A stretch of DNA of 64,000 nucleotides from Pseudarthrobacter siccitolerans (GTDB taxonomy: Bacteria > Actinomycetota > Actinomycetes > Actinomycetales > Micrococcaceae): assembly GCF_030823375.1 (NCBI RefSeq), contig NZ_JAUSXB010000001.1:1922001-1986000 (forward strand). The letters run 5' to 3'. The position numbers and the translations under genes were made by a program. The notes under the pieces are model-generated. The model searched no databases. It saw nothing but the letters and a program-made list of their open reading frames with translations, and had not been told where the DNA came from. Below, in pieces: positions 1 to 64,000 of the stretch (position 1 is the stretch's first letter; every line of letters starts with the position of its first letter).

Positions 1-684
1 ACAGTGCTCATTGGTGCCCACCGGATTCTCATCGGCGCACTGGCTGAAAGCGGGCGGCTCGACGAAGCCTGGAAGTACTGCATGGCCCTCTACGAACAGG
101 TGGACGAACACGCCATGTCGCAGCTGGCCGGGGAGGTGGCCTGGGTTATCGGCAACGTCGCCTTCATGCGGCATGACTACACCGAAGGCGTCAGGCACCA
201 CGAGCGGGCAGCCAAGCTCCTCTCCCCTGCAAACGACATCGAGCTCTGGGCGCGGTTCAACAAGGCGTCCGCCGCCGTCAGGCTGTCCTCGGGAATTGTC
301 GAGCCCGAGACCCTGTCCTCGATCGAACGGGCTGAGCTCGCCTTCTCCATCGTGGGCGGGACGAAGAGCGATGAGCTGGAGGTCGCCTTCATCCGCGCGC
401 GCTGGCTGTACCTGACCGGGGACATTGTTGCCGCCGTCGAGAAGCTGCGGGAAATCCACGCCGAACGCAAGGCCCTGGCCAAGCACACGGCGGGCGAGGT
501 TTCACTTCTCCTGGGCAAGTCCCTGAAGGCCGCCGGCGAAGCCGACGAAGCACTGGTCCACCTGGAGGAAGCCCAGAAGGCCTTCAGTGCGGCAGGAGCA
601 GCGGACCGGGTCCAGCAAGCCCTGGACGCGGTGCTGGAAATCCGCCTGGCCCAGCAACGGGCCGCGGCCTCCACGGCCAGCTAA
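1..684 (+). CDS. TPR-repeat protein, C-terminal part (5' end outside window)
   Basis: The reading frame is open from the window edge, so this is probably the C-terminal part of a longer protein. About 226 residues are visible, almost all helical and alanine/leucine/glutamate rich. They form several degenerate 34-residue tetratricopeptide-like units, with pairs such as GRLDEAWKYC and GEADEALVHLEEA. TPR domains usually mediate protein contacts or act as sensor domains of actinobacterial transcriptional regulators. No DNA-binding domain is visible because the N-terminus is missing. The gene converges on purC, with a small hairpin between them. Confidence 0.6.
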   Translation, partial: TVLIGAHRILIGALAESGRLDEAWKYCMALYEQVDEHAMSQLAGEVAWVIGNVAFMRHDYTEGVRHHERAAKLLSPANDIELWARFNKASAAVRLSSGIVEPETLSSIERAELAFSIVGGTKSDELEVAFIRARWLYLTGDIVAAVEKLREIHAERKALAKHTAGEVSLLLGKSLKAAGEADEALVHLEEAQKAFSAAGAADRVQQALDAVLEIRLAQQRAAASTAS

Positions 685-700
685 GCTGCACGCCACTTGC

Positions 701-719
701 CGGAGCCGCTGGGGCTCCG
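701..719. terminator. Short hairpin between converging genes
   Basis: CGGAGCC and GGCTCCG form a 7-bp stem with a 5-base loop between the stop codons of the TPR gene and purC. There is no T-run, so it is only a possible weak bidirectional terminator. Confidence 0.35.
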
Positions 720-736
720 TACAAGCGGGGCATCAA

Positions 737-1675
737 TCAGGCGAAGCTTTTCCCGGTCAGTTTCTCGTACGCCTCAACGTAGCGGCTGCGGGTCCGGTCC
801 ACAACGTCGGCAGGCAGCACCGGCGGAGGCGTGTCGGAAGCCCTGTCCCAGCCCGATTCGGCCGATGTAAGCCAGTCCCGGACGTACTGCTTGTCATAGG
901 ACGGCTGTGCCTGTCCCGGCTGGTAGGTGCCGGCGTCCCAGAACCGTGAAGAGTCCGGAGTCAGAACCTCATCACCAAGGGTGATTGAACCCGAGACGGC
1001 GTCGTAGCCGAACTCCACCTTGGTATCGGCGAGGATGATCCCGCGCTCCCGGGCGATTGCCTCCGCGGTGGTGTAGATCTGCAAAGTGAGTTCGCTCAAC
1101 CGGCCGGCAATGTCGTCACCCACCATGGCCACCACGGCGTCATAGGTGATGTTCTCATCATGCTCGCCCACTGCGGCCTTGGCCGACGGTGTGAAGATGG
1201 CGTGCTCCAGCCGCGACCCGTCCACCAGGCCCTCCGGCAGCGGGATGCTGCACACTGTTCCGGACACCCGGTATTCCTGCAGGCCGGAGCCGGTGAGGTA
1301 CCCGCGGGCGATGCACTCCACCGGAAACATGTCCAGCTTCTTGCAGATCATGGCCCGGCCTTCCACGGCCGCAGGCACCCCGTCCGCCACGGTGGAGCCC
1401 AGCACGTGGTGCTCCACGTCCAGCTGGTCGAACCACCACAGGCTCAGCTGGGTGAGGATGCGCCCCTTGTCTGGAATCTCGCTGGCCAGGACGTGATCGA
1501 AGGCGCTGATGCGGTCGCTTGCCACCACCAGCACGCACTCCTGGCCCACGCGTTCGACGATGGAATCGTCGGCGGGCTCGTAAAGGTCGCGCACCTTGCC
1601 GGAGTAGACGTGCTTCCAGCCCGGCAGGTCCAGGGTGGCGGTGTTGAGGCCTCGTGCTGCGGGAGTTTCGCTCAT
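737..1675 (-). CDS. purC: Phosphoribosylaminoimidazolesuccinocarboxamide synthase (SAICAR synthase)
   Basis: This cytosolic enzyme makes SAICAR from CAIR, aspartate and ATP in de novo purine synthesis. The 312-residue product carries the SAICAR-synthase signature: the glycine-lysine loop near the N-terminus (YSGKVRDLYE), the SDRISAFD motif and the GYDAVSGSITLGDEVLTPDSSRFW-type C-terminal segment. The length fits the longer eukaryote/actinobacteria-like form. The ATG at 1675 is chosen because it follows the purD stop by one base and begins the conserved N-terminus; the frame also runs upstream inside purD. It is the second gene of a purD-purC operon, probably translationally coupled. Confidence 0.95.
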   Translation of the reverse strand: MSETPAARGLNTATLDLPGWKHVYSGKVRDLYEPADDSIVERVGQECVLVVASDRISAFDHVLASEIPDKGRILTQLSLWWFDQLDVEHHVLGSTVADGVPAAVEGRAMICKKLDMFPVECIARGYLTGSGLQEYRVSGTVCSIPLPEGLVDGSRLEHAIFTPSAKAAVGEHDENITYDAVVAMVGDDIAGRLSELTLQIYTTAEAIARERGIILADTKVEFGYDAVSGSITLGDEVLTPDSSRFWDAGTYQPGQAQPSYDKQYVRDWLTSAESGWDRASDTPPPVLPADVVDRTRSRYVEAYEKLTGKSFA

Positions 1676-1676
1676 G

Positions 1677-3017
1677 CTATGCCTTCGCCTTCGTGATCGG
1701 CAGGGATCCGGTAGCGCCGGACGATACCCTGATCTCGCCGCGGGCGGCCTTGCGGCCGATGTCCGTACGGAACTGCGAGCCTTCAAGCTGAACCAGTTCC
1801 ACGCCGTCGTACGCCTTTTCGCGCGCCTCCACCAGGTCGCTGCCCAGCGCAACCACGGCCAGGACGCGCCCGCCCGCGGAGATCACCTTGCCGTCCTCGT
1901 CCACGGAGGTCCCGGCGTGGATCACGTGCACGCCTTCGAGTTCCTCCACCTTCTTCAGCCCGCGGATGCGGTCACCGGTGCGGGGAGTGTCGGGGTAGTT
2001 TTCAGAAGCGACGACGACGGCGACAGCCGTTTCCTTCGACCAGCGCAGCTCTTCCGCCTGGTCCAGTTCGCCCTTGGCAGCTGCCAGCAGCAGGGCACCG
2101 AGGGGGGTCTGGAGCCGGGCCAGCACGGCCTGGGTTTCGGGGTCGCCGAAGCGGACGTTGAATTCGATCACCCGGGTGCCGCGCGAGGTGAGGGCCAGCC
2201 CCACGAACAGCACGCCCACAAAGGGGGTGCCGCGGCGGGCCATCTCGTTGACGGTGGGCTGGGCCACACGGTCGATGACTTCCTGGACCAGGCCTTCGGG
2301 GGCCCACTCGAGGGGGGTGTAGGCGCCCATGCCGCCGGTGTTGGGTCCTTCGTCGTTGTCGAAGATCCGCTTGAAGTCCTGGGCCGGTGACAGCGGAACG
2401 GTGTTCTGCCCGTCGCAGAGGACAAAGAGGGAAACCTCGGGGCCGTCGAGGAACTCCTCGATCACCACGGAGCCGCCGGCATCAAAGCAGGACTGTGCGT
2501 GGGCCAGGGCTTCATCTCGGTTCTTGCTGACCACGACGCCCTTGCCGGCCGCCAGCCCGTCGTCCTTGACCACATACGGCGCACCGAAGGTGTCCAGGGC
2601 TGATGCGGCCTCGTCGGCGTTGGTAGCCACCAGGGCCATGGCCGTGGGGACACCGGCTTCGGCCATGATCTCCTTGGCGAATGCCTTGGAAGCCTCGAGC
2701 TGGGCGGCAGCCTTGCTGGGACCGAACACCGGAATCCCGGCGTCGCGGACGGCGTCGGAAACACCTGCTGCGAGCGGCGCCTCCGGACCCACTACCACCA
2801 GGTCTACGGCGAGCCTGGCGGCCAGGGCGGCTACGGCGTCGGGATCATTGGCATTGACCGGGTGGGTGGGGACCAGCTTGCTGATCCCAGCATTGCCGGG
2901 TGCTGCGTGGACCTCGGAGACGTTGGGGTCGGCGAGCAGGGAGCGGACAATGGCGTGTTCGCGGCCTCCGGGGCCGATGACGAGTACCTTCACAGTCTCC
3001 AAGGGTACTTTGTGCAC
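1677..3017 (-). CDS. purD: Phosphoribosylamine-glycine ligase (GAR synthetase)
   Basis: An ATP-grasp enzyme that joins phosphoribosylamine and glycine in the second step of purine synthesis. The 446-residue protein shows the N-terminal KVLVIGPGGREHAIV strand-loop, the ATP-grasp core (YVVKDDGLAAGKGVVV, VVIEEFLDGPEVSLF), the GGMGAY loop and the VIEFNVRFGDPETQ metal-binding motif. A GTG at 3017 is preceded by AGGAG at good spacing. A second GTG at 2993 would give the more usual VKVLVIG start but has a poorly spaced ribosome site. It is the first gene of purD-purC and diverges from the sulfite-oxidase-like gene with almost no intergenic room. Confidence 0.95.
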   Translation of the reverse strand: MHKVPLETVKVLVIGPGGREHAIVRSLLADPNVSEVHAAPGNAGISKLVPTHPVNANDPDAVAALAARLAVDLVVVGPEAPLAAGVSDAVRDAGIPVFGPSKAAAQLEASKAFAKEIMAEAGVPTAMALVATNADEAASALDTFGAPYVVKDDGLAAGKGVVVSKNRDEALAHAQSCFDAGGSVVIEEFLDGPEVSLFVLCDGQNTVPLSPAQDFKRIFDNDEGPNTGGMGAYTPLEWAPEGLVQEVIDRVAQPTVNEMARRGTPFVGVLFVGLALTSRGTRVIEFNVRFGDPETQAVLARLQTPLGALLLAAAKGELDQAEELRWSKETAVAVVVASENYPDTPRTGDRIRGLKKVEELEGVHVIHAGTSVDEDGKVISAGGRVLAVVALGSDLVEAREKAYDGVELVQLEGSQFRTDIGRKAARGEIRVSSGATGSLPITKAKA

Positions 3018-3035
3018 CCTGCCCGCTCCTAAGCT

Positions 3036-4652
3036 GTGTCAGCCCCGAAGAACAATCCAGGGGGCGCTCCGCTCCGAATGAGTGACATGGAAAAGCTTCG
3101 GAACTTGCTCAAGGGTCCCCCTGCCATGGCCGCACTGTCAGGTGTGGTGGCGGCCGCCGTCGTGCTTGCCGTGGCCGAGCTGGCGGGAGCGTTTTTCACG
3201 GCCCGCGCCACCCCTGTGTTCGCCCTCGGATCCACGTTCATCGACTTCACGCCGTCGTGGATGAAGGACTTCGCGATTGCCACGTTCGGCACCAATGACA
3301 AGGCCGCACTATTTGTGGGCATGGGACTGACCATCGCAGTGCTGGCGTGCGTGCTGGGTGTGGTGGCGTACCGGCGGTGGGCCCTGGGCGTGATGGGTGT
3401 CCTGTTGATGGGCGCCATCATCGTGACGAGCGTGGTGACCAGGGCGGGCGTAGGGCCGGCGGATGCCATCCCGTCTGTTGTGGGTACCATCGCCGGCCTG
3501 ATGGTGCTGCGGCTCCTGGTGAACCGCTTGCGGGGCTTGAAGGCCTGGCCCGACGCACCGGCAGACTCTGCCGTGCCTGGCGGTTCTACCCGCCGCCGCT
3601 TCTTCGCCGCCGCCGGGATCACTGCGGCCGCTGCCGGCATCGCCGCGACGGGTGGCCGGCTCCTGGGCGCGGCACGCAGCAACATCGCCCGGGCGCGGGA
3701 CGCCATGCAACTGCCCGCACCCGCCAGTGCAGCCGCTGCCATTCCGGGCGCGGTCCAGTCTCCGGTGGCTGGCGTCCCGCCATGGCTGACCCCCAATGGT
3801 GCGTTCTACCGCATCGATACCGCCCTCAGCGTCCCGGAAATCAACGCCGGCGAGTGGGAGCTCCGGGTGCACGGGCTGGTGGAGGAAGAAGTGCGGCTCA
3901 CCTTCCAGGACCTGCTCGACGCCGACCTGATCGAATCGCACGTCACGCTCACCTGTGTCTCCAATCCAGTGGGCGGCAACCTCGCCGGCAACGCCAAATG
4001 GCTGGGCCTGCCCACCCGTGATGTGCTGGCCCGGGCCAGGCCCAAGGACGGGGCGGACATGGTGCTGTCCACCTCCATCGACGGTTTCAGCGCTTCCACA
4101 CCGCTGGAGGTCCTCCAGGACGGCCGCGACGCCATGCTGGCGATCGGGATGAACGGCGAGCCGCTGCCCCTGGAGCACGGCTACCCGGTGCGGATGGTGG
4201 TTCCGGGCCTGTACGGATTCGTCTCCGCCACCAAGTGGGTGGTGGACCTCGAGGTGACGAGGTTTGCGGACAACAAGGCCTACTGGACCGAGCGCGGGTG
4301 GTCCGAGCGGGGGCCCATCAAGACCATGGCGCGGGTGGACGTTCCCCGGTCCTTCGCAAAGGTGCCCGCCGGGAAGGTGGCCGTCGGCGGCACCGCCTGG
4401 GCCCAGACCCGTGGCATCACCAAGGTGGAGCTGCAGATCGACAACGGGGACTGGGTGGAGGTGGATCTCTCCGCTGAGGCGTCGCTGGTCACCTGGCGCC
4501 AATGGTCCTATGAGTGGGACGCCGCGCCGGGCCCGCACTACCTGAAAGTCCGCGCCACTGACGGCACGGGCGAGGTGCAGACTGAGCAGCGCGCAGATCC
4601 GGTTCCCGACGGTGCGTCCGGCTGGCAGTCGGTGATGGTCACCGTGGAGTAG
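3036..4652 (+). CDS. Membrane-anchored molybdopterin-dependent oxidoreductase, sulfite oxidase fold
   Basis: The 538-residue protein has an N-terminal part with about four membrane segments (residues 30-165) and then an internal twin-arginine-like stretch (STRRRFFAAAG, near 185-195) followed by a hydrophobic run. From about residue 250 it is an oxidoreductase molybdopterin domain with the molybdenum-ligand cysteine in TCVSNPVGG (Cys307), then a Mo-co dimerisation domain at the C-terminus. The active domain probably faces outside. Its substrate is unknown; bacterial relatives include sulfite dehydrogenases and MsrP-like reductases. The GTG start used gives the longest frame. An ATG at 3078 is an alternative, and neither has a strong ribosome site. 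Confidence 0.8.
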   Translation: MSAPKNNPGGAPLRMSDMEKLRNLLKGPPAMAALSGVVAAAVVLAVAELAGAFFTARATPVFALGSTFIDFTPSWMKDFAIATFGTNDKAALFVGMGLTIAVLACVLGVVAYRRWALGVMGVLLMGAIIVTSVVTRAGVGPADAIPSVVGTIAGLMVLRLLVNRLRGLKAWPDAPADSAVPGGSTRRRFFAAAGITAAAAGIAATGGRLLGAARSNIARARDAMQLPAPASAAAAIPGAVQSPVAGVPPWLTPNGAFYRIDTALSVPEINAGEWELRVHGLVEEEVRLTFQDLLDADLIESHVTLTCVSNPVGGNLAGNAKWLGLPTRDVLARARPKDGADMVLSTSIDGFSASTPLEVLQDGRDAMLAIGMNGEPLPLEHGYPVRMVVPGLYGFVSATKWVVDLEVTRFADNKAYWTERGWSERGPIKTMARVDVPRSFAKVPAGKVAVGGTAWAQTRGITKVELQIDNGDWVEVDLSAEASLVTWRQWSYEWDAAPGPHYLKVRATDGTGEVQTEQRADPVPDGASGWQSVMVTVE

Positions 4653-4688
4653 CCGGGCATCCGTGATGTTGGCCCCTAGACTGGCAGA

Positions 4689-5705
4689 ATGCCGCATAAC
4701 CCGCATGCCACCTTTACCGTGGACTCCGCCGTCGAACTGGCCGTGATCGAACGCAGTGGGTTTGTGGAATCCCGGCACATCGGCTCCGCCGTGCTGCTCG
4801 CCGCCGACGGGTCCGTGGTCACCGAACTTGGCGACATCAACACGCCCATCTATGCAAGGTCCGCCCTGAAGCCTTTCCAGGCGCTGGCGTCGATGCAGTC
4901 GGGCGTGCCCCTCCGCGGCGCCCAGGTGGCGCTGGCGTGCGCCAGCCACGTGGGCTCCCTGGACCATATGGACGTGGTGTCCGGCATGCTGAAGGCGGCC
5001 GGGGTGCGCGAGGACCAGCTGCAGTGCCCGGAAGCCTGGCCGCAGGATGAAACGGCCCGGAACTGGCTGGTGCGTTCCGAACGCGGCAAATCCAAGCTGG
5101 CCTTCAACTGTTCGGGAAAGCACGCCGCCTTCCTGTGGGCGTGTACCGAGAACGGCTGGGATACGCACAGCTACCTGGAGCCCAACCATCCGCTGCAGCA
5201 AAGGGTCCGCAGCGTCATTGAAGAGTACACGGGCGAAAAGATCGCGCACCTGGGAATCGACGGGTGCGGCGCGCCGGTGGCAGCCGTCTCCCTGAAGGGC
5301 CTGGCGCGGGGCTTCTCGCAGCTGGCCAAGGCGCCCGGTGACCAGAGCTTCAGCGCCCGGGCCGCCACCATCGCAACATCAATGCTGGACTACCCGTGGG
5401 CGGTGCAGGGCCGCGGCGAGGCGAACACCGTGGTGATGGATGAGCTGGAAATCATCGCCAAAATAGGGGCGGAAGGCGTCCTGGCCATGGCCACGCAGCA
5501 GGGTGTTTCCGTGGCCGTCAAGATCCTGGACGGGAACCTCCGGGCCACCTCGCTGGTGGCGCTGACCCTGCTCGCCGCTGCCGGCGCCGTGGAAATTCCC
5601 GGCGTCGCCAGTGTGCTGGAGAAGGTAGTTGAGCCGGTGCTGGGCGGTGGGCAGCCCGTGGGAAAGATCCGGCTCGGCCCGGCTGTCTCGGCGCTCCTGG
5701 ACTGA
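4689..5705 (+). CDS. L-asparaginase, type II family of Rhizobium (AnsA/ReAV-like)
   Basis: Predicted cytosolic asparaginase of COG4448, a fold related to serine beta-lactamases and unrelated to E. coli asparaginases. The 338-residue protein shows the Ser58-x-x-Lys61 motif (SALKP), Ser86 in ACASHVGS, and Cys141-Ser-Gly-Lys144 plus Cys193. These match the zinc-cysteine/lysine site known from the Rhizobium etli enzyme. It would hydrolyse asparagine to aspartate and ammonia. A sterol-carrier-like gene follows after 40 bp and may be co-transcribed. Confidence 0.85.
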   Translation: MPHNPHATFTVDSAVELAVIERSGFVESRHIGSAVLLAADGSVVTELGDINTPIYARSALKPFQALASMQSGVPLRGAQVALACASHVGSLDHMDVVSGMLKAAGVREDQLQCPEAWPQDETARNWLVRSERGKSKLAFNCSGKHAAFLWACTENGWDTHSYLEPNHPLQQRVRSVIEEYTGEKIAHLGIDGCGAPVAAVSLKGLARGFSQLAKAPGDQSFSARAATIATSMLDYPWAVQGRGEANTVVMDELEIIAKIGAEGVLAMATQQGVSVAVKILDGNLRATSLVALTLLAAAGAVEIPGVASVLEKVVEPVLGGGQPVGKIRLGPAVSALLD

Positions 5706-5745
5706 ATCCCCGCCATCCGATCCATCACCAAGGGAAGACCTAACC

Positions 5746-6126
5746 ATGCCTGTAGCCCGCCGTCGTATTGACGTTCAAGAAGGCGCCGCGGCGGTTGCGG
5801 CATGGCGGAAAGCTGCCAATCCGCCGTCGGACGGTCCTCCCGTTCCTCGGGCCGTCCTGGCCACCGCTGTGCGGTACACCCTGGAGGAAGTCACGGCGCG
5901 GGCGCCGGGGAATTCGGTCGAGGTGCGCGTGCCGCCCTTCGGCGTCACGCAGTGCGTGGAAGGGCCCCGCCACACGCGCGGAACACCGCCCAACGTTATC
6001 GAGTGCGACGCCGCCACCTGGCTTGGCATGGTGACCGGCCAGTTGAGCTGGGCGGAGGCAGTCACGGCCGGCAAGGTGGCCGCCTCGGGCCTGCGTGCTG
6101 ACCTCTCGGCCCTCCTGCCGCTGTAG
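5746..6126 (+). CDS. Sterol carrier protein-like (SCP2-fold) protein
   Basis: A 126-residue protein of the actinobacterial 'sterol carrier family protein' type. The N-terminus is basic (MPVARRRIDV). The middle part, RAVLATAVRYTLEEVTARAPGNSVEVRVPP, and the C-terminal WLGMVTGQLSWAEAVTAGKVAASG segment resemble the SCP2 fold, in which a residual activity domain ends with a 'G.V.ASG.RADLS' strand-helix. The ATG is set by the ribosome site AAGGGAAG. In some mycothiol-dependent proteins this domain is the C-terminal part, but here it stands alone. Ligand and role are unknown. Confidence 0.7.
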   Translation: MPVARRRIDVQEGAAAVAAWRKAANPPSDGPPVPRAVLATAVRYTLEEVTARAPGNSVEVRVPPFGVTQCVEGPRHTRGTPPNVIECDAATWLGMVTGQLSWAEAVTAGKVAASGLRADLSALLPL

Positions 6127-6146
6127 CCCGGGAGTTTATGCGGCGG

Positions 6147-6908
6147 TCAGCCGCGGCCGATGAACGGCATGCCGGCGGCGGTGATCACCACGGACCCCAC
6201 ACTTGCCGACGGCGGCATGTTGGCCATCATCAGGATGGCGCGGGCTGCATCCTCCACCGGAAAGGTGGGCTCAACCCGGCGGCTGCCGTCGGCCTGGAGC
6301 GCGCCCGCCCCAACGCCGATGGTGTCCATGATGTCGGTGGCCGTGTTGCCGATGTCGATCTGCCCGCAGGTGATGCCGAAGTCCCGGCCGTCGAGCTCGA
6401 TGCTTTTGGTCAGCCCGGTCATGGCGTGCTTGGTGACGGCGTAGGCCACCGTCCGTGGCCGGGGCGAGTGCGCTGAGATGGAGCCGTTGTTGATGATCCG
6501 GCCGCCCTGCGGATCCTGCGCCTTCATGGCCCGGACGGCGGCCGCGGCAGAGAGCATGGATCCGGTCAGGTTCACCGCCAGGGTGGCATCCCAGTCGGCC
6601 AGCGAGATCTCGTCCACGCTGGCCGCCGGACCGAACACCCCGGCGTTGTTGAACAGCAGGTCCAGCCGCCCCCACCTTTGGCGGGTTGCCTCGAAAAGGC
6701 GCTCGACGTCGTCGGGCCGGGTGACGTCGCAGGTGACCGGAAAAGCGTGCGGATGGCCGTCCGCAGTCTCCACCAGCTGCTGTTCGCGCCGCCCGGCGAG
6801 GGCAACGGCGTAGCCGTCGGCCAGGAGAAGGCGGGCCACCGCCCGGCCGATGCCGGAACCCGCTCCGGTGACCACTGCGATGCGGCCCGGGGCCTGGGGA
6901 TGGTTCAA
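6147..6908 (-). CDS. Short-chain dehydrogenase/reductase (SDR)
   Basis: A classical SDR of 253 residues. The Rossmann motif TGAGSGIG lies near residues 16-23, NNAGV in the middle, the catalytic serine in NGSIS, and Tyr-x-x-x-Lys in YAVTKHA. It should use NAD(P)(H) to oxidise or reduce an alcohol/carbonyl substrate that cannot be named from sequence. It is the last gene of a three-gene minus-strand run with the NCS1 permease and the racemase-family enzyme (gaps 24 and 44 bp), so its substrate may relate to the imported hydantoin- or purine-like compound. Confidence 0.85.
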   Translation of the reverse strand: MNHPQAPGRIAVVTGAGSGIGRAVARLLLADGYAVALAGRREQQLVETADGHPHAFPVTCDVTRPDDVERLFEATRQRWGRLDLLFNNAGVFGPAASVDEISLADWDATLAVNLTGSMLSAAAAVRAMKAQDPQGGRIINNGSISAHSPRPRTVAYAVTKHAMTGLTKSIELDGRDFGITCGQIDIGNTATDIMDTIGVGAGALQADGSRRVEPTFPVEDAARAILMMANMPPSASVGSVVITAAGMPFIGRG

Positions 6909-6952
6909 ACTGTTCTCCTGTTGTGCCGGTTGCCGCCGCGCAAGGCCTTGCG

Positions 6953-7696
6953 TTAGAGGGAGGCCGGCACGCCCGCGCTGTTCAGCGGCCAGCCTACGAC
7001 GGTCTTGGGCCGCGGCGCAGCGTAGGTCCGGACCTTGGATGTGGAAAGGCGCATGCGGACCAGGGATTCGGCGATGGTTACGGCGGAGGCAACACCATCC
7101 ACAACCGGCACGCCGGCACGCCGCCTGATCTGCTCATCCAGGCCGGCCATCCCGCCGCAGCCGAGCACAATCACCTCGGCTTTGTCCTGGCTGACGGCCA
7201 GCATGGCCTGGCTGATGATGGCTTCCACGGCGCGGTCCGGTTCCTCGTCGAGTTCCAGGACGGCCATGCCGCTGGCCCGGACTGACGCGCAGCGGGCATC
7301 AAGGCCGGCAAGTTTGAGCCGGTCCTCGATCAGCGGGACGGTCCGGTCCAGGGTGGTGACCACTGAATACTTGTGGCCCAGGAACATCGCGGTGCTGGCC
7401 GCCGCCTCGGTGATATCCACTACCGGGACGTCGAGCAGCTCCTGGAGCCCCTCGCGACCGTGCTCGCCGTACCCGGCCTGGACGACGGCGTCGAACGGCT
7501 CGGGATAGCGGGTCACCGCATCCATCACTGCGATGGCCGCAAGGTAGCTTTCGAAGTTCCCCTCGCAGGAGTCCGCCCCGAAGCGCGGCGTGATGCCGAC
7601 GATTTCCGTTCCCGGTGACGCGATGCTGCGGGCCTGGGCGGCGATGGAGGCCGTCATGGACCCGGTGGTGTTGACGTTGGCGACGAGTATGCGCAT
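6953..7696 (-). CDS. Aspartate/glutamate (hydantoin/allantoin) racemase superfamily enzyme with a single catalytic cysteine
   Basis: The 247-residue protein has the start MRILVANVNTTGSMT typical of hydantoin and allantoin racemases and the second catalytic cysteine in VIVLGCGGMAGL (Cys180). The first cysteine, expected in the loop before position 80, is replaced: the sequence reads VVQAGYGEHG with Gly75 at the expected site. Two-cysteine members racemise; a Gly/Cys arrangement is known from arylmalonate decarboxylase. It could therefore be a decarboxylase or an isomerase with another mechanism. It lies between an NCS1 permease gene and an SDR gene in one operon within the purine-degradation region, so an allantoin-related substrate is likely but unproven. 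Confidence 0.75.
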   Translation of the reverse strand: MRILVANVNTTGSMTASIAAQARSIASPGTEIVGITPRFGADSCEGNFESYLAAIAVMDAVTRYPEPFDAVVQAGYGEHGREGLQELLDVPVVDITEAAASTAMFLGHKYSVVTTLDRTVPLIEDRLKLAGLDARCASVRASGMAVLELDEEPDRAVEAIISQAMLAVSQDKAEVIVLGCGGMAGLDEQIRRRAGVPVVDGVASAVTIAESLVRMRLSTSKVRTYAAPRPKTVVGWPLNSAGVPASL

Positions 7697-7720
7697 GGGA
7701 ATCCTTTGTGGGTACTGGAG

Positions 7721-9289
7721 TTAGTGGGTGCTGGCGACGGCGATGGTCTCGCCGTCGCGGTCTTCCAGCCGCTGCGAGCGGTCCGCGATGAAGAAGTACA
7801 CCACTGCTGCGATGCCGGCGGCGAAGAACCAGGCGAACGGTGCCGCCGGCGCCAGCGCGGGGACGAACGCTATGAGGAGGGCGACGGCGGCGGCCGGCAC
7901 CAGTGCGGTAATCGCCTTGGGGTTGACACCGTTTTTGTAGTGGTAGGCGCCTTCCGGGGAGGCGGTGTAAAGCTCGGGAACGTTGACCTTGCCGCGGCGG
8001 ATGAGCCAGTAGTCGGCCATGACCACCCCGAACAGCGGGCCGAGGAGGGCACCGAGGCCGCCCAGGAAGTACACGATCACCAAGGGGTTGTTGTAGAGGT
8101 TCCAGGGCAGGATGACCAGGCCGATAACGGCGCTGACGATCGCTGCCTTGCGGAAGTTCAGGTGCTTGGGGAACAGGTTGGTCAGCGCATAGACAGGGGC
8201 CACGAAGTTGGCCATGAGGTTGACCGCGATGGTCAGGATGAGCAGCGCCAGGCAGGCCAGCACCAGGAACAGCGTGTTGGGGATGGTCCGGACGATGTCC
8301 GAAGGGCTCTCGATGATGGTGCCGTTAATCTTGAACTGCCCGCCCGCCAGGACCACCACAATGGCGCCGAACACGAGCATGTTGATGGGGATGCCCCAGA
8401 AGTTTCCCCGCACGATGGCCTTTTTGGAGACCGCGGAGCGGGTGAAGTCGCAGAAATTCAGGACGAACGTTCCGTAGATCGAGACCCAGAGGGCGCCGCC
8501 GGCGAAGATGGTGAGCCACATCTGGGGTCCTTCCAGGGCGTTGTCCGAGGACCAGGCGATGGCGCCGCCGGCTTCGATGAAGATCCAGATTGCGATGGCC
8601 GCCATGGTGGCCAGGATGACCGGCCCGGCAAACGCCTCATACTTGCGGATCATCTCCATGCCGAAGCTGACAATGACCAGCTGGACGATCCAGAGGATGA
8701 CGAAAGCGATCCAGCCGAGGGTGGACAGTCCGAGGATGGAGTTTTTGTCCAGCTCCCCCAGCGTGGGGAACATCGCCACGAGCATTACGCGGAAGACCAC
8801 GGAGGCGAGGTAGGTCTGGATGCCGAACCAGGCCACGGCCACGGCGCCGCGCAGGAGGCTCGCGATTTGTGCTCCGCGGATTCCGAAACTGATCCGGCTC
8901 ATCACGGGGAAGGGGACGCCGGTTTTGACTCCCATAAACCCGGAAAGGGTCAGGAGCCCAAAGAGGAGCGCTGCGCCGATGCCCAGGGCAAGGAGGATCT
9001 GCCAGCCACCGAGGCCCAGGGCGAAGAGCCCGATAGCGAAGGCATAGTTGCCGAGGCTGTGGACGTCGTTGGCCCAGAGGGTGAAGATGCTGTAGCCGGA
9101 CCAGCTGCGGCCGGCCTGTTTGGTGGGGGCGAGGTCTGCGTTGTAGAGGGTGGGGCTGATGGCCTGGCCTGACGCCGCACTTGCTGATGCGCAAAGAGCG
9201 TCAATGCCCGTTGCCGGGTGTGCGGAAGAATCTGACGGCGCTGTCAGGTCAGGAGCCGCGTCAACGCCCGCCGGTGGAGGGGTCTGCAT
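7721..9289 (-). CDS. NCS1-family nucleobase/hydantoin:cation symporter
   Basis: An inner-membrane permease of 522 residues with about 12 hydrophobic segments starting after residue 65. The NCS1 hallmarks are WSGYSIFTLWANDVHSLGNYAFAIG in TM1 and the GFMGVKTGVPFPVMSR region (TM3). Relatives include Mhp1 (hydantoin), PucI (allantoin) and CodB (cytosine). With a hydantoin/allantoin-racemase-family gene 24 bp downstream, allantoin or a related ring compound is the likeliest cargo. It is the first gene of the permease-racemase-SDR operon, with an operator-like TTCCACATTGCGAAA about 66 bp upstream of the start. Confidence 0.85.
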   Translation of the reverse strand: MQTPPPAGVDAAPDLTAPSDSSAHPATGIDALCASASAASGQAISPTLYNADLAPTKQAGRSWSGYSIFTLWANDVHSLGNYAFAIGLFALGLGGWQILLALGIGAALLFGLLTLSGFMGVKTGVPFPVMSRISFGIRGAQIASLLRGAVAVAWFGIQTYLASVVFRVMLVAMFPTLGELDKNSILGLSTLGWIAFVILWIVQLVIVSFGMEMIRKYEAFAGPVILATMAAIAIWIFIEAGGAIAWSSDNALEGPQMWLTIFAGGALWVSIYGTFVLNFCDFTRSAVSKKAIVRGNFWGIPINMLVFGAIVVVLAGGQFKINGTIIESPSDIVRTIPNTLFLVLACLALLILTIAVNLMANFVAPVYALTNLFPKHLNFRKAAIVSAVIGLVILPWNLYNNPLVIVYFLGGLGALLGPLFGVVMADYWLIRRGKVNVPELYTASPEGAYHYKNGVNPKAITALVPAAAVALLIAFVPALAPAAPFAWFFAAGIAAVVYFFIADRSQRLEDRDGETIAVASTH

Positions 9290-9355
9290 AGGGGGATCTC
9301 CAGTTCTAGGTATTCCGCCGTGGTGAGCTCACGGCCCCTGGGGCCGGTTCTGTTA

Positions 9356-9370
9356 TTCCACATTGCGAAA
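9356..9370. promoter_or_regulatory. Operator-like site upstream of NCS1 permease
   Basis: TTCCACATTGCGAAA matches the perfect palindrome upstream of the guanine deaminase operon at 12 of 14 arm positions. It is an imperfect inverted repeat with a one-base centre, and is probably bound by the IclR-type regulator of the region (inference). Confidence 0.5.
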
Positions 9371-9547
9371 TGAAGATATTGAATCGTGAAAACAGCTTAT
9401 GACGTGGATCACCTTCGGTCAAGGAGTGTCGCCTGCATGGCCGGTCATAATTCGCTGGTTCGCCCCAGTGCGCTGGTGCAGTCAGGCGGCGGAAGAACCT
9501 GCTTTGACCGGGAACATTAGCCGCAGCTATTCTCATAAGGCAATAAT

Positions 9548-9568
9548 GTTTTCTCACAATACGAAAAC
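9548..9568. promoter_or_regulatory. Operator-like site upstream of aceE
   Basis: GTTTTC-N9-GAAAAC forms a perfect 6-bp inverted repeat ending 35 bp before the aceE start. Inside it CACAATACGAAAAC differs by one base from CATAATACGAAAAC upstream of the malic enzyme gene (27820-27833). This is the strongest direct sign that both genes share a regulator. Confidence 0.55.
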
Positions 9569-9603
9569 CTAGCGCCAGTATTCAACGACGAAAAGAGGCT
9601 GCC

Positions 9604-12366
<2,763 letters not shown>

Positions 12367-12449
12367 CCCGCCATCCAGATGACAGTTGGCGGCAGTCCCA
12401 GCGTGTGACACTGCTGCCAACTGGCATCCCGCGTGGATAGTGTGAGGCT

Positions 12450-13079
12450 ATGGGGAACATGGAGGAGGTCCGGACCACGGGGATTGTGCTTGCAGCCGGC
12501 GCCGGCACCAGGCTGGGCAAAGGTCCCAAGGCACTGCTCCCGTATCGTGGCCGGCCGCTGGTGGAATCCGTCGCCGGGGCGCTGCTCGACGGCGGCTGCC
12601 GGGAGGTGGTGGTGGTGCTCGGCGCCGGCGCTCCGGACGTGGCGGCCATCGCCGAACTGGACCGCTACCGGACGGTGGTGAACCACGAATGGCAGTCAGG
12701 GATGGGCAATTCCCTGCTGCTCGGCAACGCCAGCGCGGATCCCAGGGACCATCTGATGGTGGCGCTCGTGGACCAGCCCGGCGTGACTCCGCGGGCAGTG
12801 GGGCGGCTGCTTGCGGCCCACCGTGCTGGCCGGGTCACCGCGGCTGCCTACGACGGCGGAGCTGCCGCAACAGAGGGTTCAGGCGGCAGGTTCCGGCGCG
12901 GTCATCCGCTGGTCATCGACGCCGGCCTGAGGGACGCTGTGGCCGGTACAGTTACGGGCGACTCCGGGGCGCGCGGCTTCCTGCAGGCCCATCCGGAGCT
13001 GGTGGACGAGGTGGACTGCAGCGACCTTTCCACCGGACTGGACGTTGACACGCCGGAGCAGCTGTACCTCCTGGGCTAG
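12450..13079 (+). CDS. MobA-like nucleotidyltransferase (molybdenum cofactor cytidylyltransferase type)
   Basis: A 209-residue NTP-transferase with the signature GIVLAAGAGTRLGKGPKALLPYRGRPLVE near residues 11-38 and VALVDQPGV carrying the metal-binding aspartate. It resembles MocA, which adds CMP to molybdopterin to form the MCD cofactor of xanthine-dehydrogenase-family enzymes. The xanthine dehydrogenase operon ends about 1.7 kb away, which supports this role. The ATG at 12450 has GTGAGG upstream. The gene converges on a UDG-family gene, with a 4-bp overlap of the 3' ends. MobA-like transfer of GMP is less likely. Confidence 0.75.
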   Translation: MGNMEEVRTTGIVLAAGAGTRLGKGPKALLPYRGRPLVESVAGALLDGGCREVVVVLGAGAPDVAAIAELDRYRTVVNHEWQSGMGNSLLLGNASADPRDHLMVALVDQPGVTPRAVGRLLAAHRAGRVTAAAYDGGAAATEGSGGRFRRGHPLVIDAGLRDAVAGTVTGDSGARGFLQAHPELVDEVDCSDLSTGLDVDTPEQLYLLG

Positions 13080-13726
13080 CGGCGGATCACGCCGGTGCTG
13101 AACAGTTCCTCCAGGCCCCGCTTGAAACCGGACCTCCCGCCGTGGGAAGGGTGCCGGACTTTTGGCACGTCCATTCCGCTGGACAGCAGGCTGCGGTGTG
13201 CCACGTTGCCCACCGCCACCACGGTTTCGATGCCGAACAGCTCCGCGAGCGACTGCCAGAACGGCGTCCCGGCCCTGGCGTCGGCAACCGTTGGCGTCCG
13301 GTTGGACTGGGGCTTTCCGGGCACGTGGGTATGCCACGGGCAGGCGCTCCACAGCAGGGGCAGGAACTGTAATTCGGCCAGGACCTCCCACATCACGGTT
13401 GCAGTCGGCTCGGCCGCGACCTCCGCTGCCTCCGGCGGCAGCGAGTAGCCCTTGCCCGGGCCGAACAAGCCGAAGCTGTTGGCCGGTCCCTGGAACATGG
13501 TGCGGTTGGTAAACGGAACTCCGGTGATCCTCATGCCCCGGAAACCCGGAGCCTCGCCCAGCAGCAGGACCTTGGGCGGCCGGTTCAGCATCTCCTCGAG
13601 GTACAGCTCCAGGTTCCGCCGGCGCCCTGCATTGCCGGGGCTGCTGTGGTCAAAGAAGTTGTTGCGCCCCGGAACCGTGGGCACGGCAGCGAGCTGCTCC
13701 ACAAAGTCGTTGACAGAGGCAGTCAC
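13076..13726 (-). CDS. Uracil-DNA glycosylase superfamily protein
   Basis: A 216-residue protein with the family's first motif as LLLGEAPGFRG (near residues 54-64) and the second as VRHPSHGG near the C-terminus. The middle AVGNVAHR strand is also typical. Such enzymes remove uracil or other damaged bases from DNA. Catalytic assignment within the superfamily is not possible by eye: the GEAPG motif has glutamate where many families have Asp or Asn. A purine-related substrate is conceivable from the neighbourhood but unsupported. The start has no overlapping upstream gene. Confidence 0.7.
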   Translation of the reverse strand: MTASVNDFVEQLAAVPTVPGRNNFFDHSSPGNAGRRRNLELYLEEMLNRPPKVLLLGEAPGFRGMRITGVPFTNRTMFQGPANSFGLFGPGKGYSLPPEAAEVAAEPTATVMWEVLAELQFLPLLWSACPWHTHVPGKPQSNRTPTVADARAGTPFWQSLAELFGIETVVAVGNVAHRSLLSSGMDVPKVRHPSHGGRSGFKRGLEELFSTGVIRR

Positions 13727-13747
13727 CGGCGTGCTCCCAGGCGAACG

Positions 13748-14728
13748 CTACCAGCGCGGGTGGATAACCTCACGGAAGTAGTGGTCGTAGATCCAGCGGA
13801 CGCCGCCGTCGAACTCTTCATTGACTGCCACGGAAGCCGCGGCAGCATTTGCCGCAGTCTGTTCCACGTTGCGCGCCCCCGGGATTACGGTAGTGACGCC
13901 GTCCTGCGCCGCGATCCAGGCGATAGCTGCCTGGGCAGTGCTGGCACCTTCCGGAACGATCTGCTCAAACTCGGCCACGGCCTTCAGGCCCAGCTCGTAG
14001 TCCACGCCGGAGAACGTCTCGCCGACGTCGAAGGAGTCGCCGTTGCGGTTGTAGTTCCGGTGGTCGTTCTCCGCGAAAGAGGTCTCCTTCGTGTACTTGC
14101 CGGAGAGCAGGCCGGACGCGAGCGGCACCCGCGCGATGATGCCCACGTTGGCTGCCTTCGCAGCGGGTAGGACCTCGTCCAGGGGCTTGAGCCGGAAGGC
14201 GTTCAGGATGATCTGGACGGAGGCGGTGCCCTCATGGCGGATCGCTTCCAGGGCCTCGTCGGTGCGCTCCACGCTGACGCCGTAGTTGCGGATGGCGCCC
14301 TCAGACACCAGGGTGTCCAGGGCGTCATAGACCTCCGCGTTGCTGTACACCGGGGTGGGCGGGCAGTGCAGCTGGACCAGGTCCAGGGTGTCGGTGCCCA
14401 GGTTTTTCCGGGACCGGTCCACCCATTGGCGGAAGTTGGCCAGCGTGTAGTGCTCCGGCTTCTGGTCCACGCGGCGGCCCATCTTCGTGGCCACCGTGAT
14501 GTCCAGTCCGGGGTTGTCCGCGAGGAACTGACCGATGGCCTGCTCGCTCTTGCCGTCACCGTAGACGTCGGCGGTGTCGAAGAAATTCACTCCCGCTTCA
14601 ACGGAAGCAGCCAGGATTGCCTGCGCCTGGGCGGGGTCCACGTTGCCCCAATCCGCGCCTAGCTGCCAGGTTCCCAGCCCCACAATGGAGACGTTCCGTC
14701 CGGTCTTGCCTAAAATCCGCTGTTCCAT
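13748..14728 (-). CDS. Aldo/keto reductase
   Basis: NADPH-dependent TIM-barrel oxidoreductase of 326 residues. The catalytic tetrad is visible as Asp and Tyr in FFDTADVYGDG, Lys in VATKMGRR and His in LVQLHCPP. It begins RILGKTGRNVSIVGLGTWQLG, like AKR families 11 to 13. It lies 95 bp downstream of the xanthine dehydrogenase gene on the same strand but is preceded by a GC hairpin, so co-transcription is uncertain. The substrate is unknown. Confidence 0.88.
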   Translation of the reverse strand: MEQRILGKTGRNVSIVGLGTWQLGADWGNVDPAQAQAILAASVEAGVNFFDTADVYGDGKSEQAIGQFLADNPGLDITVATKMGRRVDQKPEHYTLANFRQWVDRSRKNLGTDTLDLVQLHCPPTPVYSNAEVYDALDTLVSEGAIRNYGVSVERTDEALEAIRHEGTASVQIILNAFRLKPLDEVLPAAKAANVGIIARVPLASGLLSGKYTKETSFAENDHRNYNRNGDSFDVGETFSGVDYELGLKAVAEFEQIVPEGASTAQAAIAWIAAQDGVTTVIPGARNVEQTAANAAAASVAVNEEFDGGVRWIYDHYFREVIHPRW

Positions 14729-14823
14729 CCCTTGACTATAGGGGGCGGTTGCGCAGCCGCCGGAATTTTACGGCCCCCGCCGCGCCGGTCATGCCGCCGC
14801 CGGGCAAGGGGCACGCGCCGCCC

Positions 14824-17655
14824 TCAGAGAGCCGAGCGCTGCAGGTTGGGCACCAGCCCCGCTTCCTTAAGTCCCAGGTAGATCTTGTCCCGGGCAATCG
14901 GCAGGGTGCCGAATCGCACTCCGGTGGCGTTGCGGATGGCGTTCGCGAGGGCGGGTGCCACGGGATTGAAGGGGCTTTCGCTCATGGACTTGGCACCGAG
15001 CGGGCCCAGCTTGTCGTTGGTATCCGCGAAGTACACTTCGCTGCGCGGCACGTCCGCAAAGGTGGGGATGTGGTACTGCCGCAGGATGTCCGTGGTGACC
15101 CTGCCGTCGTCGTCAATCACCACCTCCTCATACAGCGTGGCACCGATGGCCTGGGCAATCCCGCCCTCGATCTGGCCGCGGCACTGGCGCGGATTCACCA
15201 CCACGCCGGCGTCCGCCGCCTGCACGCTCTGCAGGATTTTCAGCTCGCCCGTCCCGCGGTTCACCGCCACCCTGAAACCGTGGACGTTGAAGGCCACGGA
15301 CCGAGGCGTCCCGCCCCAGCGGCCTTCCGCTGCGAGTTCGACGCCGGCTTCCGCAGCCGCCTGCGCTAGTTCAGCGAGCGGCACGGGCGTTCCGTCGATG
15401 ATGATGGCGTCCCCGTCGAGGACGCAGGCGGAGGCCTGGGTCTGGTGGATTCCCGCGGCGAACGCGCGGATGCGTACGGCCAGTTCCTCGGCGGCGGCCA
15501 GCGTTGCCTTGCCGGCCACCACAGTGCCCGCGGAGCCGAAGGCCCCGGTATCGTGCTCCACCAGGTCAGTATCGGATTGCCGCACCGCTACCCGCGCCGC
15601 TTCCGTGGACAACGCGGTGGCCGCCAACTGGGCGTGGACGGTGGTGGTGCCGTTACCGAACTCGGCGGTCCCGACGTCGGCCTGGTACGTTCCGTCCGGC
15701 AGGAGCCGGAGCCGGGAATGGGCAAAGTGGCCGCGCGGGGGCACGGTGTCAATCATGGACAGCGCGGTCCCCTCGCCGGTCAGCCACTCCGGCCCCAGTT
15801 CGTCCAGGCCGGCAGCCCGGTAGCGCTCCCGGCCTCGGGCCAGCGCGTCGCGGACGAGGCTCAGGCACTGGTCCAGCCCGTAACTGCCGTAATGGACGTC
15901 CTCCTCCGGCTCCGGCTGGGTGGACAGCATCCGGTCCCCTTCGCGCACCATGTTCCGGCGGCGGAATTCCGCGGGATCCATGCCGATGCCGGCCGCGAGC
16001 TCGTCCATGGCCGACTCGATGGCAAAGATCATCTGGCTCAGCCCGTAGCCCCGGAACGCTCCGGCGGGGACCGTGTTGGTGTACATCGCGTGGGCGTCCA
16101 CCTTCTTGTTGGTGCAGTTGTACACGCTCAGGGATTCGCCGCAGCCGTGGAACATCACACCCGGCCCGTGGTTGCCGTAGGCGCCGGTGTTGGTCAGGAC
16201 ATCCAGTTCCAGGGCCGTGAGCCGGCCGTCATTGCTGGTGCCGGCCTTGAGCTTGATGGTGAACGGATGGCGGGTGGTGGTGGCGGTGAACTGCTCGGTC
16301 CTGGTCAGTTCGAGCTGGACGGGCCGCCCCAGCTTGAGGGCTGCGAGCGCCACGATGTCCTCGGTCAGGACCTCCTGCTTCCCGCCGAAACCGCCGCCCA
16401 CCCGGCCGGCCACCACGTGGACCTGCTTCTCCGGAAGCCCGAACACCCGGCACAGGGTCCGCCGGACCAGGAACGGCACCTGGCTGGAGGTCCGGACCTG
16501 CAGGCGGCCTTCGCCGTCCACCGACGCGATGGCGGCGTGGGTTTCCAGGGCCACGTGCTGGACGCGCTGGGTGCGGTAGGTGTGTTCGTGGATGAAGTCC
16601 GCGGCGGCGAAGCCCTCGGCAACGCTCCCCAGTTCGGAGTGGAGCTCGGCCACCACATTGCGGTCCGGGCGGGAGATGCGGGCCACCGTTCCATCCTTGT
16701 CCCCGTGGACCAGCGGAGCGCCGGGAAGGAGCGCGTCCTGCGGTGAGAAGACCGCGGGCAGTTCCTCGTACTCAACCTCCAGTGCCCGCACCCCTGCTTC
16801 GGCGGCGGCTACTGTTTCGGCCACCACCGCGGCGACGCGCTGGCCCCGGAACCGCACCACGTCATCGAGCACGCGGGTATCGTCCGGGTCATCGGTGAAC
16901 AGTTCGTGCTGGGCGGTGGAGAACAGCTGTTCGGGTGCGTCCTGGTGGGTGAAGACCGCCACTACGCCGGGGAGATTCATCGCTGCATCGGTGTTGATGG
17001 ACAGCACCCGGGCATGCGCATGCGGCGAGCGCAGGAGCTTAAGGTGGAGCAGGCCCTGCAGCTGGCCTGCCGGGACATCCAGGGTGTAGCGGGCGGTACC
17101 GGTGACCAATGCCCGGCTGGCGGGTGCGGGGACGTCGTCGCCCAGCTGCCCCGGCTCCGGATCCGGCTGCCCCTCCCCCGCAATTCCGGAGGCCTGACCC
17201 TTGGGAGCCGGGTGGCCGGCAGCCCCGCAGACGGCATCCGAAATGGCCCGGTATCCAGTGCACCGGCAGAGGTTTCCCTTCAGGTTCCGGGGCAGGTTCT
17301 CCTTCTGTTCGTCATCGAACGTTGCGGCCGTCATCAGCATCCCCGCCGTGCAGAACCCGCACTGGAAGCCCTGCCGCTCCATAAACTGCTGCTGGACGGG
17401 GTGGAGGTCCGCGCCGTCGCCTGCCGTTGAAGCCAGGCCCTCGATAGTGGTGACAGCGTGCCCCTCTGCCCGGACGGCGGGATAGATACAGCTGTGTACC
17501 GGAGTGCCGTCCACGTGCACGGTGCAGGCTCCGCAGTCGCCACCGTCGCAGCCCTTCTTGACGCCCAGGTTCCCCTGTTCCCGGAGGAAGGTGCGCAGGC
17601 ACTGGCCGGGCCGCGGGGCAGTTTCAGCCGATACGCCGTTGATCTCGATGGCCAT
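14824..17655 (-). CDS. Xanthine dehydrogenase-type molybdenum hydroxylase, fused [2Fe-2S] and molybdopterin subunits
   Basis: A 943-residue fusion. Residues 1-160 form the small iron-sulfur subunit with two [2Fe-2S] sites: CDGGDCGACTVHVDGTPVHSC and CGFCTAGM...LCRCTGY. From about 190 onward it is the large molybdopterin subunit: aldehyde oxidase/xanthine dehydrogenase hammerhead (GTARYTLDVPAGQL), then GRVGGGFGGKQ and GAFRGYG for cofactor binding. The C-terminal AKSMSESPFNPVAPA segment keeps the catalytic glutamate where most relatives read KGVGEPP. It would hydroxylate hypoxanthine/xanthine to urate with electrons leaving through the FAD subunit encoded immediately upstream (2-bp gap). The operon order is deaminase-AzgA-XdhC-FAD subunit-this gene. 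Confidence 0.9.
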   Translation of the reverse strand: MAIEINGVSAETAPRPGQCLRTFLREQGNLGVKKGCDGGDCGACTVHVDGTPVHSCIYPAVRAEGHAVTTIEGLASTAGDGADLHPVQQQFMERQGFQCGFCTAGMLMTAATFDDEQKENLPRNLKGNLCRCTGYRAISDAVCGAAGHPAPKGQASGIAGEGQPDPEPGQLGDDVPAPASRALVTGTARYTLDVPAGQLQGLLHLKLLRSPHAHARVLSINTDAAMNLPGVVAVFTHQDAPEQLFSTAQHELFTDDPDDTRVLDDVVRFRGQRVAAVVAETVAAAEAGVRALEVEYEELPAVFSPQDALLPGAPLVHGDKDGTVARISRPDRNVVAELHSELGSVAEGFAAADFIHEHTYRTQRVQHVALETHAAIASVDGEGRLQVRTSSQVPFLVRRTLCRVFGLPEKQVHVVAGRVGGGFGGKQEVLTEDIVALAALKLGRPVQLELTRTEQFTATTTRHPFTIKLKAGTSNDGRLTALELDVLTNTGAYGNHGPGVMFHGCGESLSVYNCTNKKVDAHAMYTNTVPAGAFRGYGLSQMIFAIESAMDELAAGIGMDPAEFRRRNMVREGDRMLSTQPEPEEDVHYGSYGLDQCLSLVRDALARGRERYRAAGLDELGPEWLTGEGTALSMIDTVPPRGHFAHSRLRLLPDGTYQADVGTAEFGNGTTTVHAQLAATALSTEAARVAVRQSDTDLVEHDTGAFGSAGTVVAGKATLAAAEELAVRIRAFAAGIHQTQASACVLDGDAIIIDGTPVPLAELAQAAAEAGVELAAEGRWGGTPRSVAFNVHGFRVAVNRGTGELKILQSVQAADAGVVVNPRQCRGQIEGGIAQAIGATLYEEVVIDDDGRVTTDILRQYHIPTFADVPRSEVYFADTNDKLGPLGAKSMSESPFNPVAPALANAIRNATGVRFGTLPIARDKIYLGLKEAGLVPNLQRSAL

Positions 17656-17657
17656 GC

Positions 17658-18593
17658 TCAGGCCCCTTCCTGCTGTGCGCGGAGTCCTTGTGCATGGTGT
17701 CCCCGGTCCGATGGCGGCCAGAAGTCGCCGGAGACCCGGAGCCCGGGCGCCCCTTCAGAGGCAGTGAGCTCGGCCCGGATCTCGTCGGCCAGGCGGTACG
17801 TCATATCCCGGCGCCACACAGGCAGGCCATGGATATCGTTATGGTAAAGGCCGGCGGGGATCGCCTCGTCGAGTGCCGCGGCCAGGGCATCGGTGTCCGG
17901 CAGCGTGTCGAAGCGCAGCTGCACCGGCCGTCTGGTGGCCGCGGTGACGGTGAGGACAAAGGACGTACCGGCGTCGAGCCTCCCGATCAGCAGAACCCCG
18001 GACCTGCCGAGGTTGCTCAACGACAGCCGGCGGAACGCCACGCGGGAGGCAAGGGCCGACGCCGGGAGGTGGATGCTGCGCAGGAGCTCGCCGGGTGCCA
18101 GGCAGTTCGTCGCGTCGCCCGTGACGAAGTCGCTCACCGGCACACTGCGGCTGGCGCCACCGGGGCCAAGGATGGTGGCGGTGCCGTCCAGTCCGGCGCA
18201 GAGCGAGATGACGGGGCCCGCGGGCAGGGACGTACACAGGTTGCCGCCCACTGTGGACATGTTCCACACCTTGAAGGAGGCCACGAAGGAGTCGCAGCAG
18301 GGACGGATGAGGTCCAATGCGGGCCAGGTTTCCTGAAAGACGCCCGGCTGCCCGGGGAGGTTGTAGAGCTCCGCGATGGTGCAGGTGGCGGCGAGCTCGA
18401 TGCCGGCATCTGTCACGCTGACCGGCGTCCAGCCGGCCGAGCCCAGGTCCAGGAGGCGCTTCAACGGCTGGGGCCCAAAGGCGAAGCTGCCGTAGGAGAA
18501 CAACACCGTGCCGCCGGCCAGCCAGGCGTCGCCGTCGCGCCATTGTGCGGGGTCGGTGGTGGGGACCACCGCCTCGATGGTGTTCATGTCCAT
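17658..18593 (-). CDS. Xanthine dehydrogenase FAD-binding subunit
   Basis: The medium subunit of a molybdenum hydroxylase, 311 residues. It has the FAD-binding start WLAGGTVLFSYGSFAFGPQPLKRLLDL (near 24-50) and the NMSTVGGNLCTSLPAGP motif (near 110-125), which replaces the usual TIGGN.A...P.AD loop, and a CO-dehydrogenase flavoprotein C-terminal domain. It passes electrons from the iron-sulfur centres to NAD+ or O2. The start overlaps the end of the XdhC gene by 10 bp and its stop is 2 bp before the catalytic-subunit gene, so the three are translationally coupled. Confidence 0.88.
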   Translation of the reverse strand: MDMNTIEAVVPTTDPAQWRDGDAWLAGGTVLFSYGSFAFGPQPLKRLLDLGSAGWTPVSVTDAGIELAATCTIAELYNLPGQPGVFQETWPALDLIRPCCDSFVASFKVWNMSTVGGNLCTSLPAGPVISLCAGLDGTATILGPGGASRSVPVSDFVTGDATNCLAPGELLRSIHLPASALASRVAFRRLSLSNLGRSGVLLIGRLDAGTSFVLTVTAATRRPVQLRFDTLPDTDALAAALDEAIPAGLYHNDIHGLPVWRRDMTYRLADEIRAELTASEGAPGLRVSGDFWPPSDRGHHAQGLRAQQEGA

Positions 18594-19843
18594 ACGATCT
18601 CCTGGTGCTTAACGTTGATGGGGGCCGGGGCGGGTGTGTCCGCCGATGGTGCGGCCTGCCGGTGGATGGGGCCGGAGGTCTCCCTCAACGGCTGGCGCGA
18701 TGCTGCCTTGTTGCGGGCGGCGATGAGCTCGGCCAGGACGGAGACCGCCACTTCCGCGGGGGTTACTGCTCCGAGGTCCAGGCCGAGCGGTGAGTGGAGC
18801 CCGGCGATCCGCCCAGGGGGAACTCCCCTGTCCAGGAGTGCGTCCACCCGTTGGACATGGCTGCGCCGTGACCCGAGTGCTCCGATGAAAGCGGTGTCCA
18901 GTCCCAGCGCGGTTTCGAGCAGGGGAAGATCAAACTTGGGGTCGTGGGTGAGGACGCAGATCACGGTCCTGCCGTCCACGCGTCCTGCGGCGGCTTCTGC
19001 TGCGAGGTACTGGTGCGGCCAGGCGGCCACCACTTCATCAGCTGTCCGGAACCGTGCCTGGCCGGCAAAGGCCGGGCGCGCGTCCACCAGGGTGACGTGG
19101 TAGCCCAGCGGTTTGGCGGCCGGTACCAATGCGGCGCTGAAGTCGTTGGCGCCGAAGACCAGCAGGCGGGGCGCCGCGAGCCGGGACTCCACGAGCACTC
19201 TTGCGTCCCCGACACACAGGCCGGCACCGGCCAGATTCAGGACGCCCGTCGCCCCGCTGCGCAGGAAGGACTCAAGCCGGGCGGCCCGCGCCCTTCCTGC
19301 TTTAGCGCCTCCGCCCATATCCGGCAAGGTATCCGGCAACATGTCCAGCAGTGCAGCCAGTTCGGGATGTCCGGAGACACTGGCGGAACCAGGTTCGGGA
19401 ATAACGACGGCGCTGCTGCCGCCACCCTCTCGCCGCAGGTCCAGTTTGCGGACCAGCGCCAACGGTTTATCCGGCGGGTAAGCCGCCAGCTGCCGCAGAG
19501 CCTTACCCAGCGCACAACCGTCGCTCATGTTGGCCGGTTCAATGTGCACGTCCAGTTCTCCCCCGCAGGTGAGGCCGGCAGCGAACGCATCTTCGGCGCT
19601 GAAGCCGAACGTCTCAAGGCGGGTGACGCCGTCGTCCAGTGATTCCAGGGCTGCCGCCACGACGGCTCCTTCCACACAGCCGCCGGACAGGCTGCCCAGG
19701 ACAACGCCGCCGTCGGCCACGAGCATGGAGGTGCCCACCGGCCGGGGAACCGAGCCGCTGGCCCGGACGATGGTGGCCACAGCGAACCGCTGGCGGGCAA
19801 GGGCCGGAGCCCAGCCGTTCAGTGAAGGGATCAGGTCAAGCAT
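18584..19843 (-). CDS. XdhC-family molybdenum cofactor insertion protein
   Basis: A 419-residue XdhC/CoxI protein. The N-terminal domain shows ATIVRASGSVPRPVGTSMLV and GSLSGGCVEGAVVAAA, including the conserved cysteine thought to bind the molybdenum cofactor. The C-terminal Rossmann domain includes LLVFGANDFSAALVPAAKPLGYHVTLVDARPAFA and a TAFIGALGSRRSHVQRVDAL region. It should sulfurate or insert the cofactor into the adjacent xanthine dehydrogenase. The ATG at 19843 (MLDLIPSLNG) is chosen over an upstream in-frame start because it begins the conserved domain. Confidence 0.88.
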   Translation of the reverse strand: MLDLIPSLNGWAPALARQRFAVATIVRASGSVPRPVGTSMLVADGGVVLGSLSGGCVEGAVVAAALESLDDGVTRLETFGFSAEDAFAAGLTCGGELDVHIEPANMSDGCALGKALRQLAAYPPDKPLALVRKLDLRREGGGSSAVVIPEPGSASVSGHPELAALLDMLPDTLPDMGGGAKAGRARAARLESFLRSGATGVLNLAGAGLCVGDARVLVESRLAAPRLLVFGANDFSAALVPAAKPLGYHVTLVDARPAFAGQARFRTADEVVAAWPHQYLAAEAAAGRVDGRTVICVLTHDPKFDLPLLETALGLDTAFIGALGSRRSHVQRVDALLDRGVPPGRIAGLHSPLGLDLGAVTPAEVAVSVLAELIAARNKAASRQPLRETSGPIHRQAAPSADTPAPAPINVKHQEIVWT

Positions 19844-19942
19844 GGCGGCACTCCTTCTTCCGCGCTGCGGTGGTGTCCATATTGTCGTTCCTATCGGGGG
19901 CCGGGCCAAGCCTTGGCCCGGCCCCCAATGTTTCGGGCGCGG

Positions 19943-21463
19943 TCAGGCGCCCAGCAGCAGGTTGATGGGGCCGCGGGCGAAGTACACCAGGAAGCCCGCG
20001 CTGACCACCCACATCAGCGGGTGGATCTTCCTGGCTTTCCCGGATGAGGCGCCGATGACCGCCCAGCTGATGAAGCCCACGCCGATGCCGTTGGCGATCG
20101 AGTAGCTCAGCGGCATGGTGACGATGGTGAGGAAGGCCGGCAGCGCAACGGTGAACTTGCTGAACTTGATCTCGCGGATCTGCGCCATCATCATCGCGCC
20201 CACCACCACCAGCGCTGCGGCCGCCACTTCGAGCGGAACCACGCTGGTGAGCGGCGTGAGGAACATCGAGCCCAGGAACAGGACGCCGGTCACCACTGAC
20301 GCGAGGCCGGTCCGGGCGCCTTCACCAATACCGGCGGCGGAGTCGATGTACACCGTGTTGGACGAGCCCGAGGTGGCCCCGCCTGCCACTGCGCCGAAGC
20401 CTTCCACGATGAAGGCGGACTTCAGCCGGGGGAACGTGCCGTCCTTGTGGGCGACGCCGGCGCTCTTGGCCAGGCCGGTCATGGTGCCCATGGCATCGAA
20501 GAAGTTGGTGAACACCAGCGTGAACACCAGCATGGTGGCAGCCAGCCCGCCGATCCGGCCGAAGGCGCCGAACAGGTCGAAGTGTCCCACCAGGCCCAGG
20601 TCCGGTGCGGACACCAGCTGGCCCGAGAGAACTGGGGTGTTCAGGTGCCAGCCGCCGGGGTTGGTATCGCTGGCCGGGCCGATCTTCAGGACTGCTTCGA
20701 CGACGGCGGCCAGGACCGTGGTGGCCACGATCCCGATCAGCAGCCCGCCCTGGATCTTGCGGGCCACCAGGATGCCCATGGCCAGCAGGCCGACGACGAA
20801 CACCAGGGTGGGGATGGAGGTGATGGAGCCGCCGTCGCCCAGCTGGACAGGCGGGCCGCCCGCCGTCGCCCGGACGAAGCCGGAGTCCACGAAGCCGATG
20901 AAGGCGATGAACAGGCCGATGCCCACCGTGATGGCGGCCTTCAGCTCCTTGGGCACTGCGCGGAAGATGGCGGTGCGGGCGCCGGTGATCCCGAAGAGGA
21001 CGATCAGGATGCCGTTGATGACCACCAGGCCCATCGCCTCCGCCCAGGTGACCTCGTGGATGACGGAAACGGCGAGGAAGGAGTTGATGCCCAGCCCGGC
21101 GGCCAGGCCGAACGGCAGGTTCGCAATGAGGCCGAAAAGGATGGTCATGACGCCGGCCGTGAGTCCGGTGACGGCGCCTATCTGTGCCGCTGAGAGCCAG
21201 CCCCCGGCGACGTCGGTGGGGGCGTTCTCCGCGGTGAAACCGCCCAGGATCAGGGGGTTGAGGATGACGATGTACGCCATGGTGAAGAAGGTGACCAGGC
21301 CGCCGCGGAATTCGCGGGCCAGGGTGGAGCCGCGCTGGGTGACCTGGAAGAACCGGTCCAGGACAGAGTCCGGCGCCGGCGGTTGGGGAGTGCCCGTTGC
21401 GGGCTTGCGGGTGCGGGGACTTGGAGCCGAATGCTCCTCGTGGGAATTGTCCAGGATGGTCAT
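19943..21463 (-). CDS. AzgA-type purine permease (NCS2 superfamily)
   Basis: A 506-residue membrane protein with about 13 hydrophobic segments. The AzgA/GhxP features are FFTMAYIVILNPLIL in TM1, GLAAGLGINSFLA and the ATSGSSNTVYIDSAAGIGEGARTGL segment between TM8 and TM10. These transporters bring in adenine, guanine or hypoxanthine by proton symport. The gene starts 14 bp after the guanine-deaminase-like gene in the same operon, so guanine or hypoxanthine import feeding the deaminase and xanthine dehydrogenase is likely. Confidence 0.88.
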   Translation of the reverse strand: MTILDNSHEEHSAPSPRTRKPATGTPQPPAPDSVLDRFFQVTQRGSTLAREFRGGLVTFFTMAYIVILNPLILGGFTAENAPTDVAGGWLSAAQIGAVTGLTAGVMTILFGLIANLPFGLAAGLGINSFLAVSVIHEVTWAEAMGLVVINGILIVLFGITGARTAIFRAVPKELKAAITVGIGLFIAFIGFVDSGFVRATAGGPPVQLGDGGSITSIPTLVFVVGLLAMGILVARKIQGGLLIGIVATTVLAAVVEAVLKIGPASDTNPGGWHLNTPVLSGQLVSAPDLGLVGHFDLFGAFGRIGGLAATMLVFTLVFTNFFDAMGTMTGLAKSAGVAHKDGTFPRLKSAFIVEGFGAVAGGATSGSSNTVYIDSAAGIGEGARTGLASVVTGVLFLGSMFLTPLTSVVPLEVAAAALVVVGAMMMAQIREIKFSKFTVALPAFLTIVTMPLSYSIANGIGVGFISWAVIGASSGKARKIHPLMWVVSAGFLVYFARGPINLLLGA

Positions 21464-21477
21464 GTCAGCCGCCGGGC

Positions 21478-21972
21478 CTAGTAGTCGATCCTGGATTCGA
21501 GTGTGTTCCAGGTGTTGAACGGTTCCAGCGGGGCGGGAGCCCCGGGATCGTCCAGCACCAGCTTCGAGACCGGCATCAGGGCGTCCCTGTCCTGGTTGTC
21601 GAAGTATTCGTAGAAAACGGCGTCATCGAAGCCAACGGAAGCGGCGTCATGCCGGTCCGCGGCGAAGACCACCTTTTCCACCCGGGCCCAGAGCGCGGAG
21701 GCCAGGCACATGGGGCATGGCTCGCAGCTGGTGTAGAGGACGGCGCCGCTGAGGTCGAAGGTGCCGAGCTCGCGGCATGCGGTGCGGATCGCGGTGACTT
21801 CTGCGTGTGCGGTGGGATCGTTGTCTGCGGTGACGCGGTTGACGCCGTCGAACGCCCGGCCGTCAGCCGTAACGATCATGGCGCCGAAGGGGCCCCCGCT
21901 GTTCAGGACGTTGGCCGTGGCCAACCTGATGGATCTGGCCAGAAACTGTTCGGCCGTGACGGTGGTACTCAT
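21478..21972 (-). CDS. Nucleoside/guanine deaminase of the cytidine deaminase fold
   Basis: A 164-residue zinc deaminase with His56-Ala-Glu58 (TAHAEV) and Cys86-Pro-Met-Cys89 (PCPMC), the complete zinc and proton-shuttle set. The context and the C-terminal DDAVFYEYF...W segment suggest GuaD-type guanine deaminase, giving xanthine and ammonia, rather than TadA, which is normally encoded elsewhere. It has a strong ribosome site (AAGGAAG). It is the first gene of the xanthine dehydrogenase operon, about 200 bp downstream of a perfect operator-like palindrome. Confidence 0.82.
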   Translation of the reverse strand: MSTTVTAEQFLARSIRLATANVLNSGGPFGAMIVTADGRAFDGVNRVTADNDPTAHAEVTAIRTACRELGTFDLSGAVLYTSCEPCPMCLASALWARVEKVVFAADRHDAASVGFDDAVFYEYFDNQDRDALMPVSKLVLDDPGAPAPLEPFNTWNTLESRIDY

Positions 21973-22381
21973 GATGCGACTTCCTTTTGCCGGGAAGCCT
22001 GATGCCGCGTGCAGGACCAGTAGAACCAGGTGCGAACGGTTACCAGGCTTCAGCATGTGCTGTGAAGGTTAAGTTGCGCCTGGTAGATAGCTTCCCGGTG
22101 ACCCGGTGCCCGCCTTTGGCAAGATCGAGATTAGCACCGGAATGTGGGCTGCGCCATAGTTTTCTGGAATTTTAATTTCACAATGTGAAATCCATGTTTC
22201 GAGGTTTTCACGTCTCCAGTCACATTCTGAAGGCATTGACGCCCGTTGGCCGCTCCACCTAGCCTAGGTGCCAGCCGCAATGCTGCCGGGCACCTGAACC
22301 GGCACGGAGCGGCCACCTGGATCAGCAGACAGGGCCTCACTGAGCTGGAATGTATCCTCCAGCGCTCAGAGAAGGACAACC
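21973..22381. promoter_or_regulatory. Divergent promoter region of the deaminase-xdh operon and 8-oxoguanine deaminase
   Basis: 409 bases without a supported gene. The central part (about 22155-22215) is AT-rich and carries the perfect palindrome described separately, flanked by GAATTTTAATTTC and CCATGTTTCGAGGTTTTCACG, which contain further TTTCAC/TTTCGA half-sites. Nothing else is recognised. Confidence 0.5.
22176..22190. promoter_or_regulatory. Perfect operator palindrome TTTCACA-A-TGTGAAA
   Basis: Seven-base arms with a one-base centre, fully symmetric. This is the best copy of the motif found at several promoters in the purine region. It lies 203 bp from the guanine deaminase start and 191 bp from the 8-oxoguanine deaminase start. 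It is probably a regulator binding site. Confidence 0.6.
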
Positions 22382-23743
22382 GTGACGCCCTCCCCCGCTT
22401 CCCGTTTGTGGATCAAAAACCCGCAGGCGGCTTTCACCGCCAACCATCTCGACGCCTCGGGCGGCCTGGTGGTCAGCGGCGGTGTCATCACCGAGGTCCT
22501 CGCAGCCGGGCAGGCGCCCTCGCAGCCGTGCCAGGAGATCTTCGACGCGCGAAACCATGTGCTGCTTCCGGGCCTGATCAACTCGCACCACCACTTCTAC
22601 CAGACCCTCACGCGCGCCTGGGGCCCCGTGGCGAACGCCCCCTTGTTTCCCTGGCTGCAGAACCTGTATCCAGTGTGGGCCCGGCTCACTCCGCGGGACC
22701 TTGAGCTCGCCACCACGGTTGCACTGGCGGAACTTCTGCTGTCCGGCTGCACCACGGCTGCCGACCACCACTACCTCTTCCCGGCGGGCCTGGAGGATGC
22801 GGTCGACATCCAGGTGGAGGCCGTCCGCCGGCTGGGCATGCGGGCCACCCTCACGCGGGGGTCCATGACACTGGGAACGGACGACGGCGGCCTGCCGCCG
22901 CAGTCGACAGTGCAGGCAGCAGAGGTGGTACTGGCCGACAGCGAACGGCTGGTGCACCAGTACCACGAGCGCAGCGACGACGCGGTCATCCAGATTGCCC
23001 TGGCGCCGTGCTCGCCATTTTCGGTCACCAAGGAAATCATGGCCGAAAGCGCCGCGCTCGCCGAACGCCTGGACGTCCGGCTGCACACCCACCTCGCGGA
23101 GACCCTGGACGAGGAGGACTTTTGCCGGAAGATGTTCGGGCTTCGGGTCGTGGACTACCTGGACAGTGTGGGCTGGCTGACGGACCGCACCTGGCTGGGC
23201 CACGGCATCCACTTCAGCGACGCGGAGATTGCCAGGCTGGGAGCCGCGGGCACCGCCGTCGCGCACTGCCCAACCTCCAACATGCGCCTGGCCTCTGGAA
23301 CTGCCCGGGTGCTGGAACTGGAGGACGCGGGAGTCCCCGTGGGGCTGGGCGTGGACGGCTCGGCGTCGAACGATGCCTCGAACATGATCCTGGAAGCGCG
23401 CCAGGCGCTCTACCTCCAGCGGCTGCGCTACGGCGCCGATGTTCCGGTGGAGCGGGCTCTTGGCTGGGCCACCCGCGGCTCGGCTGCAGCGCTGGGCCGG
23501 TCCGGGCTCGGCCAGCTGGCTCCGGGAATGCAGGCGGACCTTGCCCTCTTCCGGCTGGATGACCTGCGGTTCTCGGGCAGCCACGATCCGGTGGCCGCAC
23601 TGCTGCTGTGCGCCGCGGACCGGGCCGACCGGGTAATGGTTGGCGGGCAGTGGCGGGTGGTGGACGGCCAGATCCCCGGACTCGATGTCGCCGGGCTGAT
23701 CGCGGAGCACTCCGCGGCTGCGCGGCGGCTGGTCAACGGCTAG
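22382..23743 (+). CDS. 8-oxoguanine deaminase / amidohydrolase of the ATZ-TRZ family
   Basis: A 453-residue metal-dependent amidohydrolase. Metal ligands are visible in NSHHHFYQT (near residues 68-74), HTHLAETLDEE, LGHGIHFSD and GLGVDGSASNDASNM, with the C-terminal composite domain GLGQLAPGMQADLALFRLD. These match the 8-oxoguanine deaminase group (cd01298-like), which converts 8-oxoguanine to urate and ammonia. The product joins the uricase step, whose gene is the next one on this strand. The GTG start at 22382 follows GAAGGACAACC. Its 3' end abuts the small minus-strand gene with no gap. Confidence 0.85.
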   Translation: MTPSPASRLWIKNPQAAFTANHLDASGGLVVSGGVITEVLAAGQAPSQPCQEIFDARNHVLLPGLINSHHHFYQTLTRAWGPVANAPLFPWLQNLYPVWARLTPRDLELATTVALAELLLSGCTTAADHHYLFPAGLEDAVDIQVEAVRRLGMRATLTRGSMTLGTDDGGLPPQSTVQAAEVVLADSERLVHQYHERSDDAVIQIALAPCSPFSVTKEIMAESAALAERLDVRLHTHLAETLDEEDFCRKMFGLRVVDYLDSVGWLTDRTWLGHGIHFSDAEIARLGAAGTAVAHCPTSNMRLASGTARVLELEDAGVPVGLGVDGSASNDASNMILEARQALYLQRLRYGADVPVERALGWATRGSAAALGRSGLGQLAPGMQADLALFRLDDLRFSGSHDPVAALLLCAADRADRVMVGGQWRVVDGQIPGLDVAGLIAEHSAAARRLVNG

Positions 23744-23929
23744 CTACGAACGCCTGCTGAACCCCGGCAGCGCCTGGACCCAGCGCGAGAAGCGGCCGGG
23801 AACGTGCTCACGGTCCGCGGGCAGGTAGAAGTCCGGATCCGTTCCGCCGCCGAGGGGGAGGTAGAACTCCTGGACTGCGGGCGCCGCCGCGGGTACCGGT
23901 GAAACCGGCGCTTTGTCCTGCTGGTACAT
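23744..23929 (-). CDS. Small uncharacterised protein (61 residues) with two FYLP motifs
   Basis: I do not recognise a family. The start is well supported: AAGGAGGATCAG-ATG is the best ribosome site in the region. The protein is proline-rich at the N-terminus, then has a duplicated short motif (EFYLPLGGGTDP, DFYLPADREHVP) and ends with an aromatic, basic tail (RFSRWVQALPGFSRR). No signal peptide or membrane segment is seen. It is transcribed away from uricase across a shared 350-bp regulatory region and stops exactly at the 8-oxoguanine deaminase stop codon. The context implies a role in urate metabolism, but the function is unknown. Confidence 0.6.
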   Translation of the reverse strand: MYQQDKAPVSPVPAAAPAVQEFYLPLGGGTDPDFYLPADREHVPGRFSRWVQALPGFSRRS

Positions 23930-24066
23930 CTGATCCTCCTTCGAGGCAGTTGGAATAGTTCCGCAAAATGGAAAGAAACTTTTGCTATGTGGAATAGTCT
24001 AGGCTGTGGCCAACGGCTTCGTCAATGGTTCGGATGCCTCCCGGTCACAAACCGAATTTTCGCTTT

Positions 24067-24124
24067 GTGATGTACACCACCGGTTTCGGGAGGTACGCTG
24101 ATGTCAATTCGTGGTGTATGTCAC
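24067..24124 (+). promoter_or_regulatory. Long hairpin in the uricase leader (possible sensor element)
   Basis: The arms 24067-24080 (GTGATGTACACCAC) and 24111-24124 (GTGGTGTATGTCAC) pair over 14 bp with two central G-U pairs. The 30-base loop contains TGATGTCA (24099-24106), which can pair with eight bases of the terminator 5' arm (24160-24167). This gives mutually exclusive folds. It matches no riboswitch class I recognise. Confidence 0.4.
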
Positions 24125-24155
24125 GTAACCTGGGAGCAGCAGGCAGGGTCGTAAT

Positions 24156-24187
24156 GAGCTGGCATCAATGGATGCCGGCTCTTTTTT
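24156..24187 (+). terminator. Intrinsic terminator or attenuator upstream of uricase
   Basis: GAGCTGGCATC-AATG-GATGCCGGCTC forms an 11-bp stem with one G-U pair and is followed by six T. It could end the 8-oxoguanine deaminase transcript, end a small RNA, or attenuate uricase; its place 92 bp before the uricase start makes attenuation worth testing. Confidence 0.75.
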
Positions 24188-24240
24188 GTTGGGTCGGCTC
24201 CACCGGAAACGCGCTTGAAACGCGCGCTTAATCTCAGTGA

Positions 24241-24256
24241 TGGAACCTAGGTTCCA
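24241..24256. promoter_or_regulatory. Perfect 16-bp palindrome TGGAACCTAGGTTCCA
   Basis: Fully symmetric, ending 23 bp before the uricase ATG and just before its GGAAG ribosome site. It differs from the TTTCACA-type motif, so it suggests a second regulator, or an RNA hairpin at the ribosome site. Confidence 0.55.
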
Positions 24257-24279
24257 CATACCGGAAGTTGGGACAGACC

Positions 24280-25188
24280 ATGAGCAGCAAATTCATCCTC
24301 GGCGAAAACCAGTACGGAAAGGCCGAGGTCCGCGTCGTCAAGATCACCCGTGACAGCGACCGCCACGAAATCGAAGACCTGAACGTCACCTCGCAGCTGC
24401 GCGGTGACTTCGCAGCCGCCCACCTCGAAGGCGACAACGCCCACGTGGTGGCTACGGACACCCAGAAGAACACCATCTACGCGTTCGCCCGGGACGGCGT
24501 CGGCTCCCCCGAGGCGTTCCTGCTTCGCCTCGGCGAGCACTTCACCTCCAGCTTCGACTGGGTCACCGGTGGCCGCTGGGAAGCTGAGTCCTACAGCTGG
24601 GACCGGATCCAGGCCCACGGCGCCGGGCACGATCACTCCTTCGTGCGCAACGGCCAGGAAGTCCGCACCGCGGTCCTGGTCCGCGACGGCGCCACCACCC
24701 ACCTCATCTCCGGGCTCAAGGACCTGACCGTCCTGAAATCCACCCAGTCCGGCTTCGTGGGCTACCCGAAGGACAAGTACACCACCCTGCCCGAGACCAC
24801 CGACCGCATCCTGGCCACCGATGTCTCGGCCCGCTGGCGCTTCAAGACGGGCACCGACTTCAGCGCCCTGGACTTCAACAAAAATTACGACGACGTCAAG
24901 GGACTCCTGCTCGAAGGCTTCACGGAGAAGTACTCCCACGCCCTCCAGCAGACCCTGTTCGACATGGGCACCAAGGTACTGGAAGCCCACAGCGAGATCG
25001 ACGAGATCAAGTTCTCCATGCCCAACAAGCACCACTTCCTGGTGGACCTCTCGCCGTTCGGCCTCGACAACCCCAATGAGGTCTTCTTCGCCGCGGACCG
25101 CCCCTACGGCCTGATCGAGGCCACCGTCCAGCGCGAGGACGCTAACCCCGCGGACATCGCCTGGTCCGGCATCGCCGGCTTCTGCTAA
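24280..25188 (+). CDS. Urate oxidase (uricase), cofactor-free
   Basis: Oxidises urate with O2 to 5-hydroxyisourate and H2O2. The 302-residue length equals that of the Arthrobacter globiformis enzyme. The tunnelling-fold motifs are YGKAEVRVVKI with the catalytic lysine (Lys14), VVATDTQKNTIY with the catalytic threonine, the second-half FSALDFNKNYDDVKGLL segment, and SEIDEIKFSMPNKHHFLVDLSPFG, the signature near the C-terminus. The ATG beginning MSSKFILGEN is chosen over an upstream TTG. The urate-type permease gene follows on the same strand, separated by a strong GC hairpin. Confidence 0.95.
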   Translation: MSSKFILGENQYGKAEVRVVKITRDSDRHEIEDLNVTSQLRGDFAAAHLEGDNAHVVATDTQKNTIYAFARDGVGSPEAFLLRLGEHFTSSFDWVTGGRWEAESYSWDRIQAHGAGHDHSFVRNGQEVRTAVLVRDGATTHLISGLKDLTVLKSTQSGFVGYPKDKYTTLPETTDRILATDVSARWRFKTGTDFSALDFNKNYDDVKGLLLEGFTEKYSHALQQTLFDMGTKVLEAHSEIDEIKFSMPNKHHFLVDLSPFGLDNPNEVFFAADRPYGLIEATVQREDANPADIAWSGIAGFC

Positions 25189-25214
25189 ACCCGCTGCCGC
25201 ACTTCCCGTTTTCC

Positions 25215-25243
25215 GGGGCCGCTCCTTCTCGAGGAGCGGCCCC
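25215..25243. terminator. GC-rich hairpin downstream of uricase
   Basis: GGGGCCGCTCC and GGAGCGGCCCC form a perfect 11-bp stem with a 7-base loop 27 bp after the uricase stop. No T-run follows, as is common in actinobacteria. Confidence 0.6.
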
Positions 25244-25265
25244 GCCCCAGCAACGTCTTTCAACA

Positions 25266-25331
25266 CCGTTAGCCAGACCCCGTTAGCCAGACAATGTCGT
25301 CTGCCATGAACCAAGAAAGTCTGCCATGAAC
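25266..25331 (+). repeat. Paired short duplications ahead of the urate permease, creating a 7-codon upstream frame
   Basis: CCGTTAGCCAGAC occurs at 25266 and 25280, and GTCTGCCATGAAC at 25299 and 25319. The second duplication repeats the start-codon context. The first ATG (25306) opens a seven-codon frame whose TGA overlaps the permease ATG as ATGA, so ribosomes could reinitiate. Confidence 0.6.
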
Positions 25332-26831
25332 ACCAGAAAGAAACCGGCCGCTGCTGCCGCCGGAAAAGGCACCCGCTCAAGCCGCCCGGAGGACCAGCGC
25401 CTTCCCATTGCCAGCACCTTCGCCTACGGCTTCCAGCACGTCCTCACCATGTACGGCGGCATCATCGCCCCGCCCCTGATCATTGGCGCCGCGGCCGGGA
25501 TGTCCTCGCAGGATATCGGCCTGCTGATCGCGGCCTGCCTCTTCGTCGGCGGGCTCGCGACCATCCTGCAGACCGTCGGCATCCGCTTCTTCGGCTCGCA
25601 GCTGCCGCTGGTCCAGGGTGTCTCCTTCGCGGGCGTTTCCACCATGGTGGCCATCGTGCACGGCGGCGGCGGGATCCAGGCGGTGTTCGGGTCGGTCATC
25701 GCGGCATCACTGATCGGCCTGCTGATCACACCGCTCTTTTCCAAGATCATCCGGTTCTTCCCGCCCGTGGTCACCGGAACGGTCATCACCACCATCGGGC
25801 TGACCCTCATGCCTGTGGCGGCCAACTGGGCCATGGGCGGCAACAACAAGGCTGAGAACTACGGCAGCATGGCCAATATTGGACTGGCTGCGGCCACCAT
25901 GGCCATCGTCCTGCTGCTGAGCAAGGTGGGCAGCGCCGCTATCTCCCGGCTGTCTATCCTGCTGGCGATGGTCCTGGGCACGGGGATCGCTTTCGCCTTC
26001 GGCATGGCCGACTTCTCCAAAGTGGGCCAGGGCGAAATCGTCGCCTTCCCCACCCCGTTCGCCTTCGGCCCGCCAGTCTTCGAAATCGCCGCCATCATCT
26101 CCATGCTCATCGTCATCCTGGTGACCCTGACGGAGACTTCGGCGGACATCATCGCGGTGGGCGAGATCGTGGGCACCAAGGTCGATTCCAAGAGGATCGG
26201 CGACGGCCTCCGGGCTGACATGCTCTCCAGCGCCATCTCGCCGCTGTTCAACTCCTTCACTCAGAGCGCCTTCGCCCAAAACGTGGGCCTGGTGGCCATC
26301 ACGGGTGTCAAGAGCCGCTTTGTGGTCAGCGCCGGTGGCCTGATCCTCGTGATCCTGGGCCTGCTGCCGGTCCTTGGCCGGGTGGTCGCAGCGGTGCCGA
26401 CGCCTGTCCTCGGAGGTGCCGGCGTCGTACTCTTTGGTACGGTGGCCGCCAGCGGCATCCGCACGCTGTCCAAGGTGGAGTACCGGAACAACATGAACCT
26501 GATCATCGTGGCGGCGTCCATCGGGTTCGGCATGATCCCGATTGCCGCGCCGGCTTTCTACGACAAGTTCCCGTCCTGGTTCGGCACCATCTTCCACTCC
26601 GGCATCAGCTCAGCCGCCGTGATGGCCATCCTGCTGAACCTGCTCTTCAACCACCTCAAAGCCGGCAACTCCGAAAACCAGTCCGTGTTCGTGGCCGGCA
26701 CCGAACGGGTTGTGCGGGAAGAGGACCTGAAATGCCTGGCCGACGGCGACCGCTATGAAGGCGGCAAGCTCATCGACTGCGAGGGCAAGGAAGTCCGGAT
26801 CGAGTCGACCGAGAAGGCGTCAGAACACTAG
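25326..26831 (+). CDS. NCS2-family urate/xanthine permease
   Basis: A 501-residue membrane protein with about 12-14 hydrophobic segments. NCS2 signatures are FAYGFQHVLTMYGGIIAPPLIIG in TM1, FFGSQLPLVQGVSFAGVSTM (TM3), and the QSAFAQNVGLVAITGVKSRFV segment typical of the urate/xanthine group (UacT, PucJ/PucK). It should import urate or xanthine with protons or sodium. It follows uricase in the same direction. The C-terminal 50 residues are hydrophilic and highly charged. The start is the second of two duplicated ATG contexts and overlaps a mini upstream frame. Confidence 0.9.
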   Translation: MNTRKKPAAAAAGKGTRSSRPEDQRLPIASTFAYGFQHVLTMYGGIIAPPLIIGAAAGMSSQDIGLLIAACLFVGGLATILQTVGIRFFGSQLPLVQGVSFAGVSTMVAIVHGGGGIQAVFGSVIAASLIGLLITPLFSKIIRFFPPVVTGTVITTIGLTLMPVAANWAMGGNNKAENYGSMANIGLAAATMAIVLLLSKVGSAAISRLSILLAMVLGTGIAFAFGMADFSKVGQGEIVAFPTPFAFGPPVFEIAAIISMLIVILVTLTETSADIIAVGEIVGTKVDSKRIGDGLRADMLSSAISPLFNSFTQSAFAQNVGLVAITGVKSRFVVSAGGLILVILGLLPVLGRVVAAVPTPVLGGAGVVLFGTVAASGIRTLSKVEYRNNMNLIIVAASIGFGMIPIAAPAFYDKFPSWFGTIFHSGISSAAVMAILLNLLFNHLKAGNSENQSVFVAGTERVVREEDLKCLADGDRYEGGKLIDCEGKEVRIESTEKASEH

Positions 26832-26846
26832 CACCACCGAACCAAA

Positions 26847-26882
26847 GACGGCGGCCCGCTCCGGAAAGGAGGGGCCGCCGTC
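26847..26882. terminator. Bidirectional GC hairpin between urate permease and IclR gene
   Basis: GACGGCGGCCC and GGGCCGCCGTC pair perfectly over 11 bp around a 14-base loop that can itself pair (CTCC/GGAG). It lies between two converging genes. Confidence 0.65.
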
Positions 26883-26904
26883 GTGGTCAGCGAAAGGAGT
26901 GGAT

Positions 26905-27660
26905 TCAGGTGCGGTTCAGTTCCAGCGAGATGGCCTCGGCGGCTTCGCGGAGGACCGGCACCGCTCTGTCCGCAAAGTTCTCGTCCACCCGGGAGACGGG
27001 ACCGGACACCGAGATTGCGGTGGGGGTGGGAGCGTTGGGCACCGCCATGGCGAAGCAGCGCACACCGAGTTCCTGCTCCTCCTCGTCAATGGAGTAGCCC
27101 CGCTCGCGGATGAGCTTCAGGTCGGCCAGGAGGTCCTCGACGTCGCCGATGCTCTTGACGGTGGGCGTCGGCATCCCGGCGCGGGTCACAATGCCGCGCA
27201 CCGTCTCGTCATCCAGCTGGGCCAGGATGGCCTTCCCGACGCCGGTGGCATGGGTGTGGGCGCGCCGGCCCACCTCGGTAAACATGCGCATGGAGTGCAG
27301 CGAGGGCACCTGCGCCACGTAGATCACCATGTCCGAGTCCAGCACCGCCATGTTCGAGGTCTCCCCCAGCCGGTCCACCAGTGTTTTCAGCTGCGGGCGG
27401 GCCACGGCACCAAGCTGCTTGTTGGCTCCTTCGCCCAGCCGGATGAGCCGTGGGCCCAGTGCATAGCGGCGGTTTGGCAGCTGCCGGACATAGCCAAGGG
27501 ACACCAGCGTCCTCAACAGGCGGTGGATGGTGGGCAGCGGAAGGTCTGTGGACGACGACAGTTCGCTGAGCGTAACGTCACCCCCCGCGTTCGTAATGAG
27601 CTCCAGCAGTTCGAAGACGCGCTCTACCGACTGCACGCCGCCCGAGGCTTTTTCTGCCAT
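26905..27660 (-). CDS. IclR-family transcriptional regulator
   Basis: A 251-residue regulator. The N-terminal winged helix spans about residues 8-70 (SVERVFELLELI...LSELSSSTDLPLPTIHRLLRTLVSLGYV), followed by the IclR effector domain with MVIYVAQVPSLHSMRMFTEVGRRAHTHATGVGKAILA. The effector pocket of relatives such as AllR binds glyoxylate or allantoin-pathway intermediates. The start at MAEKASGG has AGGAG at good spacing. It diverges from malic enzyme and sits at the centre of the purine-degradation region, so it is the prime candidate for reading the TTYCRCAWTRYGAAA-like sites, including one in its own promoter. Confidence 0.9.
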   Translation of the reverse strand: MAEKASGGVQSVERVFELLELITNAGGDVTLSELSSSTDLPLPTIHRLLRTLVSLGYVRQLPNRRYALGPRLIRLGEGANKQLGAVARPQLKTLVDRLGETSNMAVLDSDMVIYVAQVPSLHSMRMFTEVGRRAHTHATGVGKAILAQLDDETVRGIVTRAGMPTPTVKSIGDVEDLLADLKLIRERGYSIDEEEQELGVRCFAMAVPNAPTPTAISVSGPVSRVDENFADRAVPVLREAAEAISLELNRT

Positions 27661-27689
27661 TCCGTTGTCTCCTACGGCTCGGAATCCGA

Positions 27690-27719
27690 CAACTCTTATC
27701 CGCATCGTGAAAAGAGTTG
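27690..27719. promoter_or_regulatory. Inverted repeat in the IclR gene promoter
   Basis: CAACTCTT and AAGAGTTG form a perfect 8-bp inverted repeat with a 14-base centre that contains ATCCGCATCGTGAAA, a weak match to the shared operator motif. It is 30 bp upstream of the regulator start, a good place for autoregulation. Confidence 0.45.
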
Positions 27720-27816
27720 TTTAGAACACCCAACATACCGCACCCCACCACGCACCGCGATGCATCCCTTTCAGTCTTATTCGGAGGGCTTGCATTTCCA
27801 TCTTGTAGATAATAAT

Positions 27817-27833
27817 ATCCATAATACGAAAAC
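27817..27833. promoter_or_regulatory. Operator-like site upstream of malic enzyme
   Basis: ATCCATAATACGAAAAC lies in a strikingly AT-rich stretch 61 bp before the malic enzyme ATG. Its last 14 bases match the site upstream of aceE at 13 positions. Confidence 0.5.
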
Positions 27834-27893
27834 ATTGGTTTCGGGAGACAGACCGGACACGGCCCGATACGAGGCCCAACAGGAGGACATTCA

Positions 27894-29336
27894 ATGGCGA
27901 ACCCCAGCCCCGGAAATTCGATCACCCTGCGTGTGGAAGCACCGTCAAGCTTCAGCGCCACCAGCGAACTCGCTGCTGCCGTGGGAGCGGCCGGTGCCGC
28001 GATCACCGCACTGGACGTCAGCGAATCCCACCACGAGACACTCGTCGTGGACGTCACCTGCAACACCACCGACGACGAACACGCCGCCCGGGTCAAGGAC
28101 GCCCTTAACGCGCTCGACGGCGTCACCGTCCAGCACGTCTCGGACCGCACCTTCCTGATGCACCTGGGCGGCAAGCTGGAAGTTGTCCCCAAAGTAGCCC
28201 TGCGCAACCGCGACGATCTTTCCCGCGCCTACACTCCCGGCGTCGCCCGCGTCTGCCTCGCCATCGCCGAGGACCCCGCGGCGGCCCGCAACCTGACCGT
28301 CAAGCGCAACACCATCGCCGTCGTCACCGACGGTTCTGCCGTGCTGGGCCTGGGCAACATCGGCCCCGCTGCAGCACTTCCCGTGATGGAGGGCAAGGCT
28401 GCCCTGTTCAAGCAGTTCGCCAACGTGGACGCGTGGCCGGTCTGCCTGGATACCCAGGACACCGAAGAGATCATCAAAATCGTCAAGGCCCTCGCCCCGG
28501 TTTACGGCGGTGTGAACCTCGAGGACATCGCCGCCCCGCGCTGCTTCGAAATCGAGAACCGGCTCCGAGCGGAGCTGGACATCCCGGTATTCCACGACGA
28601 CCAGCACGGCACCGCCATCGTCACCCTCGCGGCCCTGGTCAACGCACTGCGCGTGGTGGGCAAGAAACTGGACGAGGTGAAGATTGTGGTTTCGGGAGTT
28701 GGCGCGGCCGGCTCCGCCATCATCCAGCTCCTCAAGGCACAGGGCGCGCAGCACATCGTCGCCGCCGGCCGCTCCGGTGCCATTCACTCGGGTGAGACTT
28801 ACGGGGATGAGCACCGCAGCTGGATCGCGGCGAACACGAACGAGGAAGGCTTCGCCGGCACGCTCCACGAGGCAATCGTCGGTGCGGATGTGTTCATCGG
28901 CGTCAGCGCCCCGCACGTCATCGGCGAGGAACAGGTGGCAGCGATGGCCGCGGACGCCATCGTGTTCGCCATGGCCAACCCGACGCCGGAAATCGACCCG
29001 GTCATCGCATCCCGGCACGCCGCCGTAGTAGCCACCGGCCGCAGCGACTTCCCCAACCAGATCAACAACGTACTGGCCTTCCCGGGCTTCTTCCGCGGCC
29101 TGCTCGACGCCGGCGCATCAGACATCACCCCGGAGATGCTGGTGGCCGCCGCGGAAGCGATCGCCAAGCGGGTAGCTGACGACGAGCTCAATGCCAGCTA
29201 CATTATCCCCAGTGTCTTCGATCCCCACGTGGCCGCCGATGTTGCCTCAGCCGTTGCAGCTGCCGCCCACGCCGCAAACGTGGCAACCGCGGCCGAAGCA
29301 GCCGAGGAACCCGAAGCCGCCCTGGCCAGCGCCTGA
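27894..29336 (+). CDS. NAD(P)-dependent malic enzyme with N-terminal ACT-like domain
   Basis: Decarboxylates malate to pyruvate. The 480-residue protein has an extra N-terminal regulatory domain (about residues 8-80, [20 protein letters not shown]...) of the ACT type. The catalytic domain follows: [33 protein letters not shown], the metal site in [15 protein letters not shown] and the NAD-binding [16 protein letters not shown]. The C-terminus is an alanine/glutamate-rich tail. The ribosome site is AGGAGGACATTCA. Malate synthase follows after 37 bp, so the pair converts glyoxylate plus acetyl-CoA to malate and then pyruvate. The likely controller is the divergent IclR gene. Confidence 0.93.
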
Positions 29337-29373
29337 TTCACTGCCTGACTTCAGCACAAGGAAAGGACCAGAA

Positions 29374-30972
29374 ATGGCCATCACCGTCACAGACCCCCGG
29401 CCCATTGAACGCGCGGAGGAAATCCTCACCCCCAAGGCACTTGCCTTCATCGAGGAACTCCACACGCGCTTCGCCGGCACCCGCAACGAGCTCCTGGCAG
29501 CCCGTGCCGTCAAGCGGCAGCGTGTGGCCGAAACCGGCAAGCTGGACTTCCTGCCGGAGACGCAGGACGTGCGCGACGGCGACTGGAAGGTTGCGCCGGC
29601 ACCGGCAGCCTTGCAGGACCGCCGGGTTGAGATGACCGGGCCGGCCTCGCCGGCAAAGATGGCCATCAACGCACTGAACTCGGGCGCCAAGGTGTGGCTC
29701 GCGGACCTTGAGGATGCCAGCACCCCCACATGGGGCAACGTCATCGACGCCATCCTGAACCTCCGCGACGCCGCCCAGGGCACCCTCAGCTATACGTCGG
29801 ACGAAGGCAAGGAGTACAGGCTCCGCACGGACGCTCCGCTCGCCGTCGTGGTGGCCCGCCCCCGCGGCTGGCACATGCCGGAGAAGCACCTGCTCCTCAA
29901 CGGTGAACCGGCTGTGGGCGCCCTGGTGGACTTCGGCCTGCACTTCTTCCACGTGGCCAAGCAGCTGGTGCTCAACGGGCAGGGCCCGTACTACTACCTG
30001 CCCAAGATGGAGAGCCACCTCGAGGCCCGGCTGTGGAACGACGTTTTTGTCTTCGCCCAGGATTACCTGGGGTTGGGCCAGGGCACCATCCGCGCCACGG
30101 TGCTGATCGAGACCATTCCGGCCGCTTTCGAGATGGACGAGATCCTGTACGAACTGCGGGACCACGCCTCCGGCCTGAACGCCGGCCGCTGGGACTACCT
30201 GTTCAGCATCATCAAGTACTTCCGGGACGCCGGCGAGGAGTTCGTACTTCCGGACCGCGCTTCGGTTGTGATGACCGCGCCGTTCATGCGCGCCTACACC
30301 GAACTATTGGTCAAGACCTGCCACAAGCGCGGAGCCTTCGCGATGGGCGGCATGGCGGCCGTCATCCCCAACCGCCGCCACCCGGAGGTTACCGAGGCGG
30401 CCTTCGCCAAGGTCCGCGCAGACAAGACCCGTGAGGCCAACGACGGGTTCGACGGTTCCTGGGTTGCGCACCCGGACCTGGTGCCCACCTGCCGCGAGGT
30501 GTTCGATGCGGTGCTCGGGGACAAGCCGAACCAGCTGGACAAGCAACGCCCCGAGGTTTCGGTAACGGCGGAGCAGCTGCTGGACGTCACCTCCGCCGGG
30601 GGCCAGGTCACCGAGGCCGGGCTGCGGCTCAACCTTTACGTGGCCGTCGCCTACACGGCGGTCTGGCTGTCCGGGAACGGTGCAGTGGCCATCCACAACC
30701 TGATGGAGGACGCCGCCACCGCCGAAATCTCCCGCTCACAGGTTTGGCAGCAGATCCGCAACAAGTCAGTCCTCGCAGACACCGGCAACACGGTGACAAA
30801 GGAACTCGTGGAGCGGATCCTGGGCGAGGAGACCGAACGGCTCCGCACGGAGGTGGGCGACGAAGCGTTCACCCGCTACTACCAGCCTGCCAGCGGACTG
30901 ATCACGGACATCTGCCTCTCCGACGATTACACGGACTTCCTCACCACCCCGGCCTACGAACTGGTGGGCTGA
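29374..30972 (+). CDS. aceB: Malate synthase A
   Basis: Condenses glyoxylate with acetyl-CoA to malate. The 532-residue length is that of the A isoform. The visible motifs are VWLADLEDASTPTWGN (near residues 110-125), RPRGWHMPEKH, the GTIRATVLIETIPAAFEMDEILYEL strand with catalytic and metal residues, and DGSWVAHPDLVP, a family signature. The ATG at 29374 follows AAGGAAAGGACC. It is placed between malic enzyme and an aldolase-like gene in a five-gene purine/glyoxylate run. No isocitrate lyase gene is in the window, which favours glyoxylate from ureides rather than from the glyoxylate shunt. Confidence 0.95.
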   Translation: MAITVTDPRPIERAEEILTPKALAFIEELHTRFAGTRNELLAARAVKRQRVAETGKLDFLPETQDVRDGDWKVAPAPAALQDRRVEMTGPASPAKMAINALNSGAKVWLADLEDASTPTWGNVIDAILNLRDAAQGTLSYTSDEGKEYRLRTDAPLAVVVARPRGWHMPEKHLLLNGEPAVGALVDFGLHFFHVAKQLVLNGQGPYYYLPKMESHLEARLWNDVFVFAQDYLGLGQGTIRATVLIETIPAAFEMDEILYELRDHASGLNAGRWDYLFSIIKYFRDAGEEFVLPDRASVVMTAPFMRAYTELLVKTCHKRGAFAMGGMAAVIPNRRHPEVTEAAFAKVRADKTREANDGFDGSWVAHPDLVPTCREVFDAVLGDKPNQLDKQRPEVSVTAEQLLDVTSAGGQVTEAGLRLNLYVAVAYTAVWLSGNGAVAIHNLMEDAATAEISRSQVWQQIRNKSVLADTGNTVTKELVERILGEETERLRTEVGDEAFTRYYQPASGLITDICLSDDYTDFLTTPAYELVG

Positions 30973-30975
30973 GGC

Positions 30976-32250
30976 ATGGCCGCACCCAAGCCCTCCTTGT
31001 CCCCGGGGAACCTTGCGCACATCGACGGGCAGCTGGCCGCCACAGACCGCCTGCTGGAGCAGAACTACCCGGGCGACGACGGCTCGCGCCAGCCCGTCCA
31101 CACGGTGTACGTCCCTGCGGACCGGTTCACGCCGTCGTTCGCTGCTGAGTGGGGCGCCGAAGCACTGGCGACGGCGGAAGCGCACGGCGGGCTGGAAAAG
31201 CTCGGCGCGCTGCTGGGCCAGGACGCCGCACTGGCCGGGGCGGTCGCTCCGCGCGTCGAAGCGAAGCTTGCCAGCGAACCGATCGAGGACCTGCGGCTCG
31301 ATTTTGAGGATGGTTTCGGGGACAGGGGCGACGACGCCGAGGACGCCGCCGCGGTTGCTGCAGCTTCCGCGGTGGCCACCGCCGTCGCGGCCGGCTCCGC
31401 TCCCCCGTTCATCGGCATCCGGTTCAAGTGCTTTGAAGCGGCCACCCGTGCCCGCGGACTGCGGACGCTGGACCTGTTCGTCTCCGGCCTCGCCTCAGCC
31501 GGTGAGTTGCCCGAGGGGCTGGTCCTCACCCTGCCCAAGGTGACCACTGTGGCCCAGGTCCAGGCCATGGACTACGCCGTGTCCCGGCTTGAGGAAGTCC
31601 ACTCGCTCCCCGCGGGCCGACTCCGCTTCGAGGTGCAGGTGGAAACGCCGCAACTCATCCTGGGGCCGGAAGGAACCTCGCCGGTGGCGCAGCTGCCGCA
31701 CACCGTTCCGGGCCGCATCAGCGGCCTGCACTACGGCACCTACGACTACTCGGCATCGCTGCAGATCTCCGCCGAGTACCAGTCCATGGAGCACCCCGTG
31801 GCGGACTTCGCCAAGGAAGTCATGCAGCTGGCCGTGGCAGGCACCGGCATCCGGCTGTCCGACGGGTCAACCAACATCATTCCGGTGGGCGACAACGTGG
31901 GGAACGCCTGGCAACTGCACGGCCGCCTGGTCCGGCGGTCGCTGGAACGCGGTTACTACCAGGGCTGGGACCTGCACCCGGCCCAGCTGCCCAGCCGCTT
32001 CGCCGCCACCTACGCCTTCTACCGGCAGGGGCTTCCCGCGGCTGCCGGCCGGCTGCGCAACTATGTGGAGCAGACCGAAGGCGGCGTCATGGACGAGCCA
32101 GCAACTGCCCGGGCCCTGGCAGCCTTCGTGCTGCGCGGCGTCCAATGTGGCGCCGTCGGTGCGGAGGAAGTCCAGGCGCTTGCCGGCGTCGGCATCCCCC
32201 AGCTCACCGGACTGGCGCACCCGCGGCTCGCCATCACTTCCAACTCCTAG
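30976..32250 (+). CDS. Uncharacterised aldolase/citrate-lyase-like protein (DUF6986 type)
   Basis: A 424-residue protein that I recognise as the actinobacterial DUF6986 type, without a known reaction. Visible elements resemble the HpcH/HpaI and citrate lyase beta fold: LRLDFEDGFGDRGDDAEDAA (acidic metal or substrate loop, near residues 100-118), GIRFKCFE, LVLTLPKV, LRFEVQVETPQLIL and LHYGTYDYSASLQIS. It starts 3 bp after the malate synthase stop and is followed by ureidoglycine aminohydrolase after 15 bp. This tight placement suggests it acts on a C2-C4 acid or ureide of the same route, perhaps as an aldolase or lyase (inference). Confidence 0.7.
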   Translation: MAAPKPSLSPGNLAHIDGQLAATDRLLEQNYPGDDGSRQPVHTVYVPADRFTPSFAAEWGAEALATAEAHGGLEKLGALLGQDAALAGAVAPRVEAKLASEPIEDLRLDFEDGFGDRGDDAEDAAAVAAASAVATAVAAGSAPPFIGIRFKCFEAATRARGLRTLDLFVSGLASAGELPEGLVLTLPKVTTVAQVQAMDYAVSRLEEVHSLPAGRLRFEVQVETPQLILGPEGTSPVAQLPHTVPGRISGLHYGTYDYSASLQISAEYQSMEHPVADFAKEVMQLAVAGTGIRLSDGSTNIIPVGDNVGNAWQLHGRLVRRSLERGYYQGWDLHPAQLPSRFAATYAFYRQGLPAAAGRLRNYVEQTEGGVMDEPATARALAAFVLRGVQCGAVGAEEVQALAGVGIPQLTGLAHPRLAITSNS

Positions 32251-32265
32251 GTAAGGATCTCTTTT

Positions 32266-33078
32266 ATGGGCAAGTACTACTCCCCCACCGGCGGTCTGCC
32301 GCCGCAGACCCACCTGACCACAGAGCGGGCCATCGTCACCGAGGCCTACACGGTGATCCCCAAGGGCGTCATGACGGACATCGTCACGTCCAACCTGCCC
32401 GGCTTTTCGAACACCCGCTCCTGGATCATCGCGCGCCCCATCTCCGGCTTCGCCACGACGTTCTCCCAGTTGATTGTGGAGATCGGCCCCGGGGGCGGCG
32501 CGCCCAAGGCCGAGTTCGAGGCCGGCGTCGAAGGCGTAATTTTTGTTACCCGCGGCAGGGTCAACCTCACCCTTGACGGCGAGCTGCACCAGCTGGAGGA
32601 AGGCGGCTACGCCTACCTGGCCGCTGGTTCGGAGTGGGGCCTGGAGAACGTCTCCAGCGACGTTGTCTCCTTCCACTGGATCCGCAAGGCCTACGAGCGC
32701 CTTGAGGGCTTCGAGGCCAAGTCCTTGGTCACCAACGAAAAGGACGTTGAGCCCACGTCGATGCCGGACACCAACGGCGCGTGGAAGACCACCCGCTTCA
32801 CGGACTCCAGCGATCTGGCCCACGACATGCAGGTGAACATCGTGACCTTCCAGCCCGGCGGCGTGATCCCGTTCCCGGAAACCCACGTGATGGAACACGG
32901 CCTGTACGTCCTGGAGGGCAAGGCCATGTACCTGCTGAACAACGACTGGGTGGAGGTGGAGGCCGGGGACTTTATGTGGCTGCGCGCCTTCTGCCCGCAG
33001 GCCTGCTACGCCGGCGGCCCGGGCGAGTTCCGCTACCTGCTCTACAAGGACATGAACCGCCAGGTGCGCCTCACCTGA
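32266..33078 (+). CDS. allE: (S)-ureidoglycine aminohydrolase, bicupin
   Basis: Converts ureidoglycine, the product of allantoate amidohydrolase, to (S)-ureidoglycolate and ammonia using a manganese bicupin. The 270-residue protein starts MGKYYSPTGGLPPQT, as AllE proteins do. It shows two cupin halves: VEGVIFVTRGRVNLTLDGELHQL with the EEGGYAYLAAGS strand, and GGVIPFPETHVMEHGLYVLEGKAMYLLN carrying the metal-binding His/Glu set, ending CYAGGPGEFRYLLYKDMNR. It is the last gene of the maeA-aceB-DUF6986-allE run and feeds glyoxylate production. Confidence 0.92.
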   Translation: MGKYYSPTGGLPPQTHLTTERAIVTEAYTVIPKGVMTDIVTSNLPGFSNTRSWIIARPISGFATTFSQLIVEIGPGGGAPKAEFEAGVEGVIFVTRGRVNLTLDGELHQLEEGGYAYLAAGSEWGLENVSSDVVSFHWIRKAYERLEGFEAKSLVTNEKDVEPTSMPDTNGAWKTTRFTDSSDLAHDMQVNIVTFQPGGVIPFPETHVMEHGLYVLEGKAMYLLNNDWVEVEAGDFMWLRAFCPQACYAGGPGEFRYLLYKDMNRQVRLT

Positions 33079-33085
33079 GCAGCCT

Positions 33086-33155
33086 CCCCCAACCAGGTAG
33101 CGCCAAGTGTCGTTTTGGAGCCCCAAAACGACACTTGGCGCTACTCAGTTGGGGG
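33086..33155. repeat. 70-bp near-perfect palindrome downstream of allE
   Basis: Arms of 22 bp (33097-33118 and 33123-33144) are perfectly complementary around a 4-base loop. After a 3x3 mismatch, outer arms CCCCCAAC/GTTGGGGG add 8 bp. The right outer arm provides the GGGGG ribosome site of the next gene. It looks like a dispersed palindromic element serving as terminator and 5'-UTR hairpin. Confidence 0.75.
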
Positions 33156-33158
33156 AAA

Positions 33159-34322
33159 ATGAGTGCTATGGGCACAACCCAGGGCCAGCCGTGGAAGCGG
33201 ATCGCGGCCGCCCTGTGCGCGGTCCTGCTGGTGGCGCCGTCAGCGGGCTGCACCGGGGAACCGCGTCCGCCCGAGCCGGACAAACCGGCAGCCTTCACAC
33301 TCTTGGAGTCCTTCAGCTCCCGGATGCTGGAGGAAGGCGCGCCCGCGGTACTGATCGCCGTCCGGAACCAGGGCAACAGCTGGACGCACGCTGCCGGCGT
33401 CCGGAACCTGGAGACGCGCGAGGCCGCAACGGCCACTGATCCCGTCCACATCGGCGGCATCACCGAATCCATGGTTGCTGTTTCGGTCCTCAAACTGGTG
33501 GAGGAGGGCAAACTCAACCTGGACCGCCAGGCCAGCGACTACCTCCCGGAGTTCGGCAGCGTCCTCCATCCGCCCGGGCCGATCACCGTCCGCCAGCTCC
33601 TGACCCACGAATCCGGCCTTCCCGATTTCTCCGTCCCCCTTCTGGCCTCCGGTACCTGGGCGGAGACGATGAACCGGCCGCTCAGCCTTGAACACCAGCT
33701 GGCCCTGGCCGCCACCCTTCCCTGGGAACGGCGGCTGGCGCAGATTTTCAACTACTCCCGGTCCGATTACGCAGCCCTGGGGCTGATCATCGAACGGCTG
33801 CGCGGCCAAAGGCTCAGCCGCGTCCTGGCGGCAGATATCGTGCAACCGCTGGGCCTGGCGGCAACCAGCCTTGGCGGCGGCCCTTCGGCCAGCATGGTGC
33901 ACGGTTACGTCACGGTCGAGGGCAAGCAGCTGGACGTGGCGCGTCCCGCGTGGCAGGCCGAACTGCCCTCCGGCGGAGTTGTCTCAAGCGTGGAGGACGT
34001 AAACAGGTTCTACGCCGCCCTGTTGCAGGGCAGCCTGCTCCCGCCGGACCAGGTGACGGCCATGAAAGGCGGCTTCTCGCAGTATTACGGCTTTGCCCTG
34101 CGGCGGTGGAACAACACCTGCAACAACCGTTTCTACTACGGCCTTCCCGGCGACACCGACGGCTACGGCATGGTCACCATGACCAGCGAGGACGGCAGCA
34201 GGCAGCTGACCTTGTCAGTTGCCTACCCGGCGGCCCCGCCAACGCTCCAGCTGAACCCGTTGATCTATGAGATGCAGGATGTGGCGCTGGAAGCCCTCAA
34301 CAGCCTGTGCAGCGAAAACTAA
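33159..34322 (+). CDS. Serine hydrolase/beta-lactamase-fold lipoprotein lacking catalytic residues
   Basis: A 387-residue exported protein: a lipoprotein signal with lipobox SAGC (Cys31), then a class C beta-lactamase/esterase-like domain (about residues 45-385; VRQLLTHESGLPDF, LPSGGVVSSVEDVNRFYAALLQG). The expected Ser-x-x-Lys motif in HIGGITESMVAVSVLKLVEEG is replaced by Gly100-Ile-Thr-Glu103, the Tyr-x-Asn motif reads YSR, and the C-terminal His-x-Gly region reads GDTDGY. It should therefore be a non-catalytic binding protein, perhaps for peptidoglycan or peptides (inference). The start at ATG 33159 uses GGGGGAAA. The 3' end overlaps the dehydrogenase gene by 4 bp. Confidence 0.82.
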   Translation: MSAMGTTQGQPWKRIAAALCAVLLVAPSAGCTGEPRPPEPDKPAAFTLLESFSSRMLEEGAPAVLIAVRNQGNSWTHAAGVRNLETREAATATDPVHIGGITESMVAVSVLKLVEEGKLNLDRQASDYLPEFGSVLHPPGPITVRQLLTHESGLPDFSVPLLASGTWAETMNRPLSLEHQLALAATLPWERRLAQIFNYSRSDYAALGLIIERLRGQRLSRVLAADIVQPLGLAATSLGGGPSASMVHGYVTVEGKQLDVARPAWQAELPSGGVVSSVEDVNRFYAALLQGSLLPPDQVTAMKGGFSQYYGFALRRWNNTCNNRFYYGLPGDTDGYGMVTMTSEDGSRQLTLSVAYPAAPPTLQLNPLIYEMQDVALEALNSLCSEN

Positions 34323-35494
34323 GGGTTCAGGACCACCTTGATGCAGCCGTCCTCCTTCTTCTGGAACTTCTCGTACAGCGCCGGCGCCCCCTCCAGCCCC
34401 GAGCGGTGGGTGACCAGATCCATCACACCCAGCGGATCGGCGTCGTCCTCCACCAGGGGCAGCAGATAGTCCGTCCAGTGCCGCACGTTGCACTGGCCCA
34501 TCCGGAACTGGATCTGCTTGTCGAACATGGTGAGCAAGGGCATGGGGCTGGCCTGGCCGCCATAGACCCCGCTCAGGGACACTGTGCCGCCCCGGCGCAC
34601 GGCGTCAATGGACGCATGCAAAGCAGCCAGCCGGTCCACGCCTGCCGTCTCCATCGCCTTCTGCGCCAGCTTGTCCGGCAGCAGGCCCAGTGCCTGGTGC
34701 GCGAACCCGGCCACAGGGGATCCGTGCGCTTCCATGCCGACGGCGTCCACCACCGCGTCCGGTCCCCGTCCGGCAGTCATTTCCCTCAGCTGGTCTGCCA
34801 CATCCCTGGTGTAATCGAGAGTTTCCACCCCATGCCGTGCTGCCATCTCCCGCCGTTCGGGGACCGGGTCCACGCCAACTACCCGGAAACCACGGTTGAC
34901 GCCGATCCTGGCGGAAAACTGCCCTACGGGTCCCAAGCCGAAAACGGCCAGGGTGCCGCCAGGCGGGACGTTGGCGTATTCAACGGCCTGCCAGGCAGTA
35001 GGAAGGATGTCGGAGAGGAACAGGTACCGTTCGTCCGGAAGTTCTGTTCCCACCTTGATTGGACCGTAGTCGGCATGCGGGACGCGCAGGTACTCAGCCT
35101 GGCCGCCGGGGACGGAACCGTACAGTTCCGAATAGCCAAAGAGGGCGGCGCCGGAGCCTTTGTCCTTGACCTGGGTGGTCTCGCACTGGGACTGCAGGCC
35201 TTGGGCACAGAAGTAGCAGTGGCCGCAGGCGATGTTAAAGGGGACCACCACGCGGTCGCCCTTGCGCAGGTTGGTGACGCCGCTGCCCACTTCCTCCACG
35301 ATGCCCATGGGTTCGTGCCCTATGACGTCACCCTTGTGCATGTACGGGCCCAGCACCTCATACAGGTGGAGGTCCGAGCCGCAAATAGCGGTGGAGGTGA
35401 TCCGGACAATGGCGTCCGTGGGCTCCTGGATTGCCGGATCAGGCACCTCTGCCACGCTTACCGAGCGTTTTCCCTGCCACGTCAGTGCTTTCAC
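34319..35494 (-). CDS. Zinc-dependent alcohol dehydrogenase (formaldehyde dehydrogenase-like MDR)
   Basis: A 391-residue medium-chain dehydrogenase. Catalytic zinc ligands lie in AICGSDLHLYE and GHEPMGIVEEVG; structural zinc cysteines in CGHCYFCAQGLQSQC. The NAD-binding segment is LAVFGLGPVGQFSARIG, followed by VVGVDPVPERREMA. The insert and length match the glutathione-independent formaldehyde dehydrogenase-like subgroup, whose substrates vary. The GTG at 35494 (VKALTWQGKRS) matches the usual family start and has GGGAG nearby; an ATG at 35524 is possible. Confidence 0.87.
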   Translation of the reverse strand: MKALTWQGKRSVSVAEVPDPAIQEPTDAIVRITSTAICGSDLHLYEVLGPYMHKGDVIGHEPMGIVEEVGSGVTNLRKGDRVVVPFNIACGHCYFCAQGLQSQCETTQVKDKGSGAALFGYSELYGSVPGGQAEYLRVPHADYGPIKVGTELPDERYLFLSDILPTAWQAVEYANVPPGGTLAVFGLGPVGQFSARIGVNRGFRVVGVDPVPERREMAARHGVETLDYTRDVADQLREMTAGRGPDAVVDAVGMEAHGSPVAGFAHQALGLLPDKLAQKAMETAGVDRLAALHASIDAVRRGGTVSLSGVYGGQASPMPLLTMFDKQIQFRMGQCNVRHWTDYLLPLVEDDADPLGVMDLVTHRSGLEGAPALYEKFQKKEDGCIKVVLNP

Positions 35495-35656
35495 AGTCTC
35501 CCTTTCTCTGGATCCGGGCGTCATGCCCTTTCTTCGACGCTAGCGGCTGGCAGGCAAAAAAGTAAGCAGGCTGATGAAAGTCTTGTCGTCCCGGCCCGCT
35601 GCTCCTAGCGTAGGAAGGGCCAGACCACCAGAGATGACGAATGAAAGAGGAACATC

Positions 35657-35905
35657 ATGTCGCTCTACCAGCCGGAACCCGTTGAGATCTCCACGCGGAT
35701 GCGTCCCGGAGAATGGTCGGAGGCCAGCCTGGAGGAGCTCGTGCGCACCTACCGGCAGAGGATCGTGGAGATGGGAGCGAGCGTCACCGACGTGGTGACG
35801 GACATTGAGCGGGGCGACGACGGCTCCGTGCGGGTGGCGGTTTCCTGGGACAAGCCAGCCAATGCCGGTGGCGAGGACGCCGTCACCGGCGGGCAGACGC
35901 TCTAA
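35657..35905 (+). CDS. Small conserved-looking hypothetical protein (82 residues)
   Basis: No family recognised. The start has AGAGGAACATC-ATG, a good ribosome site. The sequence is acidic and mixed alpha/beta (EELVRTYRQRIVEMGASVTDVVTDIERG, VRVAVSWDKP), without signal or membrane segment. It stands alone between the dehydrogenase and the HAD hydrolase gene, both on the other strand. Confidence 0.6.
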   Translation: MSLYQPEPVEISTRMRPGEWSEASLEELVRTYRQRIVEMGASVTDVVTDIERGDDGSVRVAVSWDKPANAGGEDAVTGGQTL

Positions 35906-35912
35906 GGCAGGA

Positions 35913-36626
35913 TCAGGAGGCTGGCGACAGGAGCCGGCCCACGGCGCTGGCAACCAGGTTATCCAGCAGGTCGCGCGGCCCTTCGTAGACTTCTACAGCA
36001 CCCGCCTCCCGAAGTTCGGCGCCATTGACCCCGCCGCAGGTGACGCCGATGGCCGGGATACCCAGCGCGGCGGCGGCCTTCATGTCCCACACGGCATCGC
36101 CCACGAACACGGCGTCCGCCGCCTCCACGCCCAAGGCTTCCAGCGCAGCGGAAAGGATATCGGGTGAAGGTTTGCTTTCCTCGGCGTCATTGGCACTGGT
36201 GGCGGCATCAATGAATTCGTCGGCGTCCAGGGTGGATTTCATGACCTCCAGGTCCTGGTTGCGCGCGGAGGATGCAAGCGCGACGGCGAGACCCACCGCA
36301 TGGCACTGGGCCAGCAGTTCCTTGGCGCCGTCGAACCTGCGCAGTGCCGGCCAGTGGGAGGCGTAGAGAGCGGCATGGCTGGCCATGATTTCAGAATCAA
36401 GGGACTTGTCCCGATCGCCCGGCAGGAGGTTGTCCACCAGCCGGTCGCCGCCCATGCCCACAAAGTGGTGGATCGACGCCATCGGGATGTCGTAGCCCTG
36501 CTGGCGGAAGGCACCCCACCAGGAGATGGTGTGGATGTAGGAGGAATCGATCAAGGTGCCGTCAACGTCAAAGAGAATCCCCCGGCGGCGTCCGCTGTCA
36601 GGGGACTCGTATTCCTGCGGCACCAT
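35913..36626 (-). CDS. HAD-family hydrolase (phosphatase)
   Basis: A 237-residue haloacid dehalogenase-type phosphatase. Motif I is ILFDVDGTLIDSSY with nucleophile Asp20, motif II is VALASSARNQ, motif III is the lysine in ESKPSPDI, and motif IV is VFVGDAVWDMKAA. A helical cap sits between motifs I and II, as in PGP/beta-phosphoglucomutase relatives. Its start overlaps the stop of the DUF1508 gene (TGATG), so the two are translated together. The substrate is unknown. Confidence 0.85.
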   Translation of the reverse strand: MVPQEYESPDSGRRRGILFDVDGTLIDSSYIHTISWWGAFRQQGYDIPMASIHHFVGMGGDRLVDNLLPGDRDKSLDSEIMASHAALYASHWPALRRFDGAKELLAQCHAVGLAVALASSARNQDLEVMKSTLDADEFIDAATSANDAEESKPSPDILSAALEALGVEAADAVFVGDAVWDMKAAAALGIPAIGVTCGGVNGAELREAGAVEVYEGPRDLLDNLVASAVGRLLSPAS

Positions 36627-36916
36627 CAGCTGACCGCAGCCCGCTTGGCATCCGCGGCTTTCCGGGCCCGGGACGCATCCTCCTTGGGGCTGCTCACAGG
36701 ACGCACGCGTTCCCTAATGACCGTACCGGCACCGTCATGGCTCTTGTCCCTGATGAGGCCCGTGCCGGCAATCTCCCGGGCCATTGCCACCCCGGCAACG
36801 GCGGCCCTTTTCGTGGGAAAGGTGACCGAGATGGCCATCAGGTTCCCGGTACCGTCCATCATCCGGACCCTATAGCCGCCGTCGGGCGCGTCCACGAGCT
36901 CAAAATACCCGGCCAT
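36626..36916 (-). CDS. DUF1508 (YegP-like) domain protein
   Basis: A 96-residue protein with one YegP domain (AGYFELVDAPDGGYRVRMMDGTGNLMAISVTFPTKRAAVAGVAM) and a basic, alanine-rich tail. YegP proteins are small, of unknown function and often stress-linked. The internal ATG before AGYFELV is chosen because GGAGGAG lies 8 bases upstream. It is the first gene of a two-gene operon with the HAD hydrolase. A 12-bp palindrome lies about 60 bp upstream. Confidence 0.8.
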   Translation of the reverse strand: MAGYFELVDAPDGGYRVRMMDGTGNLMAISVTFPTKRAAVAGVAMAREIAGTGLIRDKSHDGAGTVIRERVRPVSSPKEDASRARKAADAKRAAVS

Positions 36917-36977
36917 TGCAATCACTCCTCCATCAGTCACGGCTTGTGCTTTTTGGGGGCACTCCATGAAGTGTTAG

Positions 36978-36989
36978 TAAGTATACTTA
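36978..36989. promoter_or_regulatory. Palindrome TAAGTATACTTA upstream of the DUF1508-HAD operon
   Basis: A perfect 12-bp palindrome. With its flanks (AG...TC) it matches 14 of 16 bases of AGTAAGCATGCTTATC upstream of the desaturase operon. It is a likely binding site of one shared regulator. Confidence 0.5.
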
Positions 36990-37032
36990 TCTATTTCGCG
37001 AAGGAGAAGCCGGATGCCCCGGATGCGCCGCC

Positions 37033-38841
37033 TCAGCGCGTTTCTGCCGTTTCCGGTGGAATGGGGGTGTCACTTCGCCGAACCGTATCCTGATGCAGCT
37101 CCAAAGCGCTAGTCACAAGGGCGAAGTGACTGAAGGCCTGGGGTGTATTTCCGAGCTGCCGGCCAAGCCGGACGCCCCATTCCTCACTCAGGAGCCCCAC
37201 GTCGTTGCGCAGGTCCAGGAGCCGCTCGAACAGCTTCCGGGATTCTTCGTGGCGGCCGGCACCCAGCAGCGCTTCCACCAGCCAGAATGAACAAGCCAGG
37301 AAGACGCCCTCATCGCCCGGCAGCCCGTCGTCCGAATCGGCCGGGCGGTAGCGGAGCACGAATCCGTCCTCGGTCAGCTCCCGCTGGATGGCCTCGATGG
37401 TCCCGATCACCCGGGGATCGTCCGCCGGCAGGAAGCCCACCCGTGGAATCAGCAGCAGGCTCGCGTCCAGTTCCGGCCGCCCGTAGGACTGTACAAAAGT
37501 GTTGCGTTTGGCGTCGAACCCGTTGGCCATCACATCCCGGCGGATGGTGTCCCGCAGTTTTTCCCAGCGCTCCACCGGCCCGGGCAGCCCTGAGTCGCGC
37601 ACGCCCTTCACCATCCGGTCCGCTGCAACCCAGGCCATCACCTTCGAGTGCGTGAAGTGCCGGCGCGGCCCCCGCATTTCCCAGAGCCCGTTGTCGGGCT
37701 GGTCCCAGATGGTCTCCAGGTGCTCCATCAGCGCAATCTGGAGGTCCCACGCCTCATCGGAGTGCGTCAGCAGGGAGTTGCGGGTGAGCGCAAGGCAGTC
37801 CAGCACCTCACCCCACACATCCAGCTGGAGCTGTTCGGCAGCGCCGTTGCCAATGCGCACCGGCGTGGAGTTCTCGTAGCCCTTCAGCCAGGGCAGCTCC
37901 ATTTCCGGAAGGCGCCGTTCACCGTGGATCCCGTACATGATCTGGAGGTCTGACGGGTCGCCGGCCACGGCCCGGAGCAGCCAGTCCCGCCAGGCGGCCG
38001 CTTCGGCGGTGTAGCCGGCAGCCAGGAGCGCCTGGAGCGTCATGGTGGCATCCCGGAGCCAGCAGTAGCGGTAGTCCCAGTTACGGGGCCCGCCCGGTTG
38101 TTCCGGCAGCGACGTGGTCACGGCCGCCACGATCCCGCCCGTGGGAGCGTAGGTCAGGGCCTTCAGCGTCACCAGCGAACGGAGCACGGCTTCCTTGTAC
38201 TGGCCCTCCACTGTGCATTGCGAGGCCCAGCCCCGCCAATACGCGTAAGTGGTGCCCAGTACTTCTGCGGCGTCGACAGTATGCGGCCGCCCCACGTGGC
38301 TCGGAGCCCAGGTGAGGACAAACGGAACCCGTTCGCCCGCATTGACCGTGAAGTCGCTGACGGTGTGCATGTTCTCTCCGCGCAGCGGGGCCGGGGTCAC
38401 AAAATAGACGGCGTCCGGACCTGCGATCGCGTGCAGGCCGTACTCGTCTTTACGCACCCAGGGGATGATGTGGCCGTAATCGAAGCGGAGGGTCAGTTCG
38501 CTGTGCATCTCCACGCTTCCGGTGACGCCTTCGACGATGCGGACGATGTCAGCCACCGAGTCGCGCGGCGGCATGAAGTCGATGACCCGCACCGTACCGT
38601 CCGGGGTTTCCCACTCCGTTTCCAGGATCAGGCTGCCGTCCCGGTAGCCGCGGCGGGTGCACGGGCCGCCGCTGGCCGGCGCCAAAAGCCACCGTCCGGC
38701 GTCGGGTGTGTCCAGCAGCGCGTTGAAGCAGGCAGGAGAATCGAACCGGGGAAGGCAAAGCCAGTCGATGGAGCCTTCCTTGTTGACCAGCGCCCCGGTA
38801 TGGAGGTCACCGACAACCGCATAGTCTTCAATTCGCGCCAT
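37033..38841 (-). CDS. Glycoside hydrolase family 15-type protein (glucoamylase/trehalase-like)
   Basis: A 602-residue cytosolic protein. The N-terminal beta-sandwich begins ARIEDYAVVGDLHTGALVNKEGSIDWLCLPRFDSPACF, the hallmark of the bacterial GH15 group. The (alpha/alpha)6 barrel follows, with NWDYRYCWLRDATMTLQALLAAGY carrying substrate-binding residues and DEGVFLACSFWLVEALLGAGR. Relatives hydrolyse trehalose or alpha-glucans. The start MARIEDYAVV at 38841 is preceded by AAGG; an upstream in-frame ATG is less likely. It diverges from a DUF72 gene. Confidence 0.88.
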   Translation of the reverse strand: MARIEDYAVVGDLHTGALVNKEGSIDWLCLPRFDSPACFNALLDTPDAGRWLLAPASGGPCTRRGYRDGSLILETEWETPDGTVRVIDFMPPRDSVADIVRIVEGVTGSVEMHSELTLRFDYGHIIPWVRKDEYGLHAIAGPDAVYFVTPAPLRGENMHTVSDFTVNAGERVPFVLTWAPSHVGRPHTVDAAEVLGTTYAYWRGWASQCTVEGQYKEAVLRSLVTLKALTYAPTGGIVAAVTTSLPEQPGGPRNWDYRYCWLRDATMTLQALLAAGYTAEAAAWRDWLLRAVAGDPSDLQIMYGIHGERRLPEMELPWLKGYENSTPVRIGNGAAEQLQLDVWGEVLDCLALTRNSLLTHSDEAWDLQIALMEHLETIWDQPDNGLWEMRGPRRHFTHSKVMAWVAADRMVKGVRDSGLPGPVERWEKLRDTIRRDVMANGFDAKRNTFVQSYGRPELDASLLLIPRVGFLPADDPRVIGTIEAIQRELTEDGFVLRYRPADSDDGLPGDEGVFLACSFWLVEALLGAGRHEESRKLFERLLDLRNDVGLLSEEWGVRLGRQLGNTPQAFSHFALVTSALELHQDTVRRSDTPIPPETAETR

Positions 38842-38925
38842 GACCTTACCCTGCCACAGCCGGTGCCGGAGTGGACCAGTCAGCCGGGTGTAGCCTCGAA
38901 GAACGGCAGCGGTCACGGGAGGCAC

Positions 38926-39657
38926 ATGGCAATCCACATCGGAACCTCAGGGTGGAGCTACGACCACTGGGAAAACGTCCTGTATCCGCCCAAGCTGCCC
39001 GTGAAGGACAGGCTGCAGCATTACGTGGCCCGGTTCCATACCGTTGAACTCAACGCCAGCTTCTACCGCTGGCCCCGCGACACCACCTTTGCCGGCTGGA
39101 ACCAACGGCTTCCCGCCGGGTTCAGCATGTCTGTCAAGGCACCCCGCGGACTGACCCACGCCAGGAAGCTGAACGAACCGGAGGTCTGGCTGGAGCGCAT
39201 CACCCGGTGCTGGCACGAGCTCGCTGACAAGCGGGCAGTCCTGCTGGTCCAGCTGCCGCCCGGCATGGAACGGGACGATGCCCGGCTGGACTACTTCCTC
39301 GCCGCAGTGCCGGACTGGATCCGGGTGACCGTGGAGTTCCGGCACCCGAGCTGGGAATGTTCCGAGGTGTTTGCCCTGCTGGAGCGGCATCAGGCAGCAT
39401 ACTGCATCATGAGCGGCGCCAACCTACCCTGCATCCTTCGGACCACCGCCCCCTTCGCCTACGTGCGGCTGCACGGCCCGGACCACCAGCACCTCTACGC
39501 GGGCTCCTACTCCGATGCGGACCTGCAGTGGTGGGCCGACCGGATCCGCGAGTGGGCGGGCAACGGCCTGGACGTCTACGCCTATTTCAATAACGACGGC
39601 GGCGGGAACGCCGTGCGGAACGCCGAGACCCTGCGCGGGATCCTTGGCGAAGGGTAA
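38926..39657 (+). CDS. DUF72 (YecE-like) protein
   Basis: A 243-residue TIM-barrel-like protein of the DUF72 family. It starts MAIHIGTSGWSYDHWENVLYPPKLPVKDRLQHYVARFHTVELN, which is diagnostic, and contains VEFRHPSW, YVRLHGPD and a C-terminal VYAYFNNDGGGNAVRNA. The function is unknown; relatives are often near DNA repair or carbohydrate genes. The ribosome site is GGGAGG. The App1-like gene begins 4 bp after its stop, suggesting an operon. Confidence 0.87.
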   Translation: MAIHIGTSGWSYDHWENVLYPPKLPVKDRLQHYVARFHTVELNASFYRWPRDTTFAGWNQRLPAGFSMSVKAPRGLTHARKLNEPEVWLERITRCWHELADKRAVLLVQLPPGMERDDARLDYFLAAVPDWIRVTVEFRHPSWECSEVFALLERHQAAYCIMSGANLPCILRTTAPFAYVRLHGPDHQHLYAGSYSDADLQWWADRIREWAGNGLDVYAYFNNDGGGNAVRNAETLRGILGEG

Positions 39658-39661
39658 CGTC

Positions 39662-40822
39662 ATGAAGCGTCTGCGGACGTCCGGCTCCTCTCCCGCTCGT
39701 GCCGCGCTGTGGCAGAGTGGAGCCATGGACTCGGCTCCGAAGGATTCTCCACAGAACACAGCGCCCGCCTTTTCTCCGGACGCACTCTCCGGGAACCAGG
39801 TGTTCCGGCTCGCGCACTGGCTCTCGGACGCCGTTAACTCGGTTCGGATCCGGCTGGCCAGGCGCTGGAAGTTCGATCCCCAGACCGTGGTGTACCAGGG
39901 TTACGGCTCCACCAGCCAGGTGCGGGTGCTGGGCCGGGTGCTGCTCACGCAGAAGCCGCTGCCGGGGAGCAAAGCCGATCATGCGGCGCGCAATGGCAAC
40001 CAGAACGTCCGCGGCTGGCGTGCCTTCACCAGTGTTCCGCTGCAATTTACCGACGTCGAAATCAGCATCGGCGATGTTGTCACCCATGTCCGGGCGGACC
40101 GGGGCGGACTGATCGATACCGAGGTGGACGTCCGGCTTTCGCCCGGCTGGCACACGGCCATCCTGCGGGCGGAAGGTACTGAGCCTGCCGAGGCGCTGAT
40201 CCACGTCATCGCGCCGGACGTGAAGTTCGGCATCGTCTCGGATATCGATGACACCGTGATGGTGACGGCGCTGCCCCGGCCTTTCCTGGCCCTCTGGAAC
40301 ACTTTTGTGCTGAGCGAACGGGCCCGCATGGCCACGCCCGGCATGGCGGTGCTGCTGGACCGGCTTACCGTTGAACACCCGGACGCACCGGTGGTCTACC
40401 TGTCCACCGGCCCCTGGAACGCAGCGCCCACGCTGGCCCGCTTCCTGAGCCGCAACATGTACCCGGCCGGAGCCCTGCTGCTGACGGACTGGGGCCTGAC
40501 GCAGGACCGCTGGTTCCGCAGCGGCCAGGACCACAAGCTGCGCAACCTCGAGCGGCTCGCCAAGGAATTCCCGGACATGCGCTGGCTGCTCATCGGCGAC
40601 AACGGCCAGCACGATGAAGCGATCTACTCACGCTTCGCGCAGGACAACCCGGACAAGGTTGCCGCCATCGCCATCCGCCAACTGTCCATCAGCGAGTCCG
40701 TATTCGCAGGTGGCCACTCCGAGGACGGGGACCACACCACGTCCCGGGTGCCGTGGATCTACTCCCCTGATGGCGCCGGGATCGCCAAACAGCTGGCCAT
40801 GCTGGGCGTCCTCCAGCGTTGA
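39662..40822 (+). CDS. App1-like phosphatidate phosphatase-domain protein (DUF2183)
   Basis: A 386-residue protein. The C-terminal half has the HAD-type catalytic motif DIDDTV (residues 194-199), VVYLSTGPWNAAPTLARFL and LIGDNGQHDEAIY. These match the App1/DUF2183 domain, known in yeast as a phosphatidate phosphatase. The N-terminal half (about 45-185) is a beta-rich domain with VVYQGYGSTSQVRVLGRVLL. The bacterial role is unproven. It is predicted to be cytosolic, with no membrane segment. The start at 39662 has AAGGG; an internal ATG at 39725 with GTGGAG is an equal alternative. Confidence 0.82.
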   Translation: MKRLRTSGSSPARAALWQSGAMDSAPKDSPQNTAPAFSPDALSGNQVFRLAHWLSDAVNSVRIRLARRWKFDPQTVVYQGYGSTSQVRVLGRVLLTQKPLPGSKADHAARNGNQNVRGWRAFTSVPLQFTDVEISIGDVVTHVRADRGGLIDTEVDVRLSPGWHTAILRAEGTEPAEALIHVIAPDVKFGIVSDIDDTVMVTALPRPFLALWNTFVLSERARMATPGMAVLLDRLTVEHPDAPVVYLSTGPWNAAPTLARFLSRNMYPAGALLLTDWGLTQDRWFRSGQDHKLRNLERLAKEFPDMRWLLIGDNGQHDEAIYSRFAQDNPDKVAAIAIRQLSISESVFAGGHSEDGDHTTSRVPWIYSPDGAGIAKQLAMLGVLQR

Positions 40823-40874
40823 GTTCCCACTGCAGGCTTGGCCCGGCAGCGCGCTGCCCTAACCCGCAGCCGGC

Positions 40875-42437
40875 CTAGGCGCTGGCACCCAACGGGGCCA
40901 CGCCGTCGTCGGGCGATTCTGCATCCAGGACCTCCGGATCGAGCCCTTCGGGCGCGACGGCCGCCGCGATGGCAACGTCCGCCGCGGCGGCAAGGTCGCG
41001 CTCCTCGATGAGCTCCTGGTACCAGAAGTAGGAGGCCTTGGGGGTGCGCTCCAGGGTTTCGAAGTCCACGTGCAGCAGCCCGAACGGCTGGTTGTAGCCC
41101 GCGGACCACTCGAAATTGTCCATCAGGGACCACACGTAGTAGCCGCGCAGGTCAATCGACTCAGCCACACCACCCGGGGCGGTAGCGCGCAGCGCTGCGT
41201 CAAGGTGGTCGGAGAGGTATTTCAGGCGCCGCTCGTCGGGAATGAACCGGGTGTTGGTGGACTTGTCCCGGACGATGATGTCCTCGAAGCTGGCCCCGCC
41301 CTCGGTAAGGATGACGGGCGGCAGGTTTGGGTAGCGTTCGGCCATCTCCTTCAGCGCGACCGCCATGTATTCCGGTTTCACGGGCCAGCCGTAGGACGTG
41401 ATGTCCGCTTCCGGCCAGGTTTCCACGTGGAAGGGGGTGCCTCCACTGCCGGCTGCGTTGAGGTCGCTGCCCATGGCCTCGGCCATGCTCGCCGGCACCG
41501 CCCCGCCACCCGGGCCCACAGCCACCTTGGTTGGCATGTAGTAGTTGAGCCCGTAGAAATCGAGCGGCTGGGAAATGAGTTCCATGTCCTGTTCGGGGTG
41601 CTCGAACGAGCTGAAGAACTTGGCGGCCCGGATCACGTCCGGATATTTCCCGGTGAGCACGGGGTCGGCGTAGAGCCGGTTCTGGGCCAGGTCCATCAGG
41701 CCCGCACTGAGGTAGTCCAGCGGGTTGATGGAGTTGGGGACCATGGGCGAGTAGACATTCGTCATGCCGATTTCGCCCGGCACCTTCGCGGCGCGCAGCG
41801 CCTGCACGGCGAGCCCGTGCCCCAGCAGCTGGTGGTGGACGGTAGGGAAGGCACCCAGGAGGAGTTCCTTGCCCGGCGAATGCAGGCCGAGTGTGTAACC
41901 GTTGGTGCTCACCGTGGCCGGCTCGTTGATGGTCACCCAGCGGGCGACGCGGTCGCCGAAGGCCTCGGCCAGGATGCCGGCGTACTCGCCCAGGCGGTAT
42001 GCGGTGTCCCGGTTCATCCACCCGCCGTCCTCGTCCAAGGCCAGGGGTGTGTCCCAGTGGTAGATGGTGGCCATGGGCGAGATTCCGTTGGCCAGGAGTT
42101 CGTCCAGGAGCCGGTCGTAAAAGGCCAGGCCGGCCCGGTTTGCCGGACCGCTGCCGGTGGGCTGGATGCGCGGCCAGGCGAACGAGAACCGGTACGAGTC
42201 AACGCCCAGCTGCTTCATGAGGGCGACGTCCTGGGGCATTCGGTGGTAATGGTCGCAGGCCACTTTCGGGCTTTGGTCCTCTACGATGGCGCCGGGCTTG
42301 GCCGCAAACGCATCCCAGCCCGCGGGTCCGCGGCCGTCCTCCTCCAGGGCGCCTTCGATCTGGAACGCTGCCGTGGCAACCCCAAGCGTGAACCCCTGCG
42401 GGATGCGTGCGGCGAGGTCCCTGGCGGAGATGTGCAT
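40875..42437 (-). CDS. Family 1 beta-glucosidase
   Basis: A GH1 (alpha/beta)8 barrel, 520 residues. It begins FTLGVATAAFQIEGALEEDGRGPAGWD, the family N-terminal signature. The acid/base glutamate lies in VTINEPATVS and the nucleophile in VILTEGGASFED (TEGG in place of the usual TENG). YSLMDNFEW-type substrate residues appear as YYVWSLMDNFEWSAGY. It would release glucose or galactose from beta-glycosides in the cytosol. The last about 40 residues are an extra alanine/glutamate-rich tail. No sugar transporter is adjacent. Confidence 0.92.
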   Translation of the reverse strand: MHISARDLAARIPQGFTLGVATAAFQIEGALEEDGRGPAGWDAFAAKPGAIVEDQSPKVACDHYHRMPQDVALMKQLGVDSYRFSFAWPRIQPTGSGPANRAGLAFYDRLLDELLANGISPMATIYHWDTPLALDEDGGWMNRDTAYRLGEYAGILAEAFGDRVARWVTINEPATVSTNGYTLGLHSPGKELLLGAFPTVHHQLLGHGLAVQALRAAKVPGEIGMTNVYSPMVPNSINPLDYLSAGLMDLAQNRLYADPVLTGKYPDVIRAAKFFSSFEHPEQDMELISQPLDFYGLNYYMPTKVAVGPGGGAVPASMAEAMGSDLNAAGSGGTPFHVETWPEADITSYGWPVKPEYMAVALKEMAERYPNLPPVILTEGGASFEDIIVRDKSTNTRFIPDERRLKYLSDHLDAALRATAPGGVAESIDLRGYYVWSLMDNFEWSAGYNQPFGLLHVDFETLERTPKASYFWYQELIEERDLAAAADVAIAAAVAPEGLDPEVLDAESPDDGVAPLGASA

Positions 42438-42609
42438 TGAATCAACCCTTACTACGGACAGGACGGTGCGCGCGCCACTCCTTGGACCCGCGCGAGGTCA
42501 GGACCATATCCTCGCACGATTCCTGTGCTCCGTGCCGGGCGCCCTGCCAGTGTCCTGGACTGAACACAATTCCCCGCCGCCAGCGGGCAGCCGGTCCAGT
42601 CCCGCGCGG

Positions 42610-42987
42610 CTACTGCTCGCCGAACAAGAATTCCTTCGCGTGCGCCACGGCCTTGCGGAAGGCATCATTGCGGAGCGTCACCAGGTGTTCCGTATCGCCG
42701 TCGGCCGGTTCAAGGTACCCCGTGTAGCCCGGCCGGAGGACCCAGATGTCTCCCCCAGGCGGAAGATAGAAGACGCCAAAGGACCGCTGCTGTTTTTCCT
42801 CCGATGTCCATACCGGCACCACGGCCAGGGCAGCGCCCGTTGTAGCGTTAATCCACTGGGCACGGGGCAGGGGCTCCTCGTGTTCTTCGGGGTCCAGGAA
42901 CGGCGCGGTGCCTTCGCCCCAGCGCTGTTCGAAACGCTCATGGAACGCCGGCATCAGGTGTGAGTCATAGCGGCGCCAATCGCTCAT
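42610..42987 (-). CDS. Uncharacterised protein (125 residues)
   Basis: I do not recognise the family. The protein is soluble, acidic and rich in Trp/Phe/Tyr (SDWRRYDSHLMPAFHERFEQRWGEG, WINATTGAALAVVPVWTSEEKQQRSFGVFYLPPGG), ending AKEFLFGEQ. The start has GGCGGAG upstream. It lies between the beta-glucosidase and DnaJ-like genes on the same strand but with gaps of about 100-170 bp, so it is probably a single-gene unit. Confidence 0.6.
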   Translation of the reverse strand: MSDWRRYDSHLMPAFHERFEQRWGEGTAPFLDPEEHEEPLPRAQWINATTGAALAVVPVWTSEEKQQRSFGVFYLPPGGDIWVLRPGYTGYLEPADGDTEHLVTLRNDAFRKAVAHAKEFLFGEQ

Positions 42988-43087
42988 TCGGTTCTCCGCC
43001 TCTCAAGGTACTGCCGCAAGGGTTGGTTCCCGGGCGGCTGAAGGTATCCGTTGGATCAGGTGCCTGCGTAGGAGCGCTTCGGGGCCG

Positions 43088-43471
43088 CTACGCCCAGGGT
43101 CCGCTTTCCCAGTGCACGGGACTGATCCTGATGGTGGTCCCGGAAGGTCCGCTCCGGCGTTGGACTTTGCGCACCGGAATATCCCGCGCGGTTCCCGACG
43201 CCGATGCTGCCGGCACCGCCTTTGCCTCACGGTCGTAGGCTGCCCGCCGGGCCGGATCGCGCAGGACGGCGAAGGCCTGCATGATCCGCAGCAGTTCCCC
43301 GTCGGGTGCCGGCAGTTCCGCCACCGGATCCTGCCCGCCTGCATTTGCCCTGCCCATATCCAGGTCCGGGTGGCGACTGCGCATCAGGGCCCGGTAGGCG
43401 CGCGAAATCTGTTGCTGCGTGGCGTCCCGCGGGACACGCAGCGCCGCGTAGTGGTCCGGGATCTCGCTCAT
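43088..43471 (-). CDS. DnaJ-domain protein
   Basis: A 127-residue protein with an N-terminal J domain (IPDHYAALRVPRDATQQQISRAYRALMRSRHPDLDM, His-Pro-Asp at about residues 34-36) that is interrupted by a glycine/alanine loop before LLRIMQAFAVLRDPARRAAYDRE. A short basic tail follows; there is no G/F or zinc domain. It should stimulate an Hsp70. It lies downstream of the hsp20 gene on the same strand, beyond a strong terminator hairpin. The start at MSEIPDHY has GGAAGG upstream. Confidence 0.85.
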   Translation of the reverse strand: MSEIPDHYAALRVPRDATQQQISRAYRALMRSRHPDLDMGRANAGGQDPVAELPAPDGELLRIMQAFAVLRDPARRAAYDREAKAVPAASASGTARDIPVRKVQRRSGPSGTTIRISPVHWESGPWA

Positions 43472-43512
43472 CTCAGCCTTCCGGTTCCAGGCCTGTCCGG
43501 GCGTGGGTGGCG

Positions 43513-43543
43513 GCGCCGGGCAACCGCAAGGGTTGCCCGGCGC
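43513..43543. terminator. Strong hairpin between hsp20 and the DnaJ-like gene
   Basis: GCGCCGGGCAACC and GGTTGCCCGGCGC pair perfectly over 13 bp around a 5-base loop, 14 bp after the hsp20 stop. It probably ends or attenuates the hsp20 transcript before the DnaJ-like gene. Confidence 0.75.
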
Positions 43544-43556
43544 AGGCGGGAGGGTC

Positions 43557-43985
43557 CTAGCTTCCGATCTCCTGCATTTCACCCTGCTGGCTCTGGATTT
43601 CGATCTTGCGTGGCTTGGCCTGCTCCGCCACAGGGATCCTCAGCGTCAGGACTCCCTGGTCGTAGCTGGCCTTGATATTGTCCGTGTCCAGCGTGTCGCC
43701 CAGGATCAGCTGGCGGTTGAAAACACCGCGGGGACGCTCAGACGCCACCAGCTCCACGTTGGGCTGCGTGGGGTCCTGGCGTTCGGCGCGAACCGTAAGG
43801 ACGTTGCGCTCAACGTTCAGGTCCAGCGAATCGGGCTTAACGCCCGGAAGATCAAAGGCAACAACAAACTCCCCGTCCTCCTGCCAGGCATCCATGGGCA
43901 TGGCAGCCGGGCGGGCAGAGGTTCCGAAAACCTGCTGCGTGAGCCGGTCCAGCTCACGGAACGGGTCGGTGCGCATCAACATCAT
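43557..43985 (-). CDS. Hsp20/alpha-crystallin small heat-shock protein
   Basis: A 142-residue holdase. The alpha-crystallin domain runs from about residue 35 ([31 protein letters not shown]) to 125 ([25 protein letters not shown]), and the N-terminus is [21 protein letters not shown]. Such proteins bind unfolding clients under heat or oxidative stress. AAGGAG with 7-base spacing fixes the first of two adjacent ATGs as the start. It diverges from a MerR/HspR-type regulator gene across 136 bp with a 9-bp inverted repeat. Confidence 0.92.
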
Positions 43986-44024
43986 TTCCCACTCCTTCAG
44001 CTCGTCTGATGTTGGTTCGGTGAC

Positions 44025-44057
44025 ATATCCACCCACGTTATCTATGGTGGTGGATAT
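44025..44057. promoter_or_regulatory. Inverted repeat between hsp20 and the MerR regulator
   Basis: ATATCCACC and GGTGGATAT form a perfect 9-bp inverted repeat with a 15-base centre. It does not resemble the Streptomyces HAIR element (CTTGAGT-N7-ACTCAAG). It is the natural candidate operator for the divergent MerR protein. Confidence 0.55.
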
Positions 44058-44121
44058 AGATTTTTTATAGCACCCATGCGAAACTGAAACAAGATCGCCG
44101 CAGGAAAATTTTGGAGAACCG

Positions 44122-44442
44122 ATGGCAGAGCAGGAAGCAGGACGGGGCCCGGCGCCCGCGAAGGGGCGTGCACTGTATGCCATTTCAGTTGCGGCGGAAC
44201 TGGCAGGCACCGGCCAGCAGAATATCCGCCTTTACGAGACGCGGGGCCTGCTGACTCCGTCCCGCACTTCCGGTGGCACCCGGCAGTACAGCGATGCCGA
44301 CATCGCCGTGCTGCTAAGGATCGGCGAACTCCTTGAGCAGGGCCTGAACCTCGCCGGTGTCGCCAAAGTGCTGGAGTTGGAGGAAACCAACCTCAAACTC
44401 CACCGGGCCTTGAAACGGGCCCGGTCCCGGCCGCGCTCTTGA
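44122..44442 (+). CDS. MerR-family regulator, HspR-like
   Basis: A 106-residue protein. The winged HTH spans about residues 18-85: [62 protein letters not shown], typical of HspR (RLYE.RGLL.P.RT.GGTR.YS). It ends in a short lysine/arginine-rich helix without a metal-binding domain. HspR proteins repress chaperone genes with DnaK as co-repressor; here the target is probably the divergent hsp20 gene and itself. Confidence 0.85.
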
Positions 44443-44451
44443 TCGCGGCAC

Positions 44452-45264
44452 TCATTCCCGCGGTGTTTCAGCCTTCGAGAGTTCGCCGGTAATCCGCTCG
44501 CCCGGAATCCTTGCCGTCCGCCAGGTGTCCAGGGCGATGACTGCGCCAAGGATCGCCAGTGACAACGAGACCGAGGCGAGCGCGTCGCTGAGCCAGTGAT
44601 AGCCCAGGTACAACCGGCTGACGGAGGCCAGCACAACGCCGATCCCCGCTCCGATAAACCCGGAAACCGCGGCCTTCCTGTTCTTCCGCCGGGAGAAGAT
44701 CAAAAACGTGCCCACCAGCAGGAAATCGCAGGCCCCGAGGACGTGTCCGGAGGGGAACGAGAAGGTGTGGTCGATGCCAAAAAGCATTTGCTCCACCGGC
44801 GGGCGGGACCGGCGCACAATCTGGAGGATGATCTGCGAAATGATCACGCCGGAGAGCATCGCGGACGCCAGGACGACGGGACACCACGCATGCTTGGCCG
44901 CGAATCCCCACGCGACCACCACCACCAGCACGATGATGGGCAGGGCAATCGGACCAAAGACTATGGCCAGGAAGATCATGACGACTGTCAGCGTCTGGGA
45001 CCTCAGCCCGAGCAGCCAGTCGCGCACGGGCCCGTCGGCAGCGGAGAGGCCGTCGGCCTGGACCACGCTGACGAGGGTGGCGAGGAAGATTGCCAGCCCC
45101 ACCACCACCAGGATGGCAGCCGCGCGGTAGAGCCTGCGCCTGTCGGCCGGGTCCACATAGCGCTCCTCCACCACGAACTTGTCATGGAAGCTCTGCCATC
45201 TGCCCCTGCTTTTCCCGCTGCTTCCGGAGCCTGCTGATCCCTGCTGTCCCACCGGCACGTCCAT
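44452..45264 (-). CDS. PAP2-family membrane phosphatase
   Basis: A 270-residue membrane protein with about five to six hydrophobic segments after residue 45. The three PAP2 motifs are complete: RRSRPPVEQ, FSFPSGH and SRLYLGYHWLSD. It would dephosphorylate a lipid phosphate such as undecaprenyl pyrophosphate or phosphatidate. The ATG giving MDVPVGQQGS (45264) is chosen; the frame extends further upstream without coding character. The ribosome site is weak. Confidence 0.87.
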   Translation of the reverse strand: MDVPVGQQGSAGSGSSGKSRGRWQSFHDKFVVEERYVDPADRRRLYRAAAILVVVGLAIFLATLVSVVQADGLSAADGPVRDWLLGLRSQTLTVVMIFLAIVFGPIALPIIVLVVVVAWGFAAKHAWCPVVLASAMLSGVIISQIILQIVRRSRPPVEQMLFGIDHTFSFPSGHVLGACDFLLVGTFLIFSRRKNRKAAVSGFIGAGIGVVLASVSRLYLGYHWLSDALASVSLSLAILGAVIALDTWRTARIPGERITGELSKAETPRE

Positions 45265-45397
45265 CCCTCGGTAGTGAAGTTTGCCTAGGGTGAAGATTAT
45301 CCCTGTTCCGCGGCGCTGGCGGAGGCAGCAAGCAGGGGCGCTTTCCGGCGGGTGATCGGCGACCGCCGGATACTGTCGTATCCCGGCGGTAGCCTGG

Positions 45398-45958
45398 ATG
45401 GGCGTGATGACCGGCGAATTCGCCATCCGGCGCCTCCTCGCCAAGGACCCGGACCGCGCCCTGGAAGCAATCCGGGAGTTGACGGCGGACCCGGATGAGC
45501 ATGTGCGCCGCCTGGCGAGCGGGGGCACCCGGCCCTATCTGCCGTGGGCGGTGCGCGTTCCCGTCCTCGTCGAGCGCCCGGAAGCCACCCTCCCCATTCT
45601 TGATGCCCTGTACCGGGATTCCTCAGAGTACGTGCGGCGCTCGGTGGCGAACCACCTCAACGACCTCGCCCGGCATGCCCCGGATGCTGTTGTTGCCACC
45701 GCCCGCCGCTGGCTCTCCGCAGCGGACAGCAACACAAAGTGGGTGTAGGCCAACGGCAGCCAGTCCGCGAAGGTCTTTAAGATCTGCACGCTGACCCTTG
45801 CGCCGGGAGAGAGCCGGAGCCTGTCCAAACGCCACGCGTTCCGGCAGATGACCACCCGGGTGCACCATCCGGGACTGCATGCGCTGGAGCTGCAGATCAA
45901 CGGCACAGTGCATGGGCGCACGGAGTTCCTGCTGGAGACGGCCCAGGCCCGAACCTAG
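45398..45958 (+). pseudogene. Decayed DNA alkylation repair (HEAT-repeat) gene
   Basis: Residues 1-116 resemble the middle of DNA alkylation repair/AlkD-like HEAT proteins (DPDEHVRRLASGGTRPYLPWAV, DSSEYVRRSVANHLNDLARHAPD, ending NTKWV). A TAG stop (45746-45748) follows, but the same frame continues for 70 codons with the recognisable C-terminal domain (VFKICTLTLAPGESRSLSKRHAFR, HHPGLHALELQINGTVHGRTEFLLE). The sequence that normally lies between these parts is missing, as is most of the N-terminus. This is best read as a gene with N-terminal loss, internal deletion and a stop. It converges on the subtilase gene. Confidence 0.7.
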
Positions 45959-47835
45959 AAGGAACCCGTGGTGAACTGCCAGCTCCGGCCGGCGAAGGGG
46001 TTCCCTGCGAGGTCGCGCACTGCGGCACCGCCCCCGGTCACGGTCACGGTGTACTTGGTTTTGGCGCCCAGCGGCTGTGCGGGGTCAAGGATCCACTGGT
46101 TCGTGGTCCCGTTCCGGTATACGGAGGCCGGCACCAGGGCCCCGGTGGCAGCGTTCTTGATGGTGAAGGTGGTTCCGGTGACGCCCTGGACAGCCTCGTT
46201 AAAGGTGACGCTGATGTTGTTGGCCCGGCGCACCAGCAGCGCGTTGCTGCCGGGGGTGATGCTCGTGACTGCGGGCGCGGGCCCGGTGAGGAAGCTCCAA
46301 CTGGTGGAGGCCAGCGGAGTGCCCGCGCTGTCCCGGATGGCCGAGGTTCCGCCCACCAGGGTCGCTGTGTAGGTTGTGTCGGTGGCCAGGCTGGCGGCCG
46401 GATCAAGGGTGGCCGTGCGCGTGGTTGCGTTGTAGGTGACGGTGGCGGGGATGGTGCTGCCTGCCGCGTTCTTGAGCAGGAACGTCCCGCTGGTGACACC
46501 CTGGACCGCGGCGCTGAAGGTGGCCGTGACGCTGGTTCCGGCCGTCACGGCTGTGGCATCGGCTCCCGGCGTGACAGCAGTGACGGTAGGCGCTGGGGCA
46601 ACCGGTGCTGGAGCCGGTGCGGGCGCTGCAGCAACTGCAGCAGCGAAGAGCAGCCGGTTGGGCGTGCCGCTGGTTGCGCCGGTGATTACCCCGGCGGTGG
46701 CGTTGGATACCAGCGCTGCAGCCACCTGCGCCGGAGTGAGTGCCGGGTTCTGGGACAGCAGCAGCGCTGCGGCTCCTGCCACATGCGGCGAGGCCATTGA
46801 GGTCCCGGACATCGAGGCCGTGGCCGTGGCCGAGGTGTAGTAGGCGGAGGTGATTGCGACACCAGGCGCGTAGATGTCCACGCAGGAGCCGAAGTTGGAG
46901 AAGGAGGCCTGCCGGTCGGCAGAGTCGCTGGCCGCGACGGTTACGGCGGCGGGAACCCGGGCGGGAGAACTGGTGCAGGCGTCCACGGCAGAGTTGCCGG
47001 CGGCAACCACCGCGGTGACGCCGTCGTTTATTACTGCCTGGATGGCCGCGTCCACAGCGGTGCTCGCGCCGCCGCCCAGGCTCAGGTTGGCGACGGCCGG
47101 CGTCCCGGCGGCGTGGTTGGCGGCCACCCAGTCGAGCCCGGCCACCACATCGGAGTTGTAGCCGGAACCATTGCAGTCGAGCACCCGCACGGGCACTACG
47201 GTGGCAGCCTTCGCCACACCGTAGCTGGAGCCCGCCACTGAGCCGGCGACGTGCGTGCCGTGCCCGTTGCAGTCGCTCGAGCCGAGACCGTCGGCCACGG
47301 CAGACCAGCCTGCGGCCACCCGGCCGCCGAAATCGGTGTGCGAGGCCAGGACGCCCGTGTCCACCACGTAGGCCGTCACGCCGGCACCGGACGAGGTCCA
47401 GGAGTAGGACCCGGACAGGGGCAAGGACTTCTGGTCGATGCGGTCCAGGCCCCACGGTGCCGGCTGCTCGGTGGCAGAAACACTGACGGGGAGGTCCATT
47501 TCCATCGAGACCACGCGGCCGGAGCGCGCCAGGGCCGCCGCCTGGGCGCTGCTGGCGGTGATTACGGCGCCACGGACGGCATGCGAGAAGGTACGCCCCA
47601 CGGCGACGCCCTGGGCCCGGAGTCCGGCCGCCTCTGCTGCCACGTCCGCGTTCGCGGCGTACTGGACGATGTAGCGGGCGGCACCGGCATCAGCCGGCGG
47701 AGCTGCCGAGGCAGGCACGGTAGAGGCGGAGAGCGCGACGGCGGAAACCAGCACTGCTGCGGCGGACAGCATAAAGGCGGGAGTACGAATTTTGGGGTCC
47801 TTGTTTTGGCGTTGTGGGCAGCGCGGGTGAAACAT
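45955..47835 (-). CDS. Secreted subtilisin-family serine protease with Ig-like domains
   Basis: A 626-residue exported protease: signal peptide (to about residue 44, ...STVPASA), inhibitor I9-type propeptide ([20 protein letters not shown]), then the S8 domain with catalytic Asp (AYVVDTGV), His ([10 protein letters not shown]) and Ser ([17 protein letters not shown]). An alanine/proline hinge ([15 protein letters not shown]) leads to two bacterial Ig-like (Big_5/SbsA type) repeats, each with 'VT.IP...TYTATL' strands, ending [11 protein letters not shown]. It probably degrades extracellular protein. The ATG at 47835 has AAGGG and gives a long signal peptide; ATG at 47772 is an alternative. Confidence 0.92.
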
Positions 47836-47940
47836 CCATCCGCCCTTACCAAAAGATTAGGACCCCAAAACGGGCGGGGTCGGGGTCCTTGCCGGATCCT
47901 GTGCCAACCTTGGGTGATTCCTGCGCCCGGCAGGAATCCC

Positions 47941-48813
47941 TTAGTTTGTGCCGCCTCCAGGGGTACCCGGCAGGTGGTTCCGCCAGGAGTGTTCGGGCTC
48001 GAAGCCGAGCAGCCGGCGGGCCTTGTCGATGGACAGCATTGTCTCGTGCTCGGCCAACTCCTTGGTGACTTTGACCCCGGGGAACACCTCCGCAGCGAGG
48101 CCTGCGCTTGACCGGCTCATCACGGTGTCCGCGTTTGCGATGATGTACGCCTCGAAACCGGGTTTGCCGTTTTCCAGGGCGCGGGCCACGGCCTGGGCAC
48201 CATCACGGCCGTCGATGTAGCCCCAGAGGTTCCACTTCCGCAAGGTCGGGTCGACGTCGAAGTCCGGGAACCTGGCATAGTCCCCGGGATCCATGACGTT
48301 GGAAAACCGCAGGCCGGAGATGCTCAGCTCCGGGTCCCAACGGGTCAGCTCCACCGCCATCTGCTCTTCGAGGTGCTTCACCAGGGAGTAGGTGCTTTCC
48401 GGCCGCGCCGGGTACTCCTCGTCCACGGGAATGTAGGGTGGGTCGACGTCGAACGGCAGTCCCAGCACCGTCTCGCTGGAGGCGTACACCACTTTCTTGA
48501 TCCCGGCCCGGCGGGCCGCCTGGAAGACGTTATAGGTGGCGAGCATGTTGTTCTCGAACGTGGCGGCGTCCGGGATGATGCCCGGCGCGGGAACGGCGCC
48601 GAGGTGGACCACGGCATCAAAGCCGGTGTGCCGGTCATCGACGCCCAGCAGGACGTCCAGGACCTGGCCGTAATTGCGCAGGTCCACCACCACAAGCCCG
48701 GGGTTCCGCTCCCCTGCCCGGTCGAGGTTCAGTACCTCGTGTCCGTCATCCGCCAGCCGCCGGACAACATGCCGTCCGAGCTTTCCGCTTCCCCCGGTTA
48801 CTGCTACCCTCAT
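47941..48813 (-). CDS. NAD-dependent epimerase/dehydratase family protein
   Basis: An extended SDR of 290 residues: NAD-binding MRVAVTGGSGKLGRHVVRRL, then VVHLGAVP, catalytic VYASSETVLG and Tyr-x-x-x-Lys in YSLVK. The substrate is probably a sugar nucleotide or an uronate, as in relatives of uronate dehydrogenase, but cannot be fixed. The start overlaps the adenylate kinase stop by 4 bp in reverse order (the kinase gene is upstream on this strand), giving a coupled pair. Confidence 0.85.
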   Translation of the reverse strand: MRVAVTGGSGKLGRHVVRRLADDGHEVLNLDRAGERNPGLVVVDLRNYGQVLDVLLGVDDRHTGFDAVVHLGAVPAPGIIPDAATFENNMLATYNVFQAARRAGIKKVVYASSETVLGLPFDVDPPYIPVDEEYPARPESTYSLVKHLEEQMAVELTRWDPELSISGLRFSNVMDPGDYARFPDFDVDPTLRKWNLWGYIDGRDGAQAVARALENGKPGFEAYIIANADTVMSRSSAGLAAEVFPGVKVTKELAEHETMLSIDKARRLLGFEPEHSWRNHLPGTPGGGTN

Positions 48814-49403
48814 GCGCGTTCTCCCTTTCCGTTGATGAAGCGTTCGACGGCGGTAATCGCCAGTTCGGTGATCTCGCCCGGGTCGCCGCTGCCGTTCACA
48901 GGCACCAGCAGTCCCCTGCCCGCGTAGACAGACACCACCTCATGGGTCTCCCGGTGATACAGGTCGAGGCGGCGCCGGAACACGTCCACGGTATCGTCCT
49001 TGCGGCCCTCTTTTTGGGCACGCCGCAGCATCCGCTGTTCCAGTTCGGAGTCGGGGGCCCGCAGTTCGATCACCGCATCGAGGGAGCCGCCCTGCGAGGC
49101 CAGGAAGTTGTCCAGTTCCACCACCTGGGGTGCGGTGCGGGGGTACCCGTCCAACAGAAAGCCGGAACGGACATCGGCGTCCTGGAGGCGGTCCTTGACC
49201 AAAGCGTTGGTGAGGTCGTCGGGCACAAAATCGCCGCCGTCGAGATACCTGGCAGCTTCGTTGCCGAGGTCGGTCTCCCTGCTCACGTTGCTCCGGAAGA
49301 TCTCACCGGTGGACACCGCGGGGATCCCGAAGTGGCGGGCCAGGCGTTCGGCCTGGGTTCCCTTGCCGGAGCCGGGCGGACCGATGATGAGCAGTCTTGT
49401 CAT
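48810..49403 (-). CDS. Adenylate kinase-like nucleotide kinase
   Basis: A 197-residue kinase: P-loop IGPPGSGKGTQAERLA, TGEIFRSNV, LLDGYPRTAPQVVELDNFL and a short LID (EGRKDDTVDVFRRRLDLY) without zinc cysteines. It interconverts ATP+AMP and 2 ADP. Its setting beside an epimerase, away from secY/map where the housekeeping adk normally lies, suggests a paralog. GGAGGGAC precedes the ATG; long upstream in-frame sequence is not coding-like. Confidence 0.88.
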   Translation of the reverse strand: MTRLLIIGPPGSGKGTQAERLARHFGIPAVSTGEIFRSNVSRETDLGNEAARYLDGGDFVPDDLTNALVKDRLQDADVRSGFLLDGYPRTAPQVVELDNFLASQGGSLDAVIELRAPDSELEQRMLRRAQKEGRKDDTVDVFRRRLDLYHRETHEVVSVYAGRGLLVPVNGSGDPGEITELAITAVERFINGKGERA

Positions 49404-49745
49404 GTTCCTGTCCCTCCGCGGCGCAGCAACCGCTGGTTTCCGGGTCGGCCGCCGGCAGCCCCGGCGCTGCCCCATTCTGCCCACAACGGGCACCACATTG
49501 CCAGCCTCCGGGAGGGGGCCGGAGGCCGGGACTGGCCTACAGTTGTGCTGGCAGCCCGTTGCCGCGCCGACCCGAAAGCGACGGCTCCACAGGCAAGAGC
49601 TGTATATACTTCTGCATATCGGTTTAGCAGCAGGCCGTTGGAAAGTTCTTCGATCCAGCGACTTCAGCCGCTTGCCGCCCCTTCGGGTGGAAGGGGTATG
49701 GTGCCGCCGGGTCGTTTTACCCTGAGCGAATGACACCGAGAAACC
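49404..49745. promoter_or_regulatory. Divergent intergenic region, adenylate kinase and ANTAR gene
   Basis: 342 bases. The only notable part is an AT-richer stretch TGTATATACTTCTGCATATC around 49600-49620 that may include promoter elements for either direction. I see no convincing gene, repeat or operator. Confidence 0.35.
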
Positions 49746-50489
49746 GTGGCCCGCGAGTCAACAGCAAAAACCGACACTTCAATAACTGAGCACCTGCATG
49801 AACTCGTCCTCAACAGCTCTGACGTTGAGGACTTCCTTAACGAACTGGCGCAGGTGTCCGCCCGTAATCTTTCCGAGCCCGGCGACGAGGTGCTGTGCGC
49901 CATCACCCTGCTGCGGCAGCGGAAGGCTGCCGCTGTGACCAGCAGCAGCCCGGCCGCCGCGGCCGTCGCGCGGCTCGAGTACGAGGTCAGCCAGACACCC
50001 AGCATGGAGGCCTCCACGTCCCAGGCCACGGTCTCCGTACCGGACGTCCGGGAGGACGGCCGCTGGCCGGAGTACTCCGCGTCCCTGCTGGGCCAGGGCG
50101 TCCGTTCCGTCCTGGCCGTCCCGTTCGAGCTGGAGGGCGAGACGAAAGCGGCGCTGTTGCTGTACTCGAGCCGCCCCAACCGCTTTGAGTCCCGCGTGCT
50201 TGAGTTTGCCGAAGACTTCGTCGGCCAGACGTCCCTGGCACTGCGGCTTGCGGTGCGCTTCGCAAATCACAGCGAGACTGCGGCCAACCTGCGGGCAACC
50301 CTGGAATCACGGACAGTGATCGATATGGCGGTGGGCATCATCATGGCCCAGAACAGGTGCAGCCAGCAGGACGCGTTTGAGATCCTGAAGACGGCGTCGA
50401 GCACCCGGAATTCCAAGCTGCATGACGTGGCAGCCTCCGTGGTCAACTCGCTCGGGCAGGGCCCTGCCCGTACCCATTACGACGGGTAG
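49746..50489 (+). CDS. GAF-ANTAR RNA-binding antiterminator
   Basis: A 247-residue regulator. Residues 20-175 are a GAF sensor domain (VLCAITLLRQRKAAAVTSSS, VRSVLAVPFELEGETKAALLLYSS). Residues 185-240 are an ANTAR domain (LRATLESRTVIDMAVGIIMAQNRCSQQDAFEILKTASSTRNSKLHDVAASVV). ANTAR domains bind paired RNA hairpins and prevent termination. The start is GTG. It stands before the receiver gene but is separated by about 100 bp. Its RNA targets in this genome are unknown. Confidence 0.9.
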   Translation: MARESTAKTDTSITEHLHELVLNSSDVEDFLNELAQVSARNLSEPGDEVLCAITLLRQRKAAAVTSSSPAAAAVARLEYEVSQTPSMEASTSQATVSVPDVREDGRWPEYSASLLGQGVRSVLAVPFELEGETKAALLLYSSRPNRFESRVLEFAEDFVGQTSLALRLAVRFANHSETAANLRATLESRTVIDMAVGIIMAQNRCSQQDAFEILKTASSTRNSKLHDVAASVVNSLGQGPARTHYDG

Positions 50490-50591
50490 GCAACGGCTTC
50501 CCGGCATTATTACCCGCCCACCACCTGCGCCTAAGCCCGGGCGGAGCTCCACGGCGGTAGACTCATTCCAACTTTCGCCCGGGGGGCTCCA

Positions 50592-51005
50592 ATGGAAAAG
50601 AAACGCGTCTGCGTGGTGGTTGAAGACGACTACGATATCCGCGGATTGATTACCGTCGTCCTGCGACGCGCAGGATTTGAGGTCAAGGCTGTGGCCACCG
50701 GCGCGGAGGGCATCGCCGCCGCGGCAGACCCTGCCGTCTCACTGGTCACCCTGGACCTGGGCCTGCCGGACATGGACGGGCACGTGGTGGCCCGAGCCGT
50801 AGCCGCGTTGACCAAGGCGCCGCTCCTTTTCCTCACGGCCAGGTCCGAGAACGACGACGTGCTGGCAGGCATGGCCTCCGGCGCCGCCGCCTACCTCACC
50901 AAACCCTTCCGCCCCGGGGAACTGCGGGATCTGGCCGAACAGCTGTGTCCCGCTCCCGCTCCTCTTTCACAGCTTCCACACATACCCGGCAAATCCCTCT
51001 GCTAG
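50592..51005 (+). CDS. Stand-alone response regulator receiver protein
   Basis: A 137-residue CheY-like receiver: acidic pair in VVVEDDYD, phosphoacceptor Asp55 in TLDLGLPD, Thr82 in FLTARS and Lys104 in YLTKPF. After residue 117 only a short proline-rich tail follows; there is no output domain. No histidine kinase gene is adjacent. It is 22 bp upstream of the surface polymer cluster and on the same strand, so it may be co-transcribed with it. Confidence 0.88.
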   Translation: MEKKRVCVVVEDDYDIRGLITVVLRRAGFEVKAVATGAEGIAAAADPAVSLVTLDLGLPDMDGHVVARAVAALTKAPLLFLTARSENDDVLAGMASGAAAYLTKPFRPGELRDLAEQLCPAPAPLSQLPHIPGKSLC

Positions 51006-51027
51006 TTTGCCTGCCTAGAAATGAGGC

Positions 51028-52023
51028 ATGACTCCTCAGCAGAACAAACCCCGTAAAGGCAGCCGTTTCCGGCGTGCCGTGGTAGCAGGGGCCGTTGCCC
51101 TCACCCTTTCAGCCGGCGGCGCCACCGCCTGGGCCCTGGACCGTTTCGTCGTCCAGCATGTGGAGATCTCCGACGTCTCCGCCTACGAAGCCAGCCAGAC
51201 GGGCACCTCCACGGGAACGTCCGCGGGCACTTCCACCAGCACGACGGCGGACACGGCCTCCGCCGCCGCCGTCACCACGGATACCTCCCACGTTTCCGGT
51301 TCCTCCAACATCAACATCTCCACGGTGACCACCGGCAGCGGCAACAGCACCGTCACCTACTACGTGGCCGACGTCGTGCTCGATGACGCCACCACCCTGC
51401 AGTCAGCCTTCGCGAACGACAGTTTTGGTGAGAACATCACCGAAACCACCTCCGCCATCGCCGAAGCCAACAACGCGGTTTTCGCGATCAACGGCGATTA
51501 CTACGGCTTCCGCGATACCGGCATCGTGATCCGCAACGGCGTCGTGTTCCGGGATGAGGGTGCGCGCCAGGGCCTGGCGTTCTACCGCGACGGAAGGGTG
51601 TTGGTCTACGACGAAACCACCACCACCGCCGAACAGCTGCTGGCCGACGGCGTCTGGAACACCCTCTCCTTCGGCCCCTCCCTGCTGGACAACGGCGGGG
51701 TGGCCAAGGGCATCGAGGACGTTGAGGTGGACACCAACTTCGGCAACCACTCCATCCAGGGCGAACAGCCGCGCACCGCCGTCGGAATCAGCGATGAAAA
51801 CCACCTGGTGTTCGTGGTGGTGGATGGCCGCAGCCCCGGCTACAGCGCCGGCGTCACCATGACAGGCCTCGCCGAAATCATGCAGGGCCTGGGTGCCACC
51901 ACTGCCTACAACATCGACGGCGGCGGCTCGTCCACCATGTACTTCAACGGCGGCCTGGTGAACAACCCGCTGGGTGAAAACAAGGAACGCGGCACCTCCG
52001 ACATCCTGTACATAGCGGAGTAG
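51028..52023 (+). CDS. Exported phosphodiester glycosidase-family (NAGPA domain) protein
   Basis: A 331-residue protein with a basic N-terminus (KPRKGSRFRR) and one signal/anchor segment (about residues 18-38), then a Ser/Thr-rich linker (TGTSTGTSAGTSTSTT, residues 58-95) and a NAGPA domain with FAINGDYYGFRDTGIVIRNG, RTAVGISDENHLVFVVVDGR and NIDGGGSSTMYFNGGLVNNP. Members cleave phosphodiester-linked sugars or process exopolysaccharide. It begins a run of five same-strand genes with small gaps. It probably acts outside the membrane on a surface polymer. Confidence 0.82.
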   Translation: MTPQQNKPRKGSRFRRAVVAGAVALTLSAGGATAWALDRFVVQHVEISDVSAYEASQTGTSTGTSAGTSTSTTADTASAAAVTTDTSHVSGSSNINISTVTTGSGNSTVTYYVADVVLDDATTLQSAFANDSFGENITETTSAIAEANNAVFAINGDYYGFRDTGIVIRNGVVFRDEGARQGLAFYRDGRVLVYDETTTTAEQLLADGVWNTLSFGPSLLDNGGVAKGIEDVEVDTNFGNHSIQGEQPRTAVGISDENHLVFVVVDGRSPGYSAGVTMTGLAEIMQGLGATTAYNIDGGGSSTMYFNGGLVNNPLGENKERGTSDILYIAE

Positions 52024-52031
52024 GAAAGGCC

Positions 52032-53129
52032 ATGATCATCCTGATCCCGGCCTACGAGCCGGACCAGCAGCTGCCGGCTTTGATCCGCAGCATCCGCGAC
52101 GCAGAACCGTGGGTTCCCATCCTGGTGGTGGACGACGGAAGCGGCCCGCAGTACCGGGACGTGTTCGACGGCGTCAGGGCACTGGGGTGCCATGTCATCG
52201 GTTACGAGCACAACCATGGAAAGGGCTTTGCCCTCAAGACCGGCTTCGGCTTCATCGCCGACTACCTCCCGGGCCACGATGTGGTCTGCGCCGACAGCGA
52301 CGGCCAGCACACAGTGGTGGACATCCTACGGGTGGGGGAAACCCTCGGCCAGAACCGGGCAGGACAGCGTTGGGCCACCATGGTCCTGGGCAGCCGGTCC
52401 TTCACCGGCAACGTCCCCGCACGGAGCCGGCTCGGCAACAGCGCCACCAGGTCACTCTTCACCCTCGCCACCGGCGAGCGCATCCCCGATACCCAGACAG
52501 GCCTCCGCGGCTACCCCGGAGCAATGATCCCCTGGCTGAGGTCGGTCCGCGGCGACCGCTACGAGTATGAGCTGAACCTGCTGCTCAAAGCCAAGACCGG
52601 CGGCTATTCCATCCAGTCGGTGGAGATCTCCACTGTCTACCTGGACCACAACTCGGGCTCGCATTTCCGGCCCTTTGCGGATTCAGTGCGCATCTATGCT
52701 CCGCTGCTGAAGTTCCTTGCTTCCTCCTTTACGGCCTTCCTGCTGGACACCGTCCTGTTCCTGCTGCTCACGCTGGCCGTCGATTCGCTGCTCCTGGCAG
52801 TGCTGGGCGCCCGCGCCGTGAGCTCCGTCGTGAATTTCCTGGTCAACCGGAACGTTGTTTTCGAACACGGCAGGGACAAACCGGCCAGTGCTGCCGTGGT
52901 CCGCTATTTCAGCCTGGCTGCCGTGCTGCTGGCCGCGAATTTCGGCGTGATCTGGCTGCTCGAAGCCGCCGGGCTGCCCGCCCTGCCGGCCAAGATCCTG
53001 GCTGAGGTCCTCCTGCTGGCGGCCAGCTTCGCCGCACAGCAGCGCTGGCTCTTCGCCGGCAAAACTTCCCGTGGGAAGGCCGGCAGCACGTCCAGCGAAG
53101 CACCAGCCCGCACTCATATATCCGGCTAG
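52032..53129 (+). CDS. Glycosyltransferase family 2 fused to GtrA-like membrane domain
   Basis: A 365-residue membrane protein. Residues 1-215 are GT-A (ILIPAYEPDQQLPALI, VVDDGSG, the DxD-like ADSDGQH and GLRGYP). Residues 225-345 contain four hydrophobic segments of the GtrA type, including SVVNFLVNRNVVFEHG. Such fusions transfer sugars to polyprenyl phosphate and may flip the product for cell-surface glycosylation. The gene starts 8 bp after the NAGPA gene. Confidence 0.87.
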   Translation: MIILIPAYEPDQQLPALIRSIRDAEPWVPILVVDDGSGPQYRDVFDGVRALGCHVIGYEHNHGKGFALKTGFGFIADYLPGHDVVCADSDGQHTVVDILRVGETLGQNRAGQRWATMVLGSRSFTGNVPARSRLGNSATRSLFTLATGERIPDTQTGLRGYPGAMIPWLRSVRGDRYEYELNLLLKAKTGGYSIQSVEISTVYLDHNSGSHFRPFADSVRIYAPLLKFLASSFTAFLLDTVLFLLLTLAVDSLLLAVLGARAVSSVVNFLVNRNVVFEHGRDKPASAAVVRYFSLAAVLLAANFGVIWLLEAAGLPALPAKILAEVLLLAASFAAQQRWLFAGKTSRGKAGSTSSEAPARTHISG

Positions 53130-53204
53130 GTCTCTGCACAGCACCTGCACAGCTTGGGGCCCGAAAGTAAAGACAAGCCCACCGAAAACATCCCGGAGAA
53201 TCCC

Positions 53205-53879
53205 ATGAACTCACTGATCTTCATCCTCGCCAACCTGGCGGCCATCAGCATCCTGACCTTCGCCCTGTACCTCCGCCGGCACCGCCGCCGCGACCTGGTG
53301 GTGTCCTACCTGGGCATGAACGTCGGCGTCCTGGCAGTGGCCACCGCGTTGTCCGGGTCAGCTGCCAGCCTGGGACTTGGGCTGGGGCTCTTCGGCGTCC
53401 TGTCCATCATCCGGCTCCGCTCCACCGAGCTGGCCCAGCACGAGGTGGCCTACTACTTCTCAGCCCTGGCCCTGGGCCTCATCGCCGGCCTGGGCATCGA
53501 GCCCCTCTGGCTGACCGTATCCCTCATGGCCCTGATACTGCTGGTGATGTTCGTGGGAGACCATCCCCGGGTCCTGCCGGCACACCGCCACCAGACCGTG
53601 ATCCTGGACCGGGCAGTGGCCGAAGACGGCGAACTCTACGCCCGGCTGGAGGAAGTCCTGCACGGCAAGGTCCACTCCGCAACCATCCAGCAACTGGACC
53701 TGGTCAACGACAAAACCATCGTTGACGTCCGGTACGCCTACTCCCCCGCAGCTTTCCCCGCCCGGCTGGCCATCCCCGCGGTACCCGCACCGGCACCCCG
53801 TCCCGCCGAACCCATGCCCACCGAACACGCACACGCTGAGCCCGCTTCGATGGCCCACTCGCAGGCAGGTGCCGCATGA
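53205..53879 (+). CDS. DUF4956 membrane protein
   Basis: A 224-residue protein with about four hydrophobic segments (residues 3-130) and a cytosolic C-terminal part containing LYARLEEVLHGKVHSATIQQLDLVNDKTIVDVRY, followed by a proline/alanine/histidine-rich tail. This is the DUF4956 architecture, commonly encoded next to VTC-domain proteins. The start MNSLIFILANLA has CGGAGAA upstream. Its stop overlaps the VTC gene start (ATGA), so the two are probably made as partners. Confidence 0.82.
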   Translation: MNSLIFILANLAAISILTFALYLRRHRRRDLVVSYLGMNVGVLAVATALSGSAASLGLGLGLFGVLSIIRLRSTELAQHEVAYYFSALALGLIAGLGIEPLWLTVSLMALILLVMFVGDHPRVLPAHRHQTVILDRAVAEDGELYARLEEVLHGKVHSATIQQLDLVNDKTIVDVRYAYSPAAFPARLAIPAVPAPAPRPAEPMPTEHAHAEPASMAHSQAGAA

Positions 53880-54661
53880 GCACCACCGGAACAGACGTCG
53901 TCGGCAACCTTCGCCACCTTCCACCCGTAGGCCTCGAAGAGCTCAACAACGAAGCCGCACTCCAGACCCGGGTTGACCGGAAGTACGTGGTTCCCGCAGG
54001 GCTCGCCCGCCAACTCCTGGGCTCGTTCAGTAAAGGCGTGCGGGTGCTCGAGATGGACGGCTCCCGCAGCTTCGCCTACGACTCCGTCTACTTCGACACC
54101 GCCAACCTCGACAGCTACCTGCTGGCCGCCCACGGCCGCCGGCGCCGCTACAAGATCCGCACCAGGACCTATGTGGACAGCGCCGTGAGCTTCCTGGAGG
54201 TCAAGACTGAAGGCGCCCGCGAGGCAACCGTCAAGGAACGGATCCCGTACCACCTCTCCGACCGAGCCCGCCTGACGGAGGAAGGCCTGGACTACGTCCG
54301 CGAAACGCTGACGGCTTCCGTCGGCGCAATGCCTTCCGGCCGTCTCGAGCCGGTACTGGAAACCAGGTACAACCGGAGCACCTTGTTCCTCCCGGAATCC
54401 GGCAGCCGGGCCACGATCGACACTGACGTGACCTGGCAGCGGCCCGGCGAGCCGCCCTGGGTGCTGGATGAAGCGGTGATCCTGGAAACCAAGTCAGGCT
54501 CCACCGCCGGCCCGCTCGACCGTCATCTCTGGGCCCACGGAGTCCGGCCCTCCCGGATCTCAAAATTCGCCACCGGGATGGCGGCGCTGTGCCCGGACCT
54601 GCCCGCCAACCGCTGGAGCCGCACCCTGCGGCACAGCCTGTCACTTCGCCCCGCTGCCTGA
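53876..54661 (+). CDS. VTC-domain (polyphosphate polymerase-like, TTM fold) protein
   Basis: A 261-residue soluble protein. The tunnel fold shows the basic and acidic residues expected of the family: TRVDRKYVVP, SFAYDSVYFDT, RRRYKIRTRTY, FLEVKTE, LETRYNRSTLF and AVILETKSG. In yeast VTC4 this domain makes polyphosphate from ATP at the vacuole membrane. Bacterial copies next to DUF4956 are not biochemically assigned. No SPX domain is present. It may polymerise phosphate or another nucleotide-derived group for the surface polymer (inference). Confidence 0.85.
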   Translation: MSTTGTDVVGNLRHLPPVGLEELNNEAALQTRVDRKYVVPAGLARQLLGSFSKGVRVLEMDGSRSFAYDSVYFDTANLDSYLLAAHGRRRRYKIRTRTYVDSAVSFLEVKTEGAREATVKERIPYHLSDRARLTEEGLDYVRETLTASVGAMPSGRLEPVLETRYNRSTLFLPESGSRATIDTDVTWQRPGEPPWVLDEAVILETKSGSTAGPLDRHLWAHGVRPSRISKFATGMAALCPDLPANRWSRTLRHSLSLRPAA

Positions 54662-54737
54662 TCCCAGCCGGTCCGCTCAACTCCTTCCCGGCATTCCCCC
54701 ACCCAAGCTTTCCAACTCCTTCAAAGGACCACTTGCC

Positions 54738-56348
54738 ATGAAAAACCTCCGCACCTACCTCTCCGTCGCCGCCCTGGCCACCGCACTCGGACTCGCCGGC
54801 TGCTCCGTTGCCAGCACCACCCCCACCGGCGTTTCAGCCATCAGCAGCACCTCCTCCGCTGCCAGCTCGTCCTCTGCTGCCAGTTCGGGCGTCGCTTCCA
54901 GCACCACGCAGGCAGTTTCCCTGGACACGCTGGCCGAGGACACGCATTACGACGCCGACGACATCACCTGGGATGCCGCCTCCGAAGTAGCCGTGACGCT
55001 TGCGGACGGTGCCAGCAAAGCCGCCACCGGCACGTCGTCGGACGCTGTAAAGGTCGACGGCGGTACCGTCACTATCACCGCCGCGGGCACCTACCGCCTC
55101 AGCGGGTCACTCTCGGACGGCCAGGTGGTGGTCGCCGCCGGCGAAGAGGACGTAGTGAGGATCATCCTGGACGGTGCCAGCATCACCAGCTCAACCGGTT
55201 CCCCGTTTGTGGTGCAGAGCGCCAACGAGGCCATCGTCTACCTCGAGGACGGCACCACCAACACCCTGGGCGATGCGGCCACGTATGCGGACCAGGGGAC
55301 GGACGCGCCGAACGCAGCCCTGTACTCAATGGCTGACCTGACCATCGCCGGCAGCGGATCGTTGACCGTGGACGGCAACTACAACGACGGCATCTCCTCA
55401 AAGGACGGCCTGGTCCTCGCCGCGGGCACGGTGACCGTGGACGCCGCTGATGACGGCATCGTGGGCAAGGACTACGCCGTGCTGCTGGACGGCGCGTACC
55501 AGGTGACCGCGGCCGGCGACGGCTTCAAGTCGGACAACGACGCGGACGAGGGCCGCGGCTGGCTCCTGATCAACGGCGGTACCATCAACGTCAGCGCCGG
55601 CGATGACGGCATCAAGGCGTACAACACGCTAAAGATCGCCGCAGGCACGGCCACGGTGGAGGAATCGGAGGAGGGCCTTGAGGCCCAGCACATCCTGATT
55701 GCCGGCGGAACCGCCACCGTCACTTCCAACGACGACGGCGTGAACGCCTCGGGCGCCAGCTCCACTTCCGGCGCGTCCGCACAGGGCGGAATGGGCGGCG
55801 GCGGCGAAACCGTGGGCGACTACACCGTGGAGGTCACGGGTGGACTGCTGACCATCAATTCGAGGGGTGACGGCCTGGATTCCAACGGCAACGCCAGCAT
55901 CTCGGGCGGAACCGTGGTGGTCAACGGGCCCACTGACAGCGGCAACGGCGCACTGGATGTGAACGGCGAGCTCGCCGTCACCGGCGGAACCGTGGCCGCG
56001 GCCGGCAGCGCCGGCATGGCGGTCACCCCGTCCGATACCTCCACACAGTCCGGTGTCCAAGTGACCCTGCGTTCATCGGTTCCCGCCGGTACGGTCATCC
56101 AGGTCGCCGACCCGGCCGGCAAGGTAGTGGCCGCGTTTGTCACCACGAAGGCCACTGCCTCCCTGGTGTTCTCCTCCGCGGCGATCAACGACGGCGAGGA
56201 ATACACGGTGTACACCGGAGGCACTGCTACTGTCAGCGCCGGGCTGGGCGAAGGCTCACTGGACGGCGCTAAGGAACAAGGCACCGTCACAGCCGGCGAG
56301 TACACCGCGGCGCAGGGTCCCGGAGGCGGCGGCGGACCGCGCTGGTAA
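54738..56348 (+). CDS. Carbohydrate-binding beta-helix lipoprotein (Cthe_2159/DUF4353 type)
   Basis: A 536-residue lipoprotein with lipobox LAGC (Cys22) and a long Ser/Ala-rich linker (residues 23-60). The rest is a right-handed beta-helix of repeated GGT(V/I)xV and DDGI/DDGV turns (AADDGIVGKDYAVLLDG, SAGDDGIKAYNTLKIAAG, GNASISGGTVVVNG), the pattern of the Clostridium thermocellum Cthe_2159 family, which binds acidic polysaccharide or cellulose. A C-terminal beta-sandwich and a GPGGGGGPRW tail follow. It ends the surface polymer gene run and may anchor or bind the polymer. Confidence 0.83.
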   Translation: MKNLRTYLSVAALATALGLAGCSVASTTPTGVSAISSTSSAASSSSAASSGVASSTTQAVSLDTLAEDTHYDADDITWDAASEVAVTLADGASKAATGTSSDAVKVDGGTVTITAAGTYRLSGSLSDGQVVVAAGEEDVVRIILDGASITSSTGSPFVVQSANEAIVYLEDGTTNTLGDAATYADQGTDAPNAALYSMADLTIAGSGSLTVDGNYNDGISSKDGLVLAAGTVTVDAADDGIVGKDYAVLLDGAYQVTAAGDGFKSDNDADEGRGWLLINGGTINVSAGDDGIKAYNTLKIAAGTATVEESEEGLEAQHILIAGGTATVTSNDDGVNASGASSTSGASAQGGMGGGGETVGDYTVEVTGGLLTINSRGDGLDSNGNASISGGTVVVNGPTDSGNGALDVNGELAVTGGTVAAAGSAGMAVTPSDTSTQSGVQVTLRSSVPAGTVIQVADPAGKVVAAFVTTKATASLVFSSAAINDGEEYTVYTGGTATVSAGLGEGSLDGAKEQGTVTAGEYTAAQGPGGGGGPRW

Positions 56349-56354
56349 CCCCCG

Positions 56355-56430
56355 ACGCCCCATCACTTAATTCAACGTTTGACCCAACGCCCCATCACCT
56401 TTCGCACCTTTTCCCGAAACGCCCCATCAC
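56355..56430 (+). repeat. 32-bp tandem repeat, three units (family copy A)
   Basis: ACGCCCCATCAC occurs at 56355, 56387 and 56419, exactly 32 bp apart. Unit two closely matches the reverse complement of the units at 57651-57778. There is no spacer, so this is not a CRISPR array. Confidence 0.7.
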
Positions 56431-56469
56431 TTTCGGCGACGGCGGACTCCCGCCGTCGCCGAAAGTTTT
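56430..56469. terminator. Strong terminator between the beta-helix lipoprotein and alpha/beta hydrolase genes
   Basis: CTTTCGGCGACGGCG and CGCCGTCGCCGAAAG pair perfectly over 15 bp with a 6-base loop, followed by TTTT. It serves two converging genes. Confidence 0.85.
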
Positions 56470-56481
56470 GCGTGAAGGGGG

Positions 56482-57387
<906 letters not shown>

Positions 57388-57412
57388 CTAGGGTGGTCCG
57401 CCGTGCCCTGGG

Positions 57413-57610
57413 CTACCGGGAAGGTTGCGGCAGCTCGCAGGATATTTGGGGGTTTGCACCCATGTAGTTCAGCGGGCCCGCGGCAATAGTGATTGCTATG
57501 GTGCCCGCCTGGGCACAATTTCCCGGCGCTGAACCGAAGTAGCCGCGCTGCCAGGCGGCCACGCCGCCGATGATCAGCCAGATGACGATAAGTACTCCGA
57601 GAATCCGCAT
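57413..57610 (-). CDS. Small single-span membrane protein (65 residues)
   Basis: One N-terminal hydrophobic segment (RILGVLIVIWLIIGGVAAWQRGYF) is followed by an outside part with two cysteines (NCAQAGTIAITIAAGPLNYMGANPQISC), which could form a disulfide. Similar small proteins are common in actinobacteria; the function is unknown. GGAGGAATC-ATG is a good ribosome site. It is about 95 bp upstream of the alpha/beta hydrolase on the same strand. Confidence 0.75.
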   Translation of the reverse strand: MRILGVLIVIWLIIGGVAAWQRGYFGSAPGNCAQAGTIAITIAAGPLNYMGANPQISCELPQPSR

Positions 57611-57650
57611 GATTCCTCCATAGGCCGCGGCGGCTGTGGGATCAATTATG

Positions 57651-57778
57651 CGGCGTCCATGCGAAAAGTGAGAGAGCGCCGGGGAAAACGTGCGGGAGCT
57701 GATGGAGCATCCCCGGAAAACGTGCGGGACCTGATGGAGCGTCCCGGGAAAACGTGCGGGACCTGATGGAGCGTCCGT
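57651..57778 (-). repeat. 32-bp tandem repeat, three exact-length units plus one degenerate unit (family copy B)
   Basis: Units start at 57683, 57715 and 57747 with core GGAAAACGTGCGGGACCTGA; a degenerate unit precedes at 57651. Their reverse complement (ACGCTCCATCAGGTCCCGCA...) matches the units at 56355-56430, so the two arrays are inverted copies of one family. Confidence 0.75.
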
Positions 57779-57786
57779 CGTGGGGG

Positions 57787-57847
57787 AACAAAAAATGCAC
57801 CTCCGGCCCCGGGGTGGTTCCCGGCACCGGAGGTGCAGTCAGTGCTT
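57787..57847 (-). terminator. Terminator of the desaturase operon
   Basis: On the minus strand TGCACCTCCGG and CCGGAGGTGCA pair over 11 bp around a 30-base GC-rich loop, followed by six T. It lies 14 bp after the desaturase stop codon. Confidence 0.85.
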
Positions 57848-57860
57848 CTACGGGCTGTGA

Positions 57861-59045
57861 TCAGGCCTTGGCGGCCTTGCCCGGGAGGGCCAGCTTGAAG
57901 ACCTTCGCCCAGGAGGAGCCCACCTGCTTGAGCAGCGGCCCGGTGGTGTACTTCAGGCCGTAGCGCTGGCAGATCTCGCGGACCTTGGGCGCCACCTCTG
58001 CGTATCTGCTGGAGGGCAGGTCCGGGAACAGGTGGTGCTCGATTTGGTGGGAGAGGTTTCCGGTCATCAGGTGCATGAACTTCGAGCCGGAGATGTTGGC
58101 CGAACCAATCATCTGGCGGACGTACCAGTCGCCGCGGGTCTCCCCCTCAACCATTTCCTCGGTGAAGGTGTCGGTGCCTTCCGGGAAGTGGCCGCAGAAG
58201 ATGACGGCGTGGGCCCAGACGTTGCGGACTGCGTTGGCGGTGAGGGTGCCGTAGAGCGCCTGCTTGCCGGAACCCGTGAGCATGGCAACGGCCGGGGTGG
58301 CGGCGTAGTCCTTCGTGAACTGCGTGACAACCTTCTTGCCCAGGGCCTTGAGGTCCTTGAGCAGGGCTTCCTTGGACTTGGTGCCTTCCTTGTACTCCGT
58401 GAGCTCAAGGTCGTAGATGGCGATGCCCCACTCGAAGACCGGTGCCAGGATGGCGTTGAACAACGGGTTGGCCAGGTTGATCGGCTTCCAAGGCTGTTGT
58501 TCGTCCATGCGCAGGAGGTTGTATCCGACGTCGTTGTCCTTGCCCACCACGTTGGTCCAGCGGTGGTGCAGGTCGTTGTGCGTGTGCTGCCAGGAGCGCG
58601 CCGGGGTTACGAAGTCCCACTCCCAAGTGGTGGAGTGGATGTCAGGATCCCGCATCCAGTCCCACTGGCCGTGCAGGATGTTGTGGCCCAGTTCCATGTT
58701 TTCGAGGATCTTGGCCAGGCTCAGCAGGGTGGTGCCCGTAACCCAGGCAGCCTTGTTCTTGCTGACCAGGAGTGCCGCACGTCCGGAGATCTCAAGGCCG
58801 CGCTGGATCTTGATCATCCGGCGGATGTAGGCGGCGTCTTCCGCGCCGCGCTTGGCCAGGACCTCGTCACGGATCGCGTCGAGTTCGCGTCCGAGCTCGG
58901 CCACCTGCTCGTCAGTGAGGTGGGCGGCCGCCGGGGGACGCACAGTGGGACTGCCGGATTCCGCAAGCTTCCCGGGGCGCGTCCTTGAGCTTCCAGTGGA
59001 ACTGCTTTCGGCAGGGGTGGCCTTGCTGGGTGTTATTACAGACAT
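57861..59045 (-). CDS. Membrane fatty acid (acyl-CoA/acyl lipid) desaturase
   Basis: A 394-residue di-iron membrane desaturase. The three histidine boxes are complete: GHNILHGQ, HTHNDLHHRW and HQIEHH, with four hydrophobic segments between. It resembles mycobacterial DesA3-type acyl-CoA desaturases. The N-terminal 45 residues are Ser/Pro-rich and hydrophilic. It lies 12 bp downstream of a ferredoxin-type reductase gene, which should supply electrons. A double bond in membrane acyl chains would adjust fluidity in cold. Confidence 0.92.
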   Translation of the reverse strand: MSVITPSKATPAESSSTGSSRTRPGKLAESGSPTVRPPAAAHLTDEQVAELGRELDAIRDEVLAKRGAEDAAYIRRMIKIQRGLEISGRAALLVSKNKAAWVTGTTLLSLAKILENMELGHNILHGQWDWMRDPDIHSTTWEWDFVTPARSWQHTHNDLHHRWTNVVGKDNDVGYNLLRMDEQQPWKPINLANPLFNAILAPVFEWGIAIYDLELTEYKEGTKSKEALLKDLKALGKKVVTQFTKDYAATPAVAMLTGSGKQALYGTLTANAVRNVWAHAVIFCGHFPEGTDTFTEEMVEGETRGDWYVRQMIGSANISGSKFMHLMTGNLSHQIEHHLFPDLPSSRYAEVAPKVREICQRYGLKYTTGPLLKQVGSSWAKVFKLALPGKAAKA

Positions 59046-59057
59046 ACCTGGTGCTCC

Positions 59058-60155
59058 TCAGATTTCGAGGTTGACGGGTCCGGCGGCTGCCGAGACACAC
59101 GTTTGGATCAGTTGGCCGGGTTCGCCGTGGACTTCCCCGGTTCGGAGGTCGCGGACCTGCCCGGACAGCAGGGGCGTGAGGCAGCTGTGGCAGATGCCCA
59201 TCCGGCAGCCGCTGGGCATCAGCACGCCGGCGTCCTCGCCCACGTCCAGGATAGGTGTGTCGCCGTCGGCTTCCACCTCCCGGTCGGACGCTTCAAAGGT
59301 GACCAGTCCGCCGTCGTGCCCGACGCCGCCTTCGAAGGTGGTGTTGAAGCGTTCGATCATGAGGTTTCCGGGGGCGCCGGCCACCGCAACATCCGTGCCG
59401 GACCCCGCTGTTGTGAGCGCGGCGCGCTTCCACAGCGCCTCGGCGTCGTCGAGGAAGCTGTCGGGGCCGCAAGCGTAGGCCGCGCGTTCCTTCCAGTCCG
59501 GGCAGATTTCGTCCAGCTGGTCCGTGTTGGTCAAATCCATCCGGCCCTGCTCGCCGGTAAACCAGTGGGCAAGGCGGAAGTTGGGGAACTGGTCCGCGAG
59601 TTCGGCCAGTTCCTCGCGGAAGAGGCTGTCGCCGGGGGTGCGGGCGGAGTGGACCAGGACGACGTCGGCATCCGGACGCCGAGGAACAAGGGTGCGGATC
59701 ATGGACATGACCGGAGTAATCCCGCTGCCCGCCGTGACCATCAGCAGGGGGCGGGGGTGCTCCGGGAGCACAAAGTCGCCCTGCGGCGGGGCCAGGAACA
59801 GGACGTCACCTGGCTTGGTGGTGCGGACCAGCGTGCCGGAGACGGCACCGACGTCGGTGACCGTGATGGCCGGATCCTTGCCGGCGGGGGCGCTGAGCGA
59901 GTAGGACCGCCAGTGGCGGACGCCGTCGAGTTCGACGCCGATGCGCGCCCACTGGCCGGCAAGGTGGGAGTGCCAGCCGCGGCCGGGCCGGAAGAAGATA
60001 GTGGCGGACTGCGCCGTCTCCTGGACCACCCGGGTGACGACGCCGCGAAGTTGCCGCGCAGAGTACACCGGGTTGAACAGCGCCAGGATGTCCTCGGGCG
60101 CCAAAGGAGTAGTAAGCACAGAGGCCGCCTGGGCCAGCTGACGTAGCCGGATCAT
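59058..60155 (-). CDS. Ferredoxin-NAD(P)H reductase with C-terminal [2Fe-2S] domain, desaturase partner
   Basis: A 365-residue flavo-iron-sulfur protein. FAD motif RHWRSYSLSAP, NAD(P) domain with LLMVTAGSGITPVMSMIRTL and YACGPDSFLDDAE, and a plant-type ferredoxin domain at the C-terminus (CRMGICHSCLTPLL...IQTCVS). The architecture equals that of mycobacterial Rv3230c, the electron donor of DesA3. It is the first gene of the reductase-desaturase operon. A palindrome TAAGCATGCTTA lies about 147 bp upstream. Confidence 0.92.
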   Translation of the reverse strand: MIRLRQLAQAASVLTTPLAPEDILALFNPVYSARQLRGVVTRVVQETAQSATIFFRPGRGWHSHLAGQWARIGVELDGVRHWRSYSLSAPAGKDPAITVTDVGAVSGTLVRTTKPGDVLFLAPPQGDFVLPEHPRPLLMVTAGSGITPVMSMIRTLVPRRPDADVVLVHSARTPGDSLFREELAELADQFPNFRLAHWFTGEQGRMDLTNTDQLDEICPDWKERAAYACGPDSFLDDAEALWKRAALTTAGSGTDVAVAGAPGNLMIERFNTTFEGGVGHDGGLVTFEASDREVEADGDTPILDVGEDAGVLMPSGCRMGICHSCLTPLLSGQVRDLRTGEVHGEPGQLIQTCVSAAAGPVNLEI

Positions 60156-60301
60156 GCGTTAAAGCCTAAAACGGCGCGGGCCATATTTCTCTCTCTCCGT
60201 CATATGACCGTTCCGCAGTCACGCTGTAAGGGGGGCGCTAAGCCCCCAAAGCCGCACTCTAAGAGTAACGGCTGCGATGTGCAGAAGGTTCCCAACTTCA
60301 G

Positions 60302-60313
60302 TAAGCATGCTTA
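60302..60313. promoter_or_regulatory. Palindrome TAAGCATGCTTA upstream of the reductase-desaturase operon
   Basis: A perfect 12-bp palindrome in the 233-bp gap. It matches the element at 36978-36989 in ten core positions and in both flanks. A GGGGG/CCCCC hairpin (about 60230-60247) lies between it and the operon start. Confidence 0.5.
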
Positions 60314-60388
60314 TCATACGCATCGAAACGGGTGCGCGGACAAGTACTGAAGGAATGACGGCGGCGTTGCGGCCTGGGCTTTACCTGG

Positions 60389-61423
60389 TCAGGTCCGGGC
60401 CGCCTTCCAGCCAAGGGCGGGGGCGACGTAGCGGGCCACGGTGCCCAGCAGCTTGGTGTTGAACCCGACGCCGAGCTGGTTGGGGACCGTGAGCAGCAGG
60501 GTGTCCGCGGCCTGGACTGCGGTATCGGCAGCGAGCTCTTCGGCCAGGGCGTCCGGAGCGCCCACGTAGCTTTTCCCGAACCGCGCGGTCAGTCCGTCGA
60601 TGATGCCCACCTGGTCGCGGCCGTCCCGCAGTGCACTGCCGGCAAAGTAACGGCTGTCCTCCGCGTCAACGATGGGAAGAATGCTGCGGCTGACCGAAAC
60701 CCGGGGTGCGTGGTGGTGGCCTGCTGCTGCCCAGGCATCCCTGAAGAGCTGGATCTGCTCTGCCTGGAGTTCGTGGAAGGGAACGCCAGTGTCCTCGGTC
60801 AGGAGAGTGGAGCTCATCAGGTTCATCCCCATTTCGGCTGCCCAGACGGCCGTCTTCCGGCTGCCGGCTCCCCACCAGATGCGTTCGGCCAGTCCCGGCG
60901 ACTGCGGCTGGACGGGAAGCAACCCGGTGGCTCCGCCGGCGTAGCGGGGGTCCGCTTCGGCCACTCCGGCACCGGTGATTGCTTTCCGGAAGAGTGCCGT
61001 GTGCCGGCGGGCCATGTCGGCGTCGGACTCCCCCGGCTCGGGGCGGTAGCCGAAGGCCGCCGCACCTTGCCGCGCCGGTTCGGGTGAGCCGCGGCTGATG
61101 CCGAGTTGAAGCCTGCCGCCGCTGATGAGGTCTGCTGCTGCCGCTTCCTCCGCCATGTACAGGGGATTTTCGTACCGCATGTCGATCACGCCGGCGCCGA
61201 TTTCGATCCGGCTGGTCCGGGCGGCAATGGCAGACAGGAGCGGGAACGGCGAGGCTTGCTGCCGGGCGAAGTGGTGGACCCGGAAGAACGCTCCGTCCAC
61301 CCCCAACTCTTCGGCGGCGACAGCAAGGTCAATGGCTTGGTGCAGGGCTTCCGCGGCCGTCCGCGTTTGTGAGCCCTGGCCTGGGCCCCAGTGGCCGAAT
61401 GAAAGGAATCCGATGCGCTGCAT
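60389..61423 (-). CDS. LLM-class flavin-dependent oxidoreductase
   Basis: A luciferase-like monooxygenase of 344 residues: MQRIGFLSFGHW strand, ELGVDGAFFRVHHFARQ (substrate/flavin His), RIEIGAGVIDMRYENPLYMAEEAAAADLISGGRLQLGISRGSP, the family core. The flavin type (FMN or F420) cannot be decided. The GTLPs of its subfamily often act on alkanes or small ketones. It stands alone, with the desaturase operon downstream and DUF202 genes divergent. Confidence 0.88.
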   Translation of the reverse strand: MQRIGFLSFGHWGPGQGSQTRTAAEALHQAIDLAVAAEELGVDGAFFRVHHFARQQASPFPLLSAIAARTSRIEIGAGVIDMRYENPLYMAEEAAAADLISGGRLQLGISRGSPEPARQGAAAFGYRPEPGESDADMARRHTALFRKAITGAGVAEADPRYAGGATGLLPVQPQSPGLAERIWWGAGSRKTAVWAAEMGMNLMSSTLLTEDTGVPFHELQAEQIQLFRDAWAAAGHHHAPRVSVSRSILPIVDAEDSRYFAGSALRDGRDQVGIIDGLTARFGKSYVGAPDALAEELAADTAVQAADTLLLTVPNQLGVGFNTKLLGTVARYVAPALGWKAART

Positions 61424-61496
61424 ACCTCCCCTAACTGCCCTGGCACCCGGGGAATTCCCGCGGCATGGCTGGCTGACCCGTGGCTAGACTGGCACG

Positions 61497-61901
61497 GTGA
61501 CCAACAGCGAGCCGCGCGCCCATGCCGCCACCACGCCGTCGCGGGGGAAGATCGCTGAGCGGCTCCTGCCCGGAGGCGAGGAACCGGATCCGCGCTTCAC
61601 CCTCGCCAACGAGCGCACGTTCCTGGCGTGGATCCGGACGTCCCTTGCGCTGCTGGCCGGCGGCATCGCCATCGAGGCGTTCACGTCAGACCTGTTCCTG
61701 GAGCCTGTCCGGAAGGGCCTGGCGGTGCTGCTGCTCCTCATGGGAATGCTGCTGAGCGCAGGCTCTGCTTTGCGGTGGCTGCGGGTGGAACGCAGTATGC
61801 GCAACAAAGCCCCGCTGCCGCTGCCGCTCATAGTCCCGCTACTGGCGGGGGCAGGTGCGCTGGCGGCTGCCGTCTTACTCGTCTTTATCCTCTGGCGCTG
61901 A
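61497..61901 (+). CDS. DUF202 (YidH-like) membrane protein
   Basis: A 134-residue protein. After a hydrophilic N-terminus comes the DUF202 signature RFTLANERTFLAWIRTSLALLAGGIAIE and three hydrophobic segments with RKGLAVLLLLMGMLL. The function of the family is unknown. The start is GTG at 61497. The second DUF202 gene follows within 4 bp, so the pair is probably translationally coupled and may form a heteromer. Confidence 0.85.
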   Translation: MTNSEPRAHAATTPSRGKIAERLLPGGEEPDPRFTLANERTFLAWIRTSLALLAGGIAIEAFTSDLFLEPVRKGLAVLLLLMGMLLSAGSALRWLRVERSMRNKAPLPLPLIVPLLAGAGALAAAVLLVFILWR

Positions 61902-61905
61902 ACCT

Positions 61906-62241
61906 GTGGCCGCTTTCCGCCCTGCCGGCAGCCACGGCGACCCCGGGCTGCAACCGGAGCGGACCACCCTCGCCTGGGGCAGGACCGTTCTGGCACTGGT
62001 GACGGTCAGCGCCATCTTCCTGCGCTGGCTCCCCCGGCACGGCCTCCCGATCCTTTTGCTGTTCGCCGTGTCGGCTGCCGCTGCGCTGGCCATTTACGTG
62101 ACGCAGCGGCGCCGGTACAGGGCCAGCTCCCGCGGCCTTTTGAGGGAAAAGGTCGACGCCGACATCACTGCCGTGCTTTGGACGGCTTTTGCGGGCGTTG
62201 CGCTGGGCGGCCTGGGCATCGCGGTGGTCCTCACGGGCTAG
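61906..62241 (+). CDS. DUF202-like membrane protein, second of a pair
   Basis: A 111-residue protein with the degenerate signature GLQPERTTLAWGRTVLALVTVSAIFLRW and three hydrophobic segments. Paired with the preceding DUF202 gene. The GTG at 61906 is chosen because it lies just after the previous stop; the ribosome site is weak, as expected for coupled translation. Confidence 0.78.
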   Translation: MAAFRPAGSHGDPGLQPERTTLAWGRTVLALVTVSAIFLRWLPRHGLPILLLFAVSAAAALAIYVTQRRRYRASSRGLLREKVDADITAVLWTAFAGVALGGLGIAVVLTG

Positions 62242-62258
62242 TGCCCGCGGCCAAAACC

Positions 62259-62657
62259 CTAAAACATCGGCAGGACGAAACCTGCGAGCAGCGCCACGGC
62301 ACCGATCGCGGTCAGGCAACGTCCCAGCACAGCAGCGGTTCTGCCCGGTTCTTCCGGCACCGCCGTTTGCCACTGCGTAGGCCGCTTGGGGTGGTAGTAG
62401 ATGGGGAGGGTATCCCCCACGGCCATGTCCTTGATGTCGTGCGGCGACATCGGCGCGTGGTGCACCTGGTATTTGCGGTCGAACCATCGGAATCCGACCC
62501 CGCTGTTGTCCGAATAGACCACGGCTTCGGCTACATCCCAGGGGTGGACAAAGCGGCGCAGGAAGCCTGTATAGAAGAGAAGGCCCAGCCCGACGGGCAG
62601 GCACAACCAGGTGAGCATTTCCAGGATTGGACCTGCCATATCAAGCACGGTGGGCAT
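62259..62657 (-). CDS. DUF3592-type membrane protein
   Basis: A 132-residue protein with an N-terminal membrane segment (ILEMLTWLCLPVGLGLLFYTGFL), a soluble beta-rich middle with FDRKYQVHHAPMSPHDIKDMAVGDTLPIYYHPKRPTQWQT, and a C-terminal membrane segment (LTAIGAVALLAGFVLPMF). The 'vG..v.V.Y.P..P' pattern is typical of DUF3592. Its function is unknown. Start uncertain between ATG at 62657 and 62639; neither has a good ribosome site. Confidence 0.7.
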   Translation of the reverse strand: MPTVLDMAGPILEMLTWLCLPVGLGLLFYTGFLRRFVHPWDVAEAVVYSDNSGVGFRWFDRKYQVHHAPMSPHDIKDMAVGDTLPIYYHPKRPTQWQTAVPEEPGRTAAVLGRCLTAIGAVALLAGFVLPMF

Positions 62658-62712
62658 GAATTTGATGGTACAGGCGTACGCTGAGGGAAACGTTCCTGCG
62701 GAAGGGGTAAAC

Positions 62713-62949
62713 ATGAACGACGAAGATCTTTTGGCCCGCATCCAGGCCCTGGTGGAGGAGGAACACACCCTCCGCGAAGGATCCGGAGACGGCCAGGCGC
62801 CGGACCAGAACCGGCTCCGGCAGGTTGAAGAACGGCTGGACCAGTGCTGGGACCTGCTCCGCCAGCGCCGGGCCAAAGCGGAGTCCGGAGAAAATCCCAA
62901 TGACGCCGAAGCCCGGCCCGTCAATGAAGTCGAGGGCTACAAGCAGTAG
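62713..62949 (+). CDS. DUF2630 protein
   Basis: A 78-residue protein with the strongly conserved actinobacterial pattern DEDLLARIQALVEEEHTLRE ... RLRQVEERLDQCWDLLRQRRAKAE, a predicted helical hairpin or coiled coil, and an acidic tail. The function is unknown. The ribosome site is GAAGGGG. It lies upstream of the nitrilase-family gene on the same strand, 74 bp apart. Confidence 0.88.
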   Translation: MNDEDLLARIQALVEEEHTLREGSGDGQAPDQNRLRQVEERLDQCWDLLRQRRAKAESGENPNDAEARPVNEVEGYKQ

Positions 62950-63023
62950 CCGCTGCCTGTTCCCTACACCTCTGGCGGTATCGTTGCCAGAGCGTGCAGC
63001 AGTGCGAACAGAAGGAGCTACCC

Positions 63024-63818
63024 ATGCGTCTGGCAGTCGCCCAGATCATCAGCAGCGCAGACCTTGAGGCCAACCTGGAGTTGATCCGGGAATATGCCAC
63101 CGAGGCCAAGGCAGCCGGGGCGGCCCTGGTGGTTTTCCCGGAAGCTGCCATGCGCGCCTTTGGCCACTCCTTGAGCGACATCGCGGAACCGCTGAACGGT
63201 CCGTGGGCTGAAAAGGTCCGCGCCCTCGCCAACGAACTGGGCATAGCGATCGTGGTGGGGATGTTCACGCCCGGGAAGGACGGCCGGGTCCGCAACACCC
63301 TGCTGGTCACCGGCCCCGGTGTGGAAACGTCTTACGACAAGGTGCACCTCTTCGACGCTTTCGGGTTCCAGGAGTCCAGGACCGTGGACGCGGGAACGGA
63401 CCCGGTGACCTTTGAAGTCAACGGCACGGTGTTTGGCCTGGCCACCTGTTACGACGTTCGCTTCCCTGCCCTGTTCACGGCCAATGCCCGTGCGGGGGCA
63501 CAGGTGAACATCGTCTGCGCCTCGTGGGGAGCAGGGGAAGGCAAAGCCGAACAGTGGGACCTCCTGGTGCGGGCCCGTGCACTGGACAGCACTTCCTTCG
63601 TGGTGGCCTGCGGCCAAGGTGACCCCGAAACCGTCGGAGCCGGCCCGGCGGGCGCAGCGCCGACCGGCATCGGCCACAGTGCCGTCATCACTCCCCTGGG
63701 TTCAGCGGTAGTTGCGCTGGGCGGGAAGCCCGAACTCGCCGTCGTCGATATTGATCCCTCAGCGGTGGACGAAGTACGCACCAGGCTTCCAGTGCTGGCC
63801 AACGCCCGCCAGTTCTGA
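63024..63818 (+). CDS. Carbon-nitrogen hydrolase (nitrilase superfamily amidohydrolase)
   Basis: A 264-residue cytosolic enzyme. The catalytic Glu is in VVFPEAAM, Lys in YDKVHLFDAFGFQES, and Cys in GLATCYDVRFPALF, the complete Glu-Lys-Cys triad. It is most like omega-amidase/Nit-type amidases, which hydrolyse deaminated glutathione or alpha-keto acid amides. GAAGGAGCTACCC precedes the ATG. The preceding DUF2630 gene may be on the same transcript. Confidence 0.9.
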   Translation: MRLAVAQIISSADLEANLELIREYATEAKAAGAALVVFPEAAMRAFGHSLSDIAEPLNGPWAEKVRALANELGIAIVVGMFTPGKDGRVRNTLLVTGPGVETSYDKVHLFDAFGFQESRTVDAGTDPVTFEVNGTVFGLATCYDVRFPALFTANARAGAQVNIVCASWGAGEGKAEQWDLLVRARALDSTSFVVACGQGDPETVGAGPAGAAPTGIGHSAVITPLGSAVVALGGKPELAVVDIDPSAVDEVRTRLPVLANARQF

Positions 63819-63869
63819 TCCGTCAGGGATATGTCCCGCAAAGCCTCTCCCTGGACGCTGAACGACGAC

Positions 63870-63893
63870 GGCCGTGAACTTCCGTTCACGGCC
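63870..63893. terminator. Hairpin downstream of the nitrilase-family gene
   Basis: GGCCGTGAAC-TTCC-GTTCACGGCC is a perfect 10-bp stem with a 4-base loop, 52 bp after the stop codon. There is no T-run. Confidence 0.65.
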
Positions 63894-63930
63894 CGGTAAT
63901 CTGCGGGATTTTACGTACGACGGCGTCATC

Positions 63931-64000
63931 TCACCGTTGGTTCCTCAGCCCGCCGGGGTACAGCAGGGCTTCCCGCCCCTGATCGCGCAGCTCACTCCCT
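63931..64000 (-). CDS. Possible C-terminal end of a gene running in from the right edge
   Basis: The minus strand is open from the window edge to a TGA at 63933-63931, giving about 22 residues with GRELLVYPGG-like composition (GREALLYPGGLRNQR). The hairpin just beyond the stop fits the end of a converging gene. The fragment is too short to identify and could be chance. Confidence 0.3.
   Translation of the reverse strand, partial: GSELRDQGREALLYPGGLRNQR

Follow-up and report, generated by a model that had tools for sequence, protein, structure and literature searches.

A second pyruvate dehydrogenase E1 gene in a purine-degradation cluster of Pseudarthrobacter siccitolerans, apparently under the same switch as the purine genes

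We analysed a 64,000-nt stretch of the Pseudarthrobacter siccitolerans genome (GCF_030823375.1, contig NZ_JAUSXB010000001.1, positions 1,922,001-1,986,000 of the forward strand), hereafter the window, in which a purine cluster occupies positions 6147-33078 (Table 1). A first-pass annotation had listed here genes for guanine, 8-oxoguanine, xanthine, urate and ureidoglycine steps together with malate synthase, malic enzyme and aceE, and profile scores recover all of them. As it had also stated, no isocitrate lyase is found among the annotated genes of the window; the genome encodes one elsewhere, adjoining the other malate synthase. Allantoinase, uraD, uraH and the glyoxylate carboligase operon lie about 240-260 kb from the cluster. 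A search for AllA-type ureidoglycolate lyase (PF04115) returned no gene in this genome at an E value of 0.001, the E. coli control being positive, and the allantoicase profile PF03561 matched neither this genome nor any positive control.

Table 1. Genes and operator-like sites of the purine cluster, with positions in the window.
Feature	Position	Strand	Remarks
SDR oxidoreductase	6147-6908	-	frequent aceE2 neighbour in relatives
Asp/Glu/hydantoin racemase family	6953-7696	-	possible allantoin racemase
NCS1 permease	7721-9289	-	allantoin-permease-like, under equivalog cut-off
Operator-like palindrome	9354-9370	.	22.5 bits; 65 bp upstream of NCS1 gene, 234 bp upstream of aceE2
Sigma-70-like promoter of aceE2	9504-9533	+	TTGACC-18-TATTCT
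Operator-like palindrome	9550-9566	.	12.4 bits; immediately downstream of aceE2 promoter
aceE2, pyruvate dehydrogenase E1 (homodimeric type)	9604-12366	+	second copy
MocA/NboR-like nucleotidyltransferase	12450-13079	+	possibly serving xanthine dehydrogenase molybdenum cofactor
Xanthine-dehydrogenase-type subunit	14824-17655	-	fused Fe-S and Mo parts
Xanthine-dehydrogenase-type FAD subunit	17658-18593	-	
XdhC-type maturation factor	18584-19909	-	
Xan_ur permease	19943-21463	-	
Cytidine-deaminase-fold protein	21478-22056	-	likely guanine deaminase
Operator-like palindrome	22174-22190	.	17.2 bits; in guanine/8-oxoguanine deaminase gap
8-oxoguanine deaminase	22382-23743	+	681 bits vs cut-off 532
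Two operator-like palindromes	23959-23996	.	18.2 and 18.0 bits; upstream of urate oxidase
Urate oxidase (factor-independent urate hydroxylase)	24268-25188	+	374 bits vs cut-off 168
PbuX-type xanthine permease	25326-26831	+	
IclR-family regulator	26905-27705	-	AllR/BhcR/IclR-like; glyoxylate-ligand residues mostly retained
Operator-like palindrome	27696-27712	.	20.6 bits; overlaps mechanical start of iclR ORF
Operator-like palindromes	27796-27831	.	20.9 and 25.7 bits; upstream of malic enzyme
Malic enzyme	27894-29336	+	second copy
Malate synthase A (aceB2)	29374-30972	+	second copy; likely start 29374, mechanical ORF from 29191; TIGR01344, 750 bits vs cut-off 594.5
DUF6986	30976-32250	+	between malate synthase and aminohydrolase; predicted malate synthase/malyl-CoA lyase/CitE fold
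(S)-ureidoglycine aminohydrolase	32266-33078	+	489 bits vs cut-off 338; bifunctional allantoicase model cut-off also exceeded

The glyoxylate-oxidising loop of this cluster had been described as complete. Its three enzymes, malate synthase, malic enzyme and pyruvate dehydrogenase E1, are all encoded here, but the term overstates the case: E1 is the only pyruvate dehydrogenase component in the annotated cluster, from which E2 and E3 are absent, and the genes of a parallel gcl-glycerate route have the same operator-like site. The end of aceE2 lies 15.5 kb from the start of the malic enzyme gene and aceE2 is a separate transcription unit; at malic enzyme, a simple-consensus scan found no promoter. 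The genome holds a second full copy of malate synthase and a 54%-identical paralogue of the cluster malic enzyme. DUF6986 is predicted to share the fold common to malate synthase and malyl-CoA lyase (Malate synthase/CitE superfamily), and its sequence gave no significant match to solved structures (best E 0.27).

The genome search returned two full-length aceE copies of 91% identity, aceE2 and aceE1, the latter adjoining fatty-acid-synthesis genes. AceE2 exceeds the TIGR00759 cut-off (1364.8 bits vs 859.9), falls under that of the exception model TIGR03186 (1094.5 vs 1408.3) and aligns over residues 20-903 to E. coli AceE with 1005 bits. No alignment column separates purine-linked from other aceE, none exceeding a frequency difference of 0.45. 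The copies are up to 99% identical. For 15 of the 31 pairs compared, the closest sequence to the purine copy is its partner in that genome; for the remaining 16, the pair of this genome among them, a purine copy from elsewhere is closer than the partner. In the aceE tree, which left out rows with less than 90% query coverage or a stop (e.g. L064, L070, L091, L114), the purine copies of four genera (g7, g8, g10, g20) group together as a separate clade (8 rows, support 94), several of them matching only from residues 17-21 onward, and in the rest of the tree purine and other copies are interleaved. Since no column separates the two groups and 15 of the 31 purine copies are closest to their own paralogue, aceE2 looks like the same enzyme as aceE1 with a different switch, and the copies appear to have been kept alike through gene conversion in about half of the compared genomes.

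The linkage of aceE to the cluster malic enzyme was followed in 31 genomes of the genus with at most 10 contigs, the loci being paired by hand. Of these, 25 combine the cluster malic enzyme with a pair of aceE loci, five have neither, and one (G016) has malic enzyme with a single aceE (Fisher p 3.5e-5, uncorrected for kinship; this and the following p-values are descriptive, since related genomes are not independent). In all 25 two-copy genomes, no more than 45 kb separates one aceE from the cluster malic enzyme. Outside the genus, both genes are on one contig in 24 of the 31 genomes with at least two aceE matches and a malic enzyme match, spread over 14 genera, and three Microbacterium loci show the linkage in addition. 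Thus, the linkage expected from the first-pass proposal is kept across 15 genera of the family, with varying gene order. It is not universal. The extra aceE is missing from many relatives: 28 genomes outside the genus, among them G061 and G093 where malic enzyme stands alone (L102, L107), have a malic enzyme match and a single aceE match, as do the genus genomes G165 and G016 (L110), and G111 has only one partial aceE match beside its malic enzyme match. Conversely, two aceE matches occur without a malic enzyme match in five genomes of the family (G084, G091, G117, G137, G176). In G010 and G049, which keep aceB2, DUF6986 and the aminohydrolase, the cluster malic enzyme and the second aceE are both missing. 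Nor does the loop hold together as a whole in relatives, where some purine clusters have aceE and malic enzyme without malate synthase (L114, L120, L121, L123) and others are without aceE. A wider search showed that 70 of 80 named malic enzyme loci, among the matches listed, have no cluster partner above 50% identity (L125, L127-L139, L141-L196, several with a 28-34% XdhMo match); with at least 70 such loci, the malic enzyme family alone is no marker of the module. A plasmid origin of the module was considered and rejected, the Rhodococcus plasmid malic enzyme (68%) having no purine genes annotated nearby; within the genus, G021 does have the module a second time, on a contig of 258 kb (L048).

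The cluster contains repeated palindromes of the type TTCC-R-Y-A-nn-R-Y-GGAA, for which we trained an operator model solely on 36 iclR-malic enzyme gaps. Loci counted as purine-linked were those whose fetched stretch encoded any of 11 cluster genes at more than 50% identity, which brings in L100 (with iclR alone) and L113 (with the SDR gene alone). Within 150 bp upstream of aceE, 30 of the 36 purine-linked copies score at least 11.3 and none of the 45 others above 9.5 (p 5.4e-12), these bounds having been read off the result afterwards. With a 350-bp span and a threshold of 12.5 bits, picked post hoc, the counts are 30/36 and 0/43; the rank test over 150 bp gives the fairer comparison, since the strongest distal site of the genus as likely belongs to the divergent NCS1 permease. 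A model trained on other genera still separates the aceE copies of the genus (18 v 22, p 3.5e-8), the reverse training being weaker (18 v 23, p 1.4e-5), and none of 200 column-shuffled models matched the observed difference. The model also marks two purine loci outside its training set, the hyi-glxR-gcl-glycerate kinase-allantoinase operon (19.8 bits) and uraD-uraH (13.3 bits). At the aceE genes of the three Microbacterium loci, of L078 (where a distal site is present) and of L080 it detects no convincing proximal site, and that of L061 is weak. The window's proximal aceE2 site scores below the background maximum (12.4 vs 15.0 bits), so its weight comes from conservation and not from its score. 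A pattern search of the genome, whose pattern fits neither the site at malic enzyme nor the proximal one at aceE2, returned 17 sites, three in the window, two at other purine loci and 12 elsewhere, for four of which the neighbours were inspected (L222, L230 and L231 with their ORFs scanned, and L227). Taken from these sites, aceE2 is apparently under the same switch as the purine-degradation genes. The first-pass idea of an E1 dedicated to purine-derived glyoxylate is in this respect strengthened, the shared operator-like site being evidence independent of gene order.

The candidate for this switch is the IclR-family regulator of the cluster. Its best NCBIfam match is BhcR, at 192 bits under the cut-off of 350 (NF045644), and it is further under that of the E. 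coli-type AllR model NF007548 (119 bits vs 406). Four glyoxylate-oxygen ligands, Gly160, Asp212, Ser239 and Ser241 in E. coli IclR numbering, are conserved and the fifth, Ala161, is Val, as numbered by hand on the alignment against a table in an excerpt of PMC11323563. We consider it probable that the cluster is part of a regulon that leads from purines to glyoxylate and has a glyoxylate-oxidising branch of its own, including a glyoxylate-induced E1. The repressor would bind the palindromes upstream of its own gene, of the malic enzyme-aceB2-DUF6986-ureidoglycine aminohydrolase genes, of urate oxidase and of the deaminases, as well as those upstream of aceE2 and the NCS1 permease and, at a distance, of the hyi-glxR-gcl-glycerate kinase-allantoinase and uraD-uraH loci; glyoxylate derived from ureides would release it. 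Malate synthase would then condense glyoxylate with acetyl-CoA to malate, malic enzyme would convert malate to pyruvate, and pyruvate dehydrogenase, made of the extra E1 and shared E2 and E3, would turn pyruvate into acetyl-CoA for malate synthase, the net result being oxidation of glyoxylate to two CO2 with two reduced nicotinamides. AceE2 and AceE1 would thus be one kind of enzyme expressed from different promoters. The genes present, their extra copies, the linkage, the operator-like sites and the homogenisation of copies in some genomes are read from the sequence itself, whereas repressor binding, the glyoxylate signal, the sharing of E2 and E3 and the direction and size of the flux are what we infer in this scheme.

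The destination of glyoxylate could however differ. The 19.8-bit site at the gcl operon, together with the preference for a D-glycerate route for glyoxylate in excerpts of the Arthrobacter Rue61a genome paper (PMC3534580), would fit a scheme in which aceE2 responds together with the regulon, yet most of the pyruvate it oxidises is formed through tartronate semialdehyde, glycerate and PEP instead of malic enzyme, malate synthase serving only for overflow or filling. This is a serious possibility, which we nonetheless doubt: the joint loss of malic enzyme and second aceE in G010 and G049 indicates that aceE2 tracks malic enzyme in those genomes. The enzyme itself could also have changed, since it lies in a glyoxylate-producing cluster and the g7/g8/g10/g20 clade, with its shortened matches, is distinct; a role on another 2-oxo acid such as glyoxylate or 2-oxobutyrate is nevertheless very unlikely given the small column differences, the interleaving of copies in most of the tree and the long alignment of the window protein to E. 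coli AceE. Identities up to 99% and the many relatives with one copy would suit a simple dosage duplicate that came to lie among purine genes by chance. Such a duplicate is hardly credible, as the linkage recurs in 15 genera in varied order and the operator-like site is absent from the other copy; on cross-genus linkage and operator together we reject chance placement.

A wider version of the preferred regulon would run from allantoate to CO2 and be self-contained, with DUF6986 as the missing glyoxylate-releasing enzyme acting on ureidoglycolate, or as a second malate synthase where the cluster is without aceB, and the glyoxylate-switched E1 duplicate, gene-converted in many lineages, closing the loop. 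We hold this to be rather unlikely as a whole. The locus offers in DUF6986 a candidate for the allantoate-to-glyoxylate genes of Arthrobacter, which in excerpts of PMC3534580 are reported as not obvious.

Among the open-licence papers listed by literature searches, no title or abstract opening names an aceE copy in a purine cluster. Pyruvate dehydrogenase E1 is usually regarded as housekeeping; here a second E1 of the same protein kind is apparently under a purine/glyoxylate switch, pointing to a duplicate retained for its regulation rather than for any novel activity. Arthrobacter-group soil bacteria keep this second copy of a central-metabolism gene among their purine genes, probably to burn purine-derived glyoxylate. 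In E. coli, Kornberg and Sadler reportedly described a dicarboxylic acid cycle that oxidises glyoxylate with housekeeping enzymes. Both use malate synthase, a conversion of malate to pyruvate, and pyruvate dehydrogenase, whereas here extra copies are grouped with purine genes and have common operator-like sites. In Streptomyces coelicolor, AllR controls allantoin genes and aceB, so that malate synthase beside allantoin genes and an IclR-family regulator are features of both systems; no aceE copy is known to belong to the AllR-controlled set.

As described in excerpts of PMC8222616 and PMC11323563, E. coli AllR, also of the IclR family, controls allantoin and gcl genes and binds DNA less well with glyoxylate; the operator here is different from what those excerpts give, and the proposed regulon adds malic enzyme, aceB and aceE copies. 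BhcR of the Paracoccus beta-hydroxyaspartate cycle is likewise glyoxylate-responsive in the excerpt of PMC11323563, and is the model that our regulator matches best, yet below its equivalog cut-off. Finally, the allantoin-inducible gcl cluster PA1498-PA1502 of Pseudomonas aeruginosa leads from glyoxylate to pyruvate via the glycerate route (excerpt of PMC12694930). Both are purine-linked modules leading from glyoxylate to pyruvate, inducibility being only proposed for ours, but unlike the P. aeruginosa cluster as it appears in that excerpt, the present locus encodes genes that would regenerate acetyl-CoA.

Genes of the window were called from third-position GC and NCBIfam/Pfam matches, and every purine gene named in the first-pass annotation was found there. 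The gene at 12450-13079 scores above the NCBIfam cut-off for nicotine blue oxidoreductase; judged by its position, it may serve the molybdenum cofactor of xanthine dehydrogenase. The 4.5-Mb genome carrying the window holds another aceE (aceE1, contig C1:839433-842168), 91% identical to the window copy (aceE2), another malate synthase gene (C1:3466886) adjoining isocitrate lyase, and another malic enzyme gene (C1:2530201; 54% identity to the window copy); the purine cluster therefore carries second copies of all three enzymes. Downstream of aceE1 lie genes for a PucR-type regulator, an acyl transferase, a ketoacyl-ACP synthase III and a ketoacyl synthase, the last three presumably fabD, fabH and fabF. 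In another genome, a second aminohydrolase-DUF6986-aceB-malic enzyme-iclR-aceE-NCS1-racemase module lies on a separate, 258-kb contig (L048, G021:C2).

Features of the window and of a second region in the same genome
Feature	Position	Strand	Remarks
Promoter-like TTGACC-18-TATTCT of aceE2	9504-9533		operator-like site 9550-9566 comes after
aceE (aceE2)	9604-12366	+	flanked by NCS1 permease (-) and MocA/NboR-like gene (+)
iclR / malic enzyme - malate synthase - DUF6986 - (S)-ureidoglycine aminohydrolase	26905-33078	- / +	block
DUF6986	30976-32250		between malate synthase and aminohydrolase; usual cluster partner
Second purine/glyoxylate region (L232 and L233)	G000:C1:2186001-2226000		both operons with operator-like site

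In the genus, 59 of the 61 genomes gave aceE matches and all 61 a malic enzyme match at 1e-50, and a search of these 61 found the cluster-type malic enzyme absent from G010, G018, G024, G044, G047 and G049. Because near-identical copies break assemblies, 30 genomes were excluded, and aceE and malic enzyme were paired by hand in the 31 assembled into no more than 10 contigs. Two aceE loci accompany the cluster malic enzyme in 25 of them, five have neither the second aceE nor this malic enzyme, and one (G016) has the cluster malic enzyme with one aceE. The first-pass annotation had called for a comparison of gene order, and the linkage proved to be kept, one aceE lying no more than 45 kb from the malic enzyme in 25/25 two-copy genomes. 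Cluster genes surround one aceE copy in the 40 mapped stretches, the surroundings of the other giving only weak paralogue matches (31-35%). G010 and G049 (loci L111 and L112) keep malate synthase, DUF6986 and the aminohydrolase and have neither the cluster malic enzyme nor the second aceE, so that aceE2 tracks the malic enzyme there.

Among the matches listed for a family sample of 120 genomes, a malic enzyme match is accompanied by two or more aceE matches in at least 31 genomes from other genera. The two genes share a contig, at most ~40 kb apart, in 24 of these 31 (14 genera), and no shared contig was found among the matches listed in seven (G064, G097, G105, G123, G129, G164, G168). Gene order varies between mapped loci, aceE adjoining iclR (L078, L080) or urate oxidase (L077, L079, L083), or lying past xanthine dehydrogenase (L082, L084). 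In the Microbacterium loci L120, L121 and L123, as in L114, aceE is in the cluster and the malate synthase gene is absent from the stretch; DUF6986 directly follows the malic enzyme in all four. Against linkage stand clusters lacking aceE whose genomes gave a single aceE match (L103-L106, L108-L110, L116), clusters without aceE within the stretch examined (L115, L117-L119, L122, L140; the genome of L115, G111, has one partial aceE match), and five family genomes with two aceE matches and no malic enzyme match. In one of these five (L100), aceE is beside an iclR gene 73% like that of the window, with operator-like sites, and none of the remaining cluster genes lies nearby.

When 81 AceE proteins, 36 of them purine-linked and 45 not, were placed in a tree, this labelling required a minimum of 17 changes on the starred branches. 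Of 31 pairs, 15 have a purine-linked AceE more similar to its partner in the same genome than to the purine-linked AceE of any other genome; the other 16, including the pair of the window genome (91.2% to the partner vs 93.3% to a purine-linked copy elsewhere), do not. Six genus genomes (G012, G023, G034, G035, G039, G060) belong to the 15; their aceE has the same site and the same neighbours, which argues for gene conversion over repeated insertion. The purine copies of genera g7, g8, g10 and g20 form a separate clade (8 rows, support 94). In every alignment column the frequency difference between purine-linked and other AceE is at most 0.45, and we read the purine-linked protein as probably the same enzyme under another switch.

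Such a switch was modelled as a 17-bp operator. Expectation-maximisation fitted the model to 36 gaps between iclR and malic enzyme, aceE sequence being excluded from training. The ten best window sites score 11.8 to 25.7 bits, nine lying at malic enzyme, iclR, NCS1/aceE, the deaminase gap and urate oxidase; the exception (36987-37003, 15.7 bits) is upstream of a gene (35913-36626) for a HAD phosphatase resembling phosphoglycolate phosphatases, at a distance of ~360 bp. Within 150 bp upstream of aceE, 30 of the 36 purine-linked copies score at least 11.3 and the 45 others never exceed 9.5. As the background maximum is 15.0 over 719,968 positions, the proximal aceE2 site (12.4) is not decisive by itself; the cross-genome pattern is. 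The separation was retained on cross-training between the genus and other genera, more weakly with only 5 genus gaps, and was matched by 0 of 200 column-shuffled models. A repressor bound after the promoter-like sequence would block aceE2 transcription. The glyoxylate-shunt pair sits apart from the purine cluster, and no site above 10.3 bits was found in the 20 kb around isocitrate lyase.

Malic enzyme and pyruvate dehydrogenase would supply acetyl-CoA out of the malate formed. The main rival, or partner, of this loop is the glycerate route, which lies under the same predicted operator: a degenerate operator pattern matches 17 sites in the window genome vs 6 for the reversed control, and two of the sites belong to the second region (L232 and L233), one preceding hyi-glxR-gcl-glycerate kinase-allantoinase by 60 bp and the other uraD-uraH by 81 bp, genes unseen by the model in training. 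Neighbouring genes were inspected for four of the 12 remaining sites outside the window. One of these matches, at 1501-1515 of stretch L230, precedes a gene for NADP-specific glutamate dehydrogenase by ~150 bp; it may be fortuitous or may tie the regulon to ammonia assimilation.

DUF6986 has no significant sequence match among solved structures, and its predicted fold is like those of malate synthase A, malyl-CoA lyase and CitE. An AllA-type ureidoglycolate lyase was not found in the window genome, the E. coli control being detected. According to PMC3534580, Arthrobacter Rue61a grows on allantoin and glyoxylate, and the genes for its allantoate step were not obvious. DUF6986 is a candidate for a ureidoglycolate-to-glyoxylate enzyme or a second malate synthase.

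The divergent IclR-family protein matches BhcR (192 bits) and IclR (158 bits) best in NCBIfam, below the cut-offs of both models. We aligned it by hand to the E. coli IclR chain, taking the reference residues from the table in PMC11323563, an excerpt of which gives Gly160, Asp212, Ser239 and Ser241 as binding the oxygens of glyoxylate/pyruvate. All four are retained, and Ser, Met, Ala and Val occupy the pyruvate-methyl patch; glyoxylate is therefore the likely inducer, as judged from these aligned residues of E. coli IclR.
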